This document shows positions 1 to 64,000 of a stretch of 64,000 nucleotides of DNA, in pieces. This DNA comes from Lichenibacterium dinghuense (GTDB taxonomy: Bacteria; Pseudomonadota; Alphaproteobacteria; Rhizobiales; Beijerinckiaceae). Numbering within the stretch: the stretch's first letter is position 1; each line of letters begins with the position of its first letter. The notes beneath the pieces are model-generated. The model had not been told where the DNA came from and ran no database searches. It worked only from the letters and a program-made list of their open reading frames with translations. Made by a program: the position numbers and the translations under genes. The stretch spans positions 4,847,501-4,911,500 of the forward strand of contig NZ_JAJLMN010000001.1 of the NCBI RefSeq assembly GCF_021730615.1, given 5' to 3'.

Positions 1-138
1 CACACCCAGACGCCCGACGTGACGACGGTCTACCTCGTGGGCGGCTTCGAGCAGCGCGTCGCCGGCCGGTCCGAGGACGTGGCCCGCGCCATCGACGAGG
101 CCCAGCGCTCCCTGCGGGCGCCGGCGGACCGGGGCTGA
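1..138 (+). CDS. C-terminal end of an unidentified protein (5' partial)
   Basis: An open frame enters from the left edge and ends at a TGA at 136-138, giving 45 residues. The visible part contains VYLVGGFEQRVAGRSE followed by a short amphipathic helix with acidic and basic residues. Codon use is strongly GC-rich at third positions, as in the neighbouring genes, so it is probably a real gene end. The fragment is too short to assign a family, and no function is proposed. A small gene on the opposite strand ends 5 bp away, so the two are convergent. Confidence 0.5.
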   Translation, partial: HTQTPDVTTVYLVGGFEQRVAGRSEDVARAIDEAQRSLRAPADRG

Positions 139-142
139 AGGA

Positions 143-310
143 TCAGCGGCGCCGCGCCGCGATCCTGACGCCCCAGATCGCGGACACGAAGCATCCGACC
201 GCGAGCGCCAGACCTCCGACCGCCACCTCGGTCCAACTGGTGAGCGGGCCGGTGCCGTAGAAGGTGAGCCAGAACCAGCCGAGCCCTATGAGGGCGGCCA
301 AGTCTCTCAT
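143..310 (-). CDS. Small two-helix membrane protein, 55 aa, function unknown
   Basis: ATG at 310 and TGA at 143 give a 55-residue protein. It begins MRDLAALIGLGWFWLTFYG and has two hydrophobic stretches (about residues 4-18 and 28-49) separated by a short polar turn, ending in AARRR, a positively charged tail that would stay in the cytoplasm. This is the layout of a small inner-membrane hairpin protein. No family is recognised. It lies downstream of hpnG on the same strand, about 100 bp away, and could be cotranscribed with the hopanoid genes. Confidence 0.5.
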   Translation of the reverse strand: MRDLAALIGLGWFWLTFYGTGPLTSWTEVAVGGLALAVGCFVSAIWGVRIAARRR

Positions 311-410
311 CGACGCGTCCTCGCGATGCCGGGATCAGCCCCGGTCTCCGACAGTGCGGCCGGGGCGGCGCGGAGGCAAGGGGCGGCGGACAGCCGGGCT
401 CGTCCGCTCT

Positions 411-1160
411 TCAGGCGGCGCCGGGCTCCGCGGCCTCGGGGCCCGCCCGCGCGGGATCGGGCCGCTGGACCGCGACGTCCTGGCTCTGCGCGCCGGCTTC
501 GAAGAGCGGCGCCAGGGCGGCGCGGCTCGCCCGCAGCGCCGCGAAGGCCGCGCGCGCGTCGAGCCCCGTGCGGAGCAGCGCGGGAAGCTGTCGCGGCCGC
601 CCGGCGAGCGAGCGCAGCACGGCGCCGAGGTCCGCGGTGCCGTCCGGCCGCATGCCCACCAGCGCCGCCGGCGGCAGCGACCGCTCGGCGGGGTCGGCCA
701 CGACGCGCAGCGCCGCGAAGGGCACGCCGTGCAGCGCGGCGAGGCGCGCGGCGACGTGGGATTCCATGTCGACCGCCGCGGCGCCCGTGCGGCCGCGCAG
801 CGCGGCCTTGTCGCCGGCACCGGCCGCGGGCACGTCCACGCCGGCGAGGTCCGCGCGCCGGGCGCCCGGCAGCAGGGCCGCCAGCCGGTCGCACCAGTCC
901 ACGTCCGCCGTCAGGCGCTCCGCCCCGTCGTGGACGCCGCGCGCGATCAGCACGGTGCCGGGCGCGAGGCCGGGCTCGAGGCCGCCCGCGATGCCGAAGG
1001 ACACCACCGCGCGCGCGCCGCGCCGGAGCGCCGCCTCGACCATCGAGGCCAGGCGCGCGGCGTCGCCGCCCCCCGCCAGGGCGACCACGCCCGTGCCGGA
1101 GGCGATGCGCGCCTCGGCGCGCAGCCCCGTGACGAGGATCGCCGGCGGCTGGCCGATCAC
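411..1160 (-). CDS. hpnG: Hopanoid-associated nucleoside phosphorylase/nucleosidase HpnG
   Basis: This 249-residue protein of the purine nucleoside phosphorylase/MTA-SAH nucleosidase fold has a glycine-rich SFGIAGGLEPGLAPG segment near residue 57 and the family's AAVDMESHVAA motif in the middle, where the Glu contacts the ribose. HpnG removes adenine from adenosylhopane to give ribosylhopane, the step that leads to bacteriohopanetetrol and extended hopanoids. The GTG start overlaps the TGA of the upstream squalene-hopene cyclase gene (GTGA), so the two are translationally coupled, which supports the hopanoid role. The assignment rests mainly on this context; a generic phosphorylase of the family would look similar. 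Other hpn genes are not in the window. Confidence 0.85.
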   Translation of the reverse strand: MIGQPPAILVTGLRAEARIASGTGVVALAGGGDAARLASMVEAALRRGARAVVSFGIAGGLEPGLAPGTVLIARGVHDGAERLTADVDWCDRLAALLPGARRADLAGVDVPAAGAGDKAALRGRTGAAAVDMESHVAARLAALHGVPFAALRVVADPAERSLPPAALVGMRPDGTADLGAVLRSLAGRPRQLPALLRTGLDARAAFAALRASRAALAPLFEAGAQSQDVAVQRPDPARAGPEAAEPGAA

Positions 1161-3181
1161 ATGCCCACCATGACGGTGCGCGAGTTCGAGTGCTTGAGAT
1201 TGCGGTAGCGCGCCATCGCCCACAGCGGGAAGAACTTCGGGTAGCCGAGGTAGCGGAGGTAGAAGACGCGCGGGAAGCCGGTGCCGGTGAACAGCTCCTC
1301 GGGCCAGAACCCGTCCGGCATCTGCGTGGCGCGCAGGTAGGCGACGCCGCGCTCGACCGCGGGGTGGTCGACCTCGCCGGCCGCCATCAGGGCGATCACC
1401 GCCCAGGCGGTCTGCGACGCGGTGCTGGGCGCGGGGCTGTAGCCCTTGTAGTCGAGCTCGTAGCCCTTGTCGTCCTCGCCCCAGCCGCCGTCGGTGTTCT
1501 GGATCTTCAGGAGCCACGCCACGGCGCGCCGCACCGGCGCGGCCTCGGCGGGGACGCCGGCGGCGTTCAGCGCGCAGAGCACCGACCAGGTGCCGTAGAC
1601 GTAGTTGAAGCCCCAGCGCCCATACCAGCCACCCTCGGGGTGCTGCTCGGCCAGGAGGAAGTCGATGCCGCGCTTCATCGCCGGGCTGTCCGCCGGCGTC
1701 TCGCCGAGCTGCGCCAGCATGGACACGACGCGCGCCGTCACGTCCGAGGTCGGCGGGTCGAGCAGGGCGCCGTGGTCCGCGAAGGGGATGTAGTTCAGGT
1801 AGGTGGAGGTGTTGTCGGCGTCGAAGGCGGCCCAGCCGCCGTTCTTCGACTGCAGGCCCACGACCCACTCGCGGGCGCGGGCGATCGACTCGTCGAAGCC
1901 GGCCTCGCCCGACTGCGACCGCGCGCGGTCCATCGCCATCACGACGACGGCGGTGTCGTCGAGGTCGGGGTAGTGGTCGTTGCGGTACTGAAAGGCCCAT
2001 CCGCCGGGGCGAACGTCGGGCCGCCGCTCGGCCCAGTCGCCCTTCACGTCGAGCACCTGCAGCGGCTTCAGCCAGGCGAGGCCGCGGTCGGCCGCCGCGG
2101 CGTGGCCGCCGCCGGCCTCGATCAGCGCGTGGGCCGAGAGCGCCGTGTCCCACACGGGCGACAGCGCGGGTTGGCAGAAGGCTTCCTCGCCCTTGACGGC
2201 GAGGAGCTTGTCCACGGCGGCGCGGGCCAGCACGGCGTCGGGATGGTCGTCCGGCACGCCCAGCACGCGGAACATCATCACCGTGTTGGCCATGGCGGGA
2301 TAGATGGCGCCGAGCCCGTCCTCGCCGTTGAGCCGCGCCCGCACGAAGGCCACGGCCTTGTCGATGGCGCTCTGGCGCGTGCCGCGCGGGAAGTAGGGCT
2401 CCGCCGCCTGCAGCACCTTGTCGAGCGCGCCGAAGATGACGCCCCAGCCGCCGACCTGGTTGTTGCCCTTGGGCCAGATGCGGACGCGCTCCGGCGGCGT
2501 GACGAAGAGCTCCGGGATGTCGACGCCGCGCGGGTTCGCGCCGCGGGGCTTCAGCGCCATCAGCACCAGCAGCGGCACGAGCGTGTCGCGCGCCCAGTAC
2601 GAGATCCGATAGATGTGGAACGGGAACCACGAGGGCGCGTTCATGATCTCGATCGGCATGGCCGGGACCGCGCGCCACGGCACCATCCCGAACAGCGCGA
2701 GGGTCGTGCGGGTGAAGACGTTGGACTGCGCCGCGCCGCCCGCCGCCAGGATGGCGTCCCGCGCGCGCAGCATGTGGGGCGCGTCCGCACCGTCGCCGAT
2801 CATGCGCAGCGCCGCGTAGGCCTTGACGCTGGCCGACACGTTGAGGGCGCCGCCGCGCAGCAGCGGCCATCCGCCGTGCGCTTCCTGGGTGCGGCGCAGG
2901 TAGGCGCCGATCTTGTTCTCGATCGCGTCGTGCCCCTCGCCGAGGAAGTGCCGCAGCATGACGTATTCGGCCGGGATGGTGGCGTCCGCCTCGAGGTCGA
3001 AGGCGAAGTGCCCGTCCCCGCGCTGCTCGCGGCGGAGCGCCTCGGCGGCGCGGTCTATGGCGAGGTCGAGGTCGTCGATGACCGAAGCCGGGACGGCAGG
3101 CTCGTGGACGGCTACGGCGGCAAGCGGCATGAACGGCTGGAACTCGGCTTCGGTTCTCGCGAGAATGCGTCGGAAAGGCAT
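1157..3181 (-). CDS. shc: Squalene-hopene cyclase
   Basis: This enzyme cyclises squalene to hopene and diplopterol at the membrane surface. The 674-residue protein has the catalytic acid motif DLDD (residues 406-409), the equivalent of DXDD, and several QW-type repeats with Gly-Gly-Trp cores, such as KNGGWAAFDADN and NTDGGWGEDDKGYELDYKG. Length is normal for the family. The start is uncertain: ATG 3181 (used here) and ATG 3130 both lack a good ribosome site, and the shorter form would be 657 residues. hpnG follows with a 4-bp overlap. A fosmidomycin-resistance-type exporter is divergent across the ~230 bp upstream region, so both may share a bidirectional promoter region. Confidence 0.95.
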   Translation of the reverse strand: MPFRRILARTEAEFQPFMPLAAVAVHEPAVPASVIDDLDLAIDRAAEALRREQRGDGHFAFDLEADATIPAEYVMLRHFLGEGHDAIENKIGAYLRRTQEAHGGWPLLRGGALNVSASVKAYAALRMIGDGADAPHMLRARDAILAAGGAAQSNVFTRTTLALFGMVPWRAVPAMPIEIMNAPSWFPFHIYRISYWARDTLVPLLVLMALKPRGANPRGVDIPELFVTPPERVRIWPKGNNQVGGWGVIFGALDKVLQAAEPYFPRGTRQSAIDKAVAFVRARLNGEDGLGAIYPAMANTVMMFRVLGVPDDHPDAVLARAAVDKLLAVKGEEAFCQPALSPVWDTALSAHALIEAGGGHAAAADRGLAWLKPLQVLDVKGDWAERRPDVRPGGWAFQYRNDHYPDLDDTAVVVMAMDRARSQSGEAGFDESIARAREWVVGLQSKNGGWAAFDADNTSTYLNYIPFADHGALLDPPTSDVTARVVSMLAQLGETPADSPAMKRGIDFLLAEQHPEGGWYGRWGFNYVYGTWSVLCALNAAGVPAEAAPVRRAVAWLLKIQNTDGGWGEDDKGYELDYKGYSPAPSTASQTAWAVIALMAAGEVDHPAVERGVAYLRATQMPDGFWPEELFTGTGFPRVFYLRYLGYPKFFPLWAMARYRNLKHSNSRTVMVGM

Positions 3182-3408
3182 TCCACGCCGGATTCGGACC
3201 GACAAGCCGAAACGCGGGCCGCGAGTCCGATGGGCGGCCCACGTGTCCTGTGGGTGACAACGCGCCGTCCCGGCCCCGCGCGCCATGCGTGCAGGACGGC
3301 ATGGCTGCCGTGCATGCAGTTTCGGCGCTGGCTCACCGGCGGTCCGGGGCGCTACAACGCCCGTCTGAATCGTCGGACGACGCCGTGTCGTCCTTCGGGG
3401 AGGGCGCC

Positions 3409-4632
3409 ATGGACGACAGAGTGGGAAACCCGGCACTGGCCGGGTCCGGCCCGGCGACGGCATCCAGGGTGCGCCCCGTGATGGCGGTGCTCGGCGCGGC
3501 CGGCGCGTCGCACTGCATGAACGACCTGCTCCAGAGCCTGATCCCCGCCGTCTACCCGGTGCTGAAGTCGGAGTTCGCCCTGAGCTTCGGCCAGATCGGC
3601 CTCATCACGCTGACGTTCCAGCTCACGGCGTCGCTCCTGCAGCCCTTCGTCGGCGCCTACACCGACCGCAACCCGAAGCCCTATTCGCTGCCGCTCGGCA
3701 TGTGCGTGACGATGGCCGGGCTGGTGGTGCTCGCCTCGGCGCCGAACTTCGGCCTGATCCTGCTCGCGGCCGGCATGGTCGGGGTGGGCTCTTCGATCTT
3801 CCACCCCGAGGCGTCGCGCGTGGCGCGGCTCGCGTCCGGCGGGCGCTACGGCTTCGCGCAGTCGGTGTTCCAGGTCGGCGGCAACGGCGGCACGGCGCTC
3901 GGCCCGCTGCTCGCCGCCTTCGTTGTAGTACCGGACGGCCAGCGCTCCATCGCGTGGTTCGCGCTCGTGGCGCTGGCGGCGATCTTCGTTCTCACCGGCA
4001 TGAGCCGCTGGTACGCGGCGCACCTCGGCGCGGTGCGCCGGAAGGCCGTGACGTCGAGCGTCGAGGGCCTGCCCCGCCGCAAGGTGCTGATCGCCGTCTT
4101 CGTGCTGATGCTGCTCGTCTTCTCGAAGTACATCTACCTGTCGAGCCTGACGAGTTACTACACCTTCTACCTCATCAGCAAGTTCGGCCTGAGCAAGCAG
4201 GACGCGCTGGTGCACCTGTTCATCTTCCTCGGCGCGGTGGCGGTCGGCACGGCCGTCGGCGGGCCCATCGGCGACCGGATCGGCCGCAAGCCGGTGATCT
4301 GGTGCTCGATCCTGGGCGTGCTGCCCTTCACGCTGCTGCTCCCCTACGCCGACCTCACCTGGACCACGGTGCTGTCCGTGGTGATCGGCGTGGTTCTGGC
4401 CTCGGCCTTCTCGGCCATCCTGGTCTTCGCGCAGGAGATGATGCCGACCAAGGTGGGCATGATCTCGGGCCTGTTCTTCGGCTTCGCCTTCGGCATGGCG
4501 GGGCTCGGCGCCGCGGTGCTGGGCCTCTTCGCAGACCAGTTCGGCATCGTCGCCGTCTACCGGATCTGCTCGTTCCTGCCGGTGCTGGGCCTGCTCACCT
4601 GGTTCCTGCCGAACGTCAGCGAGAAGCGCTGA
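3409..4632 (+). CDS. fsr: MFS exporter of the fosmidomycin-resistance (Fsr) family
   Basis: This 407-residue major facilitator protein has about 12 hydrophobic segments. The Fsr signature is visible: GVGSSIFHPEASRVARLASG, then FAQSVFQVGGNGG, and a MFS loop motif GGPIGDRIGRKP between the halves. The start at 3409 follows a strong GGGGAGG site; longer frames to 3250 have no such site. The family exports fosmidomycin, an inhibitor of the MEP isoprenoid pathway, though the natural substrate is usually unknown. Its divergent position next to hopanoid genes is suggestive but does not prove an isoprenoid-related job. Confidence 0.85.
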   Translation: MDDRVGNPALAGSGPATASRVRPVMAVLGAAGASHCMNDLLQSLIPAVYPVLKSEFALSFGQIGLITLTFQLTASLLQPFVGAYTDRNPKPYSLPLGMCVTMAGLVVLASAPNFGLILLAAGMVGVGSSIFHPEASRVARLASGGRYGFAQSVFQVGGNGGTALGPLLAAFVVVPDGQRSIAWFALVALAAIFVLTGMSRWYAAHLGAVRRKAVTSSVEGLPRRKVLIAVFVLMLLVFSKYIYLSSLTSYYTFYLISKFGLSKQDALVHLFIFLGAVAVGTAVGGPIGDRIGRKPVIWCSILGVLPFTLLLPYADLTWTTVLSVVIGVVLASAFSAILVFAQEMMPTKVGMISGLFFGFAFGMAGLGAAVLGLFADQFGIVAVYRICSFLPVLGLLTWFLPNVSEKR

Positions 4633-4639
4633 CCTGCCG

Positions 4640-4831
4640 TCAAAGCTGCGGCTTGCAGAGCGCGTCGCCGATCATGCAGGGCCACCAGCGGGGCTGGCCG
4701 TTGGTGCGGCTGAGCGCCACCGGCGGCGGCCGGTCGGGCGTGACATAGTTCGGACCCGTCGCGCAGCCGCCGAGGGCGGAGGCCAGGCCGAGGGCCGAGG
4801 CGGCCAGGAGGGGGATTCGGGAGCGCCGCAT
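4640..4831 (-). CDS. Small lipoprotein, 63 aa, function unknown
   Basis: The protein starts MRRSRIPLLAASALGLASA and has a lipobox LGGC at about residues 20-23, so the mature lipoprotein would begin at that Cys and carry only about 40 residues. It holds PNYVTPDRPPP, a motif also seen near the mature N-terminus of several outer-membrane lipoproteins, and ends with two Cys and KPQL. ATG 4831 is chosen over ATG 4843 because GGAG sits 6 nt before it. It is convergent with the fsr-type gene (7 bp between stops). Function not recognised; probably an envelope protein. Confidence 0.7.
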   Translation of the reverse strand: MRRSRIPLLAASALGLASALGGCATGPNYVTPDRPPPVALSRTNGQPRWWPCMIGDALCKPQL

Positions 4832-4856
4832 GCGCGGCTCCATTCGCTTACGGATT

Positions 4857-4931
4857 TGGCTGGGGCGGGAGGGTTCGAACCTCCGAATGGCGGAATCAAA
4901 ATCCGCTGCCTTACCACTTGGCTACGCCCCA
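4857..4931 (-). tRNA. trnQ: tRNA-Gln (anticodon TTG), CCA encoded
   Basis: Read on the minus strand, the 75-nt segment starts TGGGGCG, pairing with CGCCCCA at the 3' end, followed by G and an encoded CCA. The anticodon stem GCGGA/TCCGC holds the loop TTTTGAT, giving anticodon TTG (reads CAA, and CAG by wobble). The T arm GGAGG-TTCGAAC-CCTCC is perfect. There is no intron. It stands alone, with no neighbouring tRNA. Confidence 0.97.
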
Positions 4932-4965
4932 ACTGGACCAAGGGACCCATGGTCTCTTCGATGTA

Positions 4966-4994
4966 GGTATACGGAGCGGTAGCCGCGTAAGCAA
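4966..4994 (-). promoter_or_regulatory. Predicted sigma-70-type promoter of tRNA-Gln
   Basis: On the minus strand TTGCTT is followed after exactly 17 nt by TATACC, about 35 nt before the first base of tRNA-Gln. Spacing and position fit a housekeeping promoter. This is read by eye only. Confidence 0.45.
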
Positions 4995-5312
4995 GCGTTC
5001 GTTTAGGACCGAGCAGAGCGTGGAATCACAACCCTTACAGGGTGTTAGCTTTGCCTTCGCCAAGGCGTGGGTGGTAATGACATGGGCGCGAGCCGTTCTG
5101 CCATGGGCGCAGCCCTCGGCGGGTTTTACCCTTCTGGCAACGCTTTGCTGCAGCGACGCGTTCGGGTTCGATGGAGCGGGCCAGTCGCAGCTGGGCCGCC
5201 TCTCCGGAAGTGGTGTCGGTGTTCGAGGGGCGAGGACGCCCGTGCACGAGACTGGGTCGATCCCTGTCCGCGCGCGACATTCCCCACGCCGACCGAGCCG
5301 GCGCGGATGCGG
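4995..5312. other. Intergenic stretch with no gene recognised
   Basis: Between the tRNA promoter and the stop of the broken EamA gene there are about 320 bp. Frames that cross it have poor codon structure and no convincing ribosome sites. No hairpin followed by a T run was seen. It may contain only the end of the EamA transcript. Confidence 0.4.
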
Positions 5313-6176
5313 TCAGGCCGGGCGGAGCAGGCGCGTCACGTCGGGCGCGAGGTGCCACAGCAGCGCGGACACTACCACGGCGCCGCCCGCCACCGTCGGC
5401 AGGCCGGGGTCCTCGCCGAAGATCAGCCACACGAGCCCGGGGCCGGACGCGACGTCGAGCATGCTGATCAGGCCGACCTCGGCGGCGGGGATGCGGCGGG
5501 CGCCGGCCATGTAGAGCGCCATGGCGAGGCCGATCGTCAGCACGCCGAAGGCCGCCAGGAGGGCGAGCTCCGGCCCGCTCACCGCCACCCGCGGCGCCAG
5601 CGCGAAGCCGACCGCGGCGCTCAGCGCCGTGCCGAGCGTATAGACGGCGTTGCCGGCGCGCGCGCCCCGGCGGGCATGGACCAGGATCACCGCCACGCCG
5701 ACGTTCATGCCGAGCGCGAAGGCCATGCCGGCGAGGCGGGAGCCGTGCCCGGCGCTGCCCGCCACCATGAGGGCGACGCCGGCGAGCGCCACCCCGCCCG
5801 CGACCATCAGGCGGCGGTCCGGCACTTCCCCCAGCCAGACCCGGGCCACGAGGGCGGTGACGAAGGGCATGGTGGCGTAGACCACCATGACGTCGGCGAC
5901 CGTGGTGAGCTTCAGGGCGAAGAGGTAGCAGACGCTCGACAGCGCCGTCGGCACCGTGAGGACCAGCGCGCCCGGCGGCACCGCGAAGGCGCCGAGGACG
6001 TCCCGGCCGTTCTCGACCCCCATCCAGGCCAGCATGAAGCCCGTGCCGAAGACGGCGCGCTAGGCCAGGATGGTCCAGGGATCGAGCGGCAGCGCGTGGG
6101 TGAACAGGCCCGCCGTGCTGTAGATCAGCCCCGCGACCAGCACCAACGCGATGCCGGCGCCCCGCCCGTCCGCCAT
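5313..6176 (-). pseudogene. EamA/DMT-family permease gene interrupted by an in-frame amber codon
   Basis: The frame from ATG 6176 to TGA 5313 encodes a drug/metabolite transporter of 287 positions with about ten hydrophobic helices in two EamA repeats. It is interrupted once, by TAG at 6060-6062. The peptide around it reads DPWTILA-stop-RAVFGTGFM; relatives carry a Trp there (the common WTxLxWR pattern of the first EamA repeat), so a single TGG-to-TAG change would explain the break. The remainder from ATG 6035 (240 residues) would lack the first helix and is unlikely to insert properly. No other lesion is visible, so the mutation is recent, or it is a sequencing error. Confidence 0.8.
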
Positions 6177-6239
6177 GGCCGACCTTCCCGGTTCACCCCG
6201 GCCGCGCGGAGATGGGCGGCGGAGCGAGGCCCGACGCTA

Positions 6240-8276
6240 TCACAGGTCCTTCATCAAGCGCATCGCGTCGTAGATCGCCGCGTGGATGTTGCGGCCCGCC
6301 ACGGCGTCGCCGACGCGGAACAGCCGGTAGCGCCCCTCCGGGTTGCGCGCCACGCTCTGGGGCCGGCCGGCAAGCAGCGCCGCGTGATCGACCTCGCCGA
6401 GGTTGGCCGAGCCAGGCTTCAGCGCGAAATACAGCTCGTCGAGCGGCGCCGTGCCGTGCTCGACCACGACCTGGTCGGCCTCCTTCTCCACCCAGCGCCG
6501 GCCGTAGTCGTCGAAGAACCGCGCCACGACGCGGTTGCCGCGCCGCTCCAGGCCCTTCAGGCGCAGGTTCAGCGTCACCGCGGCGCCGGCCTCGCTGAGC
6601 GCGCGGAAGTAGGCCGGGTAGCTCGTGCCGCCGATGTCGGGCGCGAGCGTGCGCTCGGGCGTCACCACCTCCAGGGCCGCGCCGCTGCCGGCCACGAACT
6701 CCGCCGCGGTCATGCCGGGATGGGCGCCGTCGCCGTCGTAGACGATCACCGAGGCGGCGGGCCGCACGGCGCCGGACAGCAGGTCCCAGCCCGAGGTGGC
6801 CAGCGCCGCCCCGTCGCCGAGGAAGCCGGTGTCGGGCAGCCCGCCCGTCGCCACCACCACGACGTCCGGCTCCTCGGCGAGCACGTCCGCGGCCTCGGCG
6901 TAGGTGTCGAAGCGAAAGGCGACGCCGTGGCGCTCGCATTCGCTCATGCGCCAGTCGACGATGCCGAGGATCTCGCGGCGGCGCTTCAGCGCGGCGGCGA
7001 GGCGCACCTGCCCGCCGGGCTGCGCCGCGGCTTCGAGCACGGTCACCGCGTGGCCGCGCTCGCCCGCGACCCGCGCGGCTTCCAGCCCGCCCGGCCCCGC
7101 GCCCACCACCACGATGCGCCGGCGCGGGCCGGCCGACCGCGGCACGACGTGGGGCACGGAGCCCTCGCGCCCCGTGGCGGCGTTGTGGATGCAGACCGCC
7201 TGGCCGGAATAGATCGAGTCGATGCAGTAGCCCATGCCGACGCAGGGGCGGATCGCGCCCTCGCGCCCCTCCGCGATCTTGCGGGCGATGTGCGGGTCGG
7301 CGAGGTGGGCGCGCGTCATGCCCACCATGTCGAGCTTGCCGCTCCGAATCGCGTGGCGCGCCGTCGCGACGTCCTGGATGCGGGCGGCGTGGAAGGTCGG
7401 CAGGCGCGTCGCCGCCCGGACCTCGCCGGCGAAGTCGAGGTGCGGCGCCGACCGCGCGCCCATGTTGGGGATGACGTGGCTCAGCCCCTCCTCGGTGTCG
7501 ATGTGGCCGCGGATGACGTTGACGAAGTCGATCAGCCCCGAGGCCGTGAGCCGCCCCGCGATGCCGAGGCCCTCCTCGCGGGTGAGGCCGCCCTCCTGGT
7601 CCTCGTCCGCCACGGCGCGCACGCCGACGACGAAGTCCGGCCCTACGCGCTCGCGGATGGCGGCGAGCACCTCCAGGCCGAAGCGCAGGCGGTTGTCGAG
7701 GCTCCCGCCGTAGCGGTCGTCGCGGTGGTTGGTGAGCGGCGACCAGAACTGGTCGACGAGGTGGCCGTAGGCTTCGACCTCGATGCCGTCGAGGCCGGCC
7801 GCCTTCGCGCGCTCGGCCGCGTCGGCGTAGTCGGCCACCACGCGGGCGATGTCCCAGTCCTCCATGGCCTTCGGGGACGCGCGGTGGGCGGGCTCGCGGA
7901 CGCCGGACGGCGCCAGCACGGGCAGCCAGTCGGCCTTGGCCCATGTCGTGCGGCGGCCGAGGTGCGTGATCTGGATCATCACGGCGGCGCCGTGGCCGTG
8001 GACGTCGTCGGCCAGCTCGGAAAGCCAGCGCACCACCTCGTCGCGGTAGAGCAGGATGTTGCCGAAGGCCTGCGGGCTGTCCGGCGCCACCACGGCCGAG
8101 CCGCCGATCACGGTGAGCGCGATGCCGCCGCGCGCCTTCTCGGAATGGTAGAGCCGGTAGCGGTCCTTCGGCATCCCGTCCTCGGTGTAGGCGGGCTCGT
8201 GCGCGGTGGACAGCAGGCGGTTGCGCAGGGCGAGGTGCTTGAGCCGGAAGGGCTGGAGCAGGGGATCGGCGGACAT
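6240..8276 (-). CDS. Old-yellow-enzyme-type NADH:flavin oxidoreductase with FAD domain (N-methylproline demethylase-like)
   Basis: The 678-residue protein has two parts. Residues 1 to about 360 form an FMN TIM barrel (NRLLSTAHEPAY, QITHLGRR, EVEAYGHLVDQFWSPLTNHR). The C-terminal half has a dinucleotide motif, VVVGAGPGGLEAARVAGERG. Between them an iron-sulfur segment reads CVGMGYC, then CIHNAATGRE. The order matches trimethylamine/dimethylamine dehydrogenase and 2,4-dienoyl-CoA reductase; the details suggest the group that demethylates N-methylproline (stachydrine breakdown), but that is inference. One of the four usual cluster cysteines is replaced by Met. GAGGAAG precedes the ATG. The nearby carnitine/betaine genes make an N-methylated amine a reasonable substrate class. 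Confidence 0.8.
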   Translation of the reverse strand: MSADPLLQPFRLKHLALRNRLLSTAHEPAYTEDGMPKDRYRLYHSEKARGGIALTVIGGSAVVAPDSPQAFGNILLYRDEVVRWLSELADDVHGHGAAVMIQITHLGRRTTWAKADWLPVLAPSGVREPAHRASPKAMEDWDIARVVADYADAAERAKAAGLDGIEVEAYGHLVDQFWSPLTNHRDDRYGGSLDNRLRFGLEVLAAIRERVGPDFVVGVRAVADEDQEGGLTREEGLGIAGRLTASGLIDFVNVIRGHIDTEEGLSHVIPNMGARSAPHLDFAGEVRAATRLPTFHAARIQDVATARHAIRSGKLDMVGMTRAHLADPHIARKIAEGREGAIRPCVGMGYCIDSIYSGQAVCIHNAATGREGSVPHVVPRSAGPRRRIVVVGAGPGGLEAARVAGERGHAVTVLEAAAQPGGQVRLAAALKRRREILGIVDWRMSECERHGVAFRFDTYAEAADVLAEEPDVVVVATGGLPDTGFLGDGAALATSGWDLLSGAVRPAASVIVYDGDGAHPGMTAAEFVAGSGAALEVVTPERTLAPDIGGTSYPAYFRALSEAGAAVTLNLRLKGLERRGNRVVARFFDDYGRRWVEKEADQVVVEHGTAPLDELYFALKPGSANLGEVDHAALLAGRPQSVARNPEGRYRLFRVGDAVAGRNIHAAIYDAMRLMKDL

Positions 8277-8345
8277 GGATGAGCCTTCCTCGTCAGCGGT
8301 CGTCGCCCGCGTGCACGCCTGCGCGGGGACGAGCGGTGGTGCGGC

Positions 8346-10328
8346 TCACAGATCGCGCCGCGGGATGCGCTCGCGCCACGTGCGGGTGCGGACGAGCGCG
8401 TCGCCCTCGTAGGCGCGCAGCTCGCCCTCGATGGTGAAGCATTCCGCGTCGCCGCGCATCGCCGCCTCGGTCTCGATCCGCACGCGCCAGCCCTCGCGCC
8501 CCATGGCGTAGCGCTGGACGATGCGGGTTTCGGCGCTGAGCGGGTCGCGGCCGACCGTCAGGGTGCGTGTGAGATCGTGCGACAGCTCCGTGCCGATGTC
8601 GTCGAAGCGGAGCGTGCCCTCCCCGAAGAGGCCGCCCTCGGCCTCGATCACGTAGGCGGCCGTCCCGTCCTGGACGTCGAAGGTCACGCGCCGCGCCGCC
8701 CGGCCCCCGGCCAGCACGGTGGCGGGCGCGGCGGGGCCGTGGCGCGGCGGCTCAAAACGCGCGTCGCGGGCGCCGGCGGCCGTCGGCAGCGTGAGCCGGC
8801 TGTCGCCGGTCTCGATCGTCAGGGTCGCGTCGTCGCGCGCAGGCCAGACCAGCGGCCAGCAGGCGGTCGAGACGGCGAGGCGCAGGCGGTGGCCGGCCGG
8901 CACGCGGTGGCCGCACATCTTGAGGGCGATGGAGACGCGGACGGGCGCGCCGGGCACCATCGGCCGGGGATCGGCGGAGCCGTCGCGGTGCGCGAGGTTG
9001 AGCACCGCGTAGGAGACGCGCAGCGACGAGCCGTCCGGCGCGACATCGCAAAGCCGCACCGCGAGCTGCGCCTGCGGCCGGTCCGACGCGAGCACGAATT
9101 CGACGGACGGGTTGCCGAGGATCTCGACCGGCTCGGGGAGCGGCTCCGTGTCGAAGCAGAGCGACAGCCCGTCGTCGAGTCGCTGATCGGTCGGCCGCTC
9201 GCCCGCCACGCCGGTGCCCATCCACTCGCCCCCGCCCGTGCCGGTCCAGGGCGGCGACTTCACCGCGAGCCGGGCGGGCTCGCCCGCGCCCGCGGTGAGG
9301 CGACCCGGCGCGAGCCCGAACCGCAGCTGTTCCGCCTCGGTCTCGACGCCCACGAAGCGGCCTTCCGAGAGCCGGCGCGTCGCCGAGGGCTCCTGCCAGT
9401 CCTCGACGAAGGCGCGCAGCCGAGGCTCGGCCATGGCGCCGGTGTCGCGGCCCTTCAGCCAGTGGTCCCACCAGCGGGTGCACTCGCCGAGGAAGTCGAT
9501 CGCCGGGCCGGGGCTCCCGTCCTGCGGGTAGACGTGCGCCCAGGGACCGACGATGCCGAGGCGCGGCACGTCGAGGTTGGCGAGCAGCCGCGGTACCGCG
9601 TCCGTGTAGGCGTCGGTCCAGCCGCCCACCGCCAGCACGGGACACCGGATCGCTCCCCAATCCTCGCAGACCGAGCCGTGGCGCCAATAGCCGTCGCGCG
9701 TCTGGTGGGCGAGCCACAGGGCGGGCCAGAACGGCATGGCGTCGAGCCGCTCGATCCAGCGCTCGCGCCAGTCGGCGCGGATCTCGGGGTCAGGCGGCCG
9801 GCCCTGGTAGGCCAGCATGATCGAGCCCCACCACAGATTGTCGTTGAGCAGGCAGCCGCCCTTGTAATGGATGTCGTCGCCGAAGCGGTCGTCCGTGGAG
9901 CAGACCGTGACGATGGCCGCGAGGGCCGGCGGGCGCCGCGCCGCCACCTGCAGCGCGTTGAAGCCGCCCCAGCTCTTGCCCATCATGCCGACCGCGCCCG
10001 AGCACCAGGGCTGATCCGCGATCCAGGCGATCACCTCCAGCGCGTCGTCCTGCTCCTGCGCGAGGTATTCGTCGTCGAGCAGCCCGTCGGAGTCGCCCGA
10101 GCCGCGCATGTCGACGCGCAGCGCCGCGTAGCCCGCGGCGGCGAAGAAGCCGTGCATCGGGTCGTCGCGCCCGCGAGTGCCGTCGCGCTTGCGGTAGGGG
10201 ATGTATTCGAGCACGGCCGGCACGGGGCCGGCGGCGCGGGGACGCCACATGCGCGCGGCGAGCCGCGTCCCGTCTGCGAGCGGGATCCACAGGTTCTCGG
10301 TGATCTCGACCTCGTAACGCTCGTCCAC
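8346..10328 (-). CDS. CocE/NonD-family alpha/beta hydrolase
   Basis: This 660-residue serine hydrolase has the N-terminal alpha/beta fold of X-Pro dipeptidyl-peptidases and cocaine esterase, with nucleophile motif MMGKSWGG, acid motif GGWTDAY and histidine motif IVGPWAH, followed by a C-terminal jelly-roll domain (from about residue 330) typical of the family. No signal peptide is present, so it is cytoplasmic. The GTG start at 10328 follows GAGGAGG by 5 nt. Such enzymes cut esters or acylated peptides, but substrates cannot be read from sequence. It lies about 70 bp upstream of the flavoprotein gene on the same strand, so an operon is possible. Confidence 0.85.
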   Translation of the reverse strand: MDERYEVEITENLWIPLADGTRLAARMWRPRAAGPVPAVLEYIPYRKRDGTRGRDDPMHGFFAAAGYAALRVDMRGSGDSDGLLDDEYLAQEQDDALEVIAWIADQPWCSGAVGMMGKSWGGFNALQVAARRPPALAAIVTVCSTDDRFGDDIHYKGGCLLNDNLWWGSIMLAYQGRPPDPEIRADWRERWIERLDAMPFWPALWLAHQTRDGYWRHGSVCEDWGAIRCPVLAVGGWTDAYTDAVPRLLANLDVPRLGIVGPWAHVYPQDGSPGPAIDFLGECTRWWDHWLKGRDTGAMAEPRLRAFVEDWQEPSATRRLSEGRFVGVETEAEQLRFGLAPGRLTAGAGEPARLAVKSPPWTGTGGGEWMGTGVAGERPTDQRLDDGLSLCFDTEPLPEPVEILGNPSVEFVLASDRPQAQLAVRLCDVAPDGSSLRVSYAVLNLAHRDGSADPRPMVPGAPVRVSIALKMCGHRVPAGHRLRLAVSTACWPLVWPARDDATLTIETGDSRLTLPTAAGARDARFEPPRHGPAAPATVLAGGRAARRVTFDVQDGTAAYVIEAEGGLFGEGTLRFDDIGTELSHDLTRTLTVGRDPLSAETRIVQRYAMGREGWRVRIETEAAMRGDAECFTIEGELRAYEGDALVRTRTWRERIPRRDL

Positions 10329-10477
10329 GTCGCCTCCTCGACCGCTGCGCGCCGTTCCGCAGGATCGCTGTCTTCGCGGCCCCCGTCAAAGTATGGGAGA
10401 CCGACGCGCGGCCGGAGCCTTGACGGCCTCTGACGCCCGGTCGACACTGCGCCAGTCGACCGAGGGTGGGAAACGCG

Positions 10478-10984
10478 ATGAGGGCGATGCTCGTTTCCGT
10501 CGTGGCGGTTCTGATGCCCGGAGTCGCCGCGGCGGGTTGCCATAGCGGCAGCACGGGCGAGGCGCTCGAAACCTTCATGCCCGCGCTGCACTCCGCGTTG
10601 GCATCCGACGGTTTGCCTGCCCCGATCCTCACCGGGACGCAGGGCGACATGGTGTTCCTGACAGTGCCCCGGAGCGGCAACGTCCTCCAGGGGGGCGTCG
10701 GCTTCCGCATCATCCAACAGAACAACGTCGTCGACGAAGTGGACGCGGGCGTGATGGCACCGGTGTCGGCCAAGGATCAGGAGATGTTCACCACCGTCGC
10801 GGCGGCGCTGGCCGCACCGATGGCGGAGGCCGCCGAGCGTCAGATCAGGGACGACATGGTGAAGGGTCTGGCCGACCATCCCGGCATGGGGACCTTTCAA
10901 CTCCGGTGGGGGCGCCTCGTGGCATCGACCACGCGCTTCGACAAGGGGCTGGGCGTCCTGCTCCGGGATGTCGACTGCGACTGA
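10478..10984 (+). CDS. Secreted protein of unknown function, 168 aa
   Basis: The protein begins MRAMLVSVVAVLMPGVAAAG, a signal peptide with probable cleavage after AAA-G. The mature part is about 145 residues, with a Cys near each end (GCHSGS and VDCD) that could form a disulphide, and mixed alpha/beta character. ATG 10478 is preferred over the upstream GTG 10466 because it starts the signal peptide and follows a GAGGGTGGG stretch. No family recognised. It is divergent from the CocE gene. Confidence 0.65.
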   Translation: MRAMLVSVVAVLMPGVAAAGCHSGSTGEALETFMPALHSALASDGLPAPILTGTQGDMVFLTVPRSGNVLQGGVGFRIIQQNNVVDEVDAGVMAPVSAKDQEMFTTVAAALAAPMAEAAERQIRDDMVKGLADHPGMGTFQLRWGRLVASTTRFDKGLGVLLRDVDCD

Positions 10985-11209
10985 GCGGAGAAGCGCGTCC
11001 TGCGCGGCCGCTTCGGCATCCTGTCCCGCGACCATGATGCCGCGTCCCGATGCCCCGGCCGCCACCCCGGACTCGCCGCCGTCGCCACGCGACGGCGTCC
11101 GAACAGCTCCCCGCGTCGCATCGAGAACAGAGGGGTGTCGCAAGCCGTCGAGCTGAACCGCGGGTGGCGCGTGATCCTCGCGCATCGGCTTCCGGAGCGA
11201 CGCCCCCGC

Positions 11210-12103
11210 ATGAACCCATCCGTCTTCATCACCTGCGCGGTCACGGGGGCGGGCGACACGGCGGGGCGCAGCCCGCACGTGCCCGTCTCACCGAAGCAGA
11301 TCGCCGCGGCCTGCGTCGAGGCCGCGCGGGCCGGCGCCGCCATCGCTCACGTCCACGTGCGCGACCCCGAGACCGGGCGCGCGTCCCGCGCCCTGCCGCT
11401 CTACCGCGAGGTCGTGGAGCGCGTGCGCGATTCCGGCACCGACGTGATCCTCAACCTCACCGCCGGCATGGGCGGCGACGTCGTGTTCGGGGCGGGCGAG
11501 CACCCGCTGCCGCTCGATCCCGCGGGCACCGACATGGCGGGCCCGACCGAGCGCCTCGCCCACGTGGCCGAGCTGCGCCCCGAGATCTGCACGCTCGACT
11601 GCGGCACGATGAACTTCGCGCTCGGCGACTACGTGATGACCAACACGCCGGCGACGCTCCGCACCATGGCGCAGCAGGTGAAGAGCTTGGGCGTGCGGCC
11701 CGAGCTGGAAGTGTTCGATTCGGGCCACCTCGTCTTCGTCAACGACCTCGTCAGGGAAGGCCTCATCGACGGGCCGGCCATGGTGCAGCTCTGCCTCGGC
11801 ATCCCCTACGGCGCGCCGGACGACCCCCTGACGTTGATGTCGCTGGTGCATCGCCTGCCGCCGGGCGCCGTGTGGAGCGCCTTCTCGATCGGGCGGCGGC
11901 AGCTGCCCTACGTCGCCATGGCGGCGATCGCGGGCGGCAACGTCCGCGTCGGGCTGGAAGACAACCTGTGGCTCGACCGGGGCGTGCTCGCCACCAACGG
12001 CGCGCTGGTGGAGCGCGCCGCGACGATCCTCACCGCCATGGGCGGGAGCGTGATGGGACCGGCCGCTGTGCGCGAGAAGCTGAAGCTGCGGAGCCCGGCA
12101 TGA
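11210..12103 (+). CDS. Beta-keto acid cleavage enzyme (BKACE, DUF849), probable 3-dehydrocarnitine cleavage enzyme
   Basis: This 297-residue TIM-barrel protein has the zinc-binding [10 protein letters not shown] segment at residues 47-56 and the family motifs NLTAGMG and GLEDNLWL. BKACEs condense a beta-keto acid with acetyl-CoA to give acetoacetate and a new acyl-CoA. The next gene overlaps by ATGA and encodes carnitine dehydrogenase fused to a thioesterase, so the substrate is very probably 3-dehydrocarnitine, giving betainyl-CoA. This pairing is known from rhizobial carnitine degradation. ATG 11210 follows GGAG at a good distance; a longer frame to 11135 has no supported start. Confidence 0.9.
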
Positions 12104-13548
12104 CGAAGGAAAGCATCGGCCTCGTCGGCGGCGGCGTCATCGGCGCCGGCTGGGCGGCGCGCTTCCTGCTCGACGGGCACGACTGCGCGGTCTTCGACCC
12201 CGACCCGGAACTCGCCCGCAAGCTCGACGCCGTGCTGGGCAACGCCCGCCGGGCGCGCGCGCGGCTGATGCCCGGCCTGGCCTTGGCGGAGGGAACCCTG
12301 CGCATCGCGGCCTCGGTGGCCGACGCGGTCGCGGGCGCGAGCTTCGTCGTCGAGAGCCTGCCGGAGGTCGAGCCGCTCAAGGTCCGGGTGCTCGGCGAGA
12401 TCGACGCCGCCGCGGCGCCGGAGGTGGTGATCGCCTCCTCGACCTCGGGGCTGCTGCCGACGCGGCTCGCCGCCGGCATGGCGCACCCTGAGCGGCTCGT
12501 CGTCGGCCACCCGTTCAACCCCGTCTACCTGCTGCCGCTCGTCGAGGTTTGCGGCGGCGAGCGCACCGCGCCGGCGGCGCAGGACCGCGCCGCTGCGCTC
12601 TACGAGAGCGTCGGCATGAGGGTGCTGCGCGTGCGCAAGGAGGTCGATGGCTTCGTGGCCGACCGGCTGCTCGAAGCCCTGTGGCGCGAGGCGCTGTGGC
12701 TCGTCGAGGACGGGATCGCGACCACGGAGGAGATCGACGACGCGATCCGCTACGGCGCGGGCCTACGCTGGAGCTTCATGGGCACCTTTCTGATCTACCG
12801 CCTCGCGGGCGGGGAGGCGGGGATGCGCCACTTCCTCGCGCAGTTCGGCCCGGCGCTGAAGCTGCCCTGGACCAAACTCGTCGCGCCCGAGCTGACCGAC
12901 GCGCTCGTCGACCGCGTCGCCGCGCAGTCCGACGACCAGGCCGCGGGCGTGTCGATCCGCGAGCTGGAGCGGCGGCGCGACGACTGCCTCGTCGCGGTGC
13001 TGAGCGGCCTACGCGGGCAGGACTACGCCGCGGGCGCCGTGGTGGCCTCGCACGAGCGGGCGCTGCGGGGCAGGGGGGCGGCGGGCACGCCCCGGCAGAC
13101 CTGGACCGGCGCCGTGCTGCCGGACTGGATCGACTACAACGGCCACATGACGGAGCATCGATACCTGCAGTGCTTCGGCGAGGCCACGGACGCGCTGCTG
13201 CTGCGGATCGGCGTCGATGCCGCCTACCTCGCGGGCCGGCGAAGCTTCTACACGGTCGAGACGCACATCATGCACCGCGGCGAGGCGCGGCAGGGCGAGG
13301 CTCTGACCGTCGACACGCAGGTGCTCGGCGCCGACGGCAAGCGGCTGCACGTCTTCCACCGCCTGCGCCGCGCGGCGGACGGGGCGGAGCTGGCGAGCGC
13401 CGAGCAGATGCTGCTCCACGTCGACACCGAGGCCCGGCGCAGCGTCGCGGCCGAGGGAGCGGTGCGGGACGCGATGGCGGTGCTGGCCCGCGACCACGCC
13501 GGTCTGGCATGGCCGGAGCCGGCGGGGCGGAGCGTGGGAGCGCGATAG
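12100..13548 (+). CDS. lcdH: L-carnitine dehydrogenase fused to a betainyl-CoA thioesterase
   Basis: In this 482-residue fusion, residues 1 to about 330 are a 3-hydroxyacyl-CoA-dehydrogenase-type carnitine dehydrogenase: NAD motif [16 protein letters not shown] at the N-terminus, SSTSGLLPT, then [16 protein letters not shown]. From about residue 340, [17 protein letters not shown] marks a hot-dog thioesterase. Together with the preceding BKACE it would turn L-carnitine into 3-dehydrocarnitine, then betainyl-CoA, then glycine betaine. The start overlaps the BKACE stop (ATGA), so the genes are coupled. No carnitine transporter or betaine demethylase is adjacent, apart from the flavoprotein 4 kb away. 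Confidence 0.92.
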
Positions 13549-14034
13549 GCCGGGGCGGAGCCGGCCAGCAGCGTCAGGGTCGGCACCGCGGTCACATCGA
13601 CCTCACCGGTTCACGGTCGCGTTCGATGGACGCGCGCGGCGCGGCTCCCTTGCGCCCATCCGGCGCTGTGACCCCTCGCCGTACACACGCCGGGGCCGCC
13701 AAGCATCTCTCGCGCATGCGATGCGGACATCGCACCACATCGTGGAACCAGAGTCGGATCCGATGCGACCCCGGCTTCTGGTATTTGTCAGACTTTTTGT
13801 GATCGGCAGAACTCATCCGGCAGTCCATGCCTGACCTTGAGTATGAAGGTGATGTTTCCCGTATCCGATCCCCCCGCCTTTCGACGTTCGATAACATGCG
13901 ATATAGATTGGGGTCGTCAATTCTTCCTACGCCTAACGTTCTGGCGACACATTTATGCCGAATTACAGGGTTTACCTGAGCTGAGATCACCGCTTCGTTG
14001 CTCGATGATTTGATAGAAGAGGGACGATCTCACC
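13549..14034. other. Lower-GC intergenic region, likely promoter of the small-gene cluster
   Basis: About 490 bp. The left part starts with a GC-rich inverted repeat (GGCCGG/CCGGCC) just after the lcdH stop that could end that transcript. From about 13730 the base composition drops sharply compared with the rest of the window, with AT-rich patches such as GGTATTTGTCAGACTTTTTG and GATATAGATTG near 13900, as expected for a promoter serving the small genes that start at 14035. A 132-residue minus-strand frame here has poor codon use and is rejected. Confidence 0.4.
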
Positions 14035-14238
14035 ATGCGAAATCACATCATCCAGGACATCCCCGCCTGGGAGCGTCGCGGCATCGCCCCCCACCGCGGG
14101 GACGTCACCACCGTCCAGGCTGCGGACCGGCTGAGGGCCCGGGCGGCGGAGGCCAGGGCGACCGGCGAGCGACAGCAGCCTCCCGCCGCGATGCCAGAGG
14201 CATCGTGGAACCAGCGCCGTCAGCAGGTCCTGCTGTGA
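14035..14238 (+). CDS. Small hydrophilic protein, 67 aa, function unknown
   Basis: The sequence is MRNHIIQDIPAWERRG followed by an Ala/Arg/Gln-rich helix, and it ends in a bare hydrophobic QQVLL. A GAGGGA ribosome site precedes the ATG. It is highly charged and probably helical or disordered, with no membrane segment and no recognised family. It is first in a run of four small plus-strand genes after a lower-GC promoter region; such runs in this group are often stress-induced, but that is only a guess. Confidence 0.45.
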   Translation: MRNHIIQDIPAWERRGIAPHRGDVTTVQAADRLRARAAEARATGERQQPPAAMPEASWNQRRQQVLL

Positions 14239-14298
14239 CCATGGCGCTCCGCTGAGCGGCGCGGCGATCACGCGCGCCGCCCGCAAGCATGTCGTTCC

Positions 14299-14519
14299 AT
14301 GGAGAAAGCCATGCTCCAGCACCGAGGGCTGCAGCGCAAACCTGCCGACGACGTCGACCCGACCGCGATGACCCACGCTTCCAGCTGCGCCCAGACGGAT
14401 CCCGGTCCGGCGATGCTCCATCGAGCTTCACAGCCGAGCAGGTCGCCAAGCGGATCGAGAAGATCCGCTCGCACGCCAGCTCGCACCACACGGCCGGCAC
14501 CGTGACGCTCGACACCTGA
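14299..14519 (+). pseudogene. Small gene with an apparent frameshift, function unknown
   Basis: Two overlapping plus frames each look coding over half their length. The frame from ATG 14299 (or 14311, which follows GGAG) has GC-rich third positions up to about 14400. The other frame has good codon structure only from about 14390 to its TGA at 14517-14519, where it encodes SFTAEQVAKRIEKIRSHASS, a plausible folded helix. A single frameshift near 14380-14410 would join them into a protein of about 70 residues. This could be a real lesion, a sequencing slip, or chance. Confidence 0.35.
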
Positions 14520-14581
14520 CCGGCCAGGGGGCGCGCATCCCGCGGCGCCCGATCCCGAGCCGAGATGCGCGGAGGAACCCC

Positions 14582-14899
14582 ATGGCCACGATCGACCAGA
14601 ACGCTGTCCGAGCTCGGGCTTACCAGCTCTGGGAAGAGGGCGGGTGCGTGCACGGGAGCCACGAGGAGCACTGGCGCCGCGCAGAGGCCGAGTGCGCTGC
14701 CGAGGGCGACGGAGCGGGAGCCACGACACTCGCCGGCCTGGACGGCGACGGTGCGGCCGTCCTGTCCGGCCCGGACGAGGCCGCGCCGCCGGCCGAACCC
14801 GCCGATGCGACTTCCGGGATCGATGGCGAGATCTCCAGGCCGCTCATCGACGTGAAGTCGAAACCGCGGCGGTGGCCCACCCCCATCGTCGACGTCTGA
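14582..14899 (+). CDS. DUF2934-type small protein, 105 aa
   Basis: The N-terminal 35 residues contain RARAYQLWEEGGCVHGSHEE followed by HWRRAE, the short helical signature of DUF2934 proteins, whose function is unknown and which are common in rhizobia and acetic acid bacteria. The rest is acidic, Ala/Pro-rich and probably disordered, ending WPTPIVDV. A GGAGGA site precedes the ATG. It belongs to the small-gene cluster. Confidence 0.7.
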   Translation: MATIDQNAVRARAYQLWEEGGCVHGSHEEHWRRAEAECAAEGDGAGATTLAGLDGDGAAVLSGPDEAAPPAEPADATSGIDGEISRPLIDVKSKPRRWPTPIVDV

Positions 14900-15005
14900 G
14901 GGGAAACGGACACGGCTCAGGGGGCAGTCCGAGAAAAGAGCCGGATCGCGCGGCGATGAACGGGCGAGCGACGGAGCGACCGTCGCGATGGAACGGGAGG
15001 GATCC

Positions 15006-15236
15006 ATGGACGACATCGGAAGCTCGTTCGGCGCCGCTCCGGCGGCGACCCCACGCCGAACGCCCGTCGTCCACGTCCACGCGACGCCGGCGGGCGCCGT
15101 CGCGGAGATGGACGCCCGATGCCGGCGCTGGACGGAGTGGCTGATGGCCTCGCGCCGTGACGCCGATGCCGTCGGGCGAGAGGCGCCGCCGATCGGCACA
15201 GGTACGGCCTCTCGCGGAGATGGCGCGCACCCCTGA
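15006..15236 (+). CDS. Small protein, 76 aa, function unknown
   Basis: It starts MDDIGSSFGAAPAATPRRTP and contains the helix AVAEMDARCRRWTEWLMASR in the middle. GGGAGGG lies just before the ATG, which is why 15006 is chosen over 14988. It is Ala/Arg-rich with no signal or membrane segment and no recognised family. It is last in the small plus-strand cluster and convergent with the ABC transporter operon. Confidence 0.4.
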   Translation: MDDIGSSFGAAPAATPRRTPVVHVHATPAGAVAEMDARCRRWTEWLMASRRDADAVGREAPPIGTGTASRGDGAHP

Positions 15237-15295
15237 ACGCGTCGGCCTCCGTCCAGGCGCTGCGTCGCCAGCTGCGCCGGGATCGCGCTCCGGCC

Positions 15296-17116
15296 TCAGG
15301 TCTCCAGCATACCCTTGAGGTTGCGCACCTCGGTCTGCAGCGCGTCCAGCCCGGCCGCGCCGCGCCCCTCGGCCAGCACCTCGCGCGCGGCGAGCCGCTC
15401 CGTCTCGGCCACGGCACCGGCATCCCCGGCCGCCGCACGCGCCGCCAGAGCCGGCTCGGCCGGGCGCTCGGCCGCGCCCGCGATCAGGCCGGCGGCGCCG
15501 CCGCGCTTCGCCAGGATCTCGTCGAGCCAGGTCGTGTGCATCTCCGGCACCGACAGTATCAGCTTCTCGGTGTAGGGGTGGTAGGGCGGGGAGAAGATCT
15601 CCTCCGTCGGCCCCTGCGCGATGATCTCGCCCTTCAGCATCACGGCCGTGCGGTGCGCGATGCGCCGCACCGTGCCGAGGTCGTGGGTGATGAACACGTA
15701 GGCGAGGCCTAGCCGGTCCTGCAGGCCCTTCAGCAGCTTCAGCACCTCCTCGGCCACCAGCGGGTCGAGCGCCGAGGTCGGCTCGTCGCAGATGATCACC
15801 TCGGGCTCGGCCGCGAGCGCGCGGGCGATGCAGACGCGCTGCTTCTGGCCGCCCGACAGCTGGCCCGGCTTGCGGTCCGCGAACTCCTCCGGCAGGCCGA
15901 CGAGGCGCAGGAGTTCCAGCACCCGCGCCCGCACCTCCGCGCGGCCCTTGCCGAAGAACAGCGCCACCGGCCGCCCGATGATCTGCGCCAGCGTCTGGCG
16001 CGGGTTCAGCGCCGTGTCGGGCATCTGGTGCACCATCTGCAGGCGGCGCAGGATGTCGCTCGGGCGGCTCCCGAGCGCGGCCGGCAGGCTCTTGCCCTCG
16101 AGCTCGATCTCGCCGCTCCAGCGCGGCAGCAGCCCGGTGACGATGCGCGCCACCGTGCTCTTTCCCGAGCCCGACTCGCCCACCACCGCCAGCGTCTCGC
16201 CGCGCGCGAGGTCGAAGGAGGCGCCCTTCACCACGGGGCGCGCGCCCTTCACCTGCCCGCCGTAGCCCGCCGTGACGTCGCGCACGCGCAGGATCGGCCG
16301 CGCGGCCTTGTCGGGCACCGACAGCGTCAGGTGCTCGGCTTCGCGCCGCTCGTTGACCAGCGCGCGGCAGTATTCGGTGCGCGGCTGCTCCAGGATCTGC
16401 ACCGTGTCGCCGCATTCCACCATCTTGCCGTGGCGCAGCACCATGATGCGGTGGGCGATCTGGGCCACCACGGCGAGGTCGTGCGTGATGTAGAGGCCCG
16501 CTGTGCCGAACTCCGAGATGAGGTCGCGCAGGAGTGCCAGCACCTCGATCTGCGTCGTCACATCGAGCGCGGTGGTGGGCTCGTCGAGCACGATCACGTC
16601 GGGGCGGCAGCTCATCGCCATGGCGGCCATGACGCGCTGGAGCTGGCCGCCCGACACCTGGTGCGGGTAGCGGTCGCCGATCGTGTCGGGGTTCGGCAGC
16701 TGCAGGGTGTGGAACAGCTTCTTGGCGTAGACCTCCGCCTCGGCGCGGGCCATCACGCCGTGGATCACCGGCGCCTCGCACACCTGGTCCATCAGCGTCA
16801 TGCCGGGGTTGAAGGAGGCGGCGGCGCTCTGGGCGATGTAGGCGATGCTCTTGCCCCGCACGTGGCGGCGGTAGAGCGCCGTCGAGGCGCGCAGCTCCGT
16901 GCCGGCCAGGGTGACGCTGCCGCCGGTGATGCGCATGCCGGCGCGGGCGTAGGCCATGGAGGCGAGGCCGATGGTGGACTTGCCGGCGCCCGACTCGCCG
17001 ATCAGCCCCAGGATCTCGCCGCGCTTCAGCTCGACGTCGACGTCGTCGACCAGCAGCCGGCCCGTGATGGTCTCGACCCGGAGCTTCTCCAGCCGGAGGA
17101 TCTGGTCGTCGGGCAT
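15296..17116 (-). CDS. Peptide/nickel-type ABC transporter, double ATP-binding protein (DppD-DppF fusion)
   Basis: This 606-residue protein has two complete ATPase domains in tandem. The first has Walker A GESGAGKST, signature VSGGQLQR and Walker B VIVLDEPTTALD. The second has GESGSGKST, LSGGQKQR and VIICDEPTSALD. Each ends in an oligopeptide-transporter-type tail (family Oligo_HPY), and the protein finishes with a roughly 50-residue Ala/Glu-rich coiled segment (ending NLKGMLET). It powers import through the two permeases encoded just upstream; the gene order is binding protein, permease, permease, ATPase. The ligand is unknown. Confidence 0.9.
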   Translation of the reverse strand: MPDDQILRLEKLRVETITGRLLVDDVDVELKRGEILGLIGESGAGKSTIGLASMAYARAGMRITGGSVTLAGTELRASTALYRRHVRGKSIAYIAQSAAASFNPGMTLMDQVCEAPVIHGVMARAEAEVYAKKLFHTLQLPNPDTIGDRYPHQVSGGQLQRVMAAMAMSCRPDVIVLDEPTTALDVTTQIEVLALLRDLISEFGTAGLYITHDLAVVAQIAHRIMVLRHGKMVECGDTVQILEQPRTEYCRALVNERREAEHLTLSVPDKAARPILRVRDVTAGYGGQVKGARPVVKGASFDLARGETLAVVGESGSGKSTVARIVTGLLPRWSGEIELEGKSLPAALGSRPSDILRRLQMVHQMPDTALNPRQTLAQIIGRPVALFFGKGRAEVRARVLELLRLVGLPEEFADRKPGQLSGGQKQRVCIARALAAEPEVIICDEPTSALDPLVAEEVLKLLKGLQDRLGLAYVFITHDLGTVRRIAHRTAVMLKGEIIAQGPTEEIFSPPYHPYTEKLILSVPEMHTTWLDEILAKRGGAAGLIAGAAERPAEPALAARAAAGDAGAVAETERLAAREVLAEGRGAAGLDALQTEVRNLKGMLET

Positions 17117-17126
17117 CGCAGCCTCC

Positions 17127-17960
17127 CTACATCTCGGCCTGGGCGCCGGACGGGCGCGCGTCGATCGACAGGAACCAGTCGACCACGAGGTTGATGCCCA
17201 CCGTCAGCAGCGCGATGGCGGCGGCCGGATAGAGCGCGGCGGGCAGGCCGAAGGAGATGCCGCCCACGTTGTCCTTCACCATGCCGCCCCAGTCGGCGTA
17301 GGGCAGCGGCACGCCGAGGCCGAGGAAGCTCAGCGCCGCGATGAACAGGAAGTTGAAGCAGAAGCGCAGGCCGAACTCGCTCATCAAGGGCGCGGCGGCG
17401 TTGGGCAGGATCTCGCGGCTCACCACCCACCACAGGCCCTCGCCGCGCATGCGCGCGACTTCCACGAAGTCGAGCGACACGAGGTTCAGCCCCAGCGCGC
17501 GGGCGAGGCGGAACACGCGGGTGGAGTCGAGGCAGCCGATGGTGATGACCAGCGAGAACAGCGACTGGCCGAGCACGTTGAGGATCATCAGCGCCCAGAT
17601 CAGCAGCGGGATCGACAGGACCACGTCGACCGCGCGCGAGATCAGCGTGTCGACCCAACGGCCCGTCACGGCCGCGACCAGCCCGAGCGTGATGCCGATC
17701 GCGAACGAGAGGAGCGTCGTGACGAAGGCGATGCCGATCGTCATGCGGGCGCCGTAGATCAGGCGGGTGAGCATGTCGCGGCCGATCTGGTCCGTGCCGA
17801 ACCACGCGGCCGCGGAGGCCGGGTCCCACCCGCTCCCGACGACCTGCGTCTCGCCGTAGGGCGCCAGCCAGGGCCCCGCCACCGCGACGGCGATGTTGAG
17901 CACGATGATCAGCAGGCCGGCGATCGCGGTCAGGGGCGCCTTGTGGCCGAAGATGGTCAT
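17127..17960 (-). CDS. Dpp/Opp-type ABC transporter permease (DppC-like)
   Basis: This 277-residue inner-membrane protein has about six helices and a DppC layout: N-terminal helix (LTAIAGLLIIVLNIAVAVAG), periplasmic linker with DQIGRDMLTRLIYGARM, and the coupling motif EVARMRGEGLWWVVSREILP that docks on the ATPase. It is 12 bp downstream of the partner permease gene and 10 bp upstream of the ATPase gene. The ligand cannot be read from the sequence. Confidence 0.9.
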   Translation of the reverse strand: MTIFGHKAPLTAIAGLLIIVLNIAVAVAGPWLAPYGETQVVGSGWDPASAAAWFGTDQIGRDMLTRLIYGARMTIGIAFVTTLLSFAIGITLGLVAAVTGRWVDTLISRAVDVVLSIPLLIWALMILNVLGQSLFSLVITIGCLDSTRVFRLARALGLNLVSLDFVEVARMRGEGLWWVVSREILPNAAAPLMSEFGLRFCFNFLFIAALSFLGLGVPLPYADWGGMVKDNVGGISFGLPAALYPAAAIALLTVGINLVVDWFLSIDARPSGAQAEM

Positions 17961-17972
17961 CCGTGGCGGTCC

Positions 17973-18920
17973 TCAGCGGGGGTGGCGCAGGCGCGGGTTG
18001 AGCGCGATGGCCATGACGTCGGCGGCGGTGTTGAGCGAGATGAACACGCCGGCGAAGACGATGCCGCAGGCCTCGATCACCGGCACGTCGCGCTTGGTCA
18101 CGGCGTCGATCATGTACTGGCCGACGCCGGGGTAGGTGAACACGTTCTCGACCACCACGACGCCCACCACGAGGTAGGCGAGGTTCAGCGCGATCACCGA
18201 GATCACCGGCGAGGCGGCGTTGGGCAGGGCGTGGCGCGTCACCACGCGGGCGCGGCTGAGGCCCTTCAGGAAGGCCATCTCGACGTAGGCGGTCGACATG
18301 GTCGACAGGACCGAGTTGCGCGTCATGCGCAGCATGTGGGCCGTGACCAGGAAGGTGAGGGTGATCGCCGGCAGCGTCACGGTCCACACGCGGGCCCAGA
18401 ACGGCATGGACGAGTCCACCGTGGCCAGCGACGGGAACCATTCGTGGTTGACCGCGAAGTTCAGAATCAGCACGTAGCCGACGAAGAACTCCGGCATGGA
18501 GATGGCCAGCAGCGCCACGATGTTGGCGAGGCGGTCGGTGATACGCCCCTCGCGGATGGCCGACAGGATGCCGAAGCCGATCGCGAGCGGCAGGGCCAGC
18601 AGGGCCGCGTAGCCGGCGAGGAACAGCGTGTTCTTGAAGCGCGGGCCGAGCACGTCGACGATGGTCTGGCCGTTCGTCAGCGCGACGCCGAAGTTGCCGT
18701 GCAGGACGCCGAACAGCCACACGAAGTAGCGGATCACCGCGGGCCGGTCGAGCCCGAGCTCGTGGCGGTAGTTGGCGAGAGTTTCCGGCGTCGCCGACTG
18801 GCCCAGCACGGCCGAGGCGACGTCGCCCGGCAGGATCTGCGTGAGCACGAAGACCACGACCGAGACGGCGAGCAGCGTCGCGAGCCCGAGGCCGATGCGC
18901 GACAGGATCAGACGGAGCAC
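17973..18920 (-). CDS. Dpp/Opp-type ABC transporter permease (DppB-like)
   Basis: This 315-residue inner-membrane protein has the DppB hallmarks: N-terminal anchor (LSRIGLGLATLLAVSVVVFV), ILPGDVASAVLGQSATPE near residue 30, and the EAA-type loop EMAFLKGLSRARVVTRHALP. It forms the membrane channel with the following permease. The gene is 64 bp downstream of the binding protein gene on the same strand. Confidence 0.9.
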   Translation of the reverse strand: MLRLILSRIGLGLATLLAVSVVVFVLTQILPGDVASAVLGQSATPETLANYRHELGLDRPAVIRYFVWLFGVLHGNFGVALTNGQTIVDVLGPRFKNTLFLAGYAALLALPLAIGFGILSAIREGRITDRLANIVALLAISMPEFFVGYVLILNFAVNHEWFPSLATVDSSMPFWARVWTVTLPAITLTFLVTAHMLRMTRNSVLSTMSTAYVEMAFLKGLSRARVVTRHALPNAASPVISVIALNLAYLVVGVVVVENVFTYPGVGQYMIDAVTKRDVPVIEACGIVFAGVFISLNTAADVMAIALNPRLRHPR

Positions 18921-18984
18921 GGCGGGACCCTTCCTCGGCGCGGCGGAAGCGGCCGGGCGGAGGGCCCGGCCGCGAGGGCCCGGT

Positions 18985-20553
18985 TCAGGAGAACCAGGTC
19001 TTCTCGGCGACGCGCTCGTCGCACAGGTCGTAGCGCGGGTGCGGCTTCGCCCCCATGACCTTCTTGGAATAGCCGTCGAGGTAGTCGCCGACCGCGAAGC
19101 ACACCATGCCGGCGTTGTCGGCGATCAGGTGCTGCGCTTCGGCGTACATCTGCTTGCGCTTGGCGTCGTCGAGTTCGACGCGCGCCTCGGTGACGATCTT
19201 GTCGAACTTCGGGTCGCGCCAGTGCGTGTCGTTCCAGTTGGCGGTGGAGATGAAGGTCTGCGACAGCTGCAGGTCGACCGTCGGCCGGCCGCCCCAGTAG
19301 ACGGCGCAGAACGGCGCCTTGAGCCACACGTTGCTCCAGTAGCCGTCGCCCGACACGCGCACGACTTCGAGGTCGATGCCGGCCTTCTTCAGGGCCTCCT
19401 GGTAGAGCACGCCGGCGTCGGTCGCGCCCGAGAAGGCGCCCTCGGACACCTGCAGCCTGAACTTGGGGCTGCCCGCCTTCTTGTAGAGCGAGGCGGCGCG
19501 GTCGGGGTCGTAGGTGTGGGGCGGGTCGTTCTGGGCGTAGTAGCGGTTCGCCGGGCTGATCGTGGTGTCGTTGCCGACCTGGGCATAGCCCTTGAACACC
19601 GTGTCGATGATCTTCTGCCGGTCGATGCCGTATTTCAGCGCCATGCGGGCGTCGTTGCTGGTGTAGCCCGGGTCGTCGCAGAGCGCCACGAAGGCGAAGC
19701 GGTTGCCCGTGCCCTTGGTCTGCACCACGTTGACCTTCGGCGATTTCATCACGAAGCCGACCGTCTTGGGGTCGAGCCTGTTCACCGCGTCGACCTGCCC
19801 CGAGATCAGCGCCTGCGAGCGGGCAGAGGCGTCTGGGATGTAGCGCAGCTCGACGCCGTCGTACCAGGCGCGGTTCGGCTTCCAGTAATGGCCGGTGTTC
19901 TTGGTCACCACCTGCACGCCCGGCTCGAAGTGCTCGAGCTTGTAGGCGCCCGTGCCGTCGGGGTGGGCCCAATCCGTGAAGTTGTTCGGCACCACGAGCA
20001 CGTGGTAGTCGGACAGGTTGTAGGGCAGGTCCGCATTGCCGGTCGAGAGCGTGATGCCGACCTGGTTAGGGCCGAGCTTCTTCACGTCCGTGATGGCGCT
20101 GAGCAGGTCTTTGGCGGCCGACTTGGTGTCGCCGCGGTGCAGGTTGATGGAATAAACGATGTCGTCAGCGTCGAGCGTCTTGCCGGAGTGGAAGGTGATG
20201 CCCTTGCGGACGTTGAACACCCACTCGGTCGCGCCGGGTTTGGTGTCCCAGGACTCGAGGAGCTCGCCCACGGCCTCGCCGTCGTCGCCGATCTCCACCA
20301 TGCCGTTGTAGACCTGGTAGCCGTAGTTGATGGCAACTGAGTCCGCGAAGGTGCGGGGGTCGAAGCTGTCGGAGGCGCTGCCGCCCTCCATGCCGAGGCG
20401 CAGCGTGCCGCCCTTCTTGGGCGCGTCCGCGGCCCGAGCGAGGCCGCCGAGCGGCCCGAAGGACAACCCGAGCGCGCTGGCGCCCGCCAACAGCGTCCGA
20501 CGGTCGATGATGAGGCTCGACGGACCTGACGACGACGGATCTGCAGCTTTCAT
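18985..20553 (-). CDS. ABC transporter substrate-binding protein, family 5 (peptide/opine type)
   Basis: This 522-residue periplasmic protein begins with a twin-arginine leader (DRRTLLAGASALGLSFG ending ARAADAP), so it is probably exported folded by Tat. The mature part starts KKGGTLRLGMEGGSASDSFD, and SWDTKPGATEWVFNVRKGIT marks the SBP_bac_5 core. ATG 20553 follows GAGAAG; longer frames to 20748 run into non-coding sequence. It is the first gene of the importer operon (binding protein, two permeases, double ATPase). Family 5 proteins bind peptides, opines, betaines or sugars; the ligand is unknown. Histidine-degradation genes lie upstream on the same strand but about 380 bp away, so a link to histidine or peptides is weak inference. 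Confidence 0.9.
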   Translation of the reverse strand: MKAADPSSSGPSSLIIDRRTLLAGASALGLSFGPLGGLARAADAPKKGGTLRLGMEGGSASDSFDPRTFADSVAINYGYQVYNGMVEIGDDGEAVGELLESWDTKPGATEWVFNVRKGITFHSGKTLDADDIVYSINLHRGDTKSAAKDLLSAITDVKKLGPNQVGITLSTGNADLPYNLSDYHVLVVPNNFTDWAHPDGTGAYKLEHFEPGVQVVTKNTGHYWKPNRAWYDGVELRYIPDASARSQALISGQVDAVNRLDPKTVGFVMKSPKVNVVQTKGTGNRFAFVALCDDPGYTSNDARMALKYGIDRQKIIDTVFKGYAQVGNDTTISPANRYYAQNDPPHTYDPDRAASLYKKAGSPKFRLQVSEGAFSGATDAGVLYQEALKKAGIDLEVVRVSGDGYWSNVWLKAPFCAVYWGGRPTVDLQLSQTFISTANWNDTHWRDPKFDKIVTEARVELDDAKRKQMYAEAQHLIADNAGMVCFAVGDYLDGYSKKVMGAKPHPRYDLCDERVAEKTWFS

Positions 20554-20932
20554 GGGCACTTTCTTCTCGGGATGGCGATGGGAAGAACCGAAGGACAACG
20601 CAATCAGTGACCTCGTTGTGCAATCTCCGTGCCCGAACTGGCGAGCAGACCAGTATCGGCCCGTAGTCCGGTCACGTCCTGTGGCGCCCGCTGCTGCGTC
20701 CTCGCGAAACCGCCGTCGACGACGCTTCGGCCGAAGCTTGTCGGGCATCTCGCGATGCTCGGGGACGAGGACGAATCGAGCCGCCGGGGAGAGTGTCGGC
20801 GGTCCGCTGCGCGTCCGTCAATGAGTTTCTACCAAGTGCCCCGGAGAGGGCCGCCAGTGGAGCGGGGCGATGGACTTCGCGGCATCATGCGGCGGCGCAG
20901 GGAAGACGCGCGATGAGCCGTGAGGCGCACCC
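20554..20932. other. Intergenic region before the ABC importer operon, no gene seen
   Basis: About 380 bp between the hutU stop and the binding protein start. Short frames on the plus strand have arginine/serine-rich shadow-like translations and no ribosome sites. The right part is the 3' end of the hut transcript, the left part the expected promoter of the importer operon (minus strand). No clear terminator or operator was identified. Confidence 0.4.
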
Positions 20933-22600
20933 TCAGCCCGGAAGGCCCGGCAGGTCGAGGCCGTGCCGGCGCGCGCAGTCGAGCGCGTCGGCGTAGCCCG
21001 CGTCGGCGTGGCGCATCACGCCGCTCGCGGGGTCGTTCCACAGCACGCGGCCGATGCGCGCCGCGGCTTCCGGGGTGCCGTCGGCCACCACCACCATGCC
21101 GGCGTGCTGCGAGAAGCCCATGCCGACGCCGCCGCCGTGGTGCAGCGACACCCAGGTGGCGCCGGACGCGCAGTTGAGCAGCGCGTTGAGGAGCGGCCAG
21201 TCCGACACGGCGTCCGAGCCGTCGCGCAGCCCCTCCGTCTCGCGGTTGGGGGAGGCGACGCTCCCCGAGTCGAGGTGGTCGCGGCCGATCACCACCGGTG
21301 CCCCCAGCTCGCCGCTCGCCACCATGGCGTTGAAGGCGAGGCCGAGCCGGTGCCGGTCGCCGAGGCCGACCCAGCAGATGCGCGCCGGCAGGCCCTGGAA
21401 GCGGATGCGCTTGCCCGCCATGTCGAGCCAGTGGTGGAGGTGCGCGTCGCCCGGCATCAGCTCCTTCACCTTCGCGTCGGTGCGGAAGATGTCCTCGGGG
21501 TCGCCCGACAGCGCGCACCAACGGAAGGGACCGACGCCGCGGCAGAACAGCGGGCGGAGGTAGGCGGGCACGAAGCCCGGGAACGCGAAGGCGTCCGCGA
21601 CGCCCTCCTCCAGCGCCATCTGGCGGATGTTGTTGCCGTAGTCGACGGTGGGCACGCCGGCGCGGTGGAAGTCCAGCATGGCGCGCACGTGGCCCGCCAT
21701 GGAGCGCTTGGCCGCCGCGGCGACGCCGGCGGGGTCGGCGGCGCGCCGGTCCTCCCATTCGGCGAGCGTCCAGCCCTGCGGCAGGTAGCCGTTGACGGGG
21801 TCGTGCGCCGAGGTCTGGTCGGTGACGGCGTCGGGCCGCACACCGCGGCGGAAGATCTCGGCGAAGACGTCGGCGGCGTTGCCGAGCAGCGCCACCGACA
21901 CCGGGCGCCCGTCCGCCTTGGCGCGCTCCAGCATGAGGAGCGCCTCGTCGAGGTCGCGCGCCGCGACGTCGACGTAGCCGGTGCGCAGGCGGAACTCGAT
22001 CGCGCTCGGCCGGCACTCCACCGCGAGGCAGGAGGCCCCCGCCAGGGTGGCGGCGAGCGGCTGGGCGCCGCCCATGCCACCCAGGCCCGCGGTGAGGATC
22101 CAGCGGCCCGCGAGCGAGCCGCCGTAGTGGCGCCGCCCCATCTCGACGAAGGTCTCGTAGGTGCCCTGAACGATGCCCTGGCTGCCGATGTAGATCCAGG
22201 AGCCGGCCGTCATCTGGCCGTACATCATGAGGCCGCGCCGGTCGAGCTCGTTGAAGTGCTCCCAGGTGGCCCATCGCGGCACGAGGTTCGAGTTGGCGAT
22301 GAGCACGCGCGGCGCGTCCGCGTGAGTGCGGAACACGCCGACCGGCTTGCCGGACTGCACCAGCAGCGTCTCGTCGCCGTCGAGCCGCTTCAGGGCCGCG
22401 ACGATGCGGTCGAAGCTGTCCCAGTCGCGCGCCGCGCGGCCGATGCCGCCGTAGACCACGAGCTCGCCGGGGCGCTCGGCCACCTCGGCGTCGAGGTTGT
22501 TCATCAGCATCCGCATCGGCGCCTCCGTCAGCCAGGAGCGGGCGGTGATGTGCGGGCCGCGGGGCGCGCGGATGCGCCTTAGGTTGTCGAGGCGGGTCAC
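20933..22600 (-). CDS. hutU: Urocanate hydratase
   Basis: The second enzyme of histidine degradation converts urocanate to imidazolone propionate in the cytoplasm, using tightly bound NAD+ as electrophile. The 555-residue length is normal. Visible family segments include [51 protein letters not shown] (NAD site) and [16 protein letters not shown]; the C-terminal [19 protein letters not shown] is highly characteristic. The GTG start overlaps the hutH stop (GTGA). It is last in the hutI-hutH-hutU operon. Confidence 0.97.
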
Positions 22601-24141
22601 GGCGCGGGCTCCACGCTGGGCAGGAGGTTGGAGCCCGCGGCCTCGGCCAGCGCGCCCGACGACACGAGCGCGCCCGCCTCCGCCATGTCGGGGGCGAAGT
22701 GTCGGTCGTCGGCGAGGGCGGGGACGCGGGCGCGGAGGAGGGCGCGGGCGCGCTCCAGGGGGGCGCTGGAGCGGAGCGGGGCGTGGAAGTCGCAGCCCTG
22801 TGCGGCGGCCAGCAACTCGATGCCGACCACGTCCGCGGCGTTGCGGGCCATGCCGAGCAGGCGCCGCGCGCCGTGCGTCGCCATGGACACGTGGTCCTCC
22901 TGGTTGGCCGAGGTCGGGATGGAGTCGACGCTGGCCGGATGGGCGCGCTGCTTGTTCTCCGACACCAGCGCGGCCGCCGTCACCTGCGGGATCATGAAGC
23001 CGGAGTTCAGCCCCGGCCGCGGCGTGAGGAAGGCCGGCAGGCCGGACAGCGCCGGGTCGACCAGCATGGCGACCCGCCGCTCCGCGACCGAGCCGATCTC
23101 GCAGATCGCGAGCGCGATCGCGTCGGCCGCGAAGGCGACCGGCTCGGCATGGAAGTTGCCGCCGGAGATTACCTCGCCCGTGTCGACGAAGACGAGCGGG
23201 TTGTCGGACACGCCGTTGGCCTCGGTCTCCAGCGTGGCGGCCGCGCCGCGCAGCACGTCCAGGCAGGCGCCCATCACCTGCGGCTGGCAGCGCAGGCAAT
23301 AGGGGTCCTGCACGCGGGGGTCGTCGACGAGGTGCGAGTCCCGGATGGCCGAGCCGGCCATCAGGCCGCGAAGCGCCGCCGCCACCTCGGTCTGGCCCCG
23401 GTGGCGGCGCAGGGCGTGGATGCGCGGGTCGAACGGGCCGTCGGAGCCGCGGGCCGCGTCGGTCGCCAGCGCGCCGGTGACGAGCGCCGCCCGGAACGCC
23501 CGCTCGGCCTCGAACAGCCCCGCCAGCGCCAGCGCGGTCGACACCTGCGTGCCGTTGAGCAGCGCCAGCCCCTCCTTGGGGCCGAGCGAGGCGGGGGCGA
23601 GATCGGCCGCCGCCAGGGCGGCGCCGGCCTCGACGGCGCGGCCGTCGATCAGAAAGGCGCCGACGCCCATCAGCGCCGCCGTCATGTGGGCCAGGGGCGC
23701 GAGGTCGCCCGAGGCGCCGACCGAGCCCTTCGACGGGATCACCGGCACGAGGCCGCGCCCGAGGCAGGCGTCGAGCAGCGCCAGCGTGTCCCACCGCAGG
23801 CCCGAGGCGCCCTGGCCGAGGCTCGCCACCTTCAGCGCCATGACGAGCCGCACCACGGGCGCGGGCAGGGGCGCGCCGACGCCCGCCGCGTGGGACAGCA
23901 CGATGTTGCGCTGGAGCGCGGCGAGGTCGCCCGCCGCGATCCGCACCGTCGACAGCTTCCCGAAGCCGGTGTTGATGCCGTAGACGGGCTCGCCCTCGGC
24001 CACGATGGCGTCCACCACGGCGGCCGAGCGCTCGACGGCGGGGCGGCAGGCGGGGTCGAGCGCGGCGGCGCGGCCGAAATACACGTCGCGCCACGCCGCG
24101 AGCGGCACGGCGCCCGGCGCGAGGAGCAGGGGCGGGCTCAT
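22597..24141 (-). CDS. hutH: Histidine ammonia-lyase
   Basis: It deaminates L-histidine to urocanate and ammonia. The 514-residue protein carries the MIO-forming Ala-Ser-Gly at residues 143-145 ([13 protein letters not shown]), the active Tyr in YGINTGFG (residue 54), the [11 protein letters not shown] segment and ANQEDHVSM near the C-terminus, so all the usual catalytic parts are present. It overlaps hutI upstream and hutU downstream by 4 bp each, so the three genes are coupled. Compare the paralogue at 28.8-30.4 kb, which lacks the serine. Confidence 0.97.
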
Positions 24142-25352
24142 GACGGCACCCCGCGCCGGACCCGGCGGTGGAGCGGGTTGAAGCCCATGCGGCACAGGAG
24201 CTCGGCCGGGTGCTCGACATCCCAGATCGCGAGGTCGGCCCACTTTCCGGCCACGAGCGTGCCGCGGTCGCCGAGGAGACCCAGCGCCCGGGCGGCCTCG
24301 CGCGTGATGCCGGCCAGGCTTTCCGCGACGGTCAGCCGGAACAGCGTCGCCGCCATGTTGGCGGCCATCAGCAGCGAGGTGAGCGGCGAGGTGCCGGGGT
24401 TGTAGTCTGTCGCCACCGCCATGCGGGTGCCGTGGCGGCGAAAGGCGCCGACGGGCGGGCGGCGCTCCTCGCGCAGGAAATAGCAGGCGCCGGGCAGCAG
24501 CACCGCCACTGTGCCGGCCTCCGCCAGCGCGGCGGCGCCCGCCTCCGAGCAGTGTTCGAGGTGGTCGGCCGACAGGGCGCGGTGGCGCGCCGCGAGCGCC
24601 GCGCCGCCGAGGTCGGAAAGCTGGTCGGCGTGCAGCTTCACCGGCAGGCCGAGCCGCCGCGCCGCGTCGAACACTCGGCCGATCTCGGCGGGCGAGAAGG
24701 CGATGCCCTCGCAGAACCCGTCCACCGCGTCGACGAGCCCCTCGGCGTGGAGCGCCGGCAGCATCTCCCCGGCGACGCGGTCGACGTAGGCGCCCCGGTC
24801 GCCGCGCGCCTCCGGGGGCAGGGCGTGGGCGCCGAGGAAGCTCGTGACCACCGCGACGTCCCGCTCGGCGCCGAGCCGGCGCGCGGCGCGGAGCATGCGC
24901 GCCTCGGTAGGAAGGTCGAGCCCGTAGCCGGACTTCACCTCGACCGTCGTGACGCCCTCGGCGATCAGCCGGTCGAGCCGCGCGAGGGCCCCCTGCAACA
25001 GACTGTCGTCGGAGGCGGCCCGCGTCGCCCGGACCGAGGACACGATGCCGCCGCCCGCGCGGGCGATGTCCTCGTAGGCGGCGCCGGCGAGGCGCATCTC
25101 GAACTCGTTCGAGCGCTCGCCGCCGTGGACCAGGTGGGTGTGGCAGTCGATCAGGCCGGGGGTGACGAGGCGGCCGCCACAGTCCACCGGCTCGGCGCCG
25201 GAGGCGGCGTCGGCCGGCAGGTCCGCGGCCGGCCCGGCGAAGGCGATGCGCCCGCCCCGGACCAGCACGGCGCCGTCGTCGACGAGGCCGAGGCCGCCCG
25301 CGGGGTCGGCCAGGGTGGCGAGGCGGGCGCGGCGGAAGAGGGTGGCGGCCAT
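24138..25352 (-). CDS. hutI: Imidazolonepropionase
   Basis: This amidohydrolase opens imidazolone propionate to N-formimino-L-glutamate. The 404-residue protein has the metal motif [28 protein letters not shown], a third metal-ligand region [13 protein letters not shown] and a conserved [11 protein letters not shown] 25352 is preferred over 25394 because it begins the conserved region and GAGG precedes it. First gene of the hutIHU operon, divergent from hutF across 126 bp, so one regulator may act on both; no regulator gene of the HutC type is in the window. Confidence 0.95.
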
Positions 25353-25478
25353 GGCACCTCGACGCTCCCCGCCGCGGGCCGGCGGCGGGCTCACCCGTCA
25401 TCAAGCGGCGTGGACAAGCCCGCCGTCAAGTCGGACGCTGCGGGGCGCGCGACGGGCGCGATTCCGGCGAGGACCGAC

Positions 25479-26837
25479 ATGGCCGCGATCCACTTCGACC
25501 TCCTGCTGACCCCCGCGGGCTGGCGGCGCGACGTCAGCGTGGCGGTCGAGGGCGGGCGCGTCGCGGCGCTGGAGCCCGGCCGCGTGCCGGGCGCGGAGAC
25601 GCACCGCATCGGCGTGCCGGGCCTGCCAAATATCCATTCCCACGCGTTCCAGCGCGGCATGGCGGGCCTGGCCGAGACCCGCGGTCCCGGCGCGGACAGC
25701 TTCTGGAGCTGGCGGGACACCATGTACCGCTTCGCCCTGGCGATGACGCCCGAGGACGCCGAGGCCGTGGCGGCGCAGGGCTACGCCGAGATGCTGGAAT
25801 CGGGCTTCACCCGCGTCGGCGAGTTCCACTACCTGCACCACGACCGGGACGGGCGGCCCTACGCCGACCCCGCCGAGATGGCGCAAAGGATCGCCGCGGC
25901 GGCGGCCGAGACCGGGATCGGGCTCACGCTGCTGCCCGTGTTCTACGCCCGCGCGGGTTTCGACGGCGCGCCGGCCGGCCCCGAACAGCGGCGCTTCGCC
26001 TCGACGCTCGACGGCTACGCGCGGCTGCTGGAGGCGAGCGGGCGCGCGCTCCGCGGCCTCGACGGCGCGAACCTCGGCGTCGCCCCCCACAGCCTGCGCG
26101 CGGCTTCGCCGGACGAACTCCGCGCCGTGGCGGGGCTGGCGGAGGGCCGCCCGGTGCACATCCACGTCGCCGAGCAGGAGCAGGAGGTGGCTGACTGCGT
26201 CGCGCAGCGCGGTGCGCGGCCGGTCGAATGGCTGCTCGACCACGCCCCGGTCGACGGGCGCTGGTGCCTCGTCCACGCGACGCACATGACCGACGCCGAG
26301 TCCGGCGCGATGGCGCGGTCGGGCGCCGTGGCGGGGCTCTGCCCGGTGACGGAGGCCGACCTCGGCGACGGCACCTTCGACGCCACGCACTTCCTCGCGG
26401 CGGGCGGGCGCTTCGGCGTCGGCACCGACTCCAACGTGGCGATCGACCCGGCGGGCGAGCTGCGCCAGCTCGAATATTCGCAGCGGCTGGCGCGCCGGGC
26501 CCGCAACGTCCTGGCGCCGCCGGGCGGTTCGACCGGAGCCGCCCTGTTCGACGCCGCGCTGGCGGGCGGGGGCGCGGCGCTGGGGCAGGGCGCCTCCGGC
26601 GTCGCGGTCGGCGCGCCGGCCGATCTCGTCTCGCTCGACGCGGACCACCCGGCGCTCGCCGGCCACGGGCCCGGCACGGTGCTCGACGCCTGGATCTTCG
26701 GCGCCGGCCGGGCGCTCGTCGATTGCGTGTGGGTGCGCGGAGAAAAACGCGTCGAGGGCGGGCGGCACGTCGCGCGGGCGGCGGTGCGGCGGCGCTACGC
26801 CGCCGCGATGGCGCGCCTAGCCGGCGGCGCGGCGTAG
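25479..26837 (+). CDS. hutF: Formimidoylglutamate deiminase
   Basis: It hydrolyses N-formimino-L-glutamate to N-formyl-L-glutamate and ammonia, the route that needs a separate HutG deformylase, which is not present here. The 452-residue amidohydrolase has the metal motif GLPNIHSHAFQRGM, a His in VHIHVAEQEQEV (substrate and metal) and the C-terminal GTDSNVAIDP aspartate. ATG 25479 follows GAGGA. The 3' end overlaps the convergent desaturase gene by 21 bp. Confidence 0.93.
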   Translation: MAAIHFDLLLTPAGWRRDVSVAVEGGRVAALEPGRVPGAETHRIGVPGLPNIHSHAFQRGMAGLAETRGPGADSFWSWRDTMYRFALAMTPEDAEAVAAQGYAEMLESGFTRVGEFHYLHHDRDGRPYADPAEMAQRIAAAAAETGIGLTLLPVFYARAGFDGAPAGPEQRRFASTLDGYARLLEASGRALRGLDGANLGVAPHSLRAASPDELRAVAGLAEGRPVHIHVAEQEQEVADCVAQRGARPVEWLLDHAPVDGRWCLVHATHMTDAESGAMARSGAVAGLCPVTEADLGDGTFDATHFLAAGGRFGVGTDSNVAIDPAGELRQLEYSQRLARRARNVLAPPGGSTGAALFDAALAGGGAALGQGASGVAVGAPADLVSLDADHPALAGHGPGTVLDAWIFGAGRALVDCVWVRGEKRVEGGRHVARAAVRRRYAAAMARLAGGAA

Positions 26838-27782
26838 GGTCTCGACCTCCGGGATCGCGTCTTCCCGATGGTCGGGGTGCAGCGCCGCGTCGTGCGGCAC
26901 GAGCAGGAAGCGCCGTGCCACGTCGCCGTAGCCGTCGTAGACGAGGCCGCGGTTCGCTTCCACCAGCCGGGCGCGCTCGGCCCGGTACAGGCGCGGCAGC
27001 GCGTACCAGGGCACGAGCGGGCGCTCGTGGTGGGCCGCGTGGAGGTTGTTGTAGAGGAACAGGAAGCCCAGCACGGGCGCGTTCTCCACGATCGCGGTGC
27101 GCTCGCCGACGCCCTCTGCGGCGCGGTGCTCGGCGAAGGAGCGGAGCAGCAGCAGCGACGTCGACGGATACACGACGGCGAGGAGGTAGAAGGCGGGGCT
27201 CAGGCCGCAGAAGCCGAACACCCAGGCGGCGACGCCCCCCGCGGCCGCGGCGTGGCCGAGCCAGATGCGCCGCGCGCCGCGCGCCCCCGCCGCCACCGCC
27301 CGCGCCTCGCCCGCGAGGTAGCGCGCCACGATCCAGGCGGGGCCGAGGGCGAGGCGCCCGAGCAGCGTCGTCTGGAAGCGCACGATGCCCCGTCCGGCGG
27401 GCCCGAGCCGCGCCCAGGCCTCGGCCGACCAGTACCAGGATTCGGGGTCGTCGAACGGGTCCGTCAGCGACTCGTCGCGGTGGTGGACGAGATGGGTCCG
27501 CCGGTAGGACTCGAAGGGCAGCCACAGCGACAGCGGCACGGCCGCCAGCGCGCGGTTGAGCCGGCGCCAGCGCGTCGGGTGGCCATGGATGAACTCGTGC
27601 TGCATCGAGGCCTGCAGGGTCAGGAGCGCGGCGAGGCCGAGCGCGACGAGCGGCGCCGGCAGGCTCGCATGCCACCACGTCAGCGCGCCGAACCCGCCGT
27701 AGACGCCGGCGCAGAGCGCGACCGACGGCCATTCGACGCCGCGGGCGCGCTGCGGATGGGGAAGGCGGGCCTGAGGCTCCAT
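26817..27782 (-). CDS. Membrane fatty-acid desaturase-type di-iron protein
   Basis: This 321-residue integral membrane protein has the three histidine boxes of the desaturase/hydroxylase superfamily: QHEFIHGH, THLVHHRDE and NNLHAAHHE, and about four to six hydrophobic helices. It will act on a membrane lipid or carotenoid-like substrate with O2 and two electrons; the exact reaction is unknown. ATG 27782 is the first Met before the conserved part. It is divergent from a helix-turn-helix regulator with a small dyad between them, a common arrangement for a regulated desaturase. Confidence 0.85.
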   Translation of the reverse strand: MEPQARLPHPQRARGVEWPSVALCAGVYGGFGALTWWHASLPAPLVALGLAALLTLQASMQHEFIHGHPTRWRRLNRALAAVPLSLWLPFESYRRTHLVHHRDESLTDPFDDPESWYWSAEAWARLGPAGRGIVRFQTTLLGRLALGPAWIVARYLAGEARAVAAGARGARRIWLGHAAAAGGVAAWVFGFCGLSPAFYLLAVVYPSTSLLLLRSFAEHRAAEGVGERTAIVENAPVLGFLFLYNNLHAAHHERPLVPWYALPRLYRAERARLVEANRGLVYDGYGDVARRFLLVPHDAALHPDHREDAIPEVETLRRAAG

Positions 27783-27856
27783 TGAGGCTGTCCGTCGAGG
27801 AAGTCGGGAGGACTCCCAGGCTAGGCGGCCCGCCGCGGCGCACAACGCTGGACTTG

Positions 27857-27873
27857 TCTACAAAGTCGGTAGA
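27857..27873. promoter_or_regulatory. Candidate operator between the desaturase and its divergent regulator
   Basis: The sequence TCTACAAAGTCGGTAGA has perfect 5-bp arms (TCTAC/GTAGA) around 7 nt, lies in the 129-bp divergent region and is the only strong dyad there. It could be the binding site of the neighbouring XRE-type regulator. By eye only. Confidence 0.35.
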
Positions 27874-27911
27874 TGTTTTCCGCGATCACCATCCGTTGAC
27901 CATCCCATCGC

Positions 27912-28790
27912 ATGCGGCCTCCCGTCACCAACTCAGCCTCCCAAGCGCGGGACGACACCGTCGAGCTTTTCCGGCGCCGCCTGGACGTCGCCATGGCGCG
28001 GGCGGCGGCGAGCCCGGCCGCCTTCGCGCGACTGGCCGGCCTCGACCGCTCGACCCTGTCTCAGCTGATGACGGACGCGAACCCGCGCCTGCCCCGCGCC
28101 GAGACGCTGGTGGCGATCGCCCGGGCCGCGCACGTGTCGGTCGACTGGCTCCTGGGCCTCAGCCAGCGCGAGGAGGTCGGCGCGGAGATCATCGAGGCCA
28201 TGCTGCAGATCGCCCCCTCGGACCACCTGCCGGCGGACGACCGCTTCATGGCGTGGTTGAACGAGGCCGAGGGCTACCGCATCCGCACGGTGCCGCTGGC
28301 GCTGCCCGACTTCCTGAAGACCGAGGCGGCGCTCCGCCTCGAATATGCGGCGGCCTTCCGCGACGCCGCGCCGGCGCGGCTCGACGCCGTGCGGGCGCGG
28401 CTCGACTTCATGCGCCGGCCCGACCAGGACGTGGAGGTCTGCGTCGCGCTGCAGTCGCTGTGGGCGCTCGCGGCCGGGCAGGACACGTGGCACGGCATGG
28501 AGGCCGGGGCGCGGCGCGACCAGCTGCTCCACATGGCGGCGATCTACGAGGGCGCCTACCCGAGCCTGCGGCTCTACCTCTACGACGGGCGCGAGGTCTA
28601 CGCCTCGCCCTTCACGGTGTTCGGCTCGAAGCGCGCGGTGCTGTTCCTGGGCCAGTCCTACCTGGTGCTGAACGGCTCCGACCACATCCGCATGTTCGCC
28701 CGCCGGTTCGACGATCTCATCCGCCGCGCGGCCGTGCAGCCGCACGCGGTCGGGGAGGTCATCGCCAGGCTGGCCGACGAGGTGCGGTGA
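27912..28790 (+). CDS. Helix-turn-helix transcriptional regulator (XRE type) with a C-terminal ligand domain
   Basis: The 292-residue protein has a Cro/CI-type HTH at about residues 35-80 (FARLAGLDRSTLSQLMTD, then SVDWLLGLSQ), followed by a 200-residue alpha/beta domain of unknown ligand (ending LSQR...VLFLGQSYLVLNG). The ATG at 27912 has no strong ribosome site, so the start is not certain. It is divergent from the desaturase gene, its most likely target. The C-terminal domain suggests a small-molecule or lipid signal, but no family name is claimed. Confidence 0.8.
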   Translation: MRPPVTNSASQARDDTVELFRRRLDVAMARAAASPAAFARLAGLDRSTLSQLMTDANPRLPRAETLVAIARAAHVSVDWLLGLSQREEVGAEIIEAMLQIAPSDHLPADDRFMAWLNEAEGYRIRTVPLALPDFLKTEAALRLEYAAAFRDAAPARLDAVRARLDFMRRPDQDVEVCVALQSLWALAAGQDTWHGMEAGARRDQLLHMAAIYEGAYPSLRLYLYDGREVYASPFTVFGSKRAVLFLGQSYLVLNGSDHIRMFARRFDDLIRRAAVQPHAVGEVIARLADEVR

Positions 28791-28802
28791 GCGTCCGGGA
28801 TC

Positions 28803-30359
28803 TCAGGCCGGCTCGCCCCGCAGGTCGAAGGTCTGCGCGGCGACCTCGCCCAGCGCTCCCCGCAGGGCGCCGACGAGGTCCGGCCCGCGCAGCAGGGCCG
28901 TGATCCGGTCGACGTCCGGGCCCGTCTCGCGGTCCTCGTCGAGGCGCGGCACCGCGGCGCGGATCGCCCCGTGCAGCACCCGCGCCACGGGGGCGAGGTG
29001 CGGCGGCGCGCGGAGGTCGACCGCCTGCGCGGCCACCAGGGCCTCGATCGCCACCAGCATCCGCAGCGCCTCCACCTGCTCGGCGAGCTTGCGCACCGTG
29101 AGCGGCGTCTGCGGCGCGTGGTCCTCGACGCCGTCCGACACGGGGAGCGCGTCGAGGCTCGCCGGCGCCGCGCGCAGCCGCACCTCGGCGTGGAGCGCGG
29201 CGGCCGTCTTGCCGAGCGAGTTGAAGCCCGTCGAGGCGCCCCCGACCGGCGACAGGTAGCGCGGCAGCCCGCTCAGGCGCGGGTCGAGCAGCTTGGCGGC
29301 GCGCCAGGCGGTGCCGGTGGCGAGGTGCGCGCCCGCGATCGCCAGCGCGTCGAAGGCGAGCGCGATACCCGGCGTGTGGAAGTTGGCCGTCGACAGGATC
29401 AGCCCGTCGTCGGCCAGCACCAGCGGGTTGTCGGCCGCCGCGTTGACCTCCGTCTCGACGCTCTCGGCCGCCGCCGCGAAGGCGGCGAGCGCGGCGCCGA
29501 CCACCGGGGCGAGCGTGCGGAAGCTCAGCGCGTCCTGGATCGAGCGCGCCGCGCCGGGGAGGTGCAGCGCGCTGCCGTCGAGCAGCGCGCGGAACAGGGC
29601 GGCGGCGCCCTCCTGCCCGCGCGCGGGCCGCGCGGCGGCGAGGCGGGCGTCGAAGATCCGCGGGTTGGCGGCGTAGCCCTCGCAGGACAGGGCCGCGACG
29701 GCCGCCGACAGGAGCGCGAGATCGGCCCAGTCGCGCAGCACCGCGACGGCGTGGCCGCAGCACACGGCGCTGGAGTTGAGGATCGCGAGCCCGTCCTTCG
29801 GGCCGAGGCGGGCCGGCGCGAGCCCGGCGGCCGCGAGGGCCTCGGCGGCCGGGCGGCGGCTGCCGCCGACGAAGACCTCGCCGCGCCCGATCGCGGCGAG
29901 GCCGATATGCGCGCAGAGCCCGAGGTCGGCGGCGCCGATCGAGCCGCGGCCGGGGATGACGGGCGTGATGCCGGCGTCGAACATCGCGACGAGGAGGTCG
30001 AGCACCGCGGGGCTGAGGCCGGAGCCGCCGCGCGCGAGGCCGACGATCCGGCACAGCAGCATGAGCCGGGCGACCGGCTCGGGGAAGGGCTCGCCGACCC
30101 CGATCGAGCGGCCCCGCACCATCTGGACCTGGAAGGCCTCGACCTCCTGCGGCGTCAGCCGGTAGCCGAGGTTGCCGCCGAGCCCGGTGTTGAGGCCGTA
30201 GACTGGTTCGTCGCCCGCGGCGTAGCGCTCCACCACGGCGCGGGCCGCGGCGACCCGAGACCGGGCGGCCTCGGACAGCACCAAGCGTACGCCCGGCCGC
30301 GCGGCGGCCTCGATCGCGCCGAGGCCGAGGGGCGCGTCGCCCAGAACATGCACCGTCAC
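28803..30359 (-). CDS. Aromatic amino acid ammonia-lyase-like protein lacking the MIO serine
   Basis: This 518-residue protein aligns over its whole length with the HutH of the same window. It keeps YGLNTGLGGNL (Tyr 54), the general fold and VEDHAPQ (Glu) near the C-terminus. But where HutH has GSVGASGDL, this one has GSIGAADL (residues 139-146): one residue is missing and no serine is left to form the MIO electrophile. The HutH segment QDPYCLRC is QDALSFRT here, so the second catalytic Tyr is also gone. The reading frame is otherwise intact, and GTG 30359 follows a strong GGAGGGG site. It is either an inactive binding relative or an enzyme with another chemistry. It is not in the hut operon, and is convergent with the XRE gene. 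Confidence 0.85.
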   Translation of the reverse strand: MTVHVLGDAPLGLGAIEAAARPGVRLVLSEAARSRVAAARAVVERYAAGDEPVYGLNTGLGGNLGYRLTPQEVEAFQVQMVRGRSIGVGEPFPEPVARLMLLCRIVGLARGGSGLSPAVLDLLVAMFDAGITPVIPGRGSIGAADLGLCAHIGLAAIGRGEVFVGGSRRPAAEALAAAGLAPARLGPKDGLAILNSSAVCCGHAVAVLRDWADLALLSAAVAALSCEGYAANPRIFDARLAAARPARGQEGAAALFRALLDGSALHLPGAARSIQDALSFRTLAPVVGAALAAFAAAAESVETEVNAAADNPLVLADDGLILSTANFHTPGIALAFDALAIAGAHLATGTAWRAAKLLDPRLSGLPRYLSPVGGASTGFNSLGKTAAALHAEVRLRAAPASLDALPVSDGVEDHAPQTPLTVRKLAEQVEALRMLVAIEALVAAQAVDLRAPPHLAPVARVLHGAIRAAVPRLDEDRETGPDVDRITALLRGPDLVGALRGALGEVAAQTFDLRGEPA

Positions 30360-30546
30360 CCCGACCCCTCCGCTGTGCGCCCGCGGTGGTACGCTACAAC
30401 CTCGGCCGCGTCGGCGCAGCCCCGACCCGGAGGCGGCGGCCGCCACCACGGCCGACGGAGACGCTGTCGTTTTCCCGTCGGGTCGCGGGGCACGAGCAGC
30501 GGCGCGCATCCGCGCTCGCCGCGGTCACATGGTTCGACCGCCGGCG

Positions 30547-31380
30547 TCAGAGCGTCCGCGCGTCCCAGTCCGGCGCGAAGGGCGGCCGGACGAAGCGCTG
30601 GTCCTTGGGCAGCGCCGCGATGGCGGCGCGGTCCTCGTCGTCGAGGCGCACCTCCAACGCCGCGAGGTTGGCGCGCTGGCTTTCCGCGCGCTGCGCTTTC
30701 GGGATGGCGATCACCCCGTCCTGGTCCAGCAGCCAGGCGATCGCGGCCTGCGCGGCGCTGACGCCGTGCTTGTCGCCGATCTGCTTCAGCGTCGCGTCCT
30801 CGGCGGCGCGGCCCTGCGCCAGCGGCGCGTAGGCGGTGAGCGGGATGCCGCGCCCGCGCAGGTAGGCCAGCATCGCCGACTGGTCGAGGAAGGGGTGGTA
30901 CTCGACCTGGAGCGCGGCGATCGGCGCCCCGACGTCCTCGATCGCCCGGCGCATCGTCGGCATGTTGAAGTTGCACACGCCGATCGCCCGCGTCCGGCCC
31001 CGCTCGCGCAGCTCCGTCAGGGTCTCCAGGACGACCCCCATGTCCATGTCCTTCGACGGCCAGTGCACCATGTAGAGGTCGACGTGATCGAGCGCGAGCT
31101 TGGCGAGGCTGGCGTCGAAGGCGCGCAGGATCGCGTCGCGGCTGCCGAGCCCGTCGTGCCACACCTTGGTGGTCACGAAGACGTCCTCGCGCGGGAGCGC
31201 CGCGGCGGCGATCGCGGCCCCGACCGCGGCCTCGTTCTCGTACATCGCGGCCGTGTCGATGTGGCGGTAGCCGAGCGCGAGCGCGCTCTCGACCACCGGC
31301 TGGCAGTCGCCGCCCGGCATCCGGAAGGTCCCGAAGCCGAGGCGCGGGATGCTGACGCCCTGCATGGTGATGGTCTGCAT
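30547..31380 (-). CDS. Aldo/keto reductase (2,5-diketogluconate reductase type)
   Basis: This 277-residue NADPH-dependent TIM-barrel reductase keeps the full catalytic tetrad: Asp 42 and Tyr 47 in HIDTAAMYENE, Lys 72 in VTTKVWH, and His 106 in YMVHWPSK. The cofactor region AIPKAQRAESQRAN near the C-terminus is typical of the DkgA/DkgB branch that reduces small aldehydes and diketo sugars. It is divergent from a LysR regulator (126 bp between starts), which probably controls it. Confidence 0.9.
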   Translation of the reverse strand: MQTITMQGVSIPRLGFGTFRMPGGDCQPVVESALALGYRHIDTAAMYENEAAVGAAIAAAALPREDVFVTTKVWHDGLGSRDAILRAFDASLAKLALDHVDLYMVHWPSKDMDMGVVLETLTELRERGRTRAIGVCNFNMPTMRRAIEDVGAPIAALQVEYHPFLDQSAMLAYLRGRGIPLTAYAPLAQGRAAEDATLKQIGDKHGVSAAQAAIAWLLDQDGVIAIPKAQRAESQRANLAALEVRLDDEDRAAIAALPKDQRFVRPPFAPDWDARTL

Positions 31381-31506
31381 GCCGCTGTGTCCTCGATGGT
31401 GTCAGGCCGCGGATCGTCGGCCTCGCGGGGGGAAGATGCGGTGCCGGCGGGCTTGCATCCAGCGCCGAAATGTCCGCACACTCCGGACTCTCAGTCAGGA
31501 CCAGCC

Positions 31507-32421
31507 ATGCCCTACGACGGCCGCCTCCTGTCCGGCGTGACGGTGTTGATGGCCGTCGTCGAGGCCGGCTCCATGTCCCGGGCCGCCGAGGCGCTCGGCC
31601 TGTCGTCGTCCGGCGTCGGCCGGGCGGTGGCGCGGCTCGAAGCGCGGGTCGGCGTGCGGCTGCTGGAGCGCACCACGCGGACGCTGACCCTGACCGACGA
31701 GGGCCGGCGCTTCCACGACGAGGTCGGCCCCCACCTCGACGGCATCGCGCAGGCCGCCCAGACCGCGGCGGGCTCGGCCGGCGCGGTGCGGGGCCGGCTC
31801 CGCGTCAACGTCGACCCGTTCTTCTCGCGCGTGGTCCTCGCGGGCCAGGTCGCGACCTTCCTGTCCCGCCATCCCGAGGTGCGGGTCGAGCTCGTCATGC
31901 GCGACGCCGTCGGCGACCTCGTCGCGGACGGCTTCGACCTCGCGCTGCGGTTCGGCGATCCGCCGGTCGGCTCCCTCGTCGCCCGCAAGCTCGTCGAGAC
32001 GCGCGTGCTCACCGTCGCGGCGCCGGGCTACCTGGCAACGAGGGGCGTGCCGCGCCGCCCGGACGAGGTCGGCGAACACGACTGCATCGGCTTCTACGAC
32101 GCCGCCAACGCCCGCGCCTTCGACTGGGAGTTCCGCCGCGGCGCGGAGGTGGTCGCCGTCGAGGTGCGGCCGCGGCTCGTGGTGTCCGACGTCGGTGCCA
32201 TGCTCGGGGCCTGCGAGGCGGGCGCGGGCATCGCCCAGATCCTGCGCCTTGGCACGCGCGGGTCGATCGACGCGGGGCGGCTCACGCCCGTCCTCACCGA
32301 CTGGTCGGACGAGCTCTTCCCCCTCTACGCCCTGTTCCCGTCCCGCCACCACCGGGCCGCCAAGGTGCGGGCCTTCGTGGACTTCTGCGTCGAGGTGCTG
32401 AACGAGCGCGGGGAAGCGTGA
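31507..32421 (+). CDS. LysR-family transcriptional regulator
   Basis: This 304-residue protein has an N-terminal winged HTH (residues 10-60, SMSRAAEALGLSSSGVGRAV and RTTRTLTLTDEG) and a periplasmic-binding-type effector domain from about residue 90 (RLRVNVDPFFSRVVL to the C-terminus). It belongs to the CrgA/DmlR-like branch of small LysR proteins often found next to oxidoreductases. It is divergent from the aldo/keto reductase gene, its likely target. The effector is unknown. Confidence 0.92.
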   Translation: MPYDGRLLSGVTVLMAVVEAGSMSRAAEALGLSSSGVGRAVARLEARVGVRLLERTTRTLTLTDEGRRFHDEVGPHLDGIAQAAQTAAGSAGAVRGRLRVNVDPFFSRVVLAGQVATFLSRHPEVRVELVMRDAVGDLVADGFDLALRFGDPPVGSLVARKLVETRVLTVAAPGYLATRGVPRRPDEVGEHDCIGFYDAANARAFDWEFRRGAEVVAVEVRPRLVVSDVGAMLGACEAGAGIAQILRLGTRGSIDAGRLTPVLTDWSDELFPLYALFPSRHHRAAKVRAFVDFCVEVLNERGEA

Positions 32422-32437
32422 CCGGGCGGACGCCCGC

Positions 32438-33274
32438 TCACCCCGGCTCCGAATATCCTGCCGCGACCGCGTCCCGATCCCACGCCGTCAAGACGTCGTA
32501 GGCGGCGGGGTCGACGGGCGCGAAGCCCGAAAGCAGCAGCCGCTCGCGGAGGCCTGCCGCCTCCGTGTCCGTCGCGACGGCCAGGAACGCCTCGCGCAGC
32601 CGCGCGACCGCGGCGGCCGGCACCCCCGGCGAGGCCACCAGCATCGGGATCGGGGCGAAGTCCGTCGAGGCGACGACGCGCAGCCGGTGCGACGGGTCGG
32701 CCGGGTCGCGCCGCATCAGGTCGAGGCTGTAGCCGTCGATCGGGCCGGCGTCGATCCGCCCGTCGAGCAGCGCCTCGACCACGCCGCGCGGCGTCAGCAG
32801 CGGGCCGACGCTGCCCGCGTAGAGGCGCGGACGCAACGCCGTGCGATGGGGCAGCAGGTGGTGGCGCAGGGCGTTGTAGCCGGAGTGCGATTCCTCGATC
32901 GCGTAGCCGATCCGCCCGCCGAACGTGTCCGCGAGCGTGCGGAACGGGCCGTCCGCCCGCACCGCGATGTCGGTGCAGTAGCGCGGCAGGCCGCCGTAGC
33001 GCGCGGGCGAGGGCACGGGCGCGACGAGGGCGATCGGCCGGGGCTCGGCGCGGGTCCAGGGCCGGCCGCACATGAAGGCCGCACCGAGGTCGGGCCTCGC
33101 CCACAGCGCCGCCATCGGGGCCGGCGGGGGATGCGCCAGGAGGTCGAGCGCGACGCCGCTGCGCGCCGCGACGCGGGCGAAAAGCGCGGCCCAGGCTGCG
33201 GCCGCGTCGGGCGTCGCCGCATACATGCGGGCGTTGGCGGCGAGGGGTCCCGAGCCGAGGGGGCCGGTCGGCAC
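32438..33274 (-). CDS. PhnD-like phosphate/phosphonate-type binding protein without signal peptide
   Basis: This 278-residue protein of the PhnD/SBP fold contains CGRPWTRAEPRPIALVAPV, then RIGYAIEESHSGYNALRHHL (the family's S-x-S/G-Y turn) and IDAGPIDGYSLDLM. It has no signal peptide or lipobox, and no permease or ATPase is nearby. It begins 4 bp after the stop of a receiver gene and ends the signalling cluster on the minus strand. Its place suggests a cytoplasmic ligand sensor rather than a transporter part; this is inference. An undetected upstream start with a leader cannot be fully excluded, but the previous gene occupies that sequence. Confidence 0.7.
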   Translation of the reverse strand: MPTGPLGSGPLAANARMYAATPDAAAAWAALFARVAARSGVALDLLAHPPPAPMAALWARPDLGAAFMCGRPWTRAEPRPIALVAPVPSPARYGGLPRYCTDIAVRADGPFRTLADTFGGRIGYAIEESHSGYNALRHHLLPHRTALRPRLYAGSVGPLLTPRGVVEALLDGRIDAGPIDGYSLDLMRRDPADPSHRLRVVASTDFAPIPMLVASPGVPAAAVARLREAFLAVATDTEAAGLRERLLLSGFAPVDPAAYDVLTAWDRDAVAAGYSEPG

Positions 33275-33278
33275 CGCG

Positions 33279-33644
33279 TCAGCCCTTCGGCCCGTGCTTG
33301 TCGATCTTGGCGAGCAGGTCGGAGAAGTCGACCGGCTTCGAGCAATAATCGGTGCAGCCCGCCGCGATCGCCTTGTCCCGGTCGCCCGACATGGCGTGGG
33401 CGGTCAGCGCGATGATCGGCACCTTGGCGGTGGCCGGGTCGGCGCGGATCAGCCCGGCGGCCGACCAGCCGTCGAGCACGGGCAGGTTCATGTCGAGCAG
33501 GATGACGTCGGGCGCCTCGCTCTTCGCCTTGTCGACGCCCTCCTGCCCGTCGGTGGCGACCGCCACCTCGTGGCCGCGGCGCTTCAGCCGCCGGGACAGG
33601 AAATCCCAGATCTCCTCGTGGTCCTCGACAAGCAGGATCTTCAT
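33279..33644 (-). CDS. Single-domain response regulator (CheY-like receiver)
   Basis: The 121-residue protein is a receiver domain only: acidic pair in LLVEDHEE (residues 5-9), phosphoacceptor Asp 51 in VILLDMNLP, Thr 81 in IIALTAHAM and Lys in CSKPVD. There is no output domain. The start overlaps the stop of the CsbD-like gene (ATGA) and follows GAGGGA. It probably takes phosphate from the histidine kinase encoded at the head of the cluster, in a relay like other alphaproteobacterial DivK/CheY-type receivers. Confidence 0.93.
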   Translation of the reverse strand: MKILLVEDHEEIWDFLSRRLKRRGHEVAVATDGQEGVDKAKSEAPDVILLDMNLPVLDGWSAAGLIRADPATAKVPIIALTAHAMSGDRDKAIAAGCTDYCSKPVDFSDLLAKIDKHGPKG

Positions 33645-33808
33645 CTCGCATCCCTCTTCACGGCCGGGCTCCGGCCGCCGCCGCGGCCCGCCTGCGCGGC
33701 TGCCTTCTCGGCGGCGCCCTCGCCTTCGAGCCGGCGGTCGCCCGTCACCACGCCCAGCGCCTGCTTGAGCGCGGCCCTGGCGAGGAGTCCGATCCGATCT
33801 TTGGGCAT
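33641..33808 (-). CDS. CsbD-like small stress protein, 55 aa
   Basis: The protein runs MPKDRIGLLARAALKQALG and then VVTGDRRLEGEGAAEKAAA, matching the CsbD pattern of an N-terminal helix, TGD(R/K)xLExEGxxxK and a basic tail. CsbD proteins are general-stress proteins of unknown activity. ATG 33808 starts the matching part. The stop overlaps the receiver gene start (ATGA), so they are coupled, which suggests that the signalling cluster is tied to stress. Identification rests on a short motif. Confidence 0.65.
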   Translation of the reverse strand: MPKDRIGLLARAALKQALGVVTGDRRLEGEGAAEKAAAQAGRGGGRSPAVKRDAR

Positions 33809-33929
33809 GGCGGGGTCCCCGGCGCGCGGCTCCGGCCGCACCGTCCATATGGCATCCCCCGCGCGATCCGCACCTCCGGACGATCATGGCGGGTGATGCG
33901 ACGGCACTAATCCGGATGGTGCGGGACCA

Positions 33930-35426
33930 TCAGGGGACGCGCGGCGCGGCGACGACGCCGCGCTCGCGCCCCCACACGATCAGCGCGGCGCGGCTGCGCA
34001 CGCCGGTCTTGCGGAACAGCGCCGCCACGTGGTTGCGCACGGTGTTGCGCGACACGCCGAGCTCCGCCGCGATGGCATCGTCCCCCTCGCCGCGGCACAC
34101 GAGGCCGAGCACCTCCCGGGCGCGGGGCGGCAAGCCGCCGAGCTCCACCGCGCCCGCCGCCTCCGGGGCCCGCGCGCGGGCGAGCTTCTCCAGCACGGCG
34201 TCGGTCAGCCAGGACGTGTCGCGGAACACGGCCTCGATGGCGGCCGCCACCTCGACGTGGGTGCGCTTGCGCTCCGACACGTTCTGCGCCGTCACCAGCA
34301 TGCAGCGCTGGCCGTGGATCTCCACGGCCTCGGCCGCGACGAGGCAGTCCACCGCGCCGCCGTCGGCCGTGCGGAGCCGGAGGTCGAGGTCGCGCACGCG
34401 GCCGCCCTCGCGCAGCAGCCGCTCGATCGTGGCGCCCGCCTTGGGGTCGGACCAGAGCTGCAGGTCGACGGCGTCGCGCCCCAGCACCTCGGCCTGGCCG
34501 AAGCCCGTCTCGCGCGCGAAGGCGTCGTTGACCAGCAGGACGCGGTGGTTGTCGCGCGTGGCCACCAGGGTCGGCACGGGAGACAGGCGGAACGCCGTCT
34601 CGAAGCGCTCCTCGCTCTGGCGCAGCGCCGCCTCGGCGTGGCGGCGCCCGTCGAGGTCGGCGAAGGTGAACAGCATGCAGCCCACGCCGTCGACCTCGAT
34701 GGGCTGGCCCGCCACGATCACGTATTTCTCGCCGCCGCCGGGGAGCTGCAGCACGGCCTCCATCTGCGGCACGGTGCGGCCTTCCCGCAGCCGCTCGATC
34801 GCGAGTTCGCGCCGGCTCGCCCCTTCCAGCACGTCGACCTCGTAGATCGAGCGCCCCACCACGTCTTCGTCGCGGTAGCCCGTCATCTCCAGGAAGCCGC
34901 GGTTGACGCGCAGGTGCCGCAGGTCGTCGAGCCGCAGGATCAGGGCCGGGGCCGGGTTGGCCGCGAAGGCCTTCTCGAAGCGCTCCTCAGCGCAGTAGCG
35001 CTCCGTCTCGTCGTGGAGCAGCAGCACGAGGCAGTTCGGCACGCCGTCGTCGCCGTTGAGCACGAGGCTGCGGATGCGGTGGACCCAGCGCACGTCGTTG
35101 GAGCCGGCCGGGGCCACCTCCACCACCACCTCGTCGAAGGCCTCGCCGGCCATCACCCGCTCCAGCGGGTACTGGCCGTCGGGCAGCTTGTGGCGGTTGC
35201 GGTAGCGCAGCTCGAAGCGCCGGCGGTAGTCGACCACGTCGGAGCCGAGCCCGGCGACGTCGTCGACGCCGTGCATGGCCAGCGCCGGCGCGTTGGCCCA
35301 CGCGATCGACTGGTCCGTGCCGACCAGGATCACTCCGTCCGACATCCCGCCGACGATCTGGCGCAGGTGGCGCTCGTCCACCGTGCGCCGGGGCGGCGCC
35401 GTGCCGCCGTGGGCGGTGGACCTCAT
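33930..35426 (-). CDS. PAS-domain transcriptional regulator with LuxR-type HTH
   Basis: The 498-residue cytoplasmic protein carries three PAS-like sensor segments in a row (about residues 20-140, 150-265 and 270-385), then a LuxR/GerE HTH at the C-terminus (LPPRAREVLGLVCRG, ELGVSRNTVRNHVAALF). No transmembrane segment or kinase domain is seen. It probably binds DNA in response to a ligand, redox or light-type signal sensed by the PAS domains. The ATG overlaps the stop of the small secreted protein gene upstream (ATGA). It belongs to the minus-strand signalling cluster. Confidence 0.9.
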   Translation of the reverse strand: MRSTAHGGTAPPRRTVDERHLRQIVGGMSDGVILVGTDQSIAWANAPALAMHGVDDVAGLGSDVVDYRRRFELRYRNRHKLPDGQYPLERVMAGEAFDEVVVEVAPAGSNDVRWVHRIRSLVLNGDDGVPNCLVLLLHDETERYCAEERFEKAFAANPAPALILRLDDLRHLRVNRGFLEMTGYRDEDVVGRSIYEVDVLEGASRRELAIERLREGRTVPQMEAVLQLPGGGEKYVIVAGQPIEVDGVGCMLFTFADLDGRRHAEAALRQSEERFETAFRLSPVPTLVATRDNHRVLLVNDAFARETGFGQAEVLGRDAVDLQLWSDPKAGATIERLLREGGRVRDLDLRLRTADGGAVDCLVAAEAVEIHGQRCMLVTAQNVSERKRTHVEVAAAIEAVFRDTSWLTDAVLEKLARARAPEAAGAVELGGLPPRAREVLGLVCRGEGDDAIAAELGVSRNTVRNHVAALFRKTGVRSRAALIVWGRERGVVAAPRVP

Positions 35427-35773
35427 CGGGCCGAGTAGACGAAGTAGGGGTTCAGGGACGAGCCGAAGCTCTTGTCGAGCTTGAAGCGGCAGGGCGTCGT
35501 CAGCTGGAACGCATTGGAATCGTAGCAGTAGGTGTTGACGGAGCAGTAGAACATCTTGCCCGTCCGCTTGTCGACCTTGACGGCCGACAGCGGGCCGAAG
35601 GTGCCGCTCGACTTCGACTTCACCTGCTCGGGGGCTTCGAGGGCGGGCACGTCGGCGAGGAGGCGAGCCATGCAGTTGGCGTCCGCCCGCGCGGTGCCGG
35701 ACCCCGCGACGAGCATCGCCGAACCGCACAGGGGGGCCAGGACGGCGAGGCGGGCGGCTCGGCGGCGGACCAT
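35423..35773 (-). CDS. Small secreted protein, 116 aa, function unknown
   Basis: It has an N-terminal signal peptide (RRRAARLAVLAPLCGSAMLV ending ARADAN) and a mature part of about 85 residues with four Cys (CMARLL, FYCSVNTYC, TPCRFK), probably two disulphides. It ends YFVYSAR. No family is recognised. It lies between the kinase and the PAS-LuxR gene, overlapping the latter by 4 bp, so it may be a periplasmic partner of the sensor kinase. That role is inferred from position only. Confidence 0.6.
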   Translation of the reverse strand: MVRRRAARLAVLAPLCGSAMLVAGSGTARADANCMARLLADVPALEAPEQVKSKSSGTFGPLSAVKVDKRTGKMFYCSVNTYCYDSNAFQLTTPCRFKLDKSFGSSLNPYFVYSAR

Positions 35774-35822
35774 GGGGATGTTCTCCTCGGCGCGTGGATT
35801 CAGGGCGGCACGCGCGCCCGCA

Positions 35823-37244
35823 TCAGGTTTGCGCGGGCGACAGCGCGGCGTCCAGCGGGATCGCGACCGCCGCGGCCGGAACCGGGACGGGCTCGAGCAC
35901 GCTGGGCCCGGGCAGCTCCGCGGGAAGGCGCAGGGTGAAGCACGACCCCCGGCCGGGGGTGCTCTCGACCGCGACGTCGCCGCCGAGCAGGTGCGCGAAG
36001 GCGCGGGTGAGGGCGAGGCCGAGCCCCGTGCCGCCGAAGCGGCGCGTGGTGGACTCGTCCGCCTGGGCGAAGCGCCGGAACAGGCGCGCCATCTGCTCCT
36101 CGCTCATGCCGATGCCGGTGTCGGACACGCTGAAGGCGAGCGCGTCCGTGCCCTCGCGAGCGACGCGGAGCGCGACCGTCCCGTCCTCGGTGAACTTCGC
36201 CGCGTTGCCGAGCAGGTTGAGCAGGCACTGGCGCAGCTTCACGGCGTCGGTCCGCATCGTGCCGATGCCGGGTGCGACCTCCAGGGTGAGCCGGTTGCGC
36301 TTGGCCGCCACCAGCGCGCCCACGGCTTCCGCCGCCTCCGCGGCGAGGCGGGCGACGTCGACCTCCTCGGCGAAGACGTCCATGCGGTTGGCCTCGATCT
36401 TGGACAGGTCGAGCACGTCGTTGATGAGGCCGAGCAGGTGGCGGGCGTTGGATTCGATGCGGCCGAGGTCGGGCAACATGTCGCGCCGGTCCCCCTCCGC
36501 CAGCTCCTCCTGCAGCATCTCGCTGTAGCCGATCACGGCGGACAGCGGCGTGCGGAGCTCGTGGCTCATGTTGGCCAGAAAGGCGCTCTTGGCGCGGTTG
36601 GCCGCCTCGGCGGCGTCCTTGGCGGCCTCCGCCTCGGCCTGCGCGGCCCGCGCCGCGGCGGCCGCGGCCTCGTTCTGGCGCATGAGCTCGCGCAGCGCGT
36701 CGCACACCAGCACCATGCCGGCGCCGATGACGAGATATTGCGCGACCGCCAGGGCTTGGTCGAGCGACAGCTCGCCGACCGGAGGGGTGCTCCAGAAGAA
36801 GTAGGTGGCGCAACCCGCCGAGATCGCCAGGCCGAGGAGGCCCGGGCCGCGCCCGAACGCCACCCCGAAGATGAAGATCACCGGCATGTAGAGCAGGAAC
36901 GGCGCCGTGTTGAGCGGCACGAACAGCCGCAGCAGGCTGATGAGCCCCACGACCACGCCGGTGAGACCGTAGCGCGACCACACCGTCGTCTCGCGGCGGG
37001 ACAGGAAGTCGAGAAACGCGTGCAAGGTCCGCAGCCACCCAGGTCGAGGTCGCCCGACGATAGGTCGCTCCGAACGATGAAGGAAGCGCGACCGTTTCGA
37101 CCGGGTGTGGCCCCGCTGCCTGCCGCTCGTCGAACCGAGTGACGAACCCACGAGTTGTATCGGGGCGTGTATGGATCCCCGCGGCCCGGTGCCGCCCCGC
37201 GCGCGGCGGTCCGGGCTTGCAAGGCTCCGGACCGTCTGATACAA
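35823..37244 (-). CDS. Membrane sensor histidine kinase
   Basis: In this up to 473-residue kinase, residues about 90-185 hold four hydrophobic helices (LTGVVVGLISLLRLF onward) like the KdpD-type DUF4118 sensor region. An Ala/Glu-rich coiled linker leads to the HisKA box FLANMSHELRTPLSAV (phosphorylated His 228) and an HATPase with N, G1 (DTGIGM) and G2 (FGGTGLGLAL) boxes. The first 70 residues are arginine-rich and have no family match; ATG 37244 lies inside the operator of the divergent operon, and a start nearer 37025 (TTG) is likely. It heads the minus-strand signalling cluster and probably phosphorylates the CheY-like receiver 2 kb downstream. Confidence 0.88.
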   Translation of the reverse strand: MYQTVRSLASPDRRARGGTGPRGSIHAPIQLVGSSLGSTSGRQRGHTRSKRSRFLHRSERPIVGRPRPGWLRTLHAFLDFLSRRETTVWSRYGLTGVVVGLISLLRLFVPLNTAPFLLYMPVIFIFGVAFGRGPGLLGLAISAGCATYFFWSTPPVGELSLDQALAVAQYLVIGAGMVLVCDALRELMRQNEAAAAAARAAQAEAEAAKDAAEAANRAKSAFLANMSHELRTPLSAVIGYSEMLQEELAEGDRRDMLPDLGRIESNARHLLGLINDVLDLSKIEANRMDVFAEEVDVARLAAEAAEAVGALVAAKRNRLTLEVAPGIGTMRTDAVKLRQCLLNLLGNAAKFTEDGTVALRVAREGTDALAFSVSDTGIGMSEEQMARLFRRFAQADESTTRRFGGTGLGLALTRAFAHLLGGDVAVESTPGRGSCFTLRLPAELPGPSVLEPVPVPAAAVAIPLDAALSPAQT

Positions 37245-37245
37245 A
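37217..37245 (+). promoter_or_regulatory. Promoter of the SorC-controlled catabolic operon
   Basis: TTGCAA is followed after exactly 17 nt by TACAAA, 64 bp before the E1 alpha start. The same two boxes with the same spacing precede the second FGGY kinase at 50921-50949. The -10 box lies within the left arm of the operator, so bound repressor would block polymerase. The match of two independent promoters makes this much stronger than a single eye-read promoter. Confidence 0.65.
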
Positions 37246-37273
37246 AAACCAAGTCATAATTATTTGCGTCAGC
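37236..37273 (+). promoter_or_regulatory. SorC-family operator, site A
   Basis: This 38-nt element has left arm CTGATACAAA, a central AAGTCATAA and right arm TGCGTCAGC, all at the same spacing as in site B (50940-50977), with 28 of 38 positions shared. The arms are imperfect inverted repeats (CTGAtaCA against CTGAcgCA), as expected for a SorC-type tetramer. It begins inside the -10 box and ends before the ribosome site of the E1 alpha gene. Confidence 0.65.
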
Positions 37274-37308
37274 CGACTCGGCGGAACGCGACACGGGGAG
37301 GGACGCGG

Positions 37309-38301
37309 ATGTCGTTGTCCAACGACGTGATGCTTGAGATGCAGCGGCGCATGCTGCGCATCCGCCTGTTCGACGAGCGGGCATCCAAGATGCTGAAGCG
37401 GGGCCAGATCCCCGGCACGATCCACACGAGCATCGGCCAGGAGGCCCAGGTGGTCGGCGCCTGCATGGCGCTCGACAAGCACGACAACATGACCGGCAAC
37501 CACCGCAGCCACGGCCACCCGATCGGCAAGGGCTCGGCGCTGGGCCCGCTGATGGCAGAGCTGGTCGGCAAGGGCACCGGCGTGTGCAAGGGCAAGGGCG
37601 GCTCGCTCCACCTCGCCGACTTCGCGGTGGGCAGCCTCGGCGAGTCCGGCATCACCGGCTCCTCCATCCCGATCGCGGTCGGCGCGGCGCTGTCCGCCCA
37701 GGTGCTCGGCGACGGCCGCGTGGGGCTGTGCTTCTTCGGCGACGGCGCCGCCAACCAGGGCGTGCTCTACGAGTCCATGAACCTGGCCTCGGCCTACAAG
37801 CTGCCCGTCATCTTCCTCTGCGAGAACAACCACTACGCCCTGTCGACCCCCGCTCACACGGTGACGGGCGGACGCATCTGGGAGCGCGCCGCGGGCTTCG
37901 GCATGCCGGGGGTCTGCGTCGAGGACGGGCAGGACGTGCTGGCGGTCTACGAGGCCGTGAAGGCCGCCGTGGACCGCGCGCGGGCCGGCGAGGGGCCGAC
38001 CCTGGTCGAGGTGATGACCTACCGCTTCCGCGAGCACGCCGAGGGGCTGCGCCTCAACGTCGACTACCGCAACGCCGACGAGCGCGAGCGCTGGACGAGC
38101 CGCGACCCCATCGCGCTGTTCCGTGCCGTGCTGATCGACCGCGGCGTCGCCGACGCGGCCGCCATGGACGCCATGGAGGCCGACATCGCCCGCGAGGTCG
38201 ACGACTGCGTGAAGTTCTCCGACGCGAGCCCCTATCCGGACGCCAAGGTCGCCTTCGAGCACCTCTACACGGATGCCTACGAGACGGAGGCGCTGCAGTG
38301 A
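37309..38301 (+). CDS. TPP-dependent dehydrogenase E1, alpha subunit (acetoin/2-oxoacid dehydrogenase type)
   Basis: This 330-residue E1 alpha subunit has the thiamine diphosphate motif GDGAANQG through CENNHY and a family segment RGQIPGTIHTSIGQEA. It decarboxylates or cleaves a 2-keto (or acetoin-like) substrate and passes the acyl group to a lipoyl domain. The branch resembles acetoin dehydrogenase AcoA more than pyruvate dehydrogenase, but the substrate is open. GGGGAGGGA precedes the ATG. It is the first gene after promoter and operator A, and E1 beta follows with GTGA overlap. Confidence 0.92.
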   Translation: MSLSNDVMLEMQRRMLRIRLFDERASKMLKRGQIPGTIHTSIGQEAQVVGACMALDKHDNMTGNHRSHGHPIGKGSALGPLMAELVGKGTGVCKGKGGSLHLADFAVGSLGESGITGSSIPIAVGAALSAQVLGDGRVGLCFFGDGAANQGVLYESMNLASAYKLPVIFLCENNHYALSTPAHTVTGGRIWERAAGFGMPGVCVEDGQDVLAVYEAVKAAVDRARAGEGPTLVEVMTYRFREHAEGLRLNVDYRNADERERWTSRDPIALFRAVLIDRGVADAAAMDAMEADIAREVDDCVKFSDASPYPDAKVAFEHLYTDAYETEALQ

Positions 38302-39314
38302 CCGTGATGACCTACATCGCCGCGATCGGCGCGGCGCAGCGCGAGGCCATGGTGGCCGACAAGCGCGTAATCGTGATCGGCGAGGACGTCGAGGCCAACG
38401 TCTACGGCACGACCGGCGGCTCGAAGTCCCGCGCCGAGAAGGGCGACTTCGTGCAGGAGTTCGGCCGCAACCGCGTGCGCAACACGCCGATCTCCGAGGA
38501 GGCTATCGTGGGCGCCTCGATCGGCGCCGCCATGACGGGGCTGCGCCCCATCGTCGACCTGTCCTACTCGTCGTTCCTGTACATGGCGATGGACCAGCTC
38601 GTGAACCAGGCGGCCAAGAACCGCTACATGTTCGGCGGCCAGGGCTCGATCCCGATCGTGTTCCGCTCGGCCATGTTCTACGGGCTGAACACCGGCGCGC
38701 ACCATTCGGACCGCCCCTATCCGATGTTCATGAATGTGCCGGGCCTCAAGGTCCTGGTGCCCGCCTCCGCCGCCGACGCCAAGGGGCTGCTGCGCCAGGC
38801 CGTCGACAGCGACGACCCCGTGCTGATCTTCGAATCCGTGCCGCTGTGGGGCTCGAAGGAAGAGGTCGACGAGAGCGAGTACCGCATCCCCTTCGGGGTC
38901 GCGCGCGTGCGCCGCGAGGGCACGGACGTCACCATCGTGGGCATCTCCGGCTCGGTGCCGCAGGCCGTCAAGGCGGCCGAGGCGCTGGCCGAGCAGGGCA
39001 TCTCGGCCGAGGTGATCGACCCGCGCACGCTGGTGCCGCTCGACACCAGGACCATCCTCGAATCCGTCCGCAAGACGGGGCGCCTCGTCATCGCCGAACC
39101 GGCGCACCGCACCTGCGGGGCCGCGGCCGAGATCTCGGCCATCGTGGCCGAGCAGGCCTTCGACGCCCTGCGCGCGCCGATCCGGCGCGTCACCGCGCCG
39201 GACATGCAGATCCCCTTCAGCCCCGCGCTCGAGGCGGGGTTCTACCCGACCGCCGACAAGATCGTGGCGGTGACCCGCACCATCTGCGGCAACAACGCCC
39301 CCACCGATCTGTGA
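38298..39314 (+). CDS. TPP-dependent dehydrogenase E1, beta subunit
   Basis: This 338-residue partner of the alpha subunit completes the active site. Features: GEDVEANVYGTTGGSK, NTPISEEAIVGASIG and the transketolase C-terminal domain with EVIDPRTLVPLDTRTI and EPAHRTCG. The GTG start at 38298 overlaps the alpha stop and has GGAGG 8 nt upstream; ATG 38307 is possible but too far from it. The lipoyl carrier gene follows in 25 bp. Confidence 0.92.
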   Translation: MTVMTYIAAIGAAQREAMVADKRVIVIGEDVEANVYGTTGGSKSRAEKGDFVQEFGRNRVRNTPISEEAIVGASIGAAMTGLRPIVDLSYSSFLYMAMDQLVNQAAKNRYMFGGQGSIPIVFRSAMFYGLNTGAHHSDRPYPMFMNVPGLKVLVPASAADAKGLLRQAVDSDDPVLIFESVPLWGSKEEVDESEYRIPFGVARVRREGTDVTIVGISGSVPQAVKAAEALAEQGISAEVIDPRTLVPLDTRTILESVRKTGRLVIAEPAHRTCGAAAEISAIVAEQAFDALRAPIRRVTAPDMQIPFSPALEAGFYPTADKIVAVTRTICGNNAPTDL

Positions 39315-39339
39315 TCACCCCTTTCAACGGAGTCCGACC

Positions 39340-39582
39340 ATGAAAGTCGAAGTGTTGCTGCCTCAGTGGGGCATGGGCATGAGCGAGGGCACCGTCACGG
39401 CCTGGAAGATCAAGGTCGGCGACAAGGTCAACGAGGGCGACGTGCTCGCCGAGATCGAGACCGAGAAGGTGACCCAGGAGCTGGAGTCGCCGGCCAGCGG
39501 CACGATCAGGGAGATCCTGGTCGAGGAAAGCCAGGAGGCCAAGGTCCGCACGGCGCTCGCGATCATCGAATCCGACGACTGA
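39340..39582 (+). CDS. Free-standing lipoyl carrier domain of a 2-oxoacid dehydrogenase complex
   Basis: The 80-residue protein is a single lipoyl (biotinyl-type) domain: LPQWGMGMSEGTVTAWKIK, then the lipoylation lysine 43 in EIETEKVTQELES, and a closing GTIREILVEE turn. It stops there, with no peripheral-subunit-binding or catalytic domain. The matching catalytic domain is a separate gene 2.8 kb downstream (42361-43047). It would take an acyl group from E1 and hand it to that free E2 core. Confidence 0.9.
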   Translation: MKVEVLLPQWGMGMSEGTVTAWKIKVGDKVNEGDVLAEIETEKVTQELESPASGTIREILVEESQEAKVRTALAIIESDD

Positions 39583-39740
39583 CCCCGGCCCGGCCGCACG
39601 GGCCGGAGGGGGCGAACCCGCGCGGCGCGCGAGCGAGGGCCGCCCTCGCGCCGCGGGACGATCGAGACGGCCGGCGAACGGCCGCAGGCGGCACCCCGGC
39701 CGGGGTGCCGGCCCGACCGAACGGAGGGGGAGGGACGCGG

Positions 39741-41414
39741 ATGCCAGCGACGACGGAAGGGCGCACGGGAGATCTCGGCGGGTCGACGCCGCCCGCGCCC
39801 AACGAGATCTTCGACGTGATCGTGGTCGGGGCCGGCATCAACGGCACCGGCACGGCGCGCGACGCGGCGGCCCGCGGCCTGCGCGTCGCCCTGGTGGAGC
39901 GCGAGGACGTCGGCTCCGGCACCTCCAACTATTCGGGCCGGCTGGTGCACGGGGGGCTGCGCTACCTGGAGCAGGGCGACGTGCGCCTCGTGCGCGAGTC
40001 CCTGCGCGAGCGCGAGCGCCTGTTCCGGCTGGCGCCCCACCTCGTCAAGCCCGTGCCGCTCATGATGCCTTTCTACCGGCACAACAAGCGCTCGAAATGG
40101 GCCATCCGCGCCGCCATGCTGGCCTATGACGCGCTGTCCTTCGACAAGTCGACGAACTCGCACTTCGTGCTGTCGCGCGAGGAGACGATCAAGCGCAGCC
40201 CCGGCATCAACCAGGACGGCCTCGAAGGCTCGGCCATCTTCATGGACGGGCAGGTCGTGTGGTCGGAGCGGCTCTGCGTCGAGGTCGCGCTCGCGGCCCG
40301 CGCCGACGGCGTGAAGATCTACACCCACGCGGAGGTCGACGGGCTGATCAGCGACGGCCAGACCGTGAAGGGCATCCGCTACACGGACCGCATCACCGGC
40401 GAGCGGCACGCGCTCGGGGCCCGCGTGGTCGTCAACGCGGCGGGGCCATGGGTCGACGCCGTGCTGGCCAGCGACGAGCGCATCACCCAGCGCTTCATCG
40501 GCGGCACCAAGGGCAGCCACCTCATCGTCCGGCCCTTCCCGGGCGCGCCGACCGACGTCGTCTACTACGAGTCCCACAAGGACGGCCGCCTCGTGCTGGT
40601 CATCCCCTGGGGCGACCAGATCATGATCGGCACGACCGATTCCCGCTACGACGGCGACCCGTCCGAGGCGCGGGCGGACCGGAGCGAGGTCGAATACCTG
40701 TTCGGCGAGGTGAACCGGCTGGTGCCCGGAGCCAAGCTCACGGAGGACGACATCCTCTACACCTACGCCGGCGTGCGCCCGCTGCCCTTCGTGCCCGACA
40801 AGTCCGAGTGGAACGTGTCGCGCTCCCACGTCATCAAGGACCACGCGCCCGAGCACCGCGGCCTCCTGTCCCTGATCGGCGGCAAGCTGACCACCTACCG
40901 CTCGCTCGCCGAGGAGGCGACCGACGAGGTGTTTAAGCAGCTCGGCGCCAAGCCGCCGCGCTGCCTGACGACCGGCATGCCCTTCCCGGGCGCCCGCGTG
41001 CAGAACTGGGCGAGGTTCACGGACGACCTCGTCGCCACGAGCGGCGTCGCCCGCCCCGTGGTCGAGCGGCTGGTGGGCATCTACGGCTCCCGCGCCGGCG
41101 ACGTGCTCGCGGTGGGGCGCGACGATCCCTCGCTGCTGGAGCCGCTCGGCCCCGACAGCACCTGCATCGGCGCCGAGGTGGTCTTCACCTGGGACAACGA
41201 GTTCTGCCGCACGCTGCACGACGTGCTGCTCCGGCGCACCATGATCGTCCACACCGCCGACAACGGCGCGGGCGTGGTCGACCGCGCGGCCGACATCCTG
41301 GCTAGGCACCTCGGCTGGGGCGCGAACCGCCGCGACAGCGAGGTGGCGGACTACAAGCGCTACATCGAGCGCTTCGCCAAGCCCGAGCCGGCCCCGGCCG
41401 CGCACGCCGCCTGA
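39741..41414 (+). CDS. GlpD-like FAD-dependent (polyol-)phosphate dehydrogenase
   Basis: This 557-residue flavoprotein has an N-terminal FAD motif VIVVGAGINGTGTARDAAAR, GTSNYSGRLVHGGLRYLEQG, VIPWGDQIMIGTTDSRYDGD and GGKLTTYRSLAEEA, then a C-terminal helical domain. This is the glycerol-3-phosphate dehydrogenase fold that also includes erythritol-4-phosphate dehydrogenase EryB. It would oxidise a polyol phosphate to the ketose phosphate at the membrane and pass electrons to quinone. The position beside FGGY kinases and an aldolase supports a catabolic rather than a respiratory-shuttle role. GGGGGAGGGA precedes ATG 39741. Confidence 0.88.
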   Translation: MPATTEGRTGDLGGSTPPAPNEIFDVIVVGAGINGTGTARDAAARGLRVALVEREDVGSGTSNYSGRLVHGGLRYLEQGDVRLVRESLRERERLFRLAPHLVKPVPLMMPFYRHNKRSKWAIRAAMLAYDALSFDKSTNSHFVLSREETIKRSPGINQDGLEGSAIFMDGQVVWSERLCVEVALAARADGVKIYTHAEVDGLISDGQTVKGIRYTDRITGERHALGARVVVNAAGPWVDAVLASDERITQRFIGGTKGSHLIVRPFPGAPTDVVYYESHKDGRLVLVIPWGDQIMIGTTDSRYDGDPSEARADRSEVEYLFGEVNRLVPGAKLTEDDILYTYAGVRPLPFVPDKSEWNVSRSHVIKDHAPEHRGLLSLIGGKLTTYRSLAEEATDEVFKQLGAKPPRCLTTGMPFPGARVQNWARFTDDLVATSGVARPVVERLVGIYGSRAGDVLAVGRDDPSLLEPLGPDSTCIGAEVVFTWDNEFCRTLHDVLLRRTMIVHTADNGAGVVDRAADILARHLGWGANRRDSEVADYKRYIERFAKPEPAPAAHAA

Positions 41415-41474
41415 CAGACCCGCCGGGCGCGCCCGGCGACCACCACAGCGAGAACACGAGGGAAGGAAGAACCG

Positions 41475-42344
41475 ATGAAGCTGCTCGATCCCCACGCCAC
41501 CATCGAGGCCGCGCGCCAGGGCGGATACGCGGTCGGCGCCTACAACATGCACAACGAGGAGACCTGCGAGGCGCTGCTGATGGCCGCCGAGGAGGCCGAT
41601 TCGCCGGTGATCCTGCAGGTCGGCCGCGCCATCATCCCGCACTGGGGCGTCGCGCGCTCCTTCGAGATGACGAAGCGCCTCGCCGAGAAGTCCGGCGCCG
41701 AGGTGATCTTCCACCTCGACCACGGCAGCTGGGACGAGGTCCACGAGGCCATCAAGCTCGGCTTCAACTCCATCATGTACGACGGCGCCCACCTGCCGCT
41801 CGACGAGAACATCGCCTCGACCAAGCGCATCGTCGAGATCTGCCACTCCTTCGGCATCCCGGTCGAGGCCGAGCTCGGCAAGATCCCGGACGCCGACGAG
41901 AAGGTCGACTGGTCCGACTACTACACGGACGTCGAGGAGGCCCGCCGCTTCGTGAAGGAGACCGGCGTCGACACGCTGGCGATCTCGGTGGGCATCGTCC
42001 ACGGCGTCGTGCCGGGCCGGCCGCAGGAGCCGATCAGCATCGAGCGCACCCGCGAGATCAAGGAAGCGGTCGGCATCCCGCTGGTGCTGCACGGCGCCTC
42101 CGGCCTGTCGAACGAGGAGGTACAGGGCGCCAAGGCGGCCGGCGTGTGCAAGTTCAACGCCGACACGGACCTGCGCCACGCCTTCCGCCGCGGCTTCGAA
42201 TCCGTCTGGGCGCAGGGCGACCGCCAGCTCGAGGACGCGATGCGGGAAGGCCGCAAGCAGATGATCCCGGCCACGATCGAGAAGATGCGCCAGTACGGCT
42301 GCGCGGGCCGGGCCGGCGGGGTCACCCGCCGCGCCGCGGCCTGA
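41475..42344 (+). CDS. Class II (zinc) ketose-bisphosphate aldolase
   Basis: This 289-residue TIM-barrel aldolase has Asp 82 and zinc-ligand His 83 in FHLDHGSWDEVH, a second zinc His in GIVHGVVPG and a third in VLHGASGL, where the GASG turn binds phosphate. Family members cleave fructose- or tagatose-bisphosphate, or sugar 1-phosphates, to DHAP and an aldehyde. In this operon it would split the keto-phosphate formed by the kinases and the GlpD-like enzyme. Spacing to the upstream gene is 60 bp and to the E2 core gene 16 bp. Confidence 0.9.
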   Translation: MKLLDPHATIEAARQGGYAVGAYNMHNEETCEALLMAAEEADSPVILQVGRAIIPHWGVARSFEMTKRLAEKSGAEVIFHLDHGSWDEVHEAIKLGFNSIMYDGAHLPLDENIASTKRIVEICHSFGIPVEAELGKIPDADEKVDWSDYYTDVEEARRFVKETGVDTLAISVGIVHGVVPGRPQEPISIERTREIKEAVGIPLVLHGASGLSNEEVQGAKAAGVCKFNADTDLRHAFRRGFESVWAQGDRQLEDAMREGRKQMIPATIEKMRQYGCAGRAGGVTRRAAA

Positions 42345-42360
42345 CGGGAGCGCCCCCGCG

Positions 42361-43047
42361 ATGACCGCTACGGCCCCGATCGACGAAGGGCGCGCGGTGC
42401 CGCTGTCCAAGACGGCGCGCACCATGGCCAAATACATGAGCCAGGCCTGGACGGCGCCGATGTTCGGCCTCACGGCCGAGGTCGACATGACCGCCGCCAA
42501 CGCGCGCAGGGCGCAGCTGAAGGGCGAGGGCGTCACGCTGACGGACGTGATCGTGCAGAGCTGCGTCAGGGCCATCAAGGCCCATCCCAAGCTCAACGCA
42601 CATTTCCGCGACGACGCCGTCGTGTTCTACGACGACGTCAACGTCGGCCTCGCGGTCGCCAACGACAAGGGCCTGATCGTGCCGGTCATCCACGGCGCGC
42701 AGGAGCTGTCGCTGTCCGAGATCGGGGCGCGGCGGCGCGAGCTGATCGGCAAGACGCGCACGGGCGGCCTCAAGGTCCCGGACGTGACGGGCGGCACCTT
42801 CACGGTGTCGAACCTCGGCATGTTCGACGTGACGCGCTTCACGGCGATCATCAACCCGCCGCAGGTGGCGATCCTGGCGGTCGGCAGCACGGTCCATCGC
42901 CAGGTGTGGAACGGCGGCGAGCCCGCGTGGCGGCCGGTCGCCGAGTTCACCCTGACGAGCGACCACCGCGCGGTCGACGGGGCCGCGGCGGCGGGCTTCC
43001 TGCAGGCGCTGAAGAAGGATCTCGAAGCGGGGGACGGCGCGGCCTGA
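42361..43047 (+). CDS. Free-standing E2 acyltransferase catalytic domain
   Basis: The 228-residue protein is the CoA-dependent acyltransferase core of a dihydrolipoyl transacylase: an N-terminal LSKTARTMAKYMSQAWTAP, GLIVPVI and the active-site His 202/Asp 206 in TSDHRAVDG. It lacks the usual N-terminal lipoyl and E1/E3-binding domains; the lipoyl domain is a separate gene at 39340. It would transfer the acyl group to CoA. No dihydrolipoyl dehydrogenase (E3) gene is in the locus, so E3 must come from elsewhere. Confidence 0.92.
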   Translation: MTATAPIDEGRAVPLSKTARTMAKYMSQAWTAPMFGLTAEVDMTAANARRAQLKGEGVTLTDVIVQSCVRAIKAHPKLNAHFRDDAVVFYDDVNVGLAVANDKGLIVPVIHGAQELSLSEIGARRRELIGKTRTGGLKVPDVTGGTFTVSNLGMFDVTRFTAIINPPQVAILAVGSTVHRQVWNGGEPAWRPVAEFTLTSDHRAVDGAAAAGFLQALKKDLEAGDGAA

Positions 43048-43147
43048 CGCGGCCGCCCTGTCCCGCTCCGAGGCGACGGACCCGGCCGACCGGCCGGGCA
43101 CCCGAAGACCGCATCACCGAAGAACATATCCACGGAGGAAACGAAAC

Positions 43148-44134
43148 GTGAGCAAGCACGCCAACCGCCGCCTGTCCCGCCTCACCCTCGGCACCGCGGC
43201 CTGCGCGCTGGCCCTGTCGGCGGCGCTGCCCGCCTTCGCGGCCGACAAGGGCTCCATCGGCGTCTCGGTCGCCGACCAGAAGTCGCTGTTCTACGTCGCC
43301 GCCGTCGAGGGCATGAAGGCCGAGGCCGCCAAGCTGGGCTACGACCTCCGCATCGCCTCGGCCAGCAACAATTCGAGCCTGCAGATCAAGCAGGTCCAGG
43401 ACCTGCTGGTGCAGAACGTCAAGGCGCTGATCTTCATCTCGCAGGACTCGACGGCCGCCCAGGCCGGCGTCAAGGCCGCCAACAAGGCCGACGTGCCGGT
43501 GGTGGCCGTCGACGAGAAGCCGGAGGCCGGCGCCGGCAAGCTCGTCACCTACATCGCGACCGACAGCGTGAAGGCCGCCCGCGACCTGTGCACCTGGGCG
43601 TTCAAGCAGATGGGCGGCAAGGGCAACATCGCCATCCTGCGCGGCGTGCTGGGCGCCACCGCCGAGCTGCAGCGCTCGCAGGGCTGCAAGGAGGCCCTGA
43701 AGGAGTACCCCGACATCCACGTCGTGGCCGAGCAGACCGCCAACTGGGACGAGACCGAGGCCTACAAGGCGACCCAGAACATCCTGACCGCCAACCCGAA
43801 GCTCGACGCCGTGTTCGGCGAGTCCGACGCCATGGCGATGGGCGCCGCCAAGGCGGCCAAGCAGGCGGGCCGCGACGGGCTGATCTACTTCGGCATCGAC
43901 GGCTTCCCGACCATGTTCACGGCCGTGAAGTCCGGCCTGACGCAGGCCACCATGGCCCAGAACCCCTACAAGATGGGCGTGATGGCGGTGGACGACGCGG
44001 TGGCGGTCATCACCGGCGGCGGCAAGGACATCAAGCCCGAGCAGTACATCGACACCACGCTGATCACCAAGGACAACGCCGGCACCGAGAAGCCGTCGAC
44101 CTATTACGGCCCGTCCGCCGACAGCATGCAGTGA
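43148..44134 (+). CDS. Sugar ABC transporter periplasmic binding protein (ribose/galactose type)
   Basis: The 328-residue protein has a signal peptide (SRLTLGTAACALALSAALP, ending AFAADKG) and a Periplasmic_binding_4 fold: LFYVAAVEGMKAEAAKLGYD, AVDEKPEAG, GESDAMAMGAAKAAKQAG, and GIDGFPTMFTAVKSG. The start is GTG, behind GGAGGAAAC. It brings the locus substrate to the permease. Ligand unknown; the type binds pentoses, hexoses, polyols and autoinducer-2. A perfect 15-bp hairpin follows it and may stabilise its mRNA relative to the downstream genes. Confidence 0.93.
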   Translation: MSKHANRRLSRLTLGTAACALALSAALPAFAADKGSIGVSVADQKSLFYVAAVEGMKAEAAKLGYDLRIASASNNSSLQIKQVQDLLVQNVKALIFISQDSTAAQAGVKAANKADVPVVAVDEKPEAGAGKLVTYIATDSVKAARDLCTWAFKQMGGKGNIAILRGVLGATAELQRSQGCKEALKEYPDIHVVAEQTANWDETEAYKATQNILTANPKLDAVFGESDAMAMGAAKAAKQAGRDGLIYFGIDGFPTMFTAVKSGLTQATMAQNPYKMGVMAVDDAVAVITGGGKDIKPEQYIDTTLITKDNAGTEKPSTYYGPSADSMQ

Positions 44135-44220
44135 CGCCGAGCCGGCAAAGCGCCGCTCGGGCATCGGTCCTGGCTCGACCTCCCGGGCTGCGGCGCGTGG
44201 AGTGACGGCGCCGGTCCCTC

Positions 44221-44255
44221 CGCTGTCGTCCCGGGCCCGACCCGGGACGACAGCG
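44221..44255 (+). repeat. Perfect 15-bp hairpin between binding-protein and ATPase genes
   Basis: CGCTGTCGTCCCGGG and CCCGGGACGACAGCG are exact inverted repeats around CCCGA. No T run follows. It lies in the 193-bp gap after the binding-protein gene. Such elements in alphaproteobacteria are often dispersed palindromes, and one at this position can protect the upstream mRNA, giving more binding protein than transporter. Confidence 0.8.
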
Positions 44256-44327
44256 TCCAACGTGCCGGGGACGTCGGGGGTACCGCCGACGCCACGCTCA
44301 GACCAAAACATCGGAGATCGAGGCGCC

Positions 44328-45815
44328 ATGGCCGACCCGCACCCGACCGGCCTCCGCTGCCGAGGCCTCGAGAAGCGCTACGGCGGCCGCCTCGTGCTCC
44401 GCTCCGTCGACCTGTCGCTCATGCCGGGCAGCGTGCTCGGGCTCATCGGCGAGAACGGCGCCGGCAAGTCGACCACCAACTCCATCATCGCCGGGGTGGT
44501 GGCGGCCTCGGGCGGCGAGATGACGCTCGACGGCGCGCCCTACCGCCCCGCCTCGCCTTCTGACGCGCTGCACCAGGGCGTGGCGTTGATCCACCAGGAG
44601 ATCCGCCTGCTGCCGGGCCTCACGGTCGCGGAGAACATGTTCCTCGGCCGGCAGCCGACCGGAGGCCTCACCATCGACCGCGCCCGGATGGTGCGGGAAT
44701 CGCAGGCGGCCCTCGACGCCCTCGGCGTCCGGGTCGACGCGCGGCGCACCGTCGGCGGCCTGTCCATGGCGGTCCAGCAGGGCATCGAGATCGCCAAGGC
44801 GGTGATCCGGAAGCCCCGGTACATCATCTTCGACGAGCCCACGGCCTCGCTCGGCGAGGCCGAGGCCGAGCGCATCTTCGCGCAGATCCGCGCCCTCAAG
44901 GCCGGCGGGGCCGGCATCGTCTACGTGTCCCACCGCCTCGACGAGGTGCGCGAGGTGTCCGACCGCGTCGCCTGCCTGCGCGACGGCGAGAAGGTGGCCG
45001 ACTGGGACCACGCGCCCGCCAAGCAGGACATGATCAACGCCATGGTGGGGCGCGACTTCACCTTCGAGCACCACGCGCCGCCGCCGCGCGGCGAGCACGT
45101 GGTGCTCAAGGTCGAGGGCGCGAGCCGCGGCAAGGCCTTCCGCGACGTGTCCTTCGACGTCGCCGAGGGCGAGATCCTCGGCTTCGCCGGCCTGATCGGC
45201 GCCGGCCGCACCGAAGTGGTGCGCGCCATCTCGGGCGCCGACCGGCTCGACCGCGGCAGCATCCACGTCGACGGCCGCCCGGTGAGCTTCAAGAGCCCCA
45301 GGGGCGCCATCAAGGCCGGCATCTTCATGGTGCCGGAGGACCGCAAGGGGCAGGGCCTGCTGCTGGAGCGCGCCGTGGGCGAGAACATCGCGCTGCCCTG
45401 GGAAAGCAAGATCGGGCGCGGCGGCATGGTCACGGCCGCCGGCATCGACCGGGTCGCGCAGGACCAGAAGCGCCGCTTCGACATCCGCGGCCGCATGGCC
45501 TCGCCGGTCGGCCGCATGTCCGGCGGCAACCAGCAGAAGGTGCTGATCGCCAAGTGGCTCGTGGAGAACCCCAAGGTCTTCATCATCGACGAGCCGACGC
45601 GCGGCGTCGACGTCGGCGCCAAGATGGCGATCTACGAGATCATCCGCGGGCTGGCGGCGGCCGGCGTGGCCGTGATCGTGGTGTCCTCGGAGCTGGAAGA
45701 GGTGCTGGGCCTCGCCCACCGCGTGTTGGTCATGTCCGGCGGGCGGCAGCGCGGGATCCTGTCGCGCGAGGAAGCGACGCCCGAGCGTGTCATGTCGCTG
45801 GCGGTCGCGGCATGA
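44328..45815 (+). CDS. Sugar ABC transporter double ATP-binding protein (RbsA/MglA type)
   Basis: The 495-residue protein has two ATPase domains. The first has Walker A GENGAGKST and Walker B IIFDEPTAS; the second has GLIGAGRTEV (degenerate Walker A, normal for this type), MSGGNQQKVLIAKWL and FIIDEPTRGVDVGAK. ATG 44328 is used because it begins the conserved part after GAGG; a longer frame runs into the hairpin. It energises the permease encoded next, and belongs to the ribose-type importers seen in ery loci. Confidence 0.93.
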   Translation: MADPHPTGLRCRGLEKRYGGRLVLRSVDLSLMPGSVLGLIGENGAGKSTTNSIIAGVVAASGGEMTLDGAPYRPASPSDALHQGVALIHQEIRLLPGLTVAENMFLGRQPTGGLTIDRARMVRESQAALDALGVRVDARRTVGGLSMAVQQGIEIAKAVIRKPRYIIFDEPTASLGEAEAERIFAQIRALKAGGAGIVYVSHRLDEVREVSDRVACLRDGEKVADWDHAPAKQDMINAMVGRDFTFEHHAPPPRGEHVVLKVEGASRGKAFRDVSFDVAEGEILGFAGLIGAGRTEVVRAISGADRLDRGSIHVDGRPVSFKSPRGAIKAGIFMVPEDRKGQGLLLERAVGENIALPWESKIGRGGMVTAAGIDRVAQDQKRRFDIRGRMASPVGRMSGGNQQKVLIAKWLVENPKVFIIDEPTRGVDVGAKMAIYEIIRGLAAAGVAVIVVSSELEEVLGLAHRVLVMSGGRQRGILSREEATPERVMSLAVAA

Positions 45816-45872
45816 CCCGCCGCCCGCCGCCGCGACGATAGAACGAACAAGCGAAGCCCCGGGAGGTCCGAC

Positions 45873-46865
45873 GTGCTCCAATCCACCAACGCGACAGACG
45901 CGGCCCACGCCGGCGCGCAGGAGAGCGCCAAGGAGCGCGCCCTCGGCCTGGTCCGCCTCGTGCCGGGGCCGCTGATCGGCCTCGTGGTCGTGATCGTCGT
46001 CCTGTCGTACCTGTCGCCCTACTTCCTGACGACGCGCAACATCGTCAACATCTTCAGCCAGGTGTCGGACATCGGCATCATGGCGGTGGGCGCCGCCCTG
46101 GTGATCATCACCGGCGGCATCGACCTGTCGGTGGGCGCCGTGCTGGCGTCGAGCCTGATGGTGAACGCGTGGCTGTACCGCTACGGCGGCGTGCCCTTCC
46201 CGCTGGCCGTGGTGGCTGGCCTGCTGTTCGGCACCGCCGTCGGCTTCGTCAACGGCGCCCTCTCGACCTACGCCCGCATCCAGCCCTTCGTGGCGACGCT
46301 CGCCACCATGTCGGCCTGCTCGGGCTTCGCGCTGTTCATCACCGACGGCAGCCCCATCACGACCTTCCCGGACTGGTACACGAACATCACCGCGATCAAC
46401 GTCCTCGGCGTGCCCTTCGAGGCTGTGATCCTGGTCACCATCTATCTCATCACCGCCTTCTGGCTGCGCTACCGGCCGAGCGGCCGCGCCCTCTACGCGG
46501 TGGGCGGCAACGAGGAAGTGGCGCGCCTGTCCGGCCTCGACGTTCAGCGCATCCGCGTCGGCACCTACGCGATCGCGGGCTTCCTCGCCGCCCTGGCCGG
46601 AATGATCGTCGGCTCGCGGCTCGACTCGGCCCAGCCCACCGCAGGCGTCAACGACCTGCTCAGCGTCATCGCGGTCGTGGTCATCGGCGGCGCCTCCCTG
46701 GCCGGCGGCGCCGGCTCCATGCTCGGCACCTTCATCGGCCTCCTCACCATCGGCGTGCTGCGCAACGGCATGGGCCTGCTCAACGTGTCGCCGAACCTCC
46801 AGCCCGTCGTGATCGGCGGCGCGATCATCCTCGCCGTCCTGACGGACCGGCGCTCGCGCCACTGA
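45873..46865 (+). CDS. Sugar ABC transporter permease (RbsC type)
   Basis: This 330-residue inner-membrane protein has about eight to ten helices. It carries the RbsC signatures IMAVGAALVIITGGIDLSVG and RPSGRALYAVGGNEEVARLS and a C-terminal GGASLAGGAGSMLGTFIG. GTG start at 45873 after GGGAGG. Forms the channel for the importer of this locus. Confidence 0.93.
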   Translation: MLQSTNATDAAHAGAQESAKERALGLVRLVPGPLIGLVVVIVVLSYLSPYFLTTRNIVNIFSQVSDIGIMAVGAALVIITGGIDLSVGAVLASSLMVNAWLYRYGGVPFPLAVVAGLLFGTAVGFVNGALSTYARIQPFVATLATMSACSGFALFITDGSPITTFPDWYTNITAINVLGVPFEAVILVTIYLITAFWLRYRPSGRALYAVGGNEEVARLSGLDVQRIRVGTYAIAGFLAALAGMIVGSRLDSAQPTAGVNDLLSVIAVVVIGGASLAGGAGSMLGTFIGLLTIGVLRNGMGLLNVSPNLQPVVIGGAIILAVLTDRRSRH

Positions 46866-46924
46866 CGCGCGCCCGCCACCCGCGTAGCCCCGCCCGCGCG
46901 CGGGGTCGTCCCAGGAGTACCCCC

Positions 46925-48400
46925 ATGCCGCTCGACCTCGAACTGTCGGACCTGAACGACCTCGACAGGATCCGCGACGCGCTGTCCCGCAACGATCCGC
47001 GCGGGCAGTTCACCGCGCTCAGCATGGACAGGCTGACCATCGCCGACGACGCGGTCGACGGGCTGATCGCAGCGGTCGAGCGGCAGCTCGCGCGGGCCGG
47101 GCGGCCCGCGGCGCGCGACACCCGCGTTCGCCTCGTCGCCGACGCCGTCACGATCCGGCGCGACGGCCGCGACCTCAAGGCGGACGTCTTCGCGCGGCTG
47201 AGCGAGCGCTTCGCCGCGGAGCGCGTTACCCTCGACGACGGCCAGCCGGCCCTCCACGCCGACGAGGCGATGCAGGACCGCGCGGCCGAGCTCTGCGTCG
47301 GCGCCGACTGCATCGTGTCGGTCGGGGGCGGCACCATCACGGACATCGCCAAGATCGCCGCCCTGCGCAACGGCGTGCCCGTGCACGTGGTGGTGCAGAC
47401 CGCAGCCTCGGTCGACGGCTTCACGGACAACTTCTCCGTGGTGCTGCAGAAGGGCGTGAAACGTACGCTGCTGACGCGCTGGCCCGACGAGGTGCTGACG
47501 GACGGCCGCGTGGTCGCCGGCGCCCCGCCGGCGCTGAGCGCCGCTGGCCTCGGCGAGATGCTGTCCATGTTCGTGGCGCCCGGCGACTGGCTGCTGGCCT
47601 TCAGGCTCGGGCAGGACGACTCCTACACGCCCGTGCTGGTCGAGATGCTGGCCGTCTGCGGCGCGGGCATCCGGGACTGGTCGGTGGGCGTCGGCCGGGC
47701 CGAGGTCGACGGGCTGCGGCGCCTCGCCTCCGGCCTCGCCATGCGCGGCATCGTCACCGGCGTCGGCGGCACCAGCGCGTCGCTGTCCGGGATGGAGCAC
47801 CTCGTCAGCCACATGCTCGACATGCACGGCGCCGAGACGGGCGAGCCGACGGGGCTCCACGGCGCGCAGGTCGGCGTGGCCTCGGTCATCGCCTCCGCGG
47901 CCTGGGAGCACTTCTGCGCCCGCATGGAGGCGGAGCCGATCGATCCCGCGCGCCTGTTCGGCGACGCCGGAGTCTGGGAGGACCGCGTCCGCACCGCCTT
48001 CGCCGGGCTCGACCGGACCGGGCGCCTCGGCGGGCAGTGCTGGGGCCACTACCGGCTGAAGCTCGCCAAGTGGCACGCCAACCGCCCCGCCGTGGAGCGC
48101 TTCTTCGCCGACTGGCCCGCCATCCGCGACGCCCGCGACGCGGTCGTGCTCAAGGCCGATGCCGTGGCGTCATGCCTCCACGACGGCCGCGCCCCCAAGC
48201 GCTTCGGCGATCTCGACCCCGCCCCGTCCGAGCGGCTGATCCGCTGGGCCGCCCTGAACTGCCAGTTCATGCGCGAGCGCTTCACGGTGGCGGACCTCCT
48301 CACCTTCGCGGGCTGGTGGGACGAGGAGGGCGTGACGGCCGTGTTCGACCGCGTCGAGCGCGCCTGCGCGGCGGCCGAAGCCGGGGCGAGGGCCGCATGA
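46925..48400 (+). CDS. sn-Glycerol-1-phosphate dehydrogenase-like (iron/zinc alcohol dehydrogenase superfamily)
   Basis: The 491-residue protein has the dehydroquinate-synthase/G1PDH fold: NAD motif SVGGGTITDIAKIAALRNG, VQTAASVDGFTDNFSV, and metal ligands in GDWLLAF (Asp), HLVSHMLDMHG (His) and GLHGAQVGV (His). The family includes glycerol-1-phosphate dehydrogenase (EgsA/AraM), which interconverts DHAP and glycerol-1-phosphate. It is longer than typical AraM (about 400 residues) because of extended ends. It overlaps the FGGY kinase gene by ATGA. Exact substrate unknown; a polyol phosphate of the opposite configuration to that used by the GlpD-like enzyme is possible. Confidence 0.85.
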   Translation: MPLDLELSDLNDLDRIRDALSRNDPRGQFTALSMDRLTIADDAVDGLIAAVERQLARAGRPAARDTRVRLVADAVTIRRDGRDLKADVFARLSERFAAERVTLDDGQPALHADEAMQDRAAELCVGADCIVSVGGGTITDIAKIAALRNGVPVHVVVQTAASVDGFTDNFSVVLQKGVKRTLLTRWPDEVLTDGRVVAGAPPALSAAGLGEMLSMFVAPGDWLLAFRLGQDDSYTPVLVEMLAVCGAGIRDWSVGVGRAEVDGLRRLASGLAMRGIVTGVGGTSASLSGMEHLVSHMLDMHGAETGEPTGLHGAQVGVASVIASAAWEHFCARMEAEPIDPARLFGDAGVWEDRVRTAFAGLDRTGRLGGQCWGHYRLKLAKWHANRPAVERFFADWPAIRDARDAVVLKADAVASCLHDGRAPKRFGDLDPAPSERLIRWAALNCQFMRERFTVADLLTFAGWWDEEGVTAVFDRVERACAAAEAGARAA

Positions 48401-49929
48401 CGCGCGACCTCGTCGTCGGGCTCGACGTTTCCACCACCGCCGCGAAAGCGGTGGTGTGGGACATGGGCGGCCACGCGGTCGCGGAAGGGCGGCTGTCGAT
48501 CCCGCGCGCGAGCTCCCATCCCGGCTGGGGCGAGCAGGATCCGGCCGACTGGTGGCGCGCCACCGTCGAGGCGCTGCGCCGCGCGACCGCGCAGGTCGAC
48601 GGGAACCGGATCGCCGCCCTGTCGATCGCCCACCAGCGCGAGTCCTTCGCGTGCCTCGACGCGGAGGGCGAGGCCGTGCGCCCGGCTATCCTGTGGCTCG
48701 ACACGCGGGCCACGGCGGAGATCGTGGCCCACGGCGACGCGCGGGTCCACGAGGTCACAGGCAAACCACCCAACACGGCGACGAGCTGGTACAAGCTGCT
48801 CTGGCTCCAGCGGCACGAGCCCGACGCCATGGCGCGCACGCGCCGGGTCGTCGACGTGCAGGCCTACCTCGTCCACCGCATGACCGGGCGATGGCGGACC
48901 TCCTTCGGCAGCGCCGACCCCATGGGCCTGCTCGACATGCGCGCCTTCGCGCTCGACGCGGAGCTGCTCCGACGTGTCGGCCTCGCGGCCGAACAGGTGC
49001 CCGAGCTGTCCCCCTCGGGCGTCGAGCTCGGCCGCCTCGCGGACGGCGTGGCAACGGCCGCGGGCCTGACGCCGGGCCTGCCGGTCATCGCCGGCATCGG
49101 CGACGGGCAGGCGGCCGGCCTCGGCGCGGGCATCACGGCGCCCGGCGCCGCCTACCTCAACCTCGGCACCGGCATCGTGTCGGGCACGTTCAGCGCGGAC
49201 TATCGCTGGGGACGCGAGTTCCGCACCATGTGCGGGGCCGCGCCCGGCACATACATGCCCGAAACCTTCATCGGCGGCGGCACCTTCAACGTCAGCTGGT
49301 TCGTGGACCAGTTCTCGGACGCGGACGTGCGGCCCTTCGGCCTCCAGGACTCGGCCGAGCGCATCCTCGAGATCGCGGCCGAGAAGGTGCCGGCCGGGTC
49401 GGACGGGCTGCTGGTCCTGCCCTACCTGTCGGGCGCGCTGTCGCCGTATTGGGACAGCGACGCCCGCGGCGTCTTCCTCGGCCTGTCCGCGCATCACGGG
49501 CGCTCCCACATGTATCGGGCCCTTCTGGAGGGCCTGGCGATGGAGCAGCGGCTGTCGACCACCGGCGCCGAGGCGGCGCTGGGCGTGCCGATCGAACGCC
49601 TGCGCGTGATGGGCGGGGGCTCGCGCAGCCCGCTCTGGTGCCAGATCGTCGCCGACGTGCTCGGGCGCCCGGTGGAGGTCACGCGCGAGACGGAGACGAC
49701 CTGCCTCGGTGCCGGCATGCTGGCCGCCGTGGGCGCGGGCCTCCACGCGAGCATCGCCGATGCCGCCGCGGCGATGAGCGGGACGCGCGAGGTCTATCGT
49801 CCGCACGCGCCGACCGCGTCCTTCTACGGCGACCTCTACGAGGTGTACCGCGGGCTCTACCCGCGCCTGCGGGACAGCTTCGCGCATCTCCAGGAGGTGT
49901 TGAAGAGCCGCGGCGCGGCCGGGGGCTGA
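48397..49929 (+). CDS. FGGY-family carbohydrate kinase (xylulokinase/erythritol-kinase-like), first copy
   Basis: This 510-residue kinase has the N-terminal phosphate motif VVGLDVSTTAAKAVV, IAHQRESFACLD, the catalytic Asp in IAGIGDGQAAGLGAG, and the C-terminal FGGY ATP motif VMGGGSRSPLWCQIVADVLG. It phosphorylates a sugar or polyol. It is the last gene of the long plus-strand operon, coupled to the G1PDH-like gene, and ends in a hairpin shared with the convergent regulator. Confidence 0.9.
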   Translation: MTRDLVVGLDVSTTAAKAVVWDMGGHAVAEGRLSIPRASSHPGWGEQDPADWWRATVEALRRATAQVDGNRIAALSIAHQRESFACLDAEGEAVRPAILWLDTRATAEIVAHGDARVHEVTGKPPNTATSWYKLLWLQRHEPDAMARTRRVVDVQAYLVHRMTGRWRTSFGSADPMGLLDMRAFALDAELLRRVGLAAEQVPELSPSGVELGRLADGVATAAGLTPGLPVIAGIGDGQAAGLGAGITAPGAAYLNLGTGIVSGTFSADYRWGREFRTMCGAAPGTYMPETFIGGGTFNVSWFVDQFSDADVRPFGLQDSAERILEIAAEKVPAGSDGLLVLPYLSGALSPYWDSDARGVFLGLSAHHGRSHMYRALLEGLAMEQRLSTTGAEAALGVPIERLRVMGGGSRSPLWCQIVADVLGRPVEVTRETETTCLGAGMLAAVGAGLHASIADAAAAMSGTREVYRPHAPTASFYGDLYEVYRGLYPRLRDSFAHLQEVLKSRGAAGG

Positions 49930-49948
49930 CCCCTCCGGCGGGGTCAGC
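49925..49948. terminator. Bidirectional hairpin between convergent kinase and regulator genes
   Basis: GCTGACCCC pairs with GGGGTCAGC around TCCGGC: a perfect 9-bp stem. The stop codons of both convergent genes lie in the two arms. No T run follows on either side, so it may act as a Rho-dependent or blocking structure rather than a classic terminator. Confidence 0.55.
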
Positions 49949-50891
49949 GGCGGTCGAGCAGGAAGGCCGCGGTGTTCTCGTCGCTGACCAGCGCGGTGAC
50001 GAAGCCGCCGCGCAGGCTGGCCAGCAGCGCGTCCCGCTTGAGCTCGCCCCCCGCCACGGCCATCCGCCGCGGGATCGCCCTGAAGTCTTCGAGCGAGATG
50101 CTGATCGGGTTGATCGACGGGGGGAGCTCGACGGGCTGGCCGTCCCGGTCGATCCAGCGGCACACGATGTCGCCCACGGCCCGGCGGTCCGCCAGGAACC
50201 GCCTCTGCTCGGGGGTGATGTGGCCGATCTTGAAGAGCGTGGCCTCGTCGTGCATCGCCCCCATGCTGTAGACCACCGTGGACGCGTTGCGCGCCAGCTC
50301 GAGGGACTCCCGGATGCCGGGGTCGTTGGCGAGCCCGGCCGCCGTCGCCTCGTCTTGGACGTAGACCGGGGCCAGCAGCGGGCGCACGGTCGCGCCGAAG
50401 CGCTGCCCGACCTGCGTCGCGATCTCGTTGGTGTTGGTGCCGAGTTCGGCGTTGTGGAGGCCGCCCACCATGGCCACCACCTGGACCCCGGGCACCGTGT
50501 TCTGGCCCACCAGCGCGTCCGCCATGGCCTGCATGGTGCTGCCCCAGCTCACGGCCAGCACGGCGTCCTCGACCACCAGGGCGGCCAGCAGCTCGGCCGC
50601 GGCGCGGCCGAGCCAGCGCTTCTGGATCGCGCCGTCGTCCGCCACCGGCACGATGCGCACGCTGTCGAGCCCGTAGGCGCGCTCCAGGTCGCGCTCGGCG
50701 CGGAACATGCCGGAGGTCACGTTGAGGGTGACCTTGACCAGCCCCTCGTCCTTGGCGCGCCGGAGCAGGCGCGTGACGGTGCTGCGGCTGACGCCGAGCA
50801 GCCGCGCGATGTCGCCTTGCGTCAACTCCTCATGGTAGTACAGCCAGGCGGCGCGGGCCACATCGCTTCCGCTGGTGTCGAAGTCGTTCAT
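49944..50891 (-). CDS. SorC-family sugar-binding transcriptional regulator
   Basis: The 315-residue protein has an N-terminal HTH (residues 20-46, ELTQGDIARLLGVSRSTVTR) and a SorC sugar-phosphate-binding domain (AVSWGSTMQAMADALVG, MVGGLHNAELGTNTNEIA). The family includes EryD, the erythritol repressor, and DeoR of Bacillus. ATG 50891 is the first Met before the conserved part. Its gene is divergent from the second FGGY kinase, with operator B in between, so it is probably autoregulated. Three copies of the same dyad define its regulon here. The inducer is expected to be a phosphorylated intermediate. Confidence 0.92.
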   Translation of the reverse strand: MNDFDTSGSDVARAAWLYYHEELTQGDIARLLGVSRSTVTRLLRRAKDEGLVKVTLNVTSGMFRAERDLERAYGLDSVRIVPVADDGAIQKRWLGRAAAELLAALVVEDAVLAVSWGSTMQAMADALVGQNTVPGVQVVAMVGGLHNAELGTNTNEIATQVGQRFGATVRPLLAPVYVQDEATAAGLANDPGIRESLELARNASTVVYSMGAMHDEATLFKIGHITPEQRRFLADRRAVGDIVCRWIDRDGQPVELPPSINPISISLEDFRAIPRRMAVAGGELKRDALLASLRGGFVTALVSDENTAAFLLDRR

Positions 50892-50920
50892 CGGTCCGCC
50901 TTTATCGACCCATGCCTGCG

Positions 50921-50949
50921 TTGCAATCGCTTTTTTTCGCTGATACAAA
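50921..50949 (+). promoter_or_regulatory. Promoter of the second FGGY kinase gene
   Basis: TTGCAA, 17 nt, TACAAA: identical boxes and spacing to the promoter at 37217-37245. The -10 box overlaps the left arm of operator B. A T7 run lies in the spacer. Confidence 0.65.
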
Positions 50950-50977
50950 TGTGCAAGCCATAAAAATATGCGTCAGC
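50940..50977 (+). promoter_or_regulatory. SorC-family operator, site B
   Basis: Left arm CTGATACAAA, centre AAGCCATAA, right arm TGCGTCAGC, same 38-nt layout as site A. It sits in the divergent region between the regulator gene (minus) and the kinase gene (plus), so it can serve both repression of the kinase and autoregulation. Confidence 0.68.
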
Positions 50978-51008
50978 AGACGTGACATCATCGGGAGGAG
51001 GCAGACCC

Positions 51009-52493
51009 ATGCTGATCGGAGTCGATCTCGGGACGTCGATGATCAAGGCGGCCGCTTTCTCGCCCGAGGGTGAGAGCCTGGCGGTGGCGTCGCGCCGGCC
51101 CACCCTGCGGCATCTCAGCCACGACCGGATCGAGCAGGATTTCGAGGAGGTCGTCGCCGCGGTGGGGACGGTCGTGGCCGAGGTGCGCGCCGCGGCGGCC
51201 CGCGAGCCGACCGCGGTCGGCATCACGGGGCAGAGCGACGGCCTGTGGCTGCTCGACGCCGACGGCCATCCCGTCCGCCCCGCGGTCTCCTGGCTCGACG
51301 GGCGCGGCAACCCCTATCTCCAGCGCTGGATGGACGACGGCACCTACGAGGCCGTGTTCCGGCGCAACGGCAACGCCATGTTCGCCGGCAGCCACGCCCC
51401 GCTGATGGCGGCCCTCGCCGACGGCGATCCCGCCGCGCTCGACCGGGCCGCCACCGCGAGCTACCTCAAGGACGGCATCCTGCAGCGCCTCACCGGCGTC
51501 CGCGTGACCGAAGCCTCGGACGCGTCGCTGCCCTTCCTCGACACGCGCACGCGCCAGTACGACCCCGAGATCCTGCGCCTGCTCGGGCTGGAGCGCCACG
51601 CGCGCCTGCTCGCCCCCGTGGCGCCCTCGCCGGCCCGGGCCCATCCGCTCAACGCCGCCGGCGCCGCGCTGACGGGGCTGCCCGTGGGCCTGCCCGTCCA
51701 TGCGGGCCCGTTCGACCTGCCGGCCTGCGCCATCGGGGCGGGCGTCGACCGGCTCGGCGACGGCCTCATCACGCTCGGCACCACCCTGGCCTGCCAGGTG
51801 CTGCGGGATGCCGTGGACACCACGGGCGAGCCGATGGGCATGACGCTCTGCATGCCCGAGGAGGGACGCTGGCTGCGCGCCGTGCCGGCCATGGTGGGCA
51901 CGGCCTCGCTCGACTGGGTCCTGGCCCTGGTCGGCGCCAAGCCGCCGGAGCTGGAAGCGCTGCTGGCCGAGAGCCGCCCCGGAGCTCGGGGCGTGACGGC
52001 GCTGCCCTATTTCGCCGCCACGGGCGAGCGGGCGCCGTTCTGCGACGTTTCGGCGCGCGGCCAGCTCGTCGGGTTGACGATGGGCACGGGGCGCGCGGAC
52101 CTGGTCATGGCGGTCTGCGAATCCGTGGCCTATGCGGCGCGCCACTGCATCGAAGCGGCGGGCCTCGACGGGCGCCTTTCGGTCTGCGGCGGCGGCGTCG
52201 GCTCGCGGGTGTGGGTGCAGATGGTGGCCGACGTGCTCCAGCAGCCGTTGCACATCGCGCGCCGGCCCGAGGTGGGGGCGCGCGGCGCCGCCATGGCGGC
52301 GATGGACGTGACCGGCATCGCCTACGACCGCGAGGCCTGGACGCGCTCCGAGTATGTCGTCGAGCCGCGCCAGGGCACCGCGCATTACGAGGACGGCTTC
52401 GCGCACTACCTCGAGACGGTCGCCTCGGCGCGGGCGCTGTGGCACAGCCCCGCGCGGCGTCGGCTCGAAGCCGCATCCCGCTCCGCGGCCTGA
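51009..52493 (+). CDS. FGGY-family carbohydrate kinase (xylulokinase-like), second copy
   Basis: The 494-residue kinase has MLIGVDLGTSMIKAAAF at the start, GITGQSDGLWLLD, catalytic Asp in AGPFDLPACAIGAG, and CGGGVGSRVWVQMVADVLQQ for the ATP fold. It shares only family-level similarity with the first kinase, so the two likely have different substrates. A strong GGAGGAGG site precedes ATG 51009. It has its own promoter and operator B and is convergent with the HAD gene. Confidence 0.9.
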   Translation: MLIGVDLGTSMIKAAAFSPEGESLAVASRRPTLRHLSHDRIEQDFEEVVAAVGTVVAEVRAAAAREPTAVGITGQSDGLWLLDADGHPVRPAVSWLDGRGNPYLQRWMDDGTYEAVFRRNGNAMFAGSHAPLMAALADGDPAALDRAATASYLKDGILQRLTGVRVTEASDASLPFLDTRTRQYDPEILRLLGLERHARLLAPVAPSPARAHPLNAAGAALTGLPVGLPVHAGPFDLPACAIGAGVDRLGDGLITLGTTLACQVLRDAVDTTGEPMGMTLCMPEEGRWLRAVPAMVGTASLDWVLALVGAKPPELEALLAESRPGARGVTALPYFAATGERAPFCDVSARGQLVGLTMGTGRADLVMAVCESVAYAARHCIEAAGLDGRLSVCGGGVGSRVWVQMVADVLQQPLHIARRPEVGARGAAMAAMDVTGIAYDREAWTRSEYVVEPRQGTAHYEDGFAHYLETVASARALWHSPARRRLEAASRSAA

Positions 52494-52513
52494 GGGGGCC
52501 GCGGCCCGGGGGC

Positions 52514-53320
52514 TCACGCCGCCCCGGCCCGCGCCGCGAGCAGGCGCTTGGCGATCTCGACGAAGCCGCGGCCGCCGCCGCCCCGCGTCACGTAGGCGGG
52601 CTCGGCGTCGATGCGCCCCGCGAAGTCGCGCACGCCCGCCACCCCGCAGGCGTTGGGGAAGAAGCCGAACATCGGCGCGTCGTTGGGGCTGTCGCCCACG
52701 AAGATGATGCGGTCGCGGTCGCGGTCCACGTCGAGGCCGGCGACGTCGCGCGCGAAGCGCCGCGTCATCGACAGCTTGTCGTACTGGCCGAACCAGCCGT
52801 TGACGTGGATCGACGACACCTTGGCCACGGCCCCCATCTCCTCGAAGATGGCCTTGATGCGCGCGACGGCTTCGGGCCCGAGCGGCGCCACGTCCTCGCA
52901 GAAGTCGATGGCGAGGTCCGCCTCGCGGTAGGCCTGGTCGGCCGACACCGCCGAGCCGGGAACCTCGGCGAGCACGCGCTCCTTCACGGCTTCGAGCCGC
53001 GCGCGGTTGGCGGCCCGCTCGGCCTCCGTGGCCGCGAAGGCGCGGCGCATGGTCCGTGCCGCCCGGTCGTAGGCGAAGTAGAGCGCGCCGTTCTCGCCCA
53101 CGATGCCGGCCACGGGCCAGATCCGGGCGATGAGGTCGCACCAGCCGGCGGGCCGGCCGGTGATCGGCGCCACGACGAAGCCCGCGTTCGAGAGGTCCTC
53201 GACGGCCCGGTAGGCTTCCGCCGGCAGGCGCCCCTCGTGGGTCATCGTGTCGTCGATGTCGGTGAGGACGAGACGCACCCGCGCGGCCTCGTGCTCCGGC
53301 ATGTCCTCAAGCGGACGCAT
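52514..53320 (-). CDS. HAD-family (IIB, Cof-type) phosphatase
   Basis: The 268-residue hydrolase has motif I VLTDIDDTMTH (nucleophile Asp), a Thr in APITGRPAG, Lys in YDKLSMTRRF, and motif IV IIFVGDSPNDAPMFGFF; the C2-type cap lies between. Such enzymes dephosphorylate sugar phosphates or polyol phosphates. ATG 53320 follows GGGGAGGAA. Operator C lies about 70 bp upstream, so it is probably part of the SorC regulon. It could remove toxic sugar phosphates or produce the free form. Confidence 0.9.
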   Translation of the reverse strand: MRPLEDMPEHEAARVRLVLTDIDDTMTHEGRLPAEAYRAVEDLSNAGFVVAPITGRPAGWCDLIARIWPVAGIVGENGALYFAYDRAARTMRRAFAATEAERAANRARLEAVKERVLAEVPGSAVSADQAYREADLAIDFCEDVAPLGPEAVARIKAIFEEMGAVAKVSSIHVNGWFGQYDKLSMTRRFARDVAGLDVDRDRDRIIFVGDSPNDAPMFGFFPNACGVAGVRDFAGRIDAEPAYVTRGGGGRGFVEIAKRLLAARAGAA

Positions 53321-53387
53321 GGCGTTCCTCCCCGGTCTTACGTCGGACCTCCGCGATTGCGAGCGGCCCGTCGGGCCCGTGTTCGGG

Positions 53388-53425
53388 CTGACGCAAATGT
53401 GGCACGGTCGAACATCTGCTTCAAG
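53388..53425 (-). promoter_or_regulatory. SorC-family operator, site C (weaker copy)
   Basis: CTGACGCAAATGTG matches the left half of site B in 12 of 14 positions. At the right-arm spacing of sites A and B it has TGCTTCAA against TGCGTCAG, 6 of 8. It lies 67 bp before the HAD start. In the minus direction TTGAAG, 17 nt, CACATT could be its promoter, but the -10 is poor. Weaker than A and B. Confidence 0.5.
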
Positions 53426-53525
53426 CGGCCGCGATGCGGGCAGGGCGGATCTATCCAGGCCGCGCGAAAGCGGGATAAAGAGGCGGCTCCTCGTCGCCAT
53501 CCTCCGACGGACGTGACACGACCCC

Positions 53526-54398
53526 ATGCGGCCCCGCATCCTCCGCCTCGCCCTCGCGGCCTCGCTCGCCGCCGCGCCGCTCGCGTCCGCGCCGTCCCTC
53601 GCCGTCCCCACGCCGGCCGGCGGCGAAACCGTCGCCGAGGCCATGTGCCGTCTGATCACGAGCGCGGCGGACGGCCGGCACCTCCCCGTCGGCTTCCTCA
53701 CGCGCCTGATCTGGCAGGAATCGGCCTTCCGCGCCGAGGCCACCTCGCCCGCCGGAGCGCAGGGCATCGCCCAGTTCATGCCCGGCACGGCCGCCGAGCG
53801 CGGCCTCGCCGACCCCTTCGATCCCGAACAGGCCGTGCCGGCCTCGGCCCACCTGCTCAGCGACCTCGCGGCCGAGTTCGGCAACCTCGGCCTCGCCGCG
53901 GCGGCCTACAACGCCGGCGCCCGGCGCGTGTCGGACTGGCTCGCCGGCCGCGGCGGCCTGCCGTCCGAGACGCGGAACTACGTCGAGCGCATCACCGGCC
54001 GCTCCGCCGAGGACTGGGCCGCCGACGCCAAGGCGCACGAGACGCACGACCTCGCGGTCGAGCCGCAGACGTGCCTTCAGCTCGCCTCGACCCTGCGCAC
54101 CGCCCCGAGGCGCGCCGGCACCATCGCGGCCATCGAGGCGCCCTTCGCGCCCTGGGGCGTCCAGCTCGCGGGCAATTTCTCGAAGAGCTTGGCCCTGGCG
54201 GCCTTCGCCCGCGCGCGGGCGAAGCTCGCCGGCGTGATCGGCGATGCCCGCCCGATGGTGATCGGGACGCGGCTCAGGACGCGGGGGACCCGCGCGTTCT
54301 ACCGCGTGCGGGTGCCGGCGCCGACGCGCCAAGCCGCCGACGACCTGTGCCGGCGCATCCAGGCGGCGCAGGGGGCCTGCGTGACGCTCAGGAGCTGA
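53526..54398 (+). CDS. Lytic transglycosylase with SLT domain and C-terminal SPOR-like domain
   Basis: The 290-residue protein has a signal peptide (ILRLALAASLAAAPLASAPS), then an SLT domain with catalytic Glu 65 in LIWQESAFRAEATSPAGAQG, IAQFMPGTA and AAAYNAGARRV. Residues from about 210 (WGVQLAGNFSKSLALAAFAR) to the end look like a SPOR peptidoglycan-binding domain with a terminal Cys pair. It cleaves septal or sidewall murein in the periplasm. It overlaps the convergent nth gene by 11 bp. Confidence 0.92.
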   Translation: MRPRILRLALAASLAAAPLASAPSLAVPTPAGGETVAEAMCRLITSAADGRHLPVGFLTRLIWQESAFRAEATSPAGAQGIAQFMPGTAAERGLADPFDPEQAVPASAHLLSDLAAEFGNLGLAAAAYNAGARRVSDWLAGRGGLPSETRNYVERITGRSAEDWAADAKAHETHDLAVEPQTCLQLASTLRTAPRRAGTIAAIEAPFAPWGVQLAGNFSKSLALAAFARARAKLAGVIGDARPMVIGTRLRTRGTRAFYRVRVPAPTRQAADDLCRRIQAAQGACVTLRS

Positions 54399-55095
54399 CC
54401 TCCTTGCCGGGCCACTCGCACAGGTCCGCCACCGCGCAGCGCCCGCAGGCCGGGCGGCGGGCCGTGCAGGTGTCGCGCCCGTGCCGGAACAGCCACACGT
54501 GGGCGCCATCCTTGTAGCGGTCCGGCACGGCCGCGAGCAGCCCGTCCGCCACCGCGTCCGGGGTTCGGCCGGGGGCCAGCGGGATGCGGTTCGACACGCG
54601 GAACACGTGCGTGTCGACACCGATCACGGGCTCGTCGAAGGCGAAGTTGGCCGTGACGTCCGCCGTCTTGCGGCCGATGCCGGGGAAGCGCTGCAGTTCC
54701 ACCGAGCTGCGCGGCACCGCGCCGCCGAACTCGTCGATCAGCATGCGCGACAGCGCCACGATGTGGCGCGACTTGTTGAGCGCCAGGCCCACCGGCTTGA
54801 TGATCTCGGCCACACGCTCGCGCCCGAGCGCCAGCACGGCCTCGGGCGTCGGCGCCACCGCGAAGAGCTCGCGCGCTACGCGCCCCACGGTCGGGCCGGT
54901 CGACTGCGCGCTCATCAGCACCGTCACCAGAAGCTGGTAGGGATCCCCGCGGCCGAGCCCCGCCTTCGGGTCGGGGTCCGCGGCGGCGAGCCGCGCCATC
55001 ACGGCCGCGACGCGGTCGGGGGGCGCAAGCGTCCCGGTCGCCGGCTCGCAGGGCGGAAGGGCCGGCGTCAGGCCGTGGACGAGATCCTGGGGCAT
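54388..55095 (-). CDS. nth: Endonuclease III
   Basis: This 235-residue DNA glycosylase/AP lyase removes oxidised pyrimidines. It has the helix-hairpin-helix FPGIGRKTADV with catalytic Lys 143, Asp 161 in GVDTHVFRV and the [4Fe-4S] loop C-x6-C-x2-C-x5-C (Cys 210, 217, 220, 226). ATG 55095 is selected because the longer frame to 55182 runs through a hairpin and repeats and adds an unconserved segment. It overlaps the transglycosylase gene (convergent). Confidence 0.95.
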   Translation of the reverse strand: MPQDLVHGLTPALPPCEPATGTLAPPDRVAAVMARLAAADPDPKAGLGRGDPYQLLVTVLMSAQSTGPTVGRVARELFAVAPTPEAVLALGRERVAEIIKPVGLALNKSRHIVALSRMLIDEFGGAVPRSSVELQRFPGIGRKTADVTANFAFDEPVIGVDTHVFRVSNRIPLAPGRTPDAVADGLLAAVPDRYKDGAHVWLFRHGRDTCTARRPACGRCAVADLCEWPGKEVSS

Positions 55096-55170
55096 GCCGG
55101 GCGATGTGGGGCAGGGCGCGACGACGGCCAGCCCCGCGGGACAGCGCGCCGTGCCATCCTGAAACGAGAA

Positions 55171-55201
55171 GAGGCCCGCCATTACATCCGTGGCGGGCCT
55201 C
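55171..55201. repeat. Hairpin repeat, copy 1 (apical loop TTACATCCG)
   Basis: GAGGCCCGCCA and TGGCGGGCCTC are perfect 11-bp arms around TTACATCCG. The core CCGCCANTACATCCGTGG recurs 116 bp further on. It lies in the gap between the AI-2E gene stop and nth start (both minus). On the minus strand it is followed by TTCTCGTTTC, which could make it a weak terminator. Confidence 0.6.
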
Positions 55202-55281
55202 CGGCCTTCAGCACAGACCCGAGCCGGAGCTCGGGCCAGAGATCATACAACGCAGAATGAGGCGCTGCTCAGCTCAGTGCA

Positions 55282-55324
55282 GGGACGACGGCCGCCAGTA
55301 CATCCGTGGTCGACGCGTCGTCCC
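55282..55324. repeat. Hairpin repeat, copy 2 (apical loop GTACATCCG)
   Basis: The outer stem GGGACGACG/CGTCGTCCC (9 bp) and inner CCA/TGG enclose the loop GTACATCCG; the outer stem differs from copy 1 while the loop and closing pairs are kept. Both copies are followed by a C-rich stretch with TCAGCACAGA or TCAGCAGAGA. The conserved loop with changed stem suggests RNA-level function. Confidence 0.5.
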
Positions 55325-55387
55325 GTTCGGCTCTCAGCAGAGATGGGCCAGTATCGCCGAACGTCAAGGCCGGCGAAGGCTCCCTCG

Positions 55388-57409
55388 TCAGGCGGTGAGC
55401 TTGAGGCCCTCGTTCTGGGGCTCGGCCGGGGCCTCGTGCTTGCCGGCGCCGCCCTTGCCGGTGTCGTCCGCCTTCTCCCGCGGCACGGTGCCGGAGTCCT
55501 CGTGCGCGGCCTTCACGCAGGCCGTCACGGCGTCCTTCAGGTTGGACGCGTAGAGGTCCGCGCCGACGACGTTGCGGATGCGCTCGTCGTCGAAGTCGCC
55601 GCCGTCGGCCGGCCACAGGCCGACGAGGATCCGGGCCTGCGGCAGGCGGGTGCGAAGGCGCCGCACGAGGTAGTGCAGGCCCGACGGGCTGCCCGAGATC
55701 TCGAGGTAGGAGATGCAAACCATCGCCACGCCGGACGTGTCGAGCGCGCCGATCGACTGGCGCGAGGCCGCGCCGTAGCCCTCGACGCGCGCGCCGAGCC
55801 CGTGCTTGCCGAGCAGCTGCGCCAGCATGGCCGAAGCGGCCTCATCAAGCGGCCCCTTGCCGGCGATGCAGAGCACGGGATGCTCGCCCCGCCAGCTCGC
55901 AGCCAGGGCGTCGCCCTCCGGCGCGTCGGGCTTGGGGGCGGAGGGGGTCGGCACCTCGCGCTCGGCGATCGTCGCCTCGGCCCGCGCGGCGGCCTTGTCC
56001 TTGGGATGGGGGTCGCGGTCCTCGTGGGACGCGAGGTCGCCGATCAGCGCCTTCACGTTGTCGTTGATCTTGTGAACCTTGTCGGCCGGCAGGGCTCCGC
56101 GCAGCGCGTCGTTGGCGGCGAGTTGGAGGCCCTTCAGCGCCACCTCGTCGTAATAGGCCGTGAGCGAGCGGTCCTTGAGCAGCGTTTCGGCCTGGGCCTG
56201 CGTCTCGTCCGGGTCGTCGGCGAGCATGCGCTGGTAGAAGTTCTCGACCGGCGTCAAGGCAGGGCGGTCGCCCAGCATGACGTCGAAGAACTCCAGGCGC
56301 TGCACGTGCCGGCCCAGCACGACGAGGCAGAGCGTCAGCGGCGTCGACAGCAGCAGGCCGACGGGCCCCCACAGCCAAGTCCAGAAGATGGCCGCGATGA
56401 CCACCGCGGCGGGCGACAGGCCGGTGAGGTGGCCGAAGATCATGGGCTCGAGGAACTGGCCCGTGATCGTTTCCACGACGAGGTAGAGCCCGATCACCTC
56501 GATGACCTGCGTCCAGCCCGGGTCGACCGCGGCGGCCAGCGCGGCCGGCAGGACCGCGGCGATCACGGGCCCGATGTAGGGCACGAAGCGCAGCACCGCG
56601 GAGGTGACGCCCCACAGCGCCGCCGACGGCACGCCGATGAAGTAGAGGCCGACCGTCGCCACCACGCCGAAGGAGGCGTTGATGGCGAGCTGCGACAGGT
56701 AGTAGCGGCCGAGGCGGTGTCCGGCGTCGTCGAGCGCCACCGTGGTGCGCTGGAGGTCATTCGAGCCGAACAGGCGGATCATGCGGTCGCGCAGGTCCTC
56801 GCGCTGCATCAGCACGAAGATCGTCACGATCAGCACGATGAACAGCGTGGCGAGCGGGCTCAGCACCGGCTCCAGCACGGTCTTGGCCAGCTCCATCGCG
56901 GAGGTCGGCGGAGGCTCCACCTGGACGAGCTGCGCCTTAGGCGCGTTGGACGCGGCCTGGGCGGATTCCTCGTTGGCCGCGGCCGGCGTGCGGCCCATCT
57001 GAGCGTCGAGCCGCTGCGTCAGGCCGCGCAGGCGTCCCGTCGTCATGGTCTCGACGGCCGACACCTTGCGCTTGATGGTGGCCTGGTATTGCGGGATGTC
57101 GGCCGCGATGCCGGCCACCTGGGTGCCGATGACGCCGGCGATGCCGGCCACGACCCCGATGGCGATCAGCACGGCCAGCAGCACGGCCGCGACGTGCGGC
57201 AGGTGCCAGCGCTGGAAGCGCGACACCAGCGGCGCCAGCATGAAGGACAGGATCACCGCCACGGTGATGGGCAGCAGCACTTCGCGGGCGAAATACAGCG
57301 CCGCGATGACCACCACCGCGACCGCGAGCGACAGGAGGCCGCTGAGGCCGGGGGTCTCGGCGGGCGCCACGGCGGCGGGCGCGCGCGTCGTCGAATCAGG
57401 TTCACTCAT
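55388..57409 (-). CDS. AI-2E family permease with an extra C-terminal cytosolic domain
   Basis: The 673-residue protein has residues 20-360 as an AI-2E/PerM-type membrane domain with about eight helices (LLSLAVAVVVIAALYFA near the start; RFVPYIGPVIAAVLPAALAA and EPMIFGHLTGLSPAAVV are family motifs). A long Lys/Ala linker (about 400-500) leads to a Rossmann-like domain starting PVLCIAGKGPLDEAASAMLA with RLPQARILVGLWPADGG, resembling cobalamin-binding or response-type flavodoxin folds but without the DxHxxG cobalamin motif. ATG 57409. AI-2E proteins are varied in function; the extra domain suggests a regulated transporter or a sensor. Confidence 0.82.
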   Translation of the reverse strand: MSEPDSTTRAPAAVAPAETPGLSGLLSLAVAVVVIAALYFAREVLLPITVAVILSFMLAPLVSRFQRWHLPHVAAVLLAVLIAIGVVAGIAGVIGTQVAGIAADIPQYQATIKRKVSAVETMTTGRLRGLTQRLDAQMGRTPAAANEESAQAASNAPKAQLVQVEPPPTSAMELAKTVLEPVLSPLATLFIVLIVTIFVLMQREDLRDRMIRLFGSNDLQRTTVALDDAGHRLGRYYLSQLAINASFGVVATVGLYFIGVPSAALWGVTSAVLRFVPYIGPVIAAVLPAALAAAVDPGWTQVIEVIGLYLVVETITGQFLEPMIFGHLTGLSPAAVVIAAIFWTWLWGPVGLLLSTPLTLCLVVLGRHVQRLEFFDVMLGDRPALTPVENFYQRMLADDPDETQAQAETLLKDRSLTAYYDEVALKGLQLAANDALRGALPADKVHKINDNVKALIGDLASHEDRDPHPKDKAAARAEATIAEREVPTPSAPKPDAPEGDALAASWRGEHPVLCIAGKGPLDEAASAMLAQLLGKHGLGARVEGYGAASRQSIGALDTSGVAMVCISYLEISGSPSGLHYLVRRLRTRLPQARILVGLWPADGGDFDDERIRNVVGADLYASNLKDAVTACVKAAHEDSGTVPREKADDTGKGGAGKHEAPAEPQNEGLKLTA

Positions 57410-57812
57410 ACGTCGGTACTGCTCGAAGGCCGGAGAAACGGTCTGGCTCCGAGGCCGCAACGCGTCATCGCGTCGTAAGATCCTGACCCGGCCGGGGCCG
57501 CTGCGGCCTCAAACCAGCAGGAAAACGCAGACGAGTGATGCTTTTTTGCATGGAACCCTTGCGGATCCGCGTGCAACGTGCTCAAAGCAGCGTCAACAAA
57601 GACACGACTTCGCTCAATCCCGCGGCTTCGACGGCCGCGCGGACAAAAAAAGACCGCCCAGCGGGCGGCCCGAAGTCTAGGGAGGAAACGCCCAAGAAGG
57701 GCACGTGACGCCTCAGCGCCACGTCCGACAATTTATGCCGATCCTGACGGATGGCAAGGCGGGATCCGCGTCCGGGCGTCGATCCTCGCGGTGTGTTGCT
57801 TTCCAGCAACGG
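57410..57812. other. Intergenic region with a terminator, no gene seen
   Basis: About 400 bp. The left part (57410-57570) is the promoter region of the AI-2E gene (minus). The right part holds the terminator of the TrmJ-like gene. Short frames here are arginine-rich shadows with no ribosome sites. Base composition is lower in GC around 57540-57620. Confidence 0.45.
57645..57668 (-). terminator. Rho-independent terminator of the TrmJ-like gene
   Basis: Read on the minus strand: CCGCCC-GCT-GGGCGG, then TC and a run of seven T's. It lies about 145 bp after the stop of the RNA methyltransferase gene. This is the clearest intrinsic terminator of the window. Confidence 0.75.
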
Positions 57813-58613
57813 TCAGCCCCCGCGGCGGCGCGGTCCCTCGACGAGACGCACCACGGCCCCGCGCAGCGTTCGGACGTCCTGCTCGCTCATCCCGATCCGG
57901 TGGAAGATGTTGCGCAGGTTGCGCCGCATCACCGGCTGCTTGCCGTCCGGCCGGAAGAAGCCGGCAGCCTCCAACTCGCCTTCCAGATAGTCGAAGAACG
58001 ACAGGACGGCGTCGCGCGTGGCCGGCGGCGAGCGTTCGACCGCGCCGAAGGGCAGGGCGGCCGCGCCGGCCTCGGCGCTCTGCCGGCGCCACTCGTAGCC
58101 GACGAGCAGCACCGCCTGGGCGAGGTTCAGCGACCCGTAGGCGGGGTCGACCGGGAAGGTCACCACGGCGTCCGCCAGCGCCACCTCGTCGTTGTCGAGC
58201 CCGGTGCGCTCGGGCCCGAACAGGAGGCCGCGCGCCTCGCCCGCCGCGACCGGGCCCGCCCAGGCCGCCATGGCCTCGTCGGGCGCCAGCACGGGCTTGC
58301 CCTGGCCGCGCTCGCGCGCCGTCGTGGCGTAGACGGCGGTGAGGTCGGCGACGGCTTCGCCCACCGTGGGGAAGACGCGGGCGCCGTCGAGGACGTGGAT
58401 CGCGCCGGCGGCGGCGGCCACCGCCGTATCCCTGTGCTCGTCCGTGCGGGGCCAGCCGTTCTTGGGCGCGACGAGGCGCAGGTCGGACAGGCCGAAGTTC
58501 GCCATGGCGCGGGCCGCCATGCCGACGTTGACGGCGAGTTGCGGCCTCACCAGCACGATGGCGGGCCCGCCCCGCCCCGGCGTCTTCGTGCCGTCCGTCC
58601 CAGCGCCCACCAC
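57813..58613 (-). CDS. trmJ: SPOUT-family RNA 2'-O-methyltransferase (TrmJ-like)
   Basis: This 266-residue SPOUT methyltransferase uses S-adenosylmethionine to methylate tRNA position 32. Visible: IVLVRPQLAVNVGMAARAMA, LLFGPERTGLDNDEV (knot motif 2) and PAYGSLNLAQAVLLVGYEWR (motif 3), then a C-terminal helix FFRPDGKQPVMRRNLRNIFH. The family also includes other TrmH-like methyltransferases; the length and motif pattern fit TrmJ. It is divergent from degP. Confidence 0.88.
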   Translation of the reverse strand: MVGAGTDGTKTPGRGGPAIVLVRPQLAVNVGMAARAMANFGLSDLRLVAPKNGWPRTDEHRDTAVAAAAGAIHVLDGARVFPTVGEAVADLTAVYATTARERGQGKPVLAPDEAMAAWAGPVAAGEARGLLFGPERTGLDNDEVALADAVVTFPVDPAYGSLNLAQAVLLVGYEWRRQSAEAGAAALPFGAVERSPPATRDAVLSFFDYLEGELEAAGFFRPDGKQPVMRRNLRNIFHRIGMSEQDVRTLRGAVVRLVEGPRRRGG

Positions 58614-58773
58614 GATCGCGAACCTCCGAACCCCGGCCGACGTCGTTTCGCGAAGGGGCGGGCGCTGTCAAGGCGCTCCCAACGTGACGCGGGCCGCATG
58701 CATGGACGCCCCCCGGCAGACCTGTATGATCCGGCCCGAGCGCCCCCAGTCCTCAAGTCGCGGAAGCCGTCCC

Positions 58774-60249
58774 ATGCCCTTCGCCCTCTCGTCCCCGGCC
58801 GGGCGCCTCGGCGCGGTGGCCCTGGCCCTCGCCGCGCTCGCTACGGCTCCGGCCCGGGCCAAGGGGACCGACTCCCTCGCCGACCTCGCCGCCTCGGTCA
58901 CGGACGCGGTGGTCAACATCTCGGCCGCGCAGGTCACGGAGGAGAGGCAGGCGAGCGCCGCGCCCAAGCCCGCGCCCGGCACGCCGCTCGACGACCTGTT
59001 CCAGGACTTCTTCAAGCGCCAGCTCCAGAAGAAGGGCGACAAGGGCGGGGACGACGACGCGCCCCGCGGCCGGCGCGCCAACTCGCTGGGGTCCGGCTTC
59101 ATCGTCGACCCGGCCGGCATCGTCATCACCAACAACCACGTCATCGAGGGCGCCAACGACATCACGGTCATCCTCACCGACGGCACCAAGCTCAAGGCCG
59201 AGGTGGTGGGCAAGGACAGCAAGGTCGATGTGGCGGTGCTGAAGGTGAAGCCCGCGCACCCGCTGCCCGCCGTGCCGTTCGGCGACAGCGACAAGATGCG
59301 GGTCGGCGACCCCGTGATGGCGGTCGGCAACCCCTTCGGGCTCGGCGGTACGGTGACGGCCGGCATCGTGTCGGCGCGCAACCGCAACATCGACAACGGC
59401 CCATACGACAACTACATCCAGACCGACGCGGCCATCAACAAGGGCAACTCGGGCGGCCCGCTCTTCGACATGAAGGGCGAGGTGATCGGCATCAACACCG
59501 CGATCCTGTCGCCGACCGGCGGCTCGATCGGCCTCGGCTTCGCGACTCCCTCCGACACCGTGCTGCCGATCATCGACCAGCTCCGCGAGTTCCACGAGGC
59601 GCGGCGCGGCTGGCTCGGCGTCCGCATCCAGCCCGTCACGGACGACATCGCCGAGGCGCTGAGCCTCGGCGCCCCGCACGGCGCGCTGATCGCCGGCATC
59701 GACGAGAACGGCCCGGCCGGCCCCGCGGGGCTGAAGAAGGGCGACGTGATCGTGCGCTTCGACGGACACGACGTGCACGAGTCGCGCGACCTGCCGAAGT
59801 TCGTGGCCTCCGCACCGGTCGGCAAGGACGTCACGGTGTCGATCCTCAGGGACGGCAAGCCGCAGGACCTGACGGTGAAGCTCGGGCGGCTCGACGCGCC
59901 GGTGAAGGCCAATGCCGCCGTCGGCGCCGCGGTGGAGCCGCCCAAGCCCGCCGTGAGCCAAGCCTTCGGGCTCGGCTTCGTGCCGCTCGACGAGGCCTTC
60001 CGCAAGCGCTACGGCGTGAAGGACACGGTGAAGGGCGTCGCCGTGACGACGGTCGATCCGGGCTCGCCGGCGGCCGACAAGCTCAAGGCCGGCGACGTCG
60101 TGGTCGAGGTCAACCAGGTGGGCGTCGACGACCCCGCCGACGCGGCCGCCAAGATCAGGGCCGTGAAGGACGCGGGCAAGAAGACCGCGCTGCTCCTCGT
60201 GTCCAACGCCGGCGGCGACGTGCGCTACGTGGCGCTGTCGGTGAACTGA
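58774..60249 (+). CDS. degP: Periplasmic serine endoprotease, DegP/HtrA type
   Basis: The 491-residue protease has a signal peptide (GRLGAVALALAALATAPARA) and the catalytic triad His 122 (NNHVIEGAN), Asp 152 (SKVDVAVLKV) and Ser 226 (NKGNSGGPLFD). Two PDZ domains follow: GWLGVRIQPVTDDIAEALSL and, near the C-terminus, GVAVTTVDPGSPAADKLKAG. It degrades or refolds envelope proteins. A short Lys/Asp-rich LA-loop (KRQLQKKGDKGG) is present. ATG 58774 follows GGAAG. Confidence 0.95.
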   Translation: MPFALSSPAGRLGAVALALAALATAPARAKGTDSLADLAASVTDAVVNISAAQVTEERQASAAPKPAPGTPLDDLFQDFFKRQLQKKGDKGGDDDAPRGRRANSLGSGFIVDPAGIVITNNHVIEGANDITVILTDGTKLKAEVVGKDSKVDVAVLKVKPAHPLPAVPFGDSDKMRVGDPVMAVGNPFGLGGTVTAGIVSARNRNIDNGPYDNYIQTDAAINKGNSGGPLFDMKGEVIGINTAILSPTGGSIGLGFATPSDTVLPIIDQLREFHEARRGWLGVRIQPVTDDIAEALSLGAPHGALIAGIDENGPAGPAGLKKGDVIVRFDGHDVHESRDLPKFVASAPVGKDVTVSILRDGKPQDLTVKLGRLDAPVKANAAVGAAVEPPKPAVSQAFGLGFVPLDEAFRKRYGVKDTVKGVAVTTVDPGSPAADKLKAGDVVVEVNQVGVDDPADAAAKIRAVKDAGKKTALLLVSNAGGDVRYVALSVN

Positions 60250-60250
60250 T

Positions 60251-60625
60251 GTGGGCGAGGGGGCGTCGGTCTACATCCTGCGGTGTTCGGACGGCAGTCT
60301 CTACGTCGGCATCACGCGGCGGAGCGTCGAGGAGCGGGTCGGCGAACACCAGGACGGGCTGACCATCGGCTACACGCAGGCGCGGCGGCCGGTGGTGCTG
60401 CTTCACTCGGAGCATTACGAACGGGTTGACGACGCCGTCGCAGCCGAGCGGCGGATCAAGGGATGGTCCCGCGCCAAGAAGGTGGCCTACATGGCGGGGA
60501 AGTTCGACGCCCTGCGGGAGTTCGCTGTCCGGCGCGGGAAGAAGCGGGACGGTGGTGCGTCCTTCGACACGGGCCCTTCGGGCCCGGCTCTGGATGAGGG
60601 AGATGGGAGAGGTCGACCGCCTTGA
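60251..60625 (+). CDS. GIY-YIG nuclease-domain protein (UPF0213 type) with repeat-derived tail
   Basis: The core (residues 1 to about 98) has the GIY-YIG signature VYILRCSDGSLYVGITRR, Arg in RRSVEERVGEHQ and Glu in AAERRIKGWSRAKK. These small nuclease-like proteins are common in alphaproteobacteria and of unclear function. The last roughly 22 residues (GASFDTGPSGPALDE...) are encoded by the intergenic palindromic repeat at 60555-60599, so the reading frame runs through a repeat. GTG start at 60251, one base after the degP stop. Confidence 0.82.
   Translation: MGEGASVYILRCSDGSLYVGITRRSVEERVGEHQDGLTIGYTQARRPVVLLHSEHYERVDDAVAAERRIKGWSRAKKVAYMAGKFDALREFAVRRGKKRDGGASFDTGPSGPALDEGDGRGRPP
60555..60599. 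repeat. 45-nt palindromic intergenic repeat, copy 1
   Basis: The inverse complement of copy 2 (60646-60690) with arms starting GTGCGTCCTTCGACAC and ending GATGAGG; the centre GGGCCCTTCGGGCCC is a hairpin. The two copies are in opposite orientation 46 bp apart. It overlaps the end of the GIY-YIG coding region. Confidence 0.8.
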
Positions 60626-60645
60626 TGGCCGATCTCCTCGACGCC

Positions 60646-60690
60646 CCTCATCCTGAGCCGGCCGCGCAGCGGCCGTGTCGAAGGACGCAC
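60646..60690. repeat. 45-nt palindromic intergenic repeat, copy 2
   Basis: Starts CCTCATCCTGAGCCGGCC, hairpin GGCCGCGCAGCGGCC, ends GTGTCGAAGGACGCAC. The sequence of this type (CCTCATCCTGAG...CGAAGGACGCAC) is a known style of dispersed palindrome in alphaproteobacteria; the other copies of this genome cannot be seen here. Confidence 0.8.
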
Positions 60691-60722
60691 GACCGGACCG
60701 CTGCTATCCCTGGACCGCCGCT

Positions 60723-61649
60723 TCAGCTCCGCCGCTGCGCGGTGAAGCGCGCCGCCTCGGCGAGGTTGGCGGCGCGGTCGCGGGGGAAGATGTCCAGCGC
60801 GGCGACGGCTTCCTCGGCCAGCGCGTCGCGGCGGCGCTTGGCGGCGTCGAGGCCGAGCGCGGCCACCAGCGTGGCCTTGTTGCGGTCGGCGTCCTTGCCG
60901 GCGGCCTTGCCGAGAGTCGCCGCGTCGGACTCCGTGTCGAGGATGTCGTCCGCCACCTGGAAGGCGGCGCCGAGCGCCACGCCGTAGCGCTTCAGCGCGT
61001 CCCGCTCCGCCGGCGAGGCCTGTCCGAGGATGGCGCCCGCCTCGACGCCGAACAGCAGCAGCGCGCCGGTCTTCATCGACTGCATGCGCATCACGAACGG
61101 CGCCTCGTGCGGGGCGGTCGCGCGCTCGGCTTCGAGGTCGAGCGCTTGGCCGCCCACCATGCCCCCGAGGCCCGACGCGCGGGCGAGGCCGAGCACGAGC
61201 GCGGCGCGCACCGTCGGGTCGGAGTGGGTCGCCTCACCGGCCATCACGTCGAAGGCGTAGGTCAAGAGCGCGTCGCCGGACAGGATGGCGGTGGCCTCGT
61301 CGTAGGCCTTATGGGCGGTCGGGCGCCCGCGGCGCAGGTCGTCGTCGTCCATCGCCGGCAGGTCGTCGTGGACCAGCGAATAGCAGTGGATCATCTCCAG
61401 CGCGGCGCCGGCCCGCAGCGGGCCTTCCCCCTCGACGCCGAACAGCCGCGCGGTCTCGACCACCAGGAAGGGCCGCAGCCGCTTGCCGCCGCCGAGCGTG
61501 GAATAGCGCATGGCGTCGAGCAGCCGGTCGGGCCGCACCACCTCGCCGGGCAGCGCCTCGGGCGACAGGAGCCGGTCCAGCGTCATCTCGACCGCGTCGG
61601 CGACCGACCTCAGGCGTCCGTCGAAATCCGAAGTCGCGTCGGTCGGCAT
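60723..61649 (-). CDS. ispA: Polyprenyl (farnesyl/geranylgeranyl) diphosphate synthase
   Basis: The 308-residue all-helical synthase has the first Asp-rich motif HDDLPAMDDDDLRRG (residues 94-108), GGGKRLRP before it, and the second motif DDILDTESD. It condenses isopentenyl diphosphate with allylic diphosphates to make C15 or C20 chains, feeding hopanoids, quinones and undecaprenyl phosphate; exact chain length cannot be set from sequence. ATG 61649 is used, since it starts the conserved part; longer frames reach 61715. Confidence 0.92.
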   Translation of the reverse strand: MPTDATSDFDGRLRSVADAVEMTLDRLLSPEALPGEVVRPDRLLDAMRYSTLGGGKRLRPFLVVETARLFGVEGEGPLRAGAALEMIHCYSLVHDDLPAMDDDDLRRGRPTAHKAYDEATAILSGDALLTYAFDVMAGEATHSDPTVRAALVLGLARASGLGGMVGGQALDLEAERATAPHEAPFVMRMQSMKTGALLLFGVEAGAILGQASPAERDALKRYGVALGAAFQVADDILDTESDAATLGKAAGKDADRNKATLVAALGLDAAKRRRDALAEEAVAALDIFPRDRAANLAEAARFTAQRRS

Positions 61650-61742
61650 AGGGTCACTCCGAGAGGGGGGCGTCCAGCGGCGCCGCACGAGGGTGCCGGG
61701 CTTTTGGCCGCTCACCGCCGGAGGGTCAAGCGCGACGCCCGA

Positions 61743-62306
61743 TCAGGGTTGAGCCGGGACGGTCCGCAGGAACAGGAGCTGGGCGATGCCGGCTTCGCGC
61801 CGCTCCACCGCCTCGAACCCCGCCGGGACGGCCACGGCGGCGCCGGCCGCCTCCTCCAGCACCAGCAGGGCGCCTGGCGCGAGCCAGCGCCCGGCCGCGA
61901 GCGACGCGAGCGCGGCTTCGCCGAGGCCCCGACCGTAGGGCGGGTCCAGGAAGGCGAGCTCGAAGGGCGCGGCCTGCACGTCGCCGAGCCGGGTCGCGTC
62001 GCGCCGGAAGATGCGGCACAGGCCCGCGACGCCGAGCGCCTCGACGTTGTCGCGGATCAAGGCGCGGGCTTCCGTCCCGTCCTCGACGAAGAGCGCGTGG
62101 GCGGCGCCGCGCGACAGGGCTTCGAGGCCGAGCGCGCCCGTGCCGGCGAAGAGGTCGATCACCCGCGCCCCAGCCACGGGGTCGCCGTAGCGGTGCGCCA
62201 GCACGTCGAATAGCGTTTCGCGCAGGCGGTCCGAGGTCGGGCGCGTCGCGTCGCCGGAGGGCGCCCGCAGCGCCCGGCCCCGGAAGCGCCCGCCGACGAC
62301 CCTCAC
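61743..62306 (-). CDS. rsmD: 16S rRNA (guanine-966-N2)-methyltransferase
   Basis: This 187-residue methyltransferase starts MRVVGGRFRGRALRAPSG, has TRPTSDRLRETLFDVL, the AdoMet motif VIDLFAGTGALGLEALSRGA and the catalytic DPPYG (residues 121-125). The GTG start overlaps the stop of the pseudouridine synthase gene (GTGA), a common rluB-rsmD arrangement in this group. Confidence 0.95.
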   Translation of the reverse strand: MRVVGGRFRGRALRAPSGDATRPTSDRLRETLFDVLAHRYGDPVAGARVIDLFAGTGALGLEALSRGAAHALFVEDGTEARALIRDNVEALGVAGLCRIFRRDATRLGDVQAAPFELAFLDPPYGRGLGEAALASLAAGRWLAPGALLVLEEAAGAAVAVPAGFEAVERREAGIAQLLFLRTVPAQP

Positions 62307-64000
62307 GGCCGGCCGCGGGGCGGCTTACCGGAAGGCTTGCCGCTGCCGGGCGCGGAGCCGCGGGGCTTGCCGCCGGAAGGGCGGCCGGTCGGCTTGTTGC
62401 GGCCCGTCGCGGGCCGCTCCGAGCCGAAGCCGCCGGGGCGCCCGTTGGGCTTGCCGGACGACGGCCTTCCGGATCGTGCCTCGGCGCCGGAGCCGCCGGG
62501 CCGGGCCGCGCGCGGCCGCTCGTCGCGCCGGTTCGCGCCGTCGCGGAAGGGCTTGTCGCCCCGCTCGCCGCGGGGCTTGTCCGCGCCCTCGGCCCGGCGC
62601 GGATCGTCCGCGCGGGGATTGCGGGGCCGGGCGGCGAAGCCCGTGCCGCGGGGTCGGCTGTCCGCGCCGGACCGCTCGCCAGCGGGGCGTTCGCCGCGCG
62701 GCGCGAAGCCGTCCCGCTCGCCGCGCGCCTTCGGGTCGAAGCGCCCGGCGCGGGGGCCACGGGGCCGCTCGGCCGCTTCCTCGCCGAAGCTGTCGCGGCG
62801 GGGCTTGAAGCCGAAGCCGCCGCGCGCCGGACGGGCGCCGTCGGCCTCGGCGCGGGTCTTCTGCCGGCCCGCCACGTAGTCGCCCTTCTCGGCCGCGAAG
62901 CGGCGGGCGTTGCGGCTGTCGCCGCGGGCGGCGCCCTTGGCGACCGGCACCACGCGCTCCACCGCCACGGTGCGGCCGCGGCGGTCCGCCGTGGCGCTCC
63001 GCTCCGTGCGCTTGCGGCCCTCACCGGCCTCCTCCTCGCGCGCGGCGCGGAGCGCGCCGACGTGCGGGCGGGGCGCGCCAGGGGTCGAGCGGCCCGGCCG
63101 CGGCGGGGCCACGCCCTCGTCGGCGCGGTATCCGCGTCGGGGCGCTTCCTCGCGCGCGTCGAGGTCGACGCCGGCCTGGGCCGCGAGCGCCGGGCCGAGC
63201 TGCTCGCGCAGCACGCGCAGCGGCACGGCCTCGACCGCGCCTTCCACGAGCTCGCCGAGCTGGAACGGCCCGAAGGACACGCGGATGAGGCGCGTCACGG
63301 CGAGGCCGAGCGATTCGAGCACGCGCTTGATCTCGCGGTTCTTGCCCTCGCGCAGCCCCATGGTGAGCCAGGCGTTGGCGCCCTGCACGCGGTCGAGCGT
63401 CGCCTCGATGCCGGCATAGTCGACGCCGTCGATCGTCACGCCGGCCTTGAGCGCGTCGAGCCGCGCCTGGTCGACCTCGCCGTTGGCGCGCACGCGGTAG
63501 CGGCGGAGCCAGCCCGTCGCGGGCAGCTCCAGCACGCGCGCGAGGCCGCCGTCGTTGGTCAGCAGCATCAGGCCTTCGGTGTTGATGTCGAGCCGCCCGA
63601 CCGACACGACGCGCGGCAGCCCGTCCGGAAGGTTGTCGAAGATCGTCGGCCGCCCTTCCGGGTCGCGCGCCGTGGTGACGAGGCCGCGCGGCTTGTGGAA
63701 CAGGTAGAGCCGCGTCTGGTCGCGCTCGGGCAGGGGCTCGCCGTCCACCGTGATGCGGTCGCCCGGCATCACGTTGAGGGCCGGGCTGTCGATCACCGCG
63801 CCGTTGACGGCCACGCGCCCGGCCGCGATCCAGCCCTCGGCGTCGCGGCGCGAGCAGAGGCCCGCGCGGGCCATCACCTTGGCGATGCGGGCGTCGTCCT
63901 TGGGCGGGGCGGGCTCGGCGCCGCGGGTCAGCGCCGCGCCGCCGCGCGGCTTGTCGCCGGGTCGGCGCGCGTCGTCGTGTCGGTCGTCGCGGCGGCGACT
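62303..64000 (-). CDS. rluB: RluB-type 23S rRNA pseudouridine synthase with long disordered tail (5' partial)
   Basis: The frame stays open to the right edge, so the N-terminus lies outside. In the window there are 565 residues. First comes a charged, Arg/Gly-rich lead-in. Then an S4 domain starts at KDDARIAKVMARAGLCSRRD, followed by the synthase core with the catalytic Asp in VGRLDINTEGLMLLTND and a C-terminal REGKNREIKRVLESLG. From about residue 290 the protein turns into a 270-residue Arg/Gly/Pro/Lys-rich disordered tail to the end (GKPPRGRP). Such tails are usual in alphaproteobacterial RluB and may bind RNA. Confidence 0.93.
   Translation of the reverse strand, partial: SRRRDDRHDDARRPGDKPRGGAALTRGAEPAPPKDDARIAKVMARAGLCSRRDAEGWIAAGRVAVNGAVIDSPALNVMPGDRITVDGEPLPERDQTRLYLFHKPRGLVTTARDPEGRPTIFDNLPDGLPRVVSVGRLDINTEGLMLLTNDGGLARVLELPATGWLRRYRVRANGEVDQARLDALKAGVTIDGVDYAGIEATLDRVQGANAWLTMGLREGKNREIKRVLESLGLAVTRLIRVSFGPFQLGELVEGAVEAVPLRVLREQLGPALAAQAGVDLDAREEAPRRGYRADEGVAPPRPGRSTPGAPRPHVGALRAAREEEAGEGRKRTERSATADRRGRTVAVERVVPVAKGAARGDSRNARRFAAEKGDYVAGRQKTRAEADGARPARGGFGFKPRRDSFGEEAAERPRGPRAGRFDPKARGERDGFAPRGERPAGERSGADSRPRGTGFAARPRNPRADDPRRAEGADKPRGERGDKPFRDGANRRDERPRAARPGGSGAEARSGRPSSGKPNGRPGGFGSERPATGRNKPTGRPSGGKPRGSAPGSGKPSGKPPRGRP

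Follow-up and report, generated by a model that had tools for sequence, protein, structure and literature searches.

A putatively SorC-controlled locus of Lichenibacterium dinghuense with a split-E2 TPP/lipoyl complex and a proposed role in the catabolism of a deoxy- or methyl-branched polyol

Gene content of the locus

The window analyzed here is a 64,000-nt stretch of the Lichenibacterium dinghuense genome (assembly GCF_021730615.1, contig NZ_JAJLMN010000001.1, positions 4,847,501-4,911,500, forward strand). The genes named by a first-pass annotation of this DNA are all present at 37.3-53.3 kb of the window as open frames of the expected families (Table 1), while the stand-alone lipoyl carrier protein had been overlooked. 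The gene previously listed as E2 does encode the E2 catalytic domain but is not a complete E2, as no lipoyl domain is present. Thus, E2 is split over two separate genes rather than fused, with the GlpD-like and aldolase genes standing between them. Kinase 2 is transcribed divergently from the SorC-family regulator and convergently with the HAD gene; thus, the locus comprises three or four transcription units. A promoter/terminator scan found none (shuffles averaged 0.4 and 3.7), an outcome that carries no information. No E3 or lipoylation gene is found within the locus; E3 homologs (best 39% identical) and lipA (72%) reside elsewhere in the same genome. All 14 genes of the locus are assigned to families, and none is an isomerase.

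Table 1. Genes and operator-like sites of the locus (window coordinates).
Feature	Coordinates	Strand	Evidence
Operator-like palindrome, 5' of E1a	37235..37274	+	PWM (15 other genomes) score 22.5; genome-wide pattern match
E1 alpha (E1a; TPP-dependent), own clade	37309..38301	+	Pfam E1_dh 247 bits; orthologs 62-80%
E1 beta (E1b)	38307..39314	+	Transket_pyr/Transketolase_C; Rubrobacter ortholog 79.6% identical
Stand-alone lipoyl carrier protein (Lip), 80 aa	39340..39582	+	Biotin_lipoyl 70 bits
GlpD-like FAD-dependent polyol-phosphate dehydrogenase	39741..41414	+	DAO + DAO_C domains
Class II aldolase, separate clade	41475..42344	+	F_bP_aldolase 279 bits
E2, catalytic domain only	42361..43047	+	2-oxoacid_dh 233 bits, residues 11-222 of 228
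Periplasmic binding protein, RbsB-like	43148..44134	+	Peripla_BP_4; closest solved proteins are ribose-type binding proteins
ABC importer ATPase	44328..45815	+	ABC_tran, two stretches
ABC importer permease	45873..46865	+	BPD_transp_2
G1P-dehydrogenase-like (Fe-ADH family) enzyme	46925..48400	+	Fe-ADH_2 69 bits; closest solved is 9h4x G1P dehydrogenase, E 1.1e-26
FGGY kinase 1, overlapping G1P-dehydrogenase-like gene	48397..49929	+	FGGY_N/C; best NCBIfam XylB, below cut-off
SorC-family regulator (start placed by eye)	49944..50891	-	Sugar-bind domain 207 bits + HTH
Operator-like palindrome, regulator/kinase 2 gap	50939..50978	+	score 28.9; genome-wide pattern match
FGGY kinase 2 (start placed by eye)	51009..52493	+	FGGY_N/C; Shinella ortholog 69% identical
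HAD-IIB phosphatase	52514..53320	-	TIGR01484 above cut-off
Operator-like palindrome, 5' of HAD gene	53387..53426	+	score 23.5; genome-wide pattern match

The aldolase scores below the equivalog cut-offs of the fructose- and tagatose-bisphosphate enzymes (247.3 vs 343.05) and above that of the ketose-bisphosphate aldolase subfamily (228.6 vs 215.6). An HLDH motif is conserved in 50/50 sequences, and a PDAD..VDW-like loop replaces the GGxED loop of solved relatives. The NxDTxLR motif, typical of bisphosphate-cleaving aldolases, is kept in the three sequences compared and may point to an ordinary phosphorylated partner, which counts against the pathway favored below. Two kinase/dehydrogenase pairs are present, in support of the first-pass reading, formed by the FGGY kinases with the GlpD-like and G1P-dehydrogenase-like enzymes. 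The former dehydrogenase, scanned without its first 16 residues, has GlpD as its best equivalog (348 bits vs a cut-off of 360), while the latter is far under its NCBIfam equivalog cut-off (103 vs 413) and carries the metal-site motif HxxSH (45/45 sequences). The phosphatase slot is filled by HAD-IIB in the window and HAD-IIA in relatives, and the matches of both to phosphoglycolate-phosphatase models are below cut-off, far below for the HAD-IIB of the window. Ribose is not favored as the ligand of the binding protein: the closest solved proteins bind ribose, yet several positions that are presumably ribose contacts differ when the alignments are read by eye, a comparison that is not conclusive.

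The ery loci of rhizobia and Brucella encode an FGGY kinase, a GlpD-like dehydrogenase, a SorC-type regulator and a sugar ABC importer, followed by downstream isomerases of the EryH/EryI type, with a lumazine-synthase-like gene nearby. The locus shares the first four, and a lumazine-synthase-like gene is found near the cluster in some relatives. By contrast, the TPP E1, split E2, class II aldolase and G1P-dehydrogenase-like enzyme are additional and the isomerases are absent from the locus, which agrees with the earlier view that the gene set is not of the ery type. The G1P-dehydrogenase-like enzyme and HAD phosphatase also recall the sugar operon of Bacillus subtilis in which AraM (a G1P dehydrogenase) occurs with the AraL phosphatase, although here the partners are an FGGY kinase and a TPP complex.

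Operator-like sites and the regulon

A position weight matrix (PWM) of the operator-like palindrome matches the window at three places: before the row of genes from E1a to kinase 1, in the gap separating kinase 2 from the regulator, and 5' of the HAD gene. The matrix was trained on 15 sites located 5' of E1a in other genomes, which were picked by eye after similar sites had been seen in the window and, thus, were not chosen blind. The best score away from the locus is 3.0, compared to 22.5 for the weakest site of the locus. The best scores of 50 column-shuffled matrices run on 30-60 kb averaged 2.0; one matrix reached 18.8, which is not far below this weakest true site, and the fourth hit was never above -0.3. 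A pattern built from the three sites of the window itself finds no fourth site within three mismatches in the 6.1-Mb genome. With these three sites and no fourth, the locus looks like one closed regulon in which every predicted transcription unit has an operator-like site upstream, consistent with the first proposal of a coherent unit for catabolism governed by a single regulator, here of the SorC type. Separate transcription of the aldolase and TPP genes, named at first pass as evidence against such a unit, has left no sign, as neither the PWM nor the pattern scan detects an operator inside the row from E1a to kinase 1. Regulation of the aldolase apart from the TPP genes finds no support, since operator-like sites occur only outside this row.

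Orthologous loci and the E1/lipoyl/E2 complex

At least 58 orthologous loci, with E1a sequences 62-80% identical to that of the window, are identified in Alphaproteobacteria and Actinomycetota, with strains of Pseudarthrobacter, Paracoccus and Aureimonas among the carriers. A scan with two short peptide patterns returned at least 80 loci, from which 22 homologs (the next relatives, at most 47% identical) and the fragments L083 and L084 were removed and to which two plasmid loci were added. The E1 sequences of the two phyla are interleaved, and the enzyme is rare, being detected only in its own genome among 385 sampled Alphaproteobacteria (E 1e-120). Loci were trimmed to 10 kb per side and gene counts were based on plain ORFs and BLAST, as a separate ORF caller missed genes in L010, L016, L034, L042 and L055. 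The gene-neighborhood comparison that had been called for reveals gene content and order that recur in dozens of distant genomes, more than expected by chance, and a private oddity of one genome is ruled out by the orthologous loci.

Catalytic motifs are conserved in the complex: the TPP motif GDG...NN in all E1a orthologs (58/58, by pattern), the lipoyl lysine in 57/57 rows (the window and 56 loci), and DHRxxDG in 41/43 orthologs of the E2 core, which is undetected in 15/58 loci, some of these on short contigs. The lipoyl site is mostly E-A-E-K, and the pattern E[ST][DE]K fits only 4/56. Genes for lipA adjoin the cluster in 11 loci, and an LplA/B-like ligase cluster (one member scanned) is found in 15, as expected if Lip is lipoylated. 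Diagnostic positions of E1 number 33 in E1a and 39 in E1b (of which position 335 is an alignment-end artifact); these are kept in at least 95% of orthologs and are rare among 22 E1a and 16 E1b paralogs, a set defined by sequence alone. Included are an inserted arginine (E1a R248) and E1b R136-P-Y-P, and the region following the conserved histidines is altered. Judged by sequence, E1 is a separate clade, also when compared with three paralogs, while its diagnostic residues are no proof of a phosphate ligand.

The complex resembles the acetoin and pyruvate dehydrogenase complexes in having E1 alpha/beta with the TPP motif, a lipoyl carrier and an E2 core with DHRxxDG, and differs in its split E2, lack of an E3 in the locus, polyol-regulon setting and the alteration past the E1 histidines. 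One could suppose that it oxidizes pyruvate or acetoin and only plays an auxiliary part during growth on a common polyol (erythritol, threitol or a pentitol) that the kinases, dehydrogenases and aldolase would process, given that the family matches are to PDH-type E1 and E2 and the best-scoring models of the E2 core are PDH acetyltransferases. E1a and E1b are, however, below the NCBIfam PDH cut-offs (310.6 vs 393.85 and 302.4 vs 321), E1 forms its own clade among the paralogs compared, and the regulon is dedicated, which together make this quite unlikely. An E1a-E1b-lipoyl-protein order, with E1b about 54% identical, also occurs in plasmid operons of Sphingobium and Croceicoccus, although the neighbors there are SDRs, a cupin and an M24 peptidase, with no annotated sugar kinase or ABC importer in the stretches seen.

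The aldolase is present in 49/58 orthologous loci of both phyla and, in 48 of the 49 (by eye; L004 is the exception), follows E1a-E1b-Lip directly or past GlpD or GlpD plus kinase. Of the nine loci without it, five represent an aldolase-free variant, L059 and L060 are short contigs with the most distant E1, and L027 and L085 are short contigs. The variant encodes E1 and Lip together with a GlpK-like kinase and an SDR, in four loci also an E2 core, while genes for GlpD and the G1P dehydrogenase are absent from the locus; the diagnostic residues of E1 are nearly all retained (E1b position 272 differs in one locus). Thus, the E1 substrate can probably be obtained with the GlpK-like kinase and SDR alone. 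This bears on the first-pass flow in which the aldolase would yield DHAP and a short fragment, here read as an aldehyde, for conversion to acyl-CoA by the TPP complex. While the aldolase and E1 genes are close together wherever both occur, retention of the E1 residues in the aldolase-free loci speaks against such a flow. TPP/lipoyl E1 enzymes, moreover, usually act on 2-oxo acids or alpha-hydroxyketones, simple aldehydes being poor substrates, and the flow is judged highly improbable.

Candidate pathway and substrate

Of 49 E1-positive genomes or records searched, 25 encode an epoxide hydrolase with 81-96% identity to the enzyme of one relative, and none at 81% or more is found in the other 24. 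Of the 58 loci, 50 were entered in this search (all but L026, L027, L043, L057, L059, L060, L082 and L085), and the 49 searchable ones exclude L017. Homologs in the 385 sampled Alphaproteobacteria are at most 50% identical, and the query that finds the genes of the relatives finds none in the window genome. The presence of this hydrolase in roughly one of every two relatives searched, a link that lay outside the first-pass view, points to an epoxide-derived compound, perhaps derived from isoprene. The accessory module has an M20 dipeptidase-like gene without a place in the pathway outlined below, which is counted against it, as are the lack of the hydrolase in the window genome and in the 24 records and the undetected E2 core of 15/58 loci.

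We propose that the locus encodes an undescribed pathway acting on a deoxy- or methyl-branched polyol. Gene content, operator distribution, orthology, conserved catalytic motifs, the separate E1 clade and the hydrolase link in relatives are computed results, and the step order, acyl group and substrate are inferred from them. The favored reading, to which we assign a probability of about 0.6, is a closed SorC-controlled regulon that would convert a glycerol-like polyol of this type by a dedicated acyl-CoA-forming TPP/lipoyl complex. The importer would bring in the polyol, the two kinase/dehydrogenase pairs would serve two stereo-series to form a keto-phosphate, and the class II aldolase would trim or salvage a fragment. 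E1 alpha/beta would then cut an alpha-hydroxyketone phosphate, with acetyl-CoA probably freed via the free lipoyl protein and E2 core with a housekeeping E3, while a C2 phosphate, also released, would be cleared by the HAD phosphatase. If so, carbohydrate catabolism would gain a step in which a phosphorylated ketone, and not a 2-oxo acid, is cut by PDH-type TPP/lipoyl machinery whose E2 is split. The gene set is not the subject of any open-access paper among the matches listed, by title and start of abstract, and no mention was found in passages of PMC5507952 and PMC7657509 or the reference-list passages of PMC6529453. Both the regulon and the binding protein offer a direct route to testing the proposal.

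The substrate class first put forward, a glycerol derivative or polyol, is plausible. A narrower assignment to 2-methyltetrols, the boldest candidate, or another deoxy-tetritol is tentative, with the odds well against it. Slightly more doubtful still is a full isoprene-derived route, in which relatives would take up an isoprene epoxydiol through a second ABC importer, after which the dedicated epoxide hydrolase would open it to 2-methyltetrols. The kinases would phosphorylate C4, the GlpD-like and G1P-dehydrogenase-like enzymes would oxidize two C3 stereo-series, and the aldolase would remove formaldehyde to leave 1-deoxytetrulose phosphate. This product would be converted by E1/Lip/E2 to acetyl-CoA and a C2 phosphate, with the HAD phosphatase clearing the latter. 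Only the polyol part of this route would operate in the window organism. The isoprene-related flow of atmospheric carbon is large, and a substrate derived from isoprene oxidation would provide it with a biological sink.

Other phosphorylated ketoses may be considered for E1. An ordinary tetritol or pentitol would suit the RbsB-like importer and FGGY kinases, and several E1b diagnostic residues are polar, as might fit an oxidative transketolase that converts a normal ketose phosphate to glycolyl-CoA and an aldose phosphate. Ordinary ketose phosphates, however, enter the pentose phosphate pathway with no need of such a complex, no gene of the locus has an evident use for glycolyl-CoA and the epoxide hydrolase is left unexplained; this option is regarded as unlikely. 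Comparably improbable is a substrate with ties to the MEP pathway, either a 1-deoxyketose or an alditol (1-deoxyxylulose or 2-C-methyl-D-erythritol), with E1/E2 acting as a reverse DXP synthase that forms acetyl-CoA and glyceraldehyde-3-phosphate from DXP. Hydroxyethyl-TPP chemistry suits a PDH-like E1, and E1b has a weak, fold-general match to the DXP-synthase model (78.6 bits vs a cut-off of 466), but the locus has no reductoisomerase, and the GlpD-like enzyme, G1P-dehydrogenase-like enzyme and aldolase would be needless. Returning to the favored cleavage of an alpha-hydroxyketone phosphate, a parallel in idea is provided by apiose catabolism, where the TPP enzyme apulose-4-phosphate transketolase cuts a phosphorylated branched ketose. 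By contrast to that enzyme, which transfers to an aldose acceptor, a CoA acceptor is implied here by the lipoyl protein and E2 of the locus.

Gene layout and operator-like sites

All 14 genes of the locus have an assigned Pfam family. Eleven plus-strand genes lie in one row, followed by the SorC regulator (minus strand), a second FGGY kinase (plus) and a HAD gene (minus). While the E1/E2 genes of a TPP complex noted in the first-pass annotation are present, the E2 is split into a free lipoyl protein (Lip), overlooked there, and a gene product that by Pfam is the acyltransferase core alone; the genes of the GlpD-like FAD enzyme (GlpD) and the aldolase sit between the two halves. E3 and lipoylation genes are absent from these 14 genes by Pfam; elsewhere, the same genome encodes homologues of both E3 (up to 39% identical) and lipA (72%).

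A 40-base operator matrix was derived from 15 sites chosen by eye 5' of the E1 alpha gene (E1a) of other genomes. Three places in the window match it with scores of 28.9, 23.5 and 22.5 and, as the operator-like site is roughly palindromic, with 20.6, 14.0 and 12.3 on the opposite strand of the same places; the next-best match in the 64 kb is 3.0. A fourth site is absent from the 6.1-Mb genome when searched with the consensus of the three window sites at up to 3 mismatches. Among 50 shuffled matrices, one scored as high as 18.8, and the training sites had been picked by eye; the evidence for one regulon is therefore strong but not blind. The matrix and a pattern scan reveal no operator-like site from E1a through the first FGGY kinase (kinase 1); thus, the aldolase and TPP genes, earlier placed under one regulator, are divided by no predicted operator and probably form a single transcription unit.

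Coordinates of features in the window (unless a compared locus is named)
Feature	Position	Strand	Remarks
Gene row	37309-49929	+	11 genes
Free lipoyl protein	39340-39582		80 residues
Operator-like site			5' of E1a
Operator-like site			between regulator and second kinase
Operator-like site			5' of HAD gene
Inverted repeat	44135-44327		GC-rich, separating the binding-protein gene from the ATPase gene; spotted by eye; may cause unequal expression
Histidine-kinase-like ORF	35823-37244	-	upstream of the locus, divergent from E1a; by eye from translation
mmgR (suhB family) small RNA	57637-57709	-	
M20 dipeptidase	L017: 2050-3567		beta-Ala-His family; ten more loci
Lumazine-synthase homologue	L009: 5773-6216; L010: 16677-17174		L009 and five more loci; adjoins lipA or lies near importer genes

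The E1 clade and its distribution

By sequence, the E1 alpha and beta (E1b) subunits form a clade of their own. Both fall below the NCBI PDH cut-offs, and diagnostic positions number 33 in E1a (versus 22 paralogues) and 39 in E1b (versus 16 paralogues), including an extra arginine in E1a, inserted into the loop that follows the conserved histidine, and an E1b R-P-Y-P where paralogues mostly have S-L-E-A. The complex should work, as the TPP (58/58), E2 (41/43) and lipoyl-lysine (57/57) motifs are kept.

A closely similar gene set, with lipA added and HAD-IIA replacing HAD-IIB, resides on a Shinella plasmid, and the E1b of a plasmid from Rubrobacter, a member of another phylum, is 80% identical to that of the window. 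A scan of an 84,980-species collection yields at least 80 loci; those 80 comprise 56 orthologues (E1a 62-80% identical), two fragments and 22 loci at 47% or less. Together with two plasmid loci, the orthologous loci number at least 58, among which E1b is encoded in at least 57, Lip in 56, the aldolase in 49, the G1P-dehydrogenase-like enzyme in 46, the E2 core in 43, GlpD in 35 and kinase 1 in 34 (all lower bounds; loci end at 10 kb). The gene set is rare, and E1 is detected at E 1e-120 in 385 sampled Alphaproteobacteria only in its own genome. The two phyla interleave in the E1a tree, where the window sequence and that of a Rhizobiaceae MAG form a pair (support 99/93).

The single parts belong to known families, but neither their combination nor the E1 clade seems to have been described; the matches listed from the open-access literature searched include no description of the gene set. 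A sister E1a-E1b-lipoyl operon lies on Sphingobium and Croceicoccus plasmids (L088 and L090), with SDRs, a cupin and an M24 peptidase, and an Arthrobacter plasmid typed as conjugative (L005) has a related E2 core (49%) with dihydrolipoyl dehydrogenase, a GlpD-like oxidase and thiC.

The E1 substrate and the proposed pathway

The TPP complex was initially proposed to act on a fragment released by the aldolase, a route made less likely by five loci (L010, L037, L052, L053 and L056) that keep E1 with no aldolase, GlpD or G1P-dehydrogenase-like gene within the locus. In these loci, which are not one clade in the E1a tree, E1/Lip is accompanied by an importer, a GlpK-like kinase and an SDR, and in four of the five by the E2 core (family scans covered one kinase and one SDR; the rest were assigned by clustering with these). 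All five carry the E1a diagnostic residues and, two positions excepted, the E1b set. Thus, a kinase and a dehydrogenase seem enough to produce the substrate of E1; this favours a hydroxyketone phosphate over an aldolase-released aldehyde. In the main variant, the role of the aldolase, whose loop differs from the GGxED of solved relatives, would be either to shorten a larger keto-phosphate to the E1 substrate or to salvage a product.

Throughout the pathway, we infer the chemistry: the substrate would be taken up, phosphorylated by the two FGGY kinases and oxidized by the flavoenzyme and the second dehydrogenase, the glycerol-phosphate relatives of which use opposite enantiomers. The aldolase step would follow oxidation, TPP cleavage would deliver a C2 unit to CoA, and the HAD protein would strip phosphate from a C2 fragment. 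Both HAD-IIB of the window and HAD-IIA of relatives have below-cut-off phosphoglycolate-phosphatase-like matches, a hint of such dephosphorylation. The bypass of ordinary pentose-phosphate entry would make sense if the polyol were epoxide-derived, methyl-branched or deoxy; 2-methyltetrols, the candidate of most interest to us, are given odds of under one in five.

Epoxide hydrolase and other accessory genes

An EHN-type epoxide hydrolase, whose PDB relatives are epoxide hydrolases, is encoded within 10 kb in 15 of the 58 loci and, as read by eye, beside second-importer genes in 13 of these. When 50 of the 58 loci were submitted to a genome-wide search with the copy of one relative's locus (L017, itself left out), 25 of 49 E1-positive genomes or records had a hydrolase 81-96% identical, and the remaining matches reached at most 41%. 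The searched genome of the window has no such enzyme, and of the 385 Alphaproteobacteria, 89 have a homologue at E 1e-30, none above 50% identity. Among the clusters compared, cross-phylum identity is highest for the hydrolase (median 82% versus 74-75% for the E1 subunits). Across 47 genomes of this search, the locus of every one of the 25 hydrolase carriers includes the aldolase, and the hydrolase is missing from all five aldolase-free genomes (Fisher p 0.017, a test that ignores kinship); the other 17 bear the aldolase without the hydrolase.

Second-importer genes also occur in 10 of the 11 loci with the M20 dipeptidase-like gene (cluster c23), which is in view together with the epoxide hydrolase in L011, L017, L019 and L058. 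The lumazine-synthase homologue possibly serves flavin supply for GlpD/E3 or provides a link to dihydroxybutanone phosphate.
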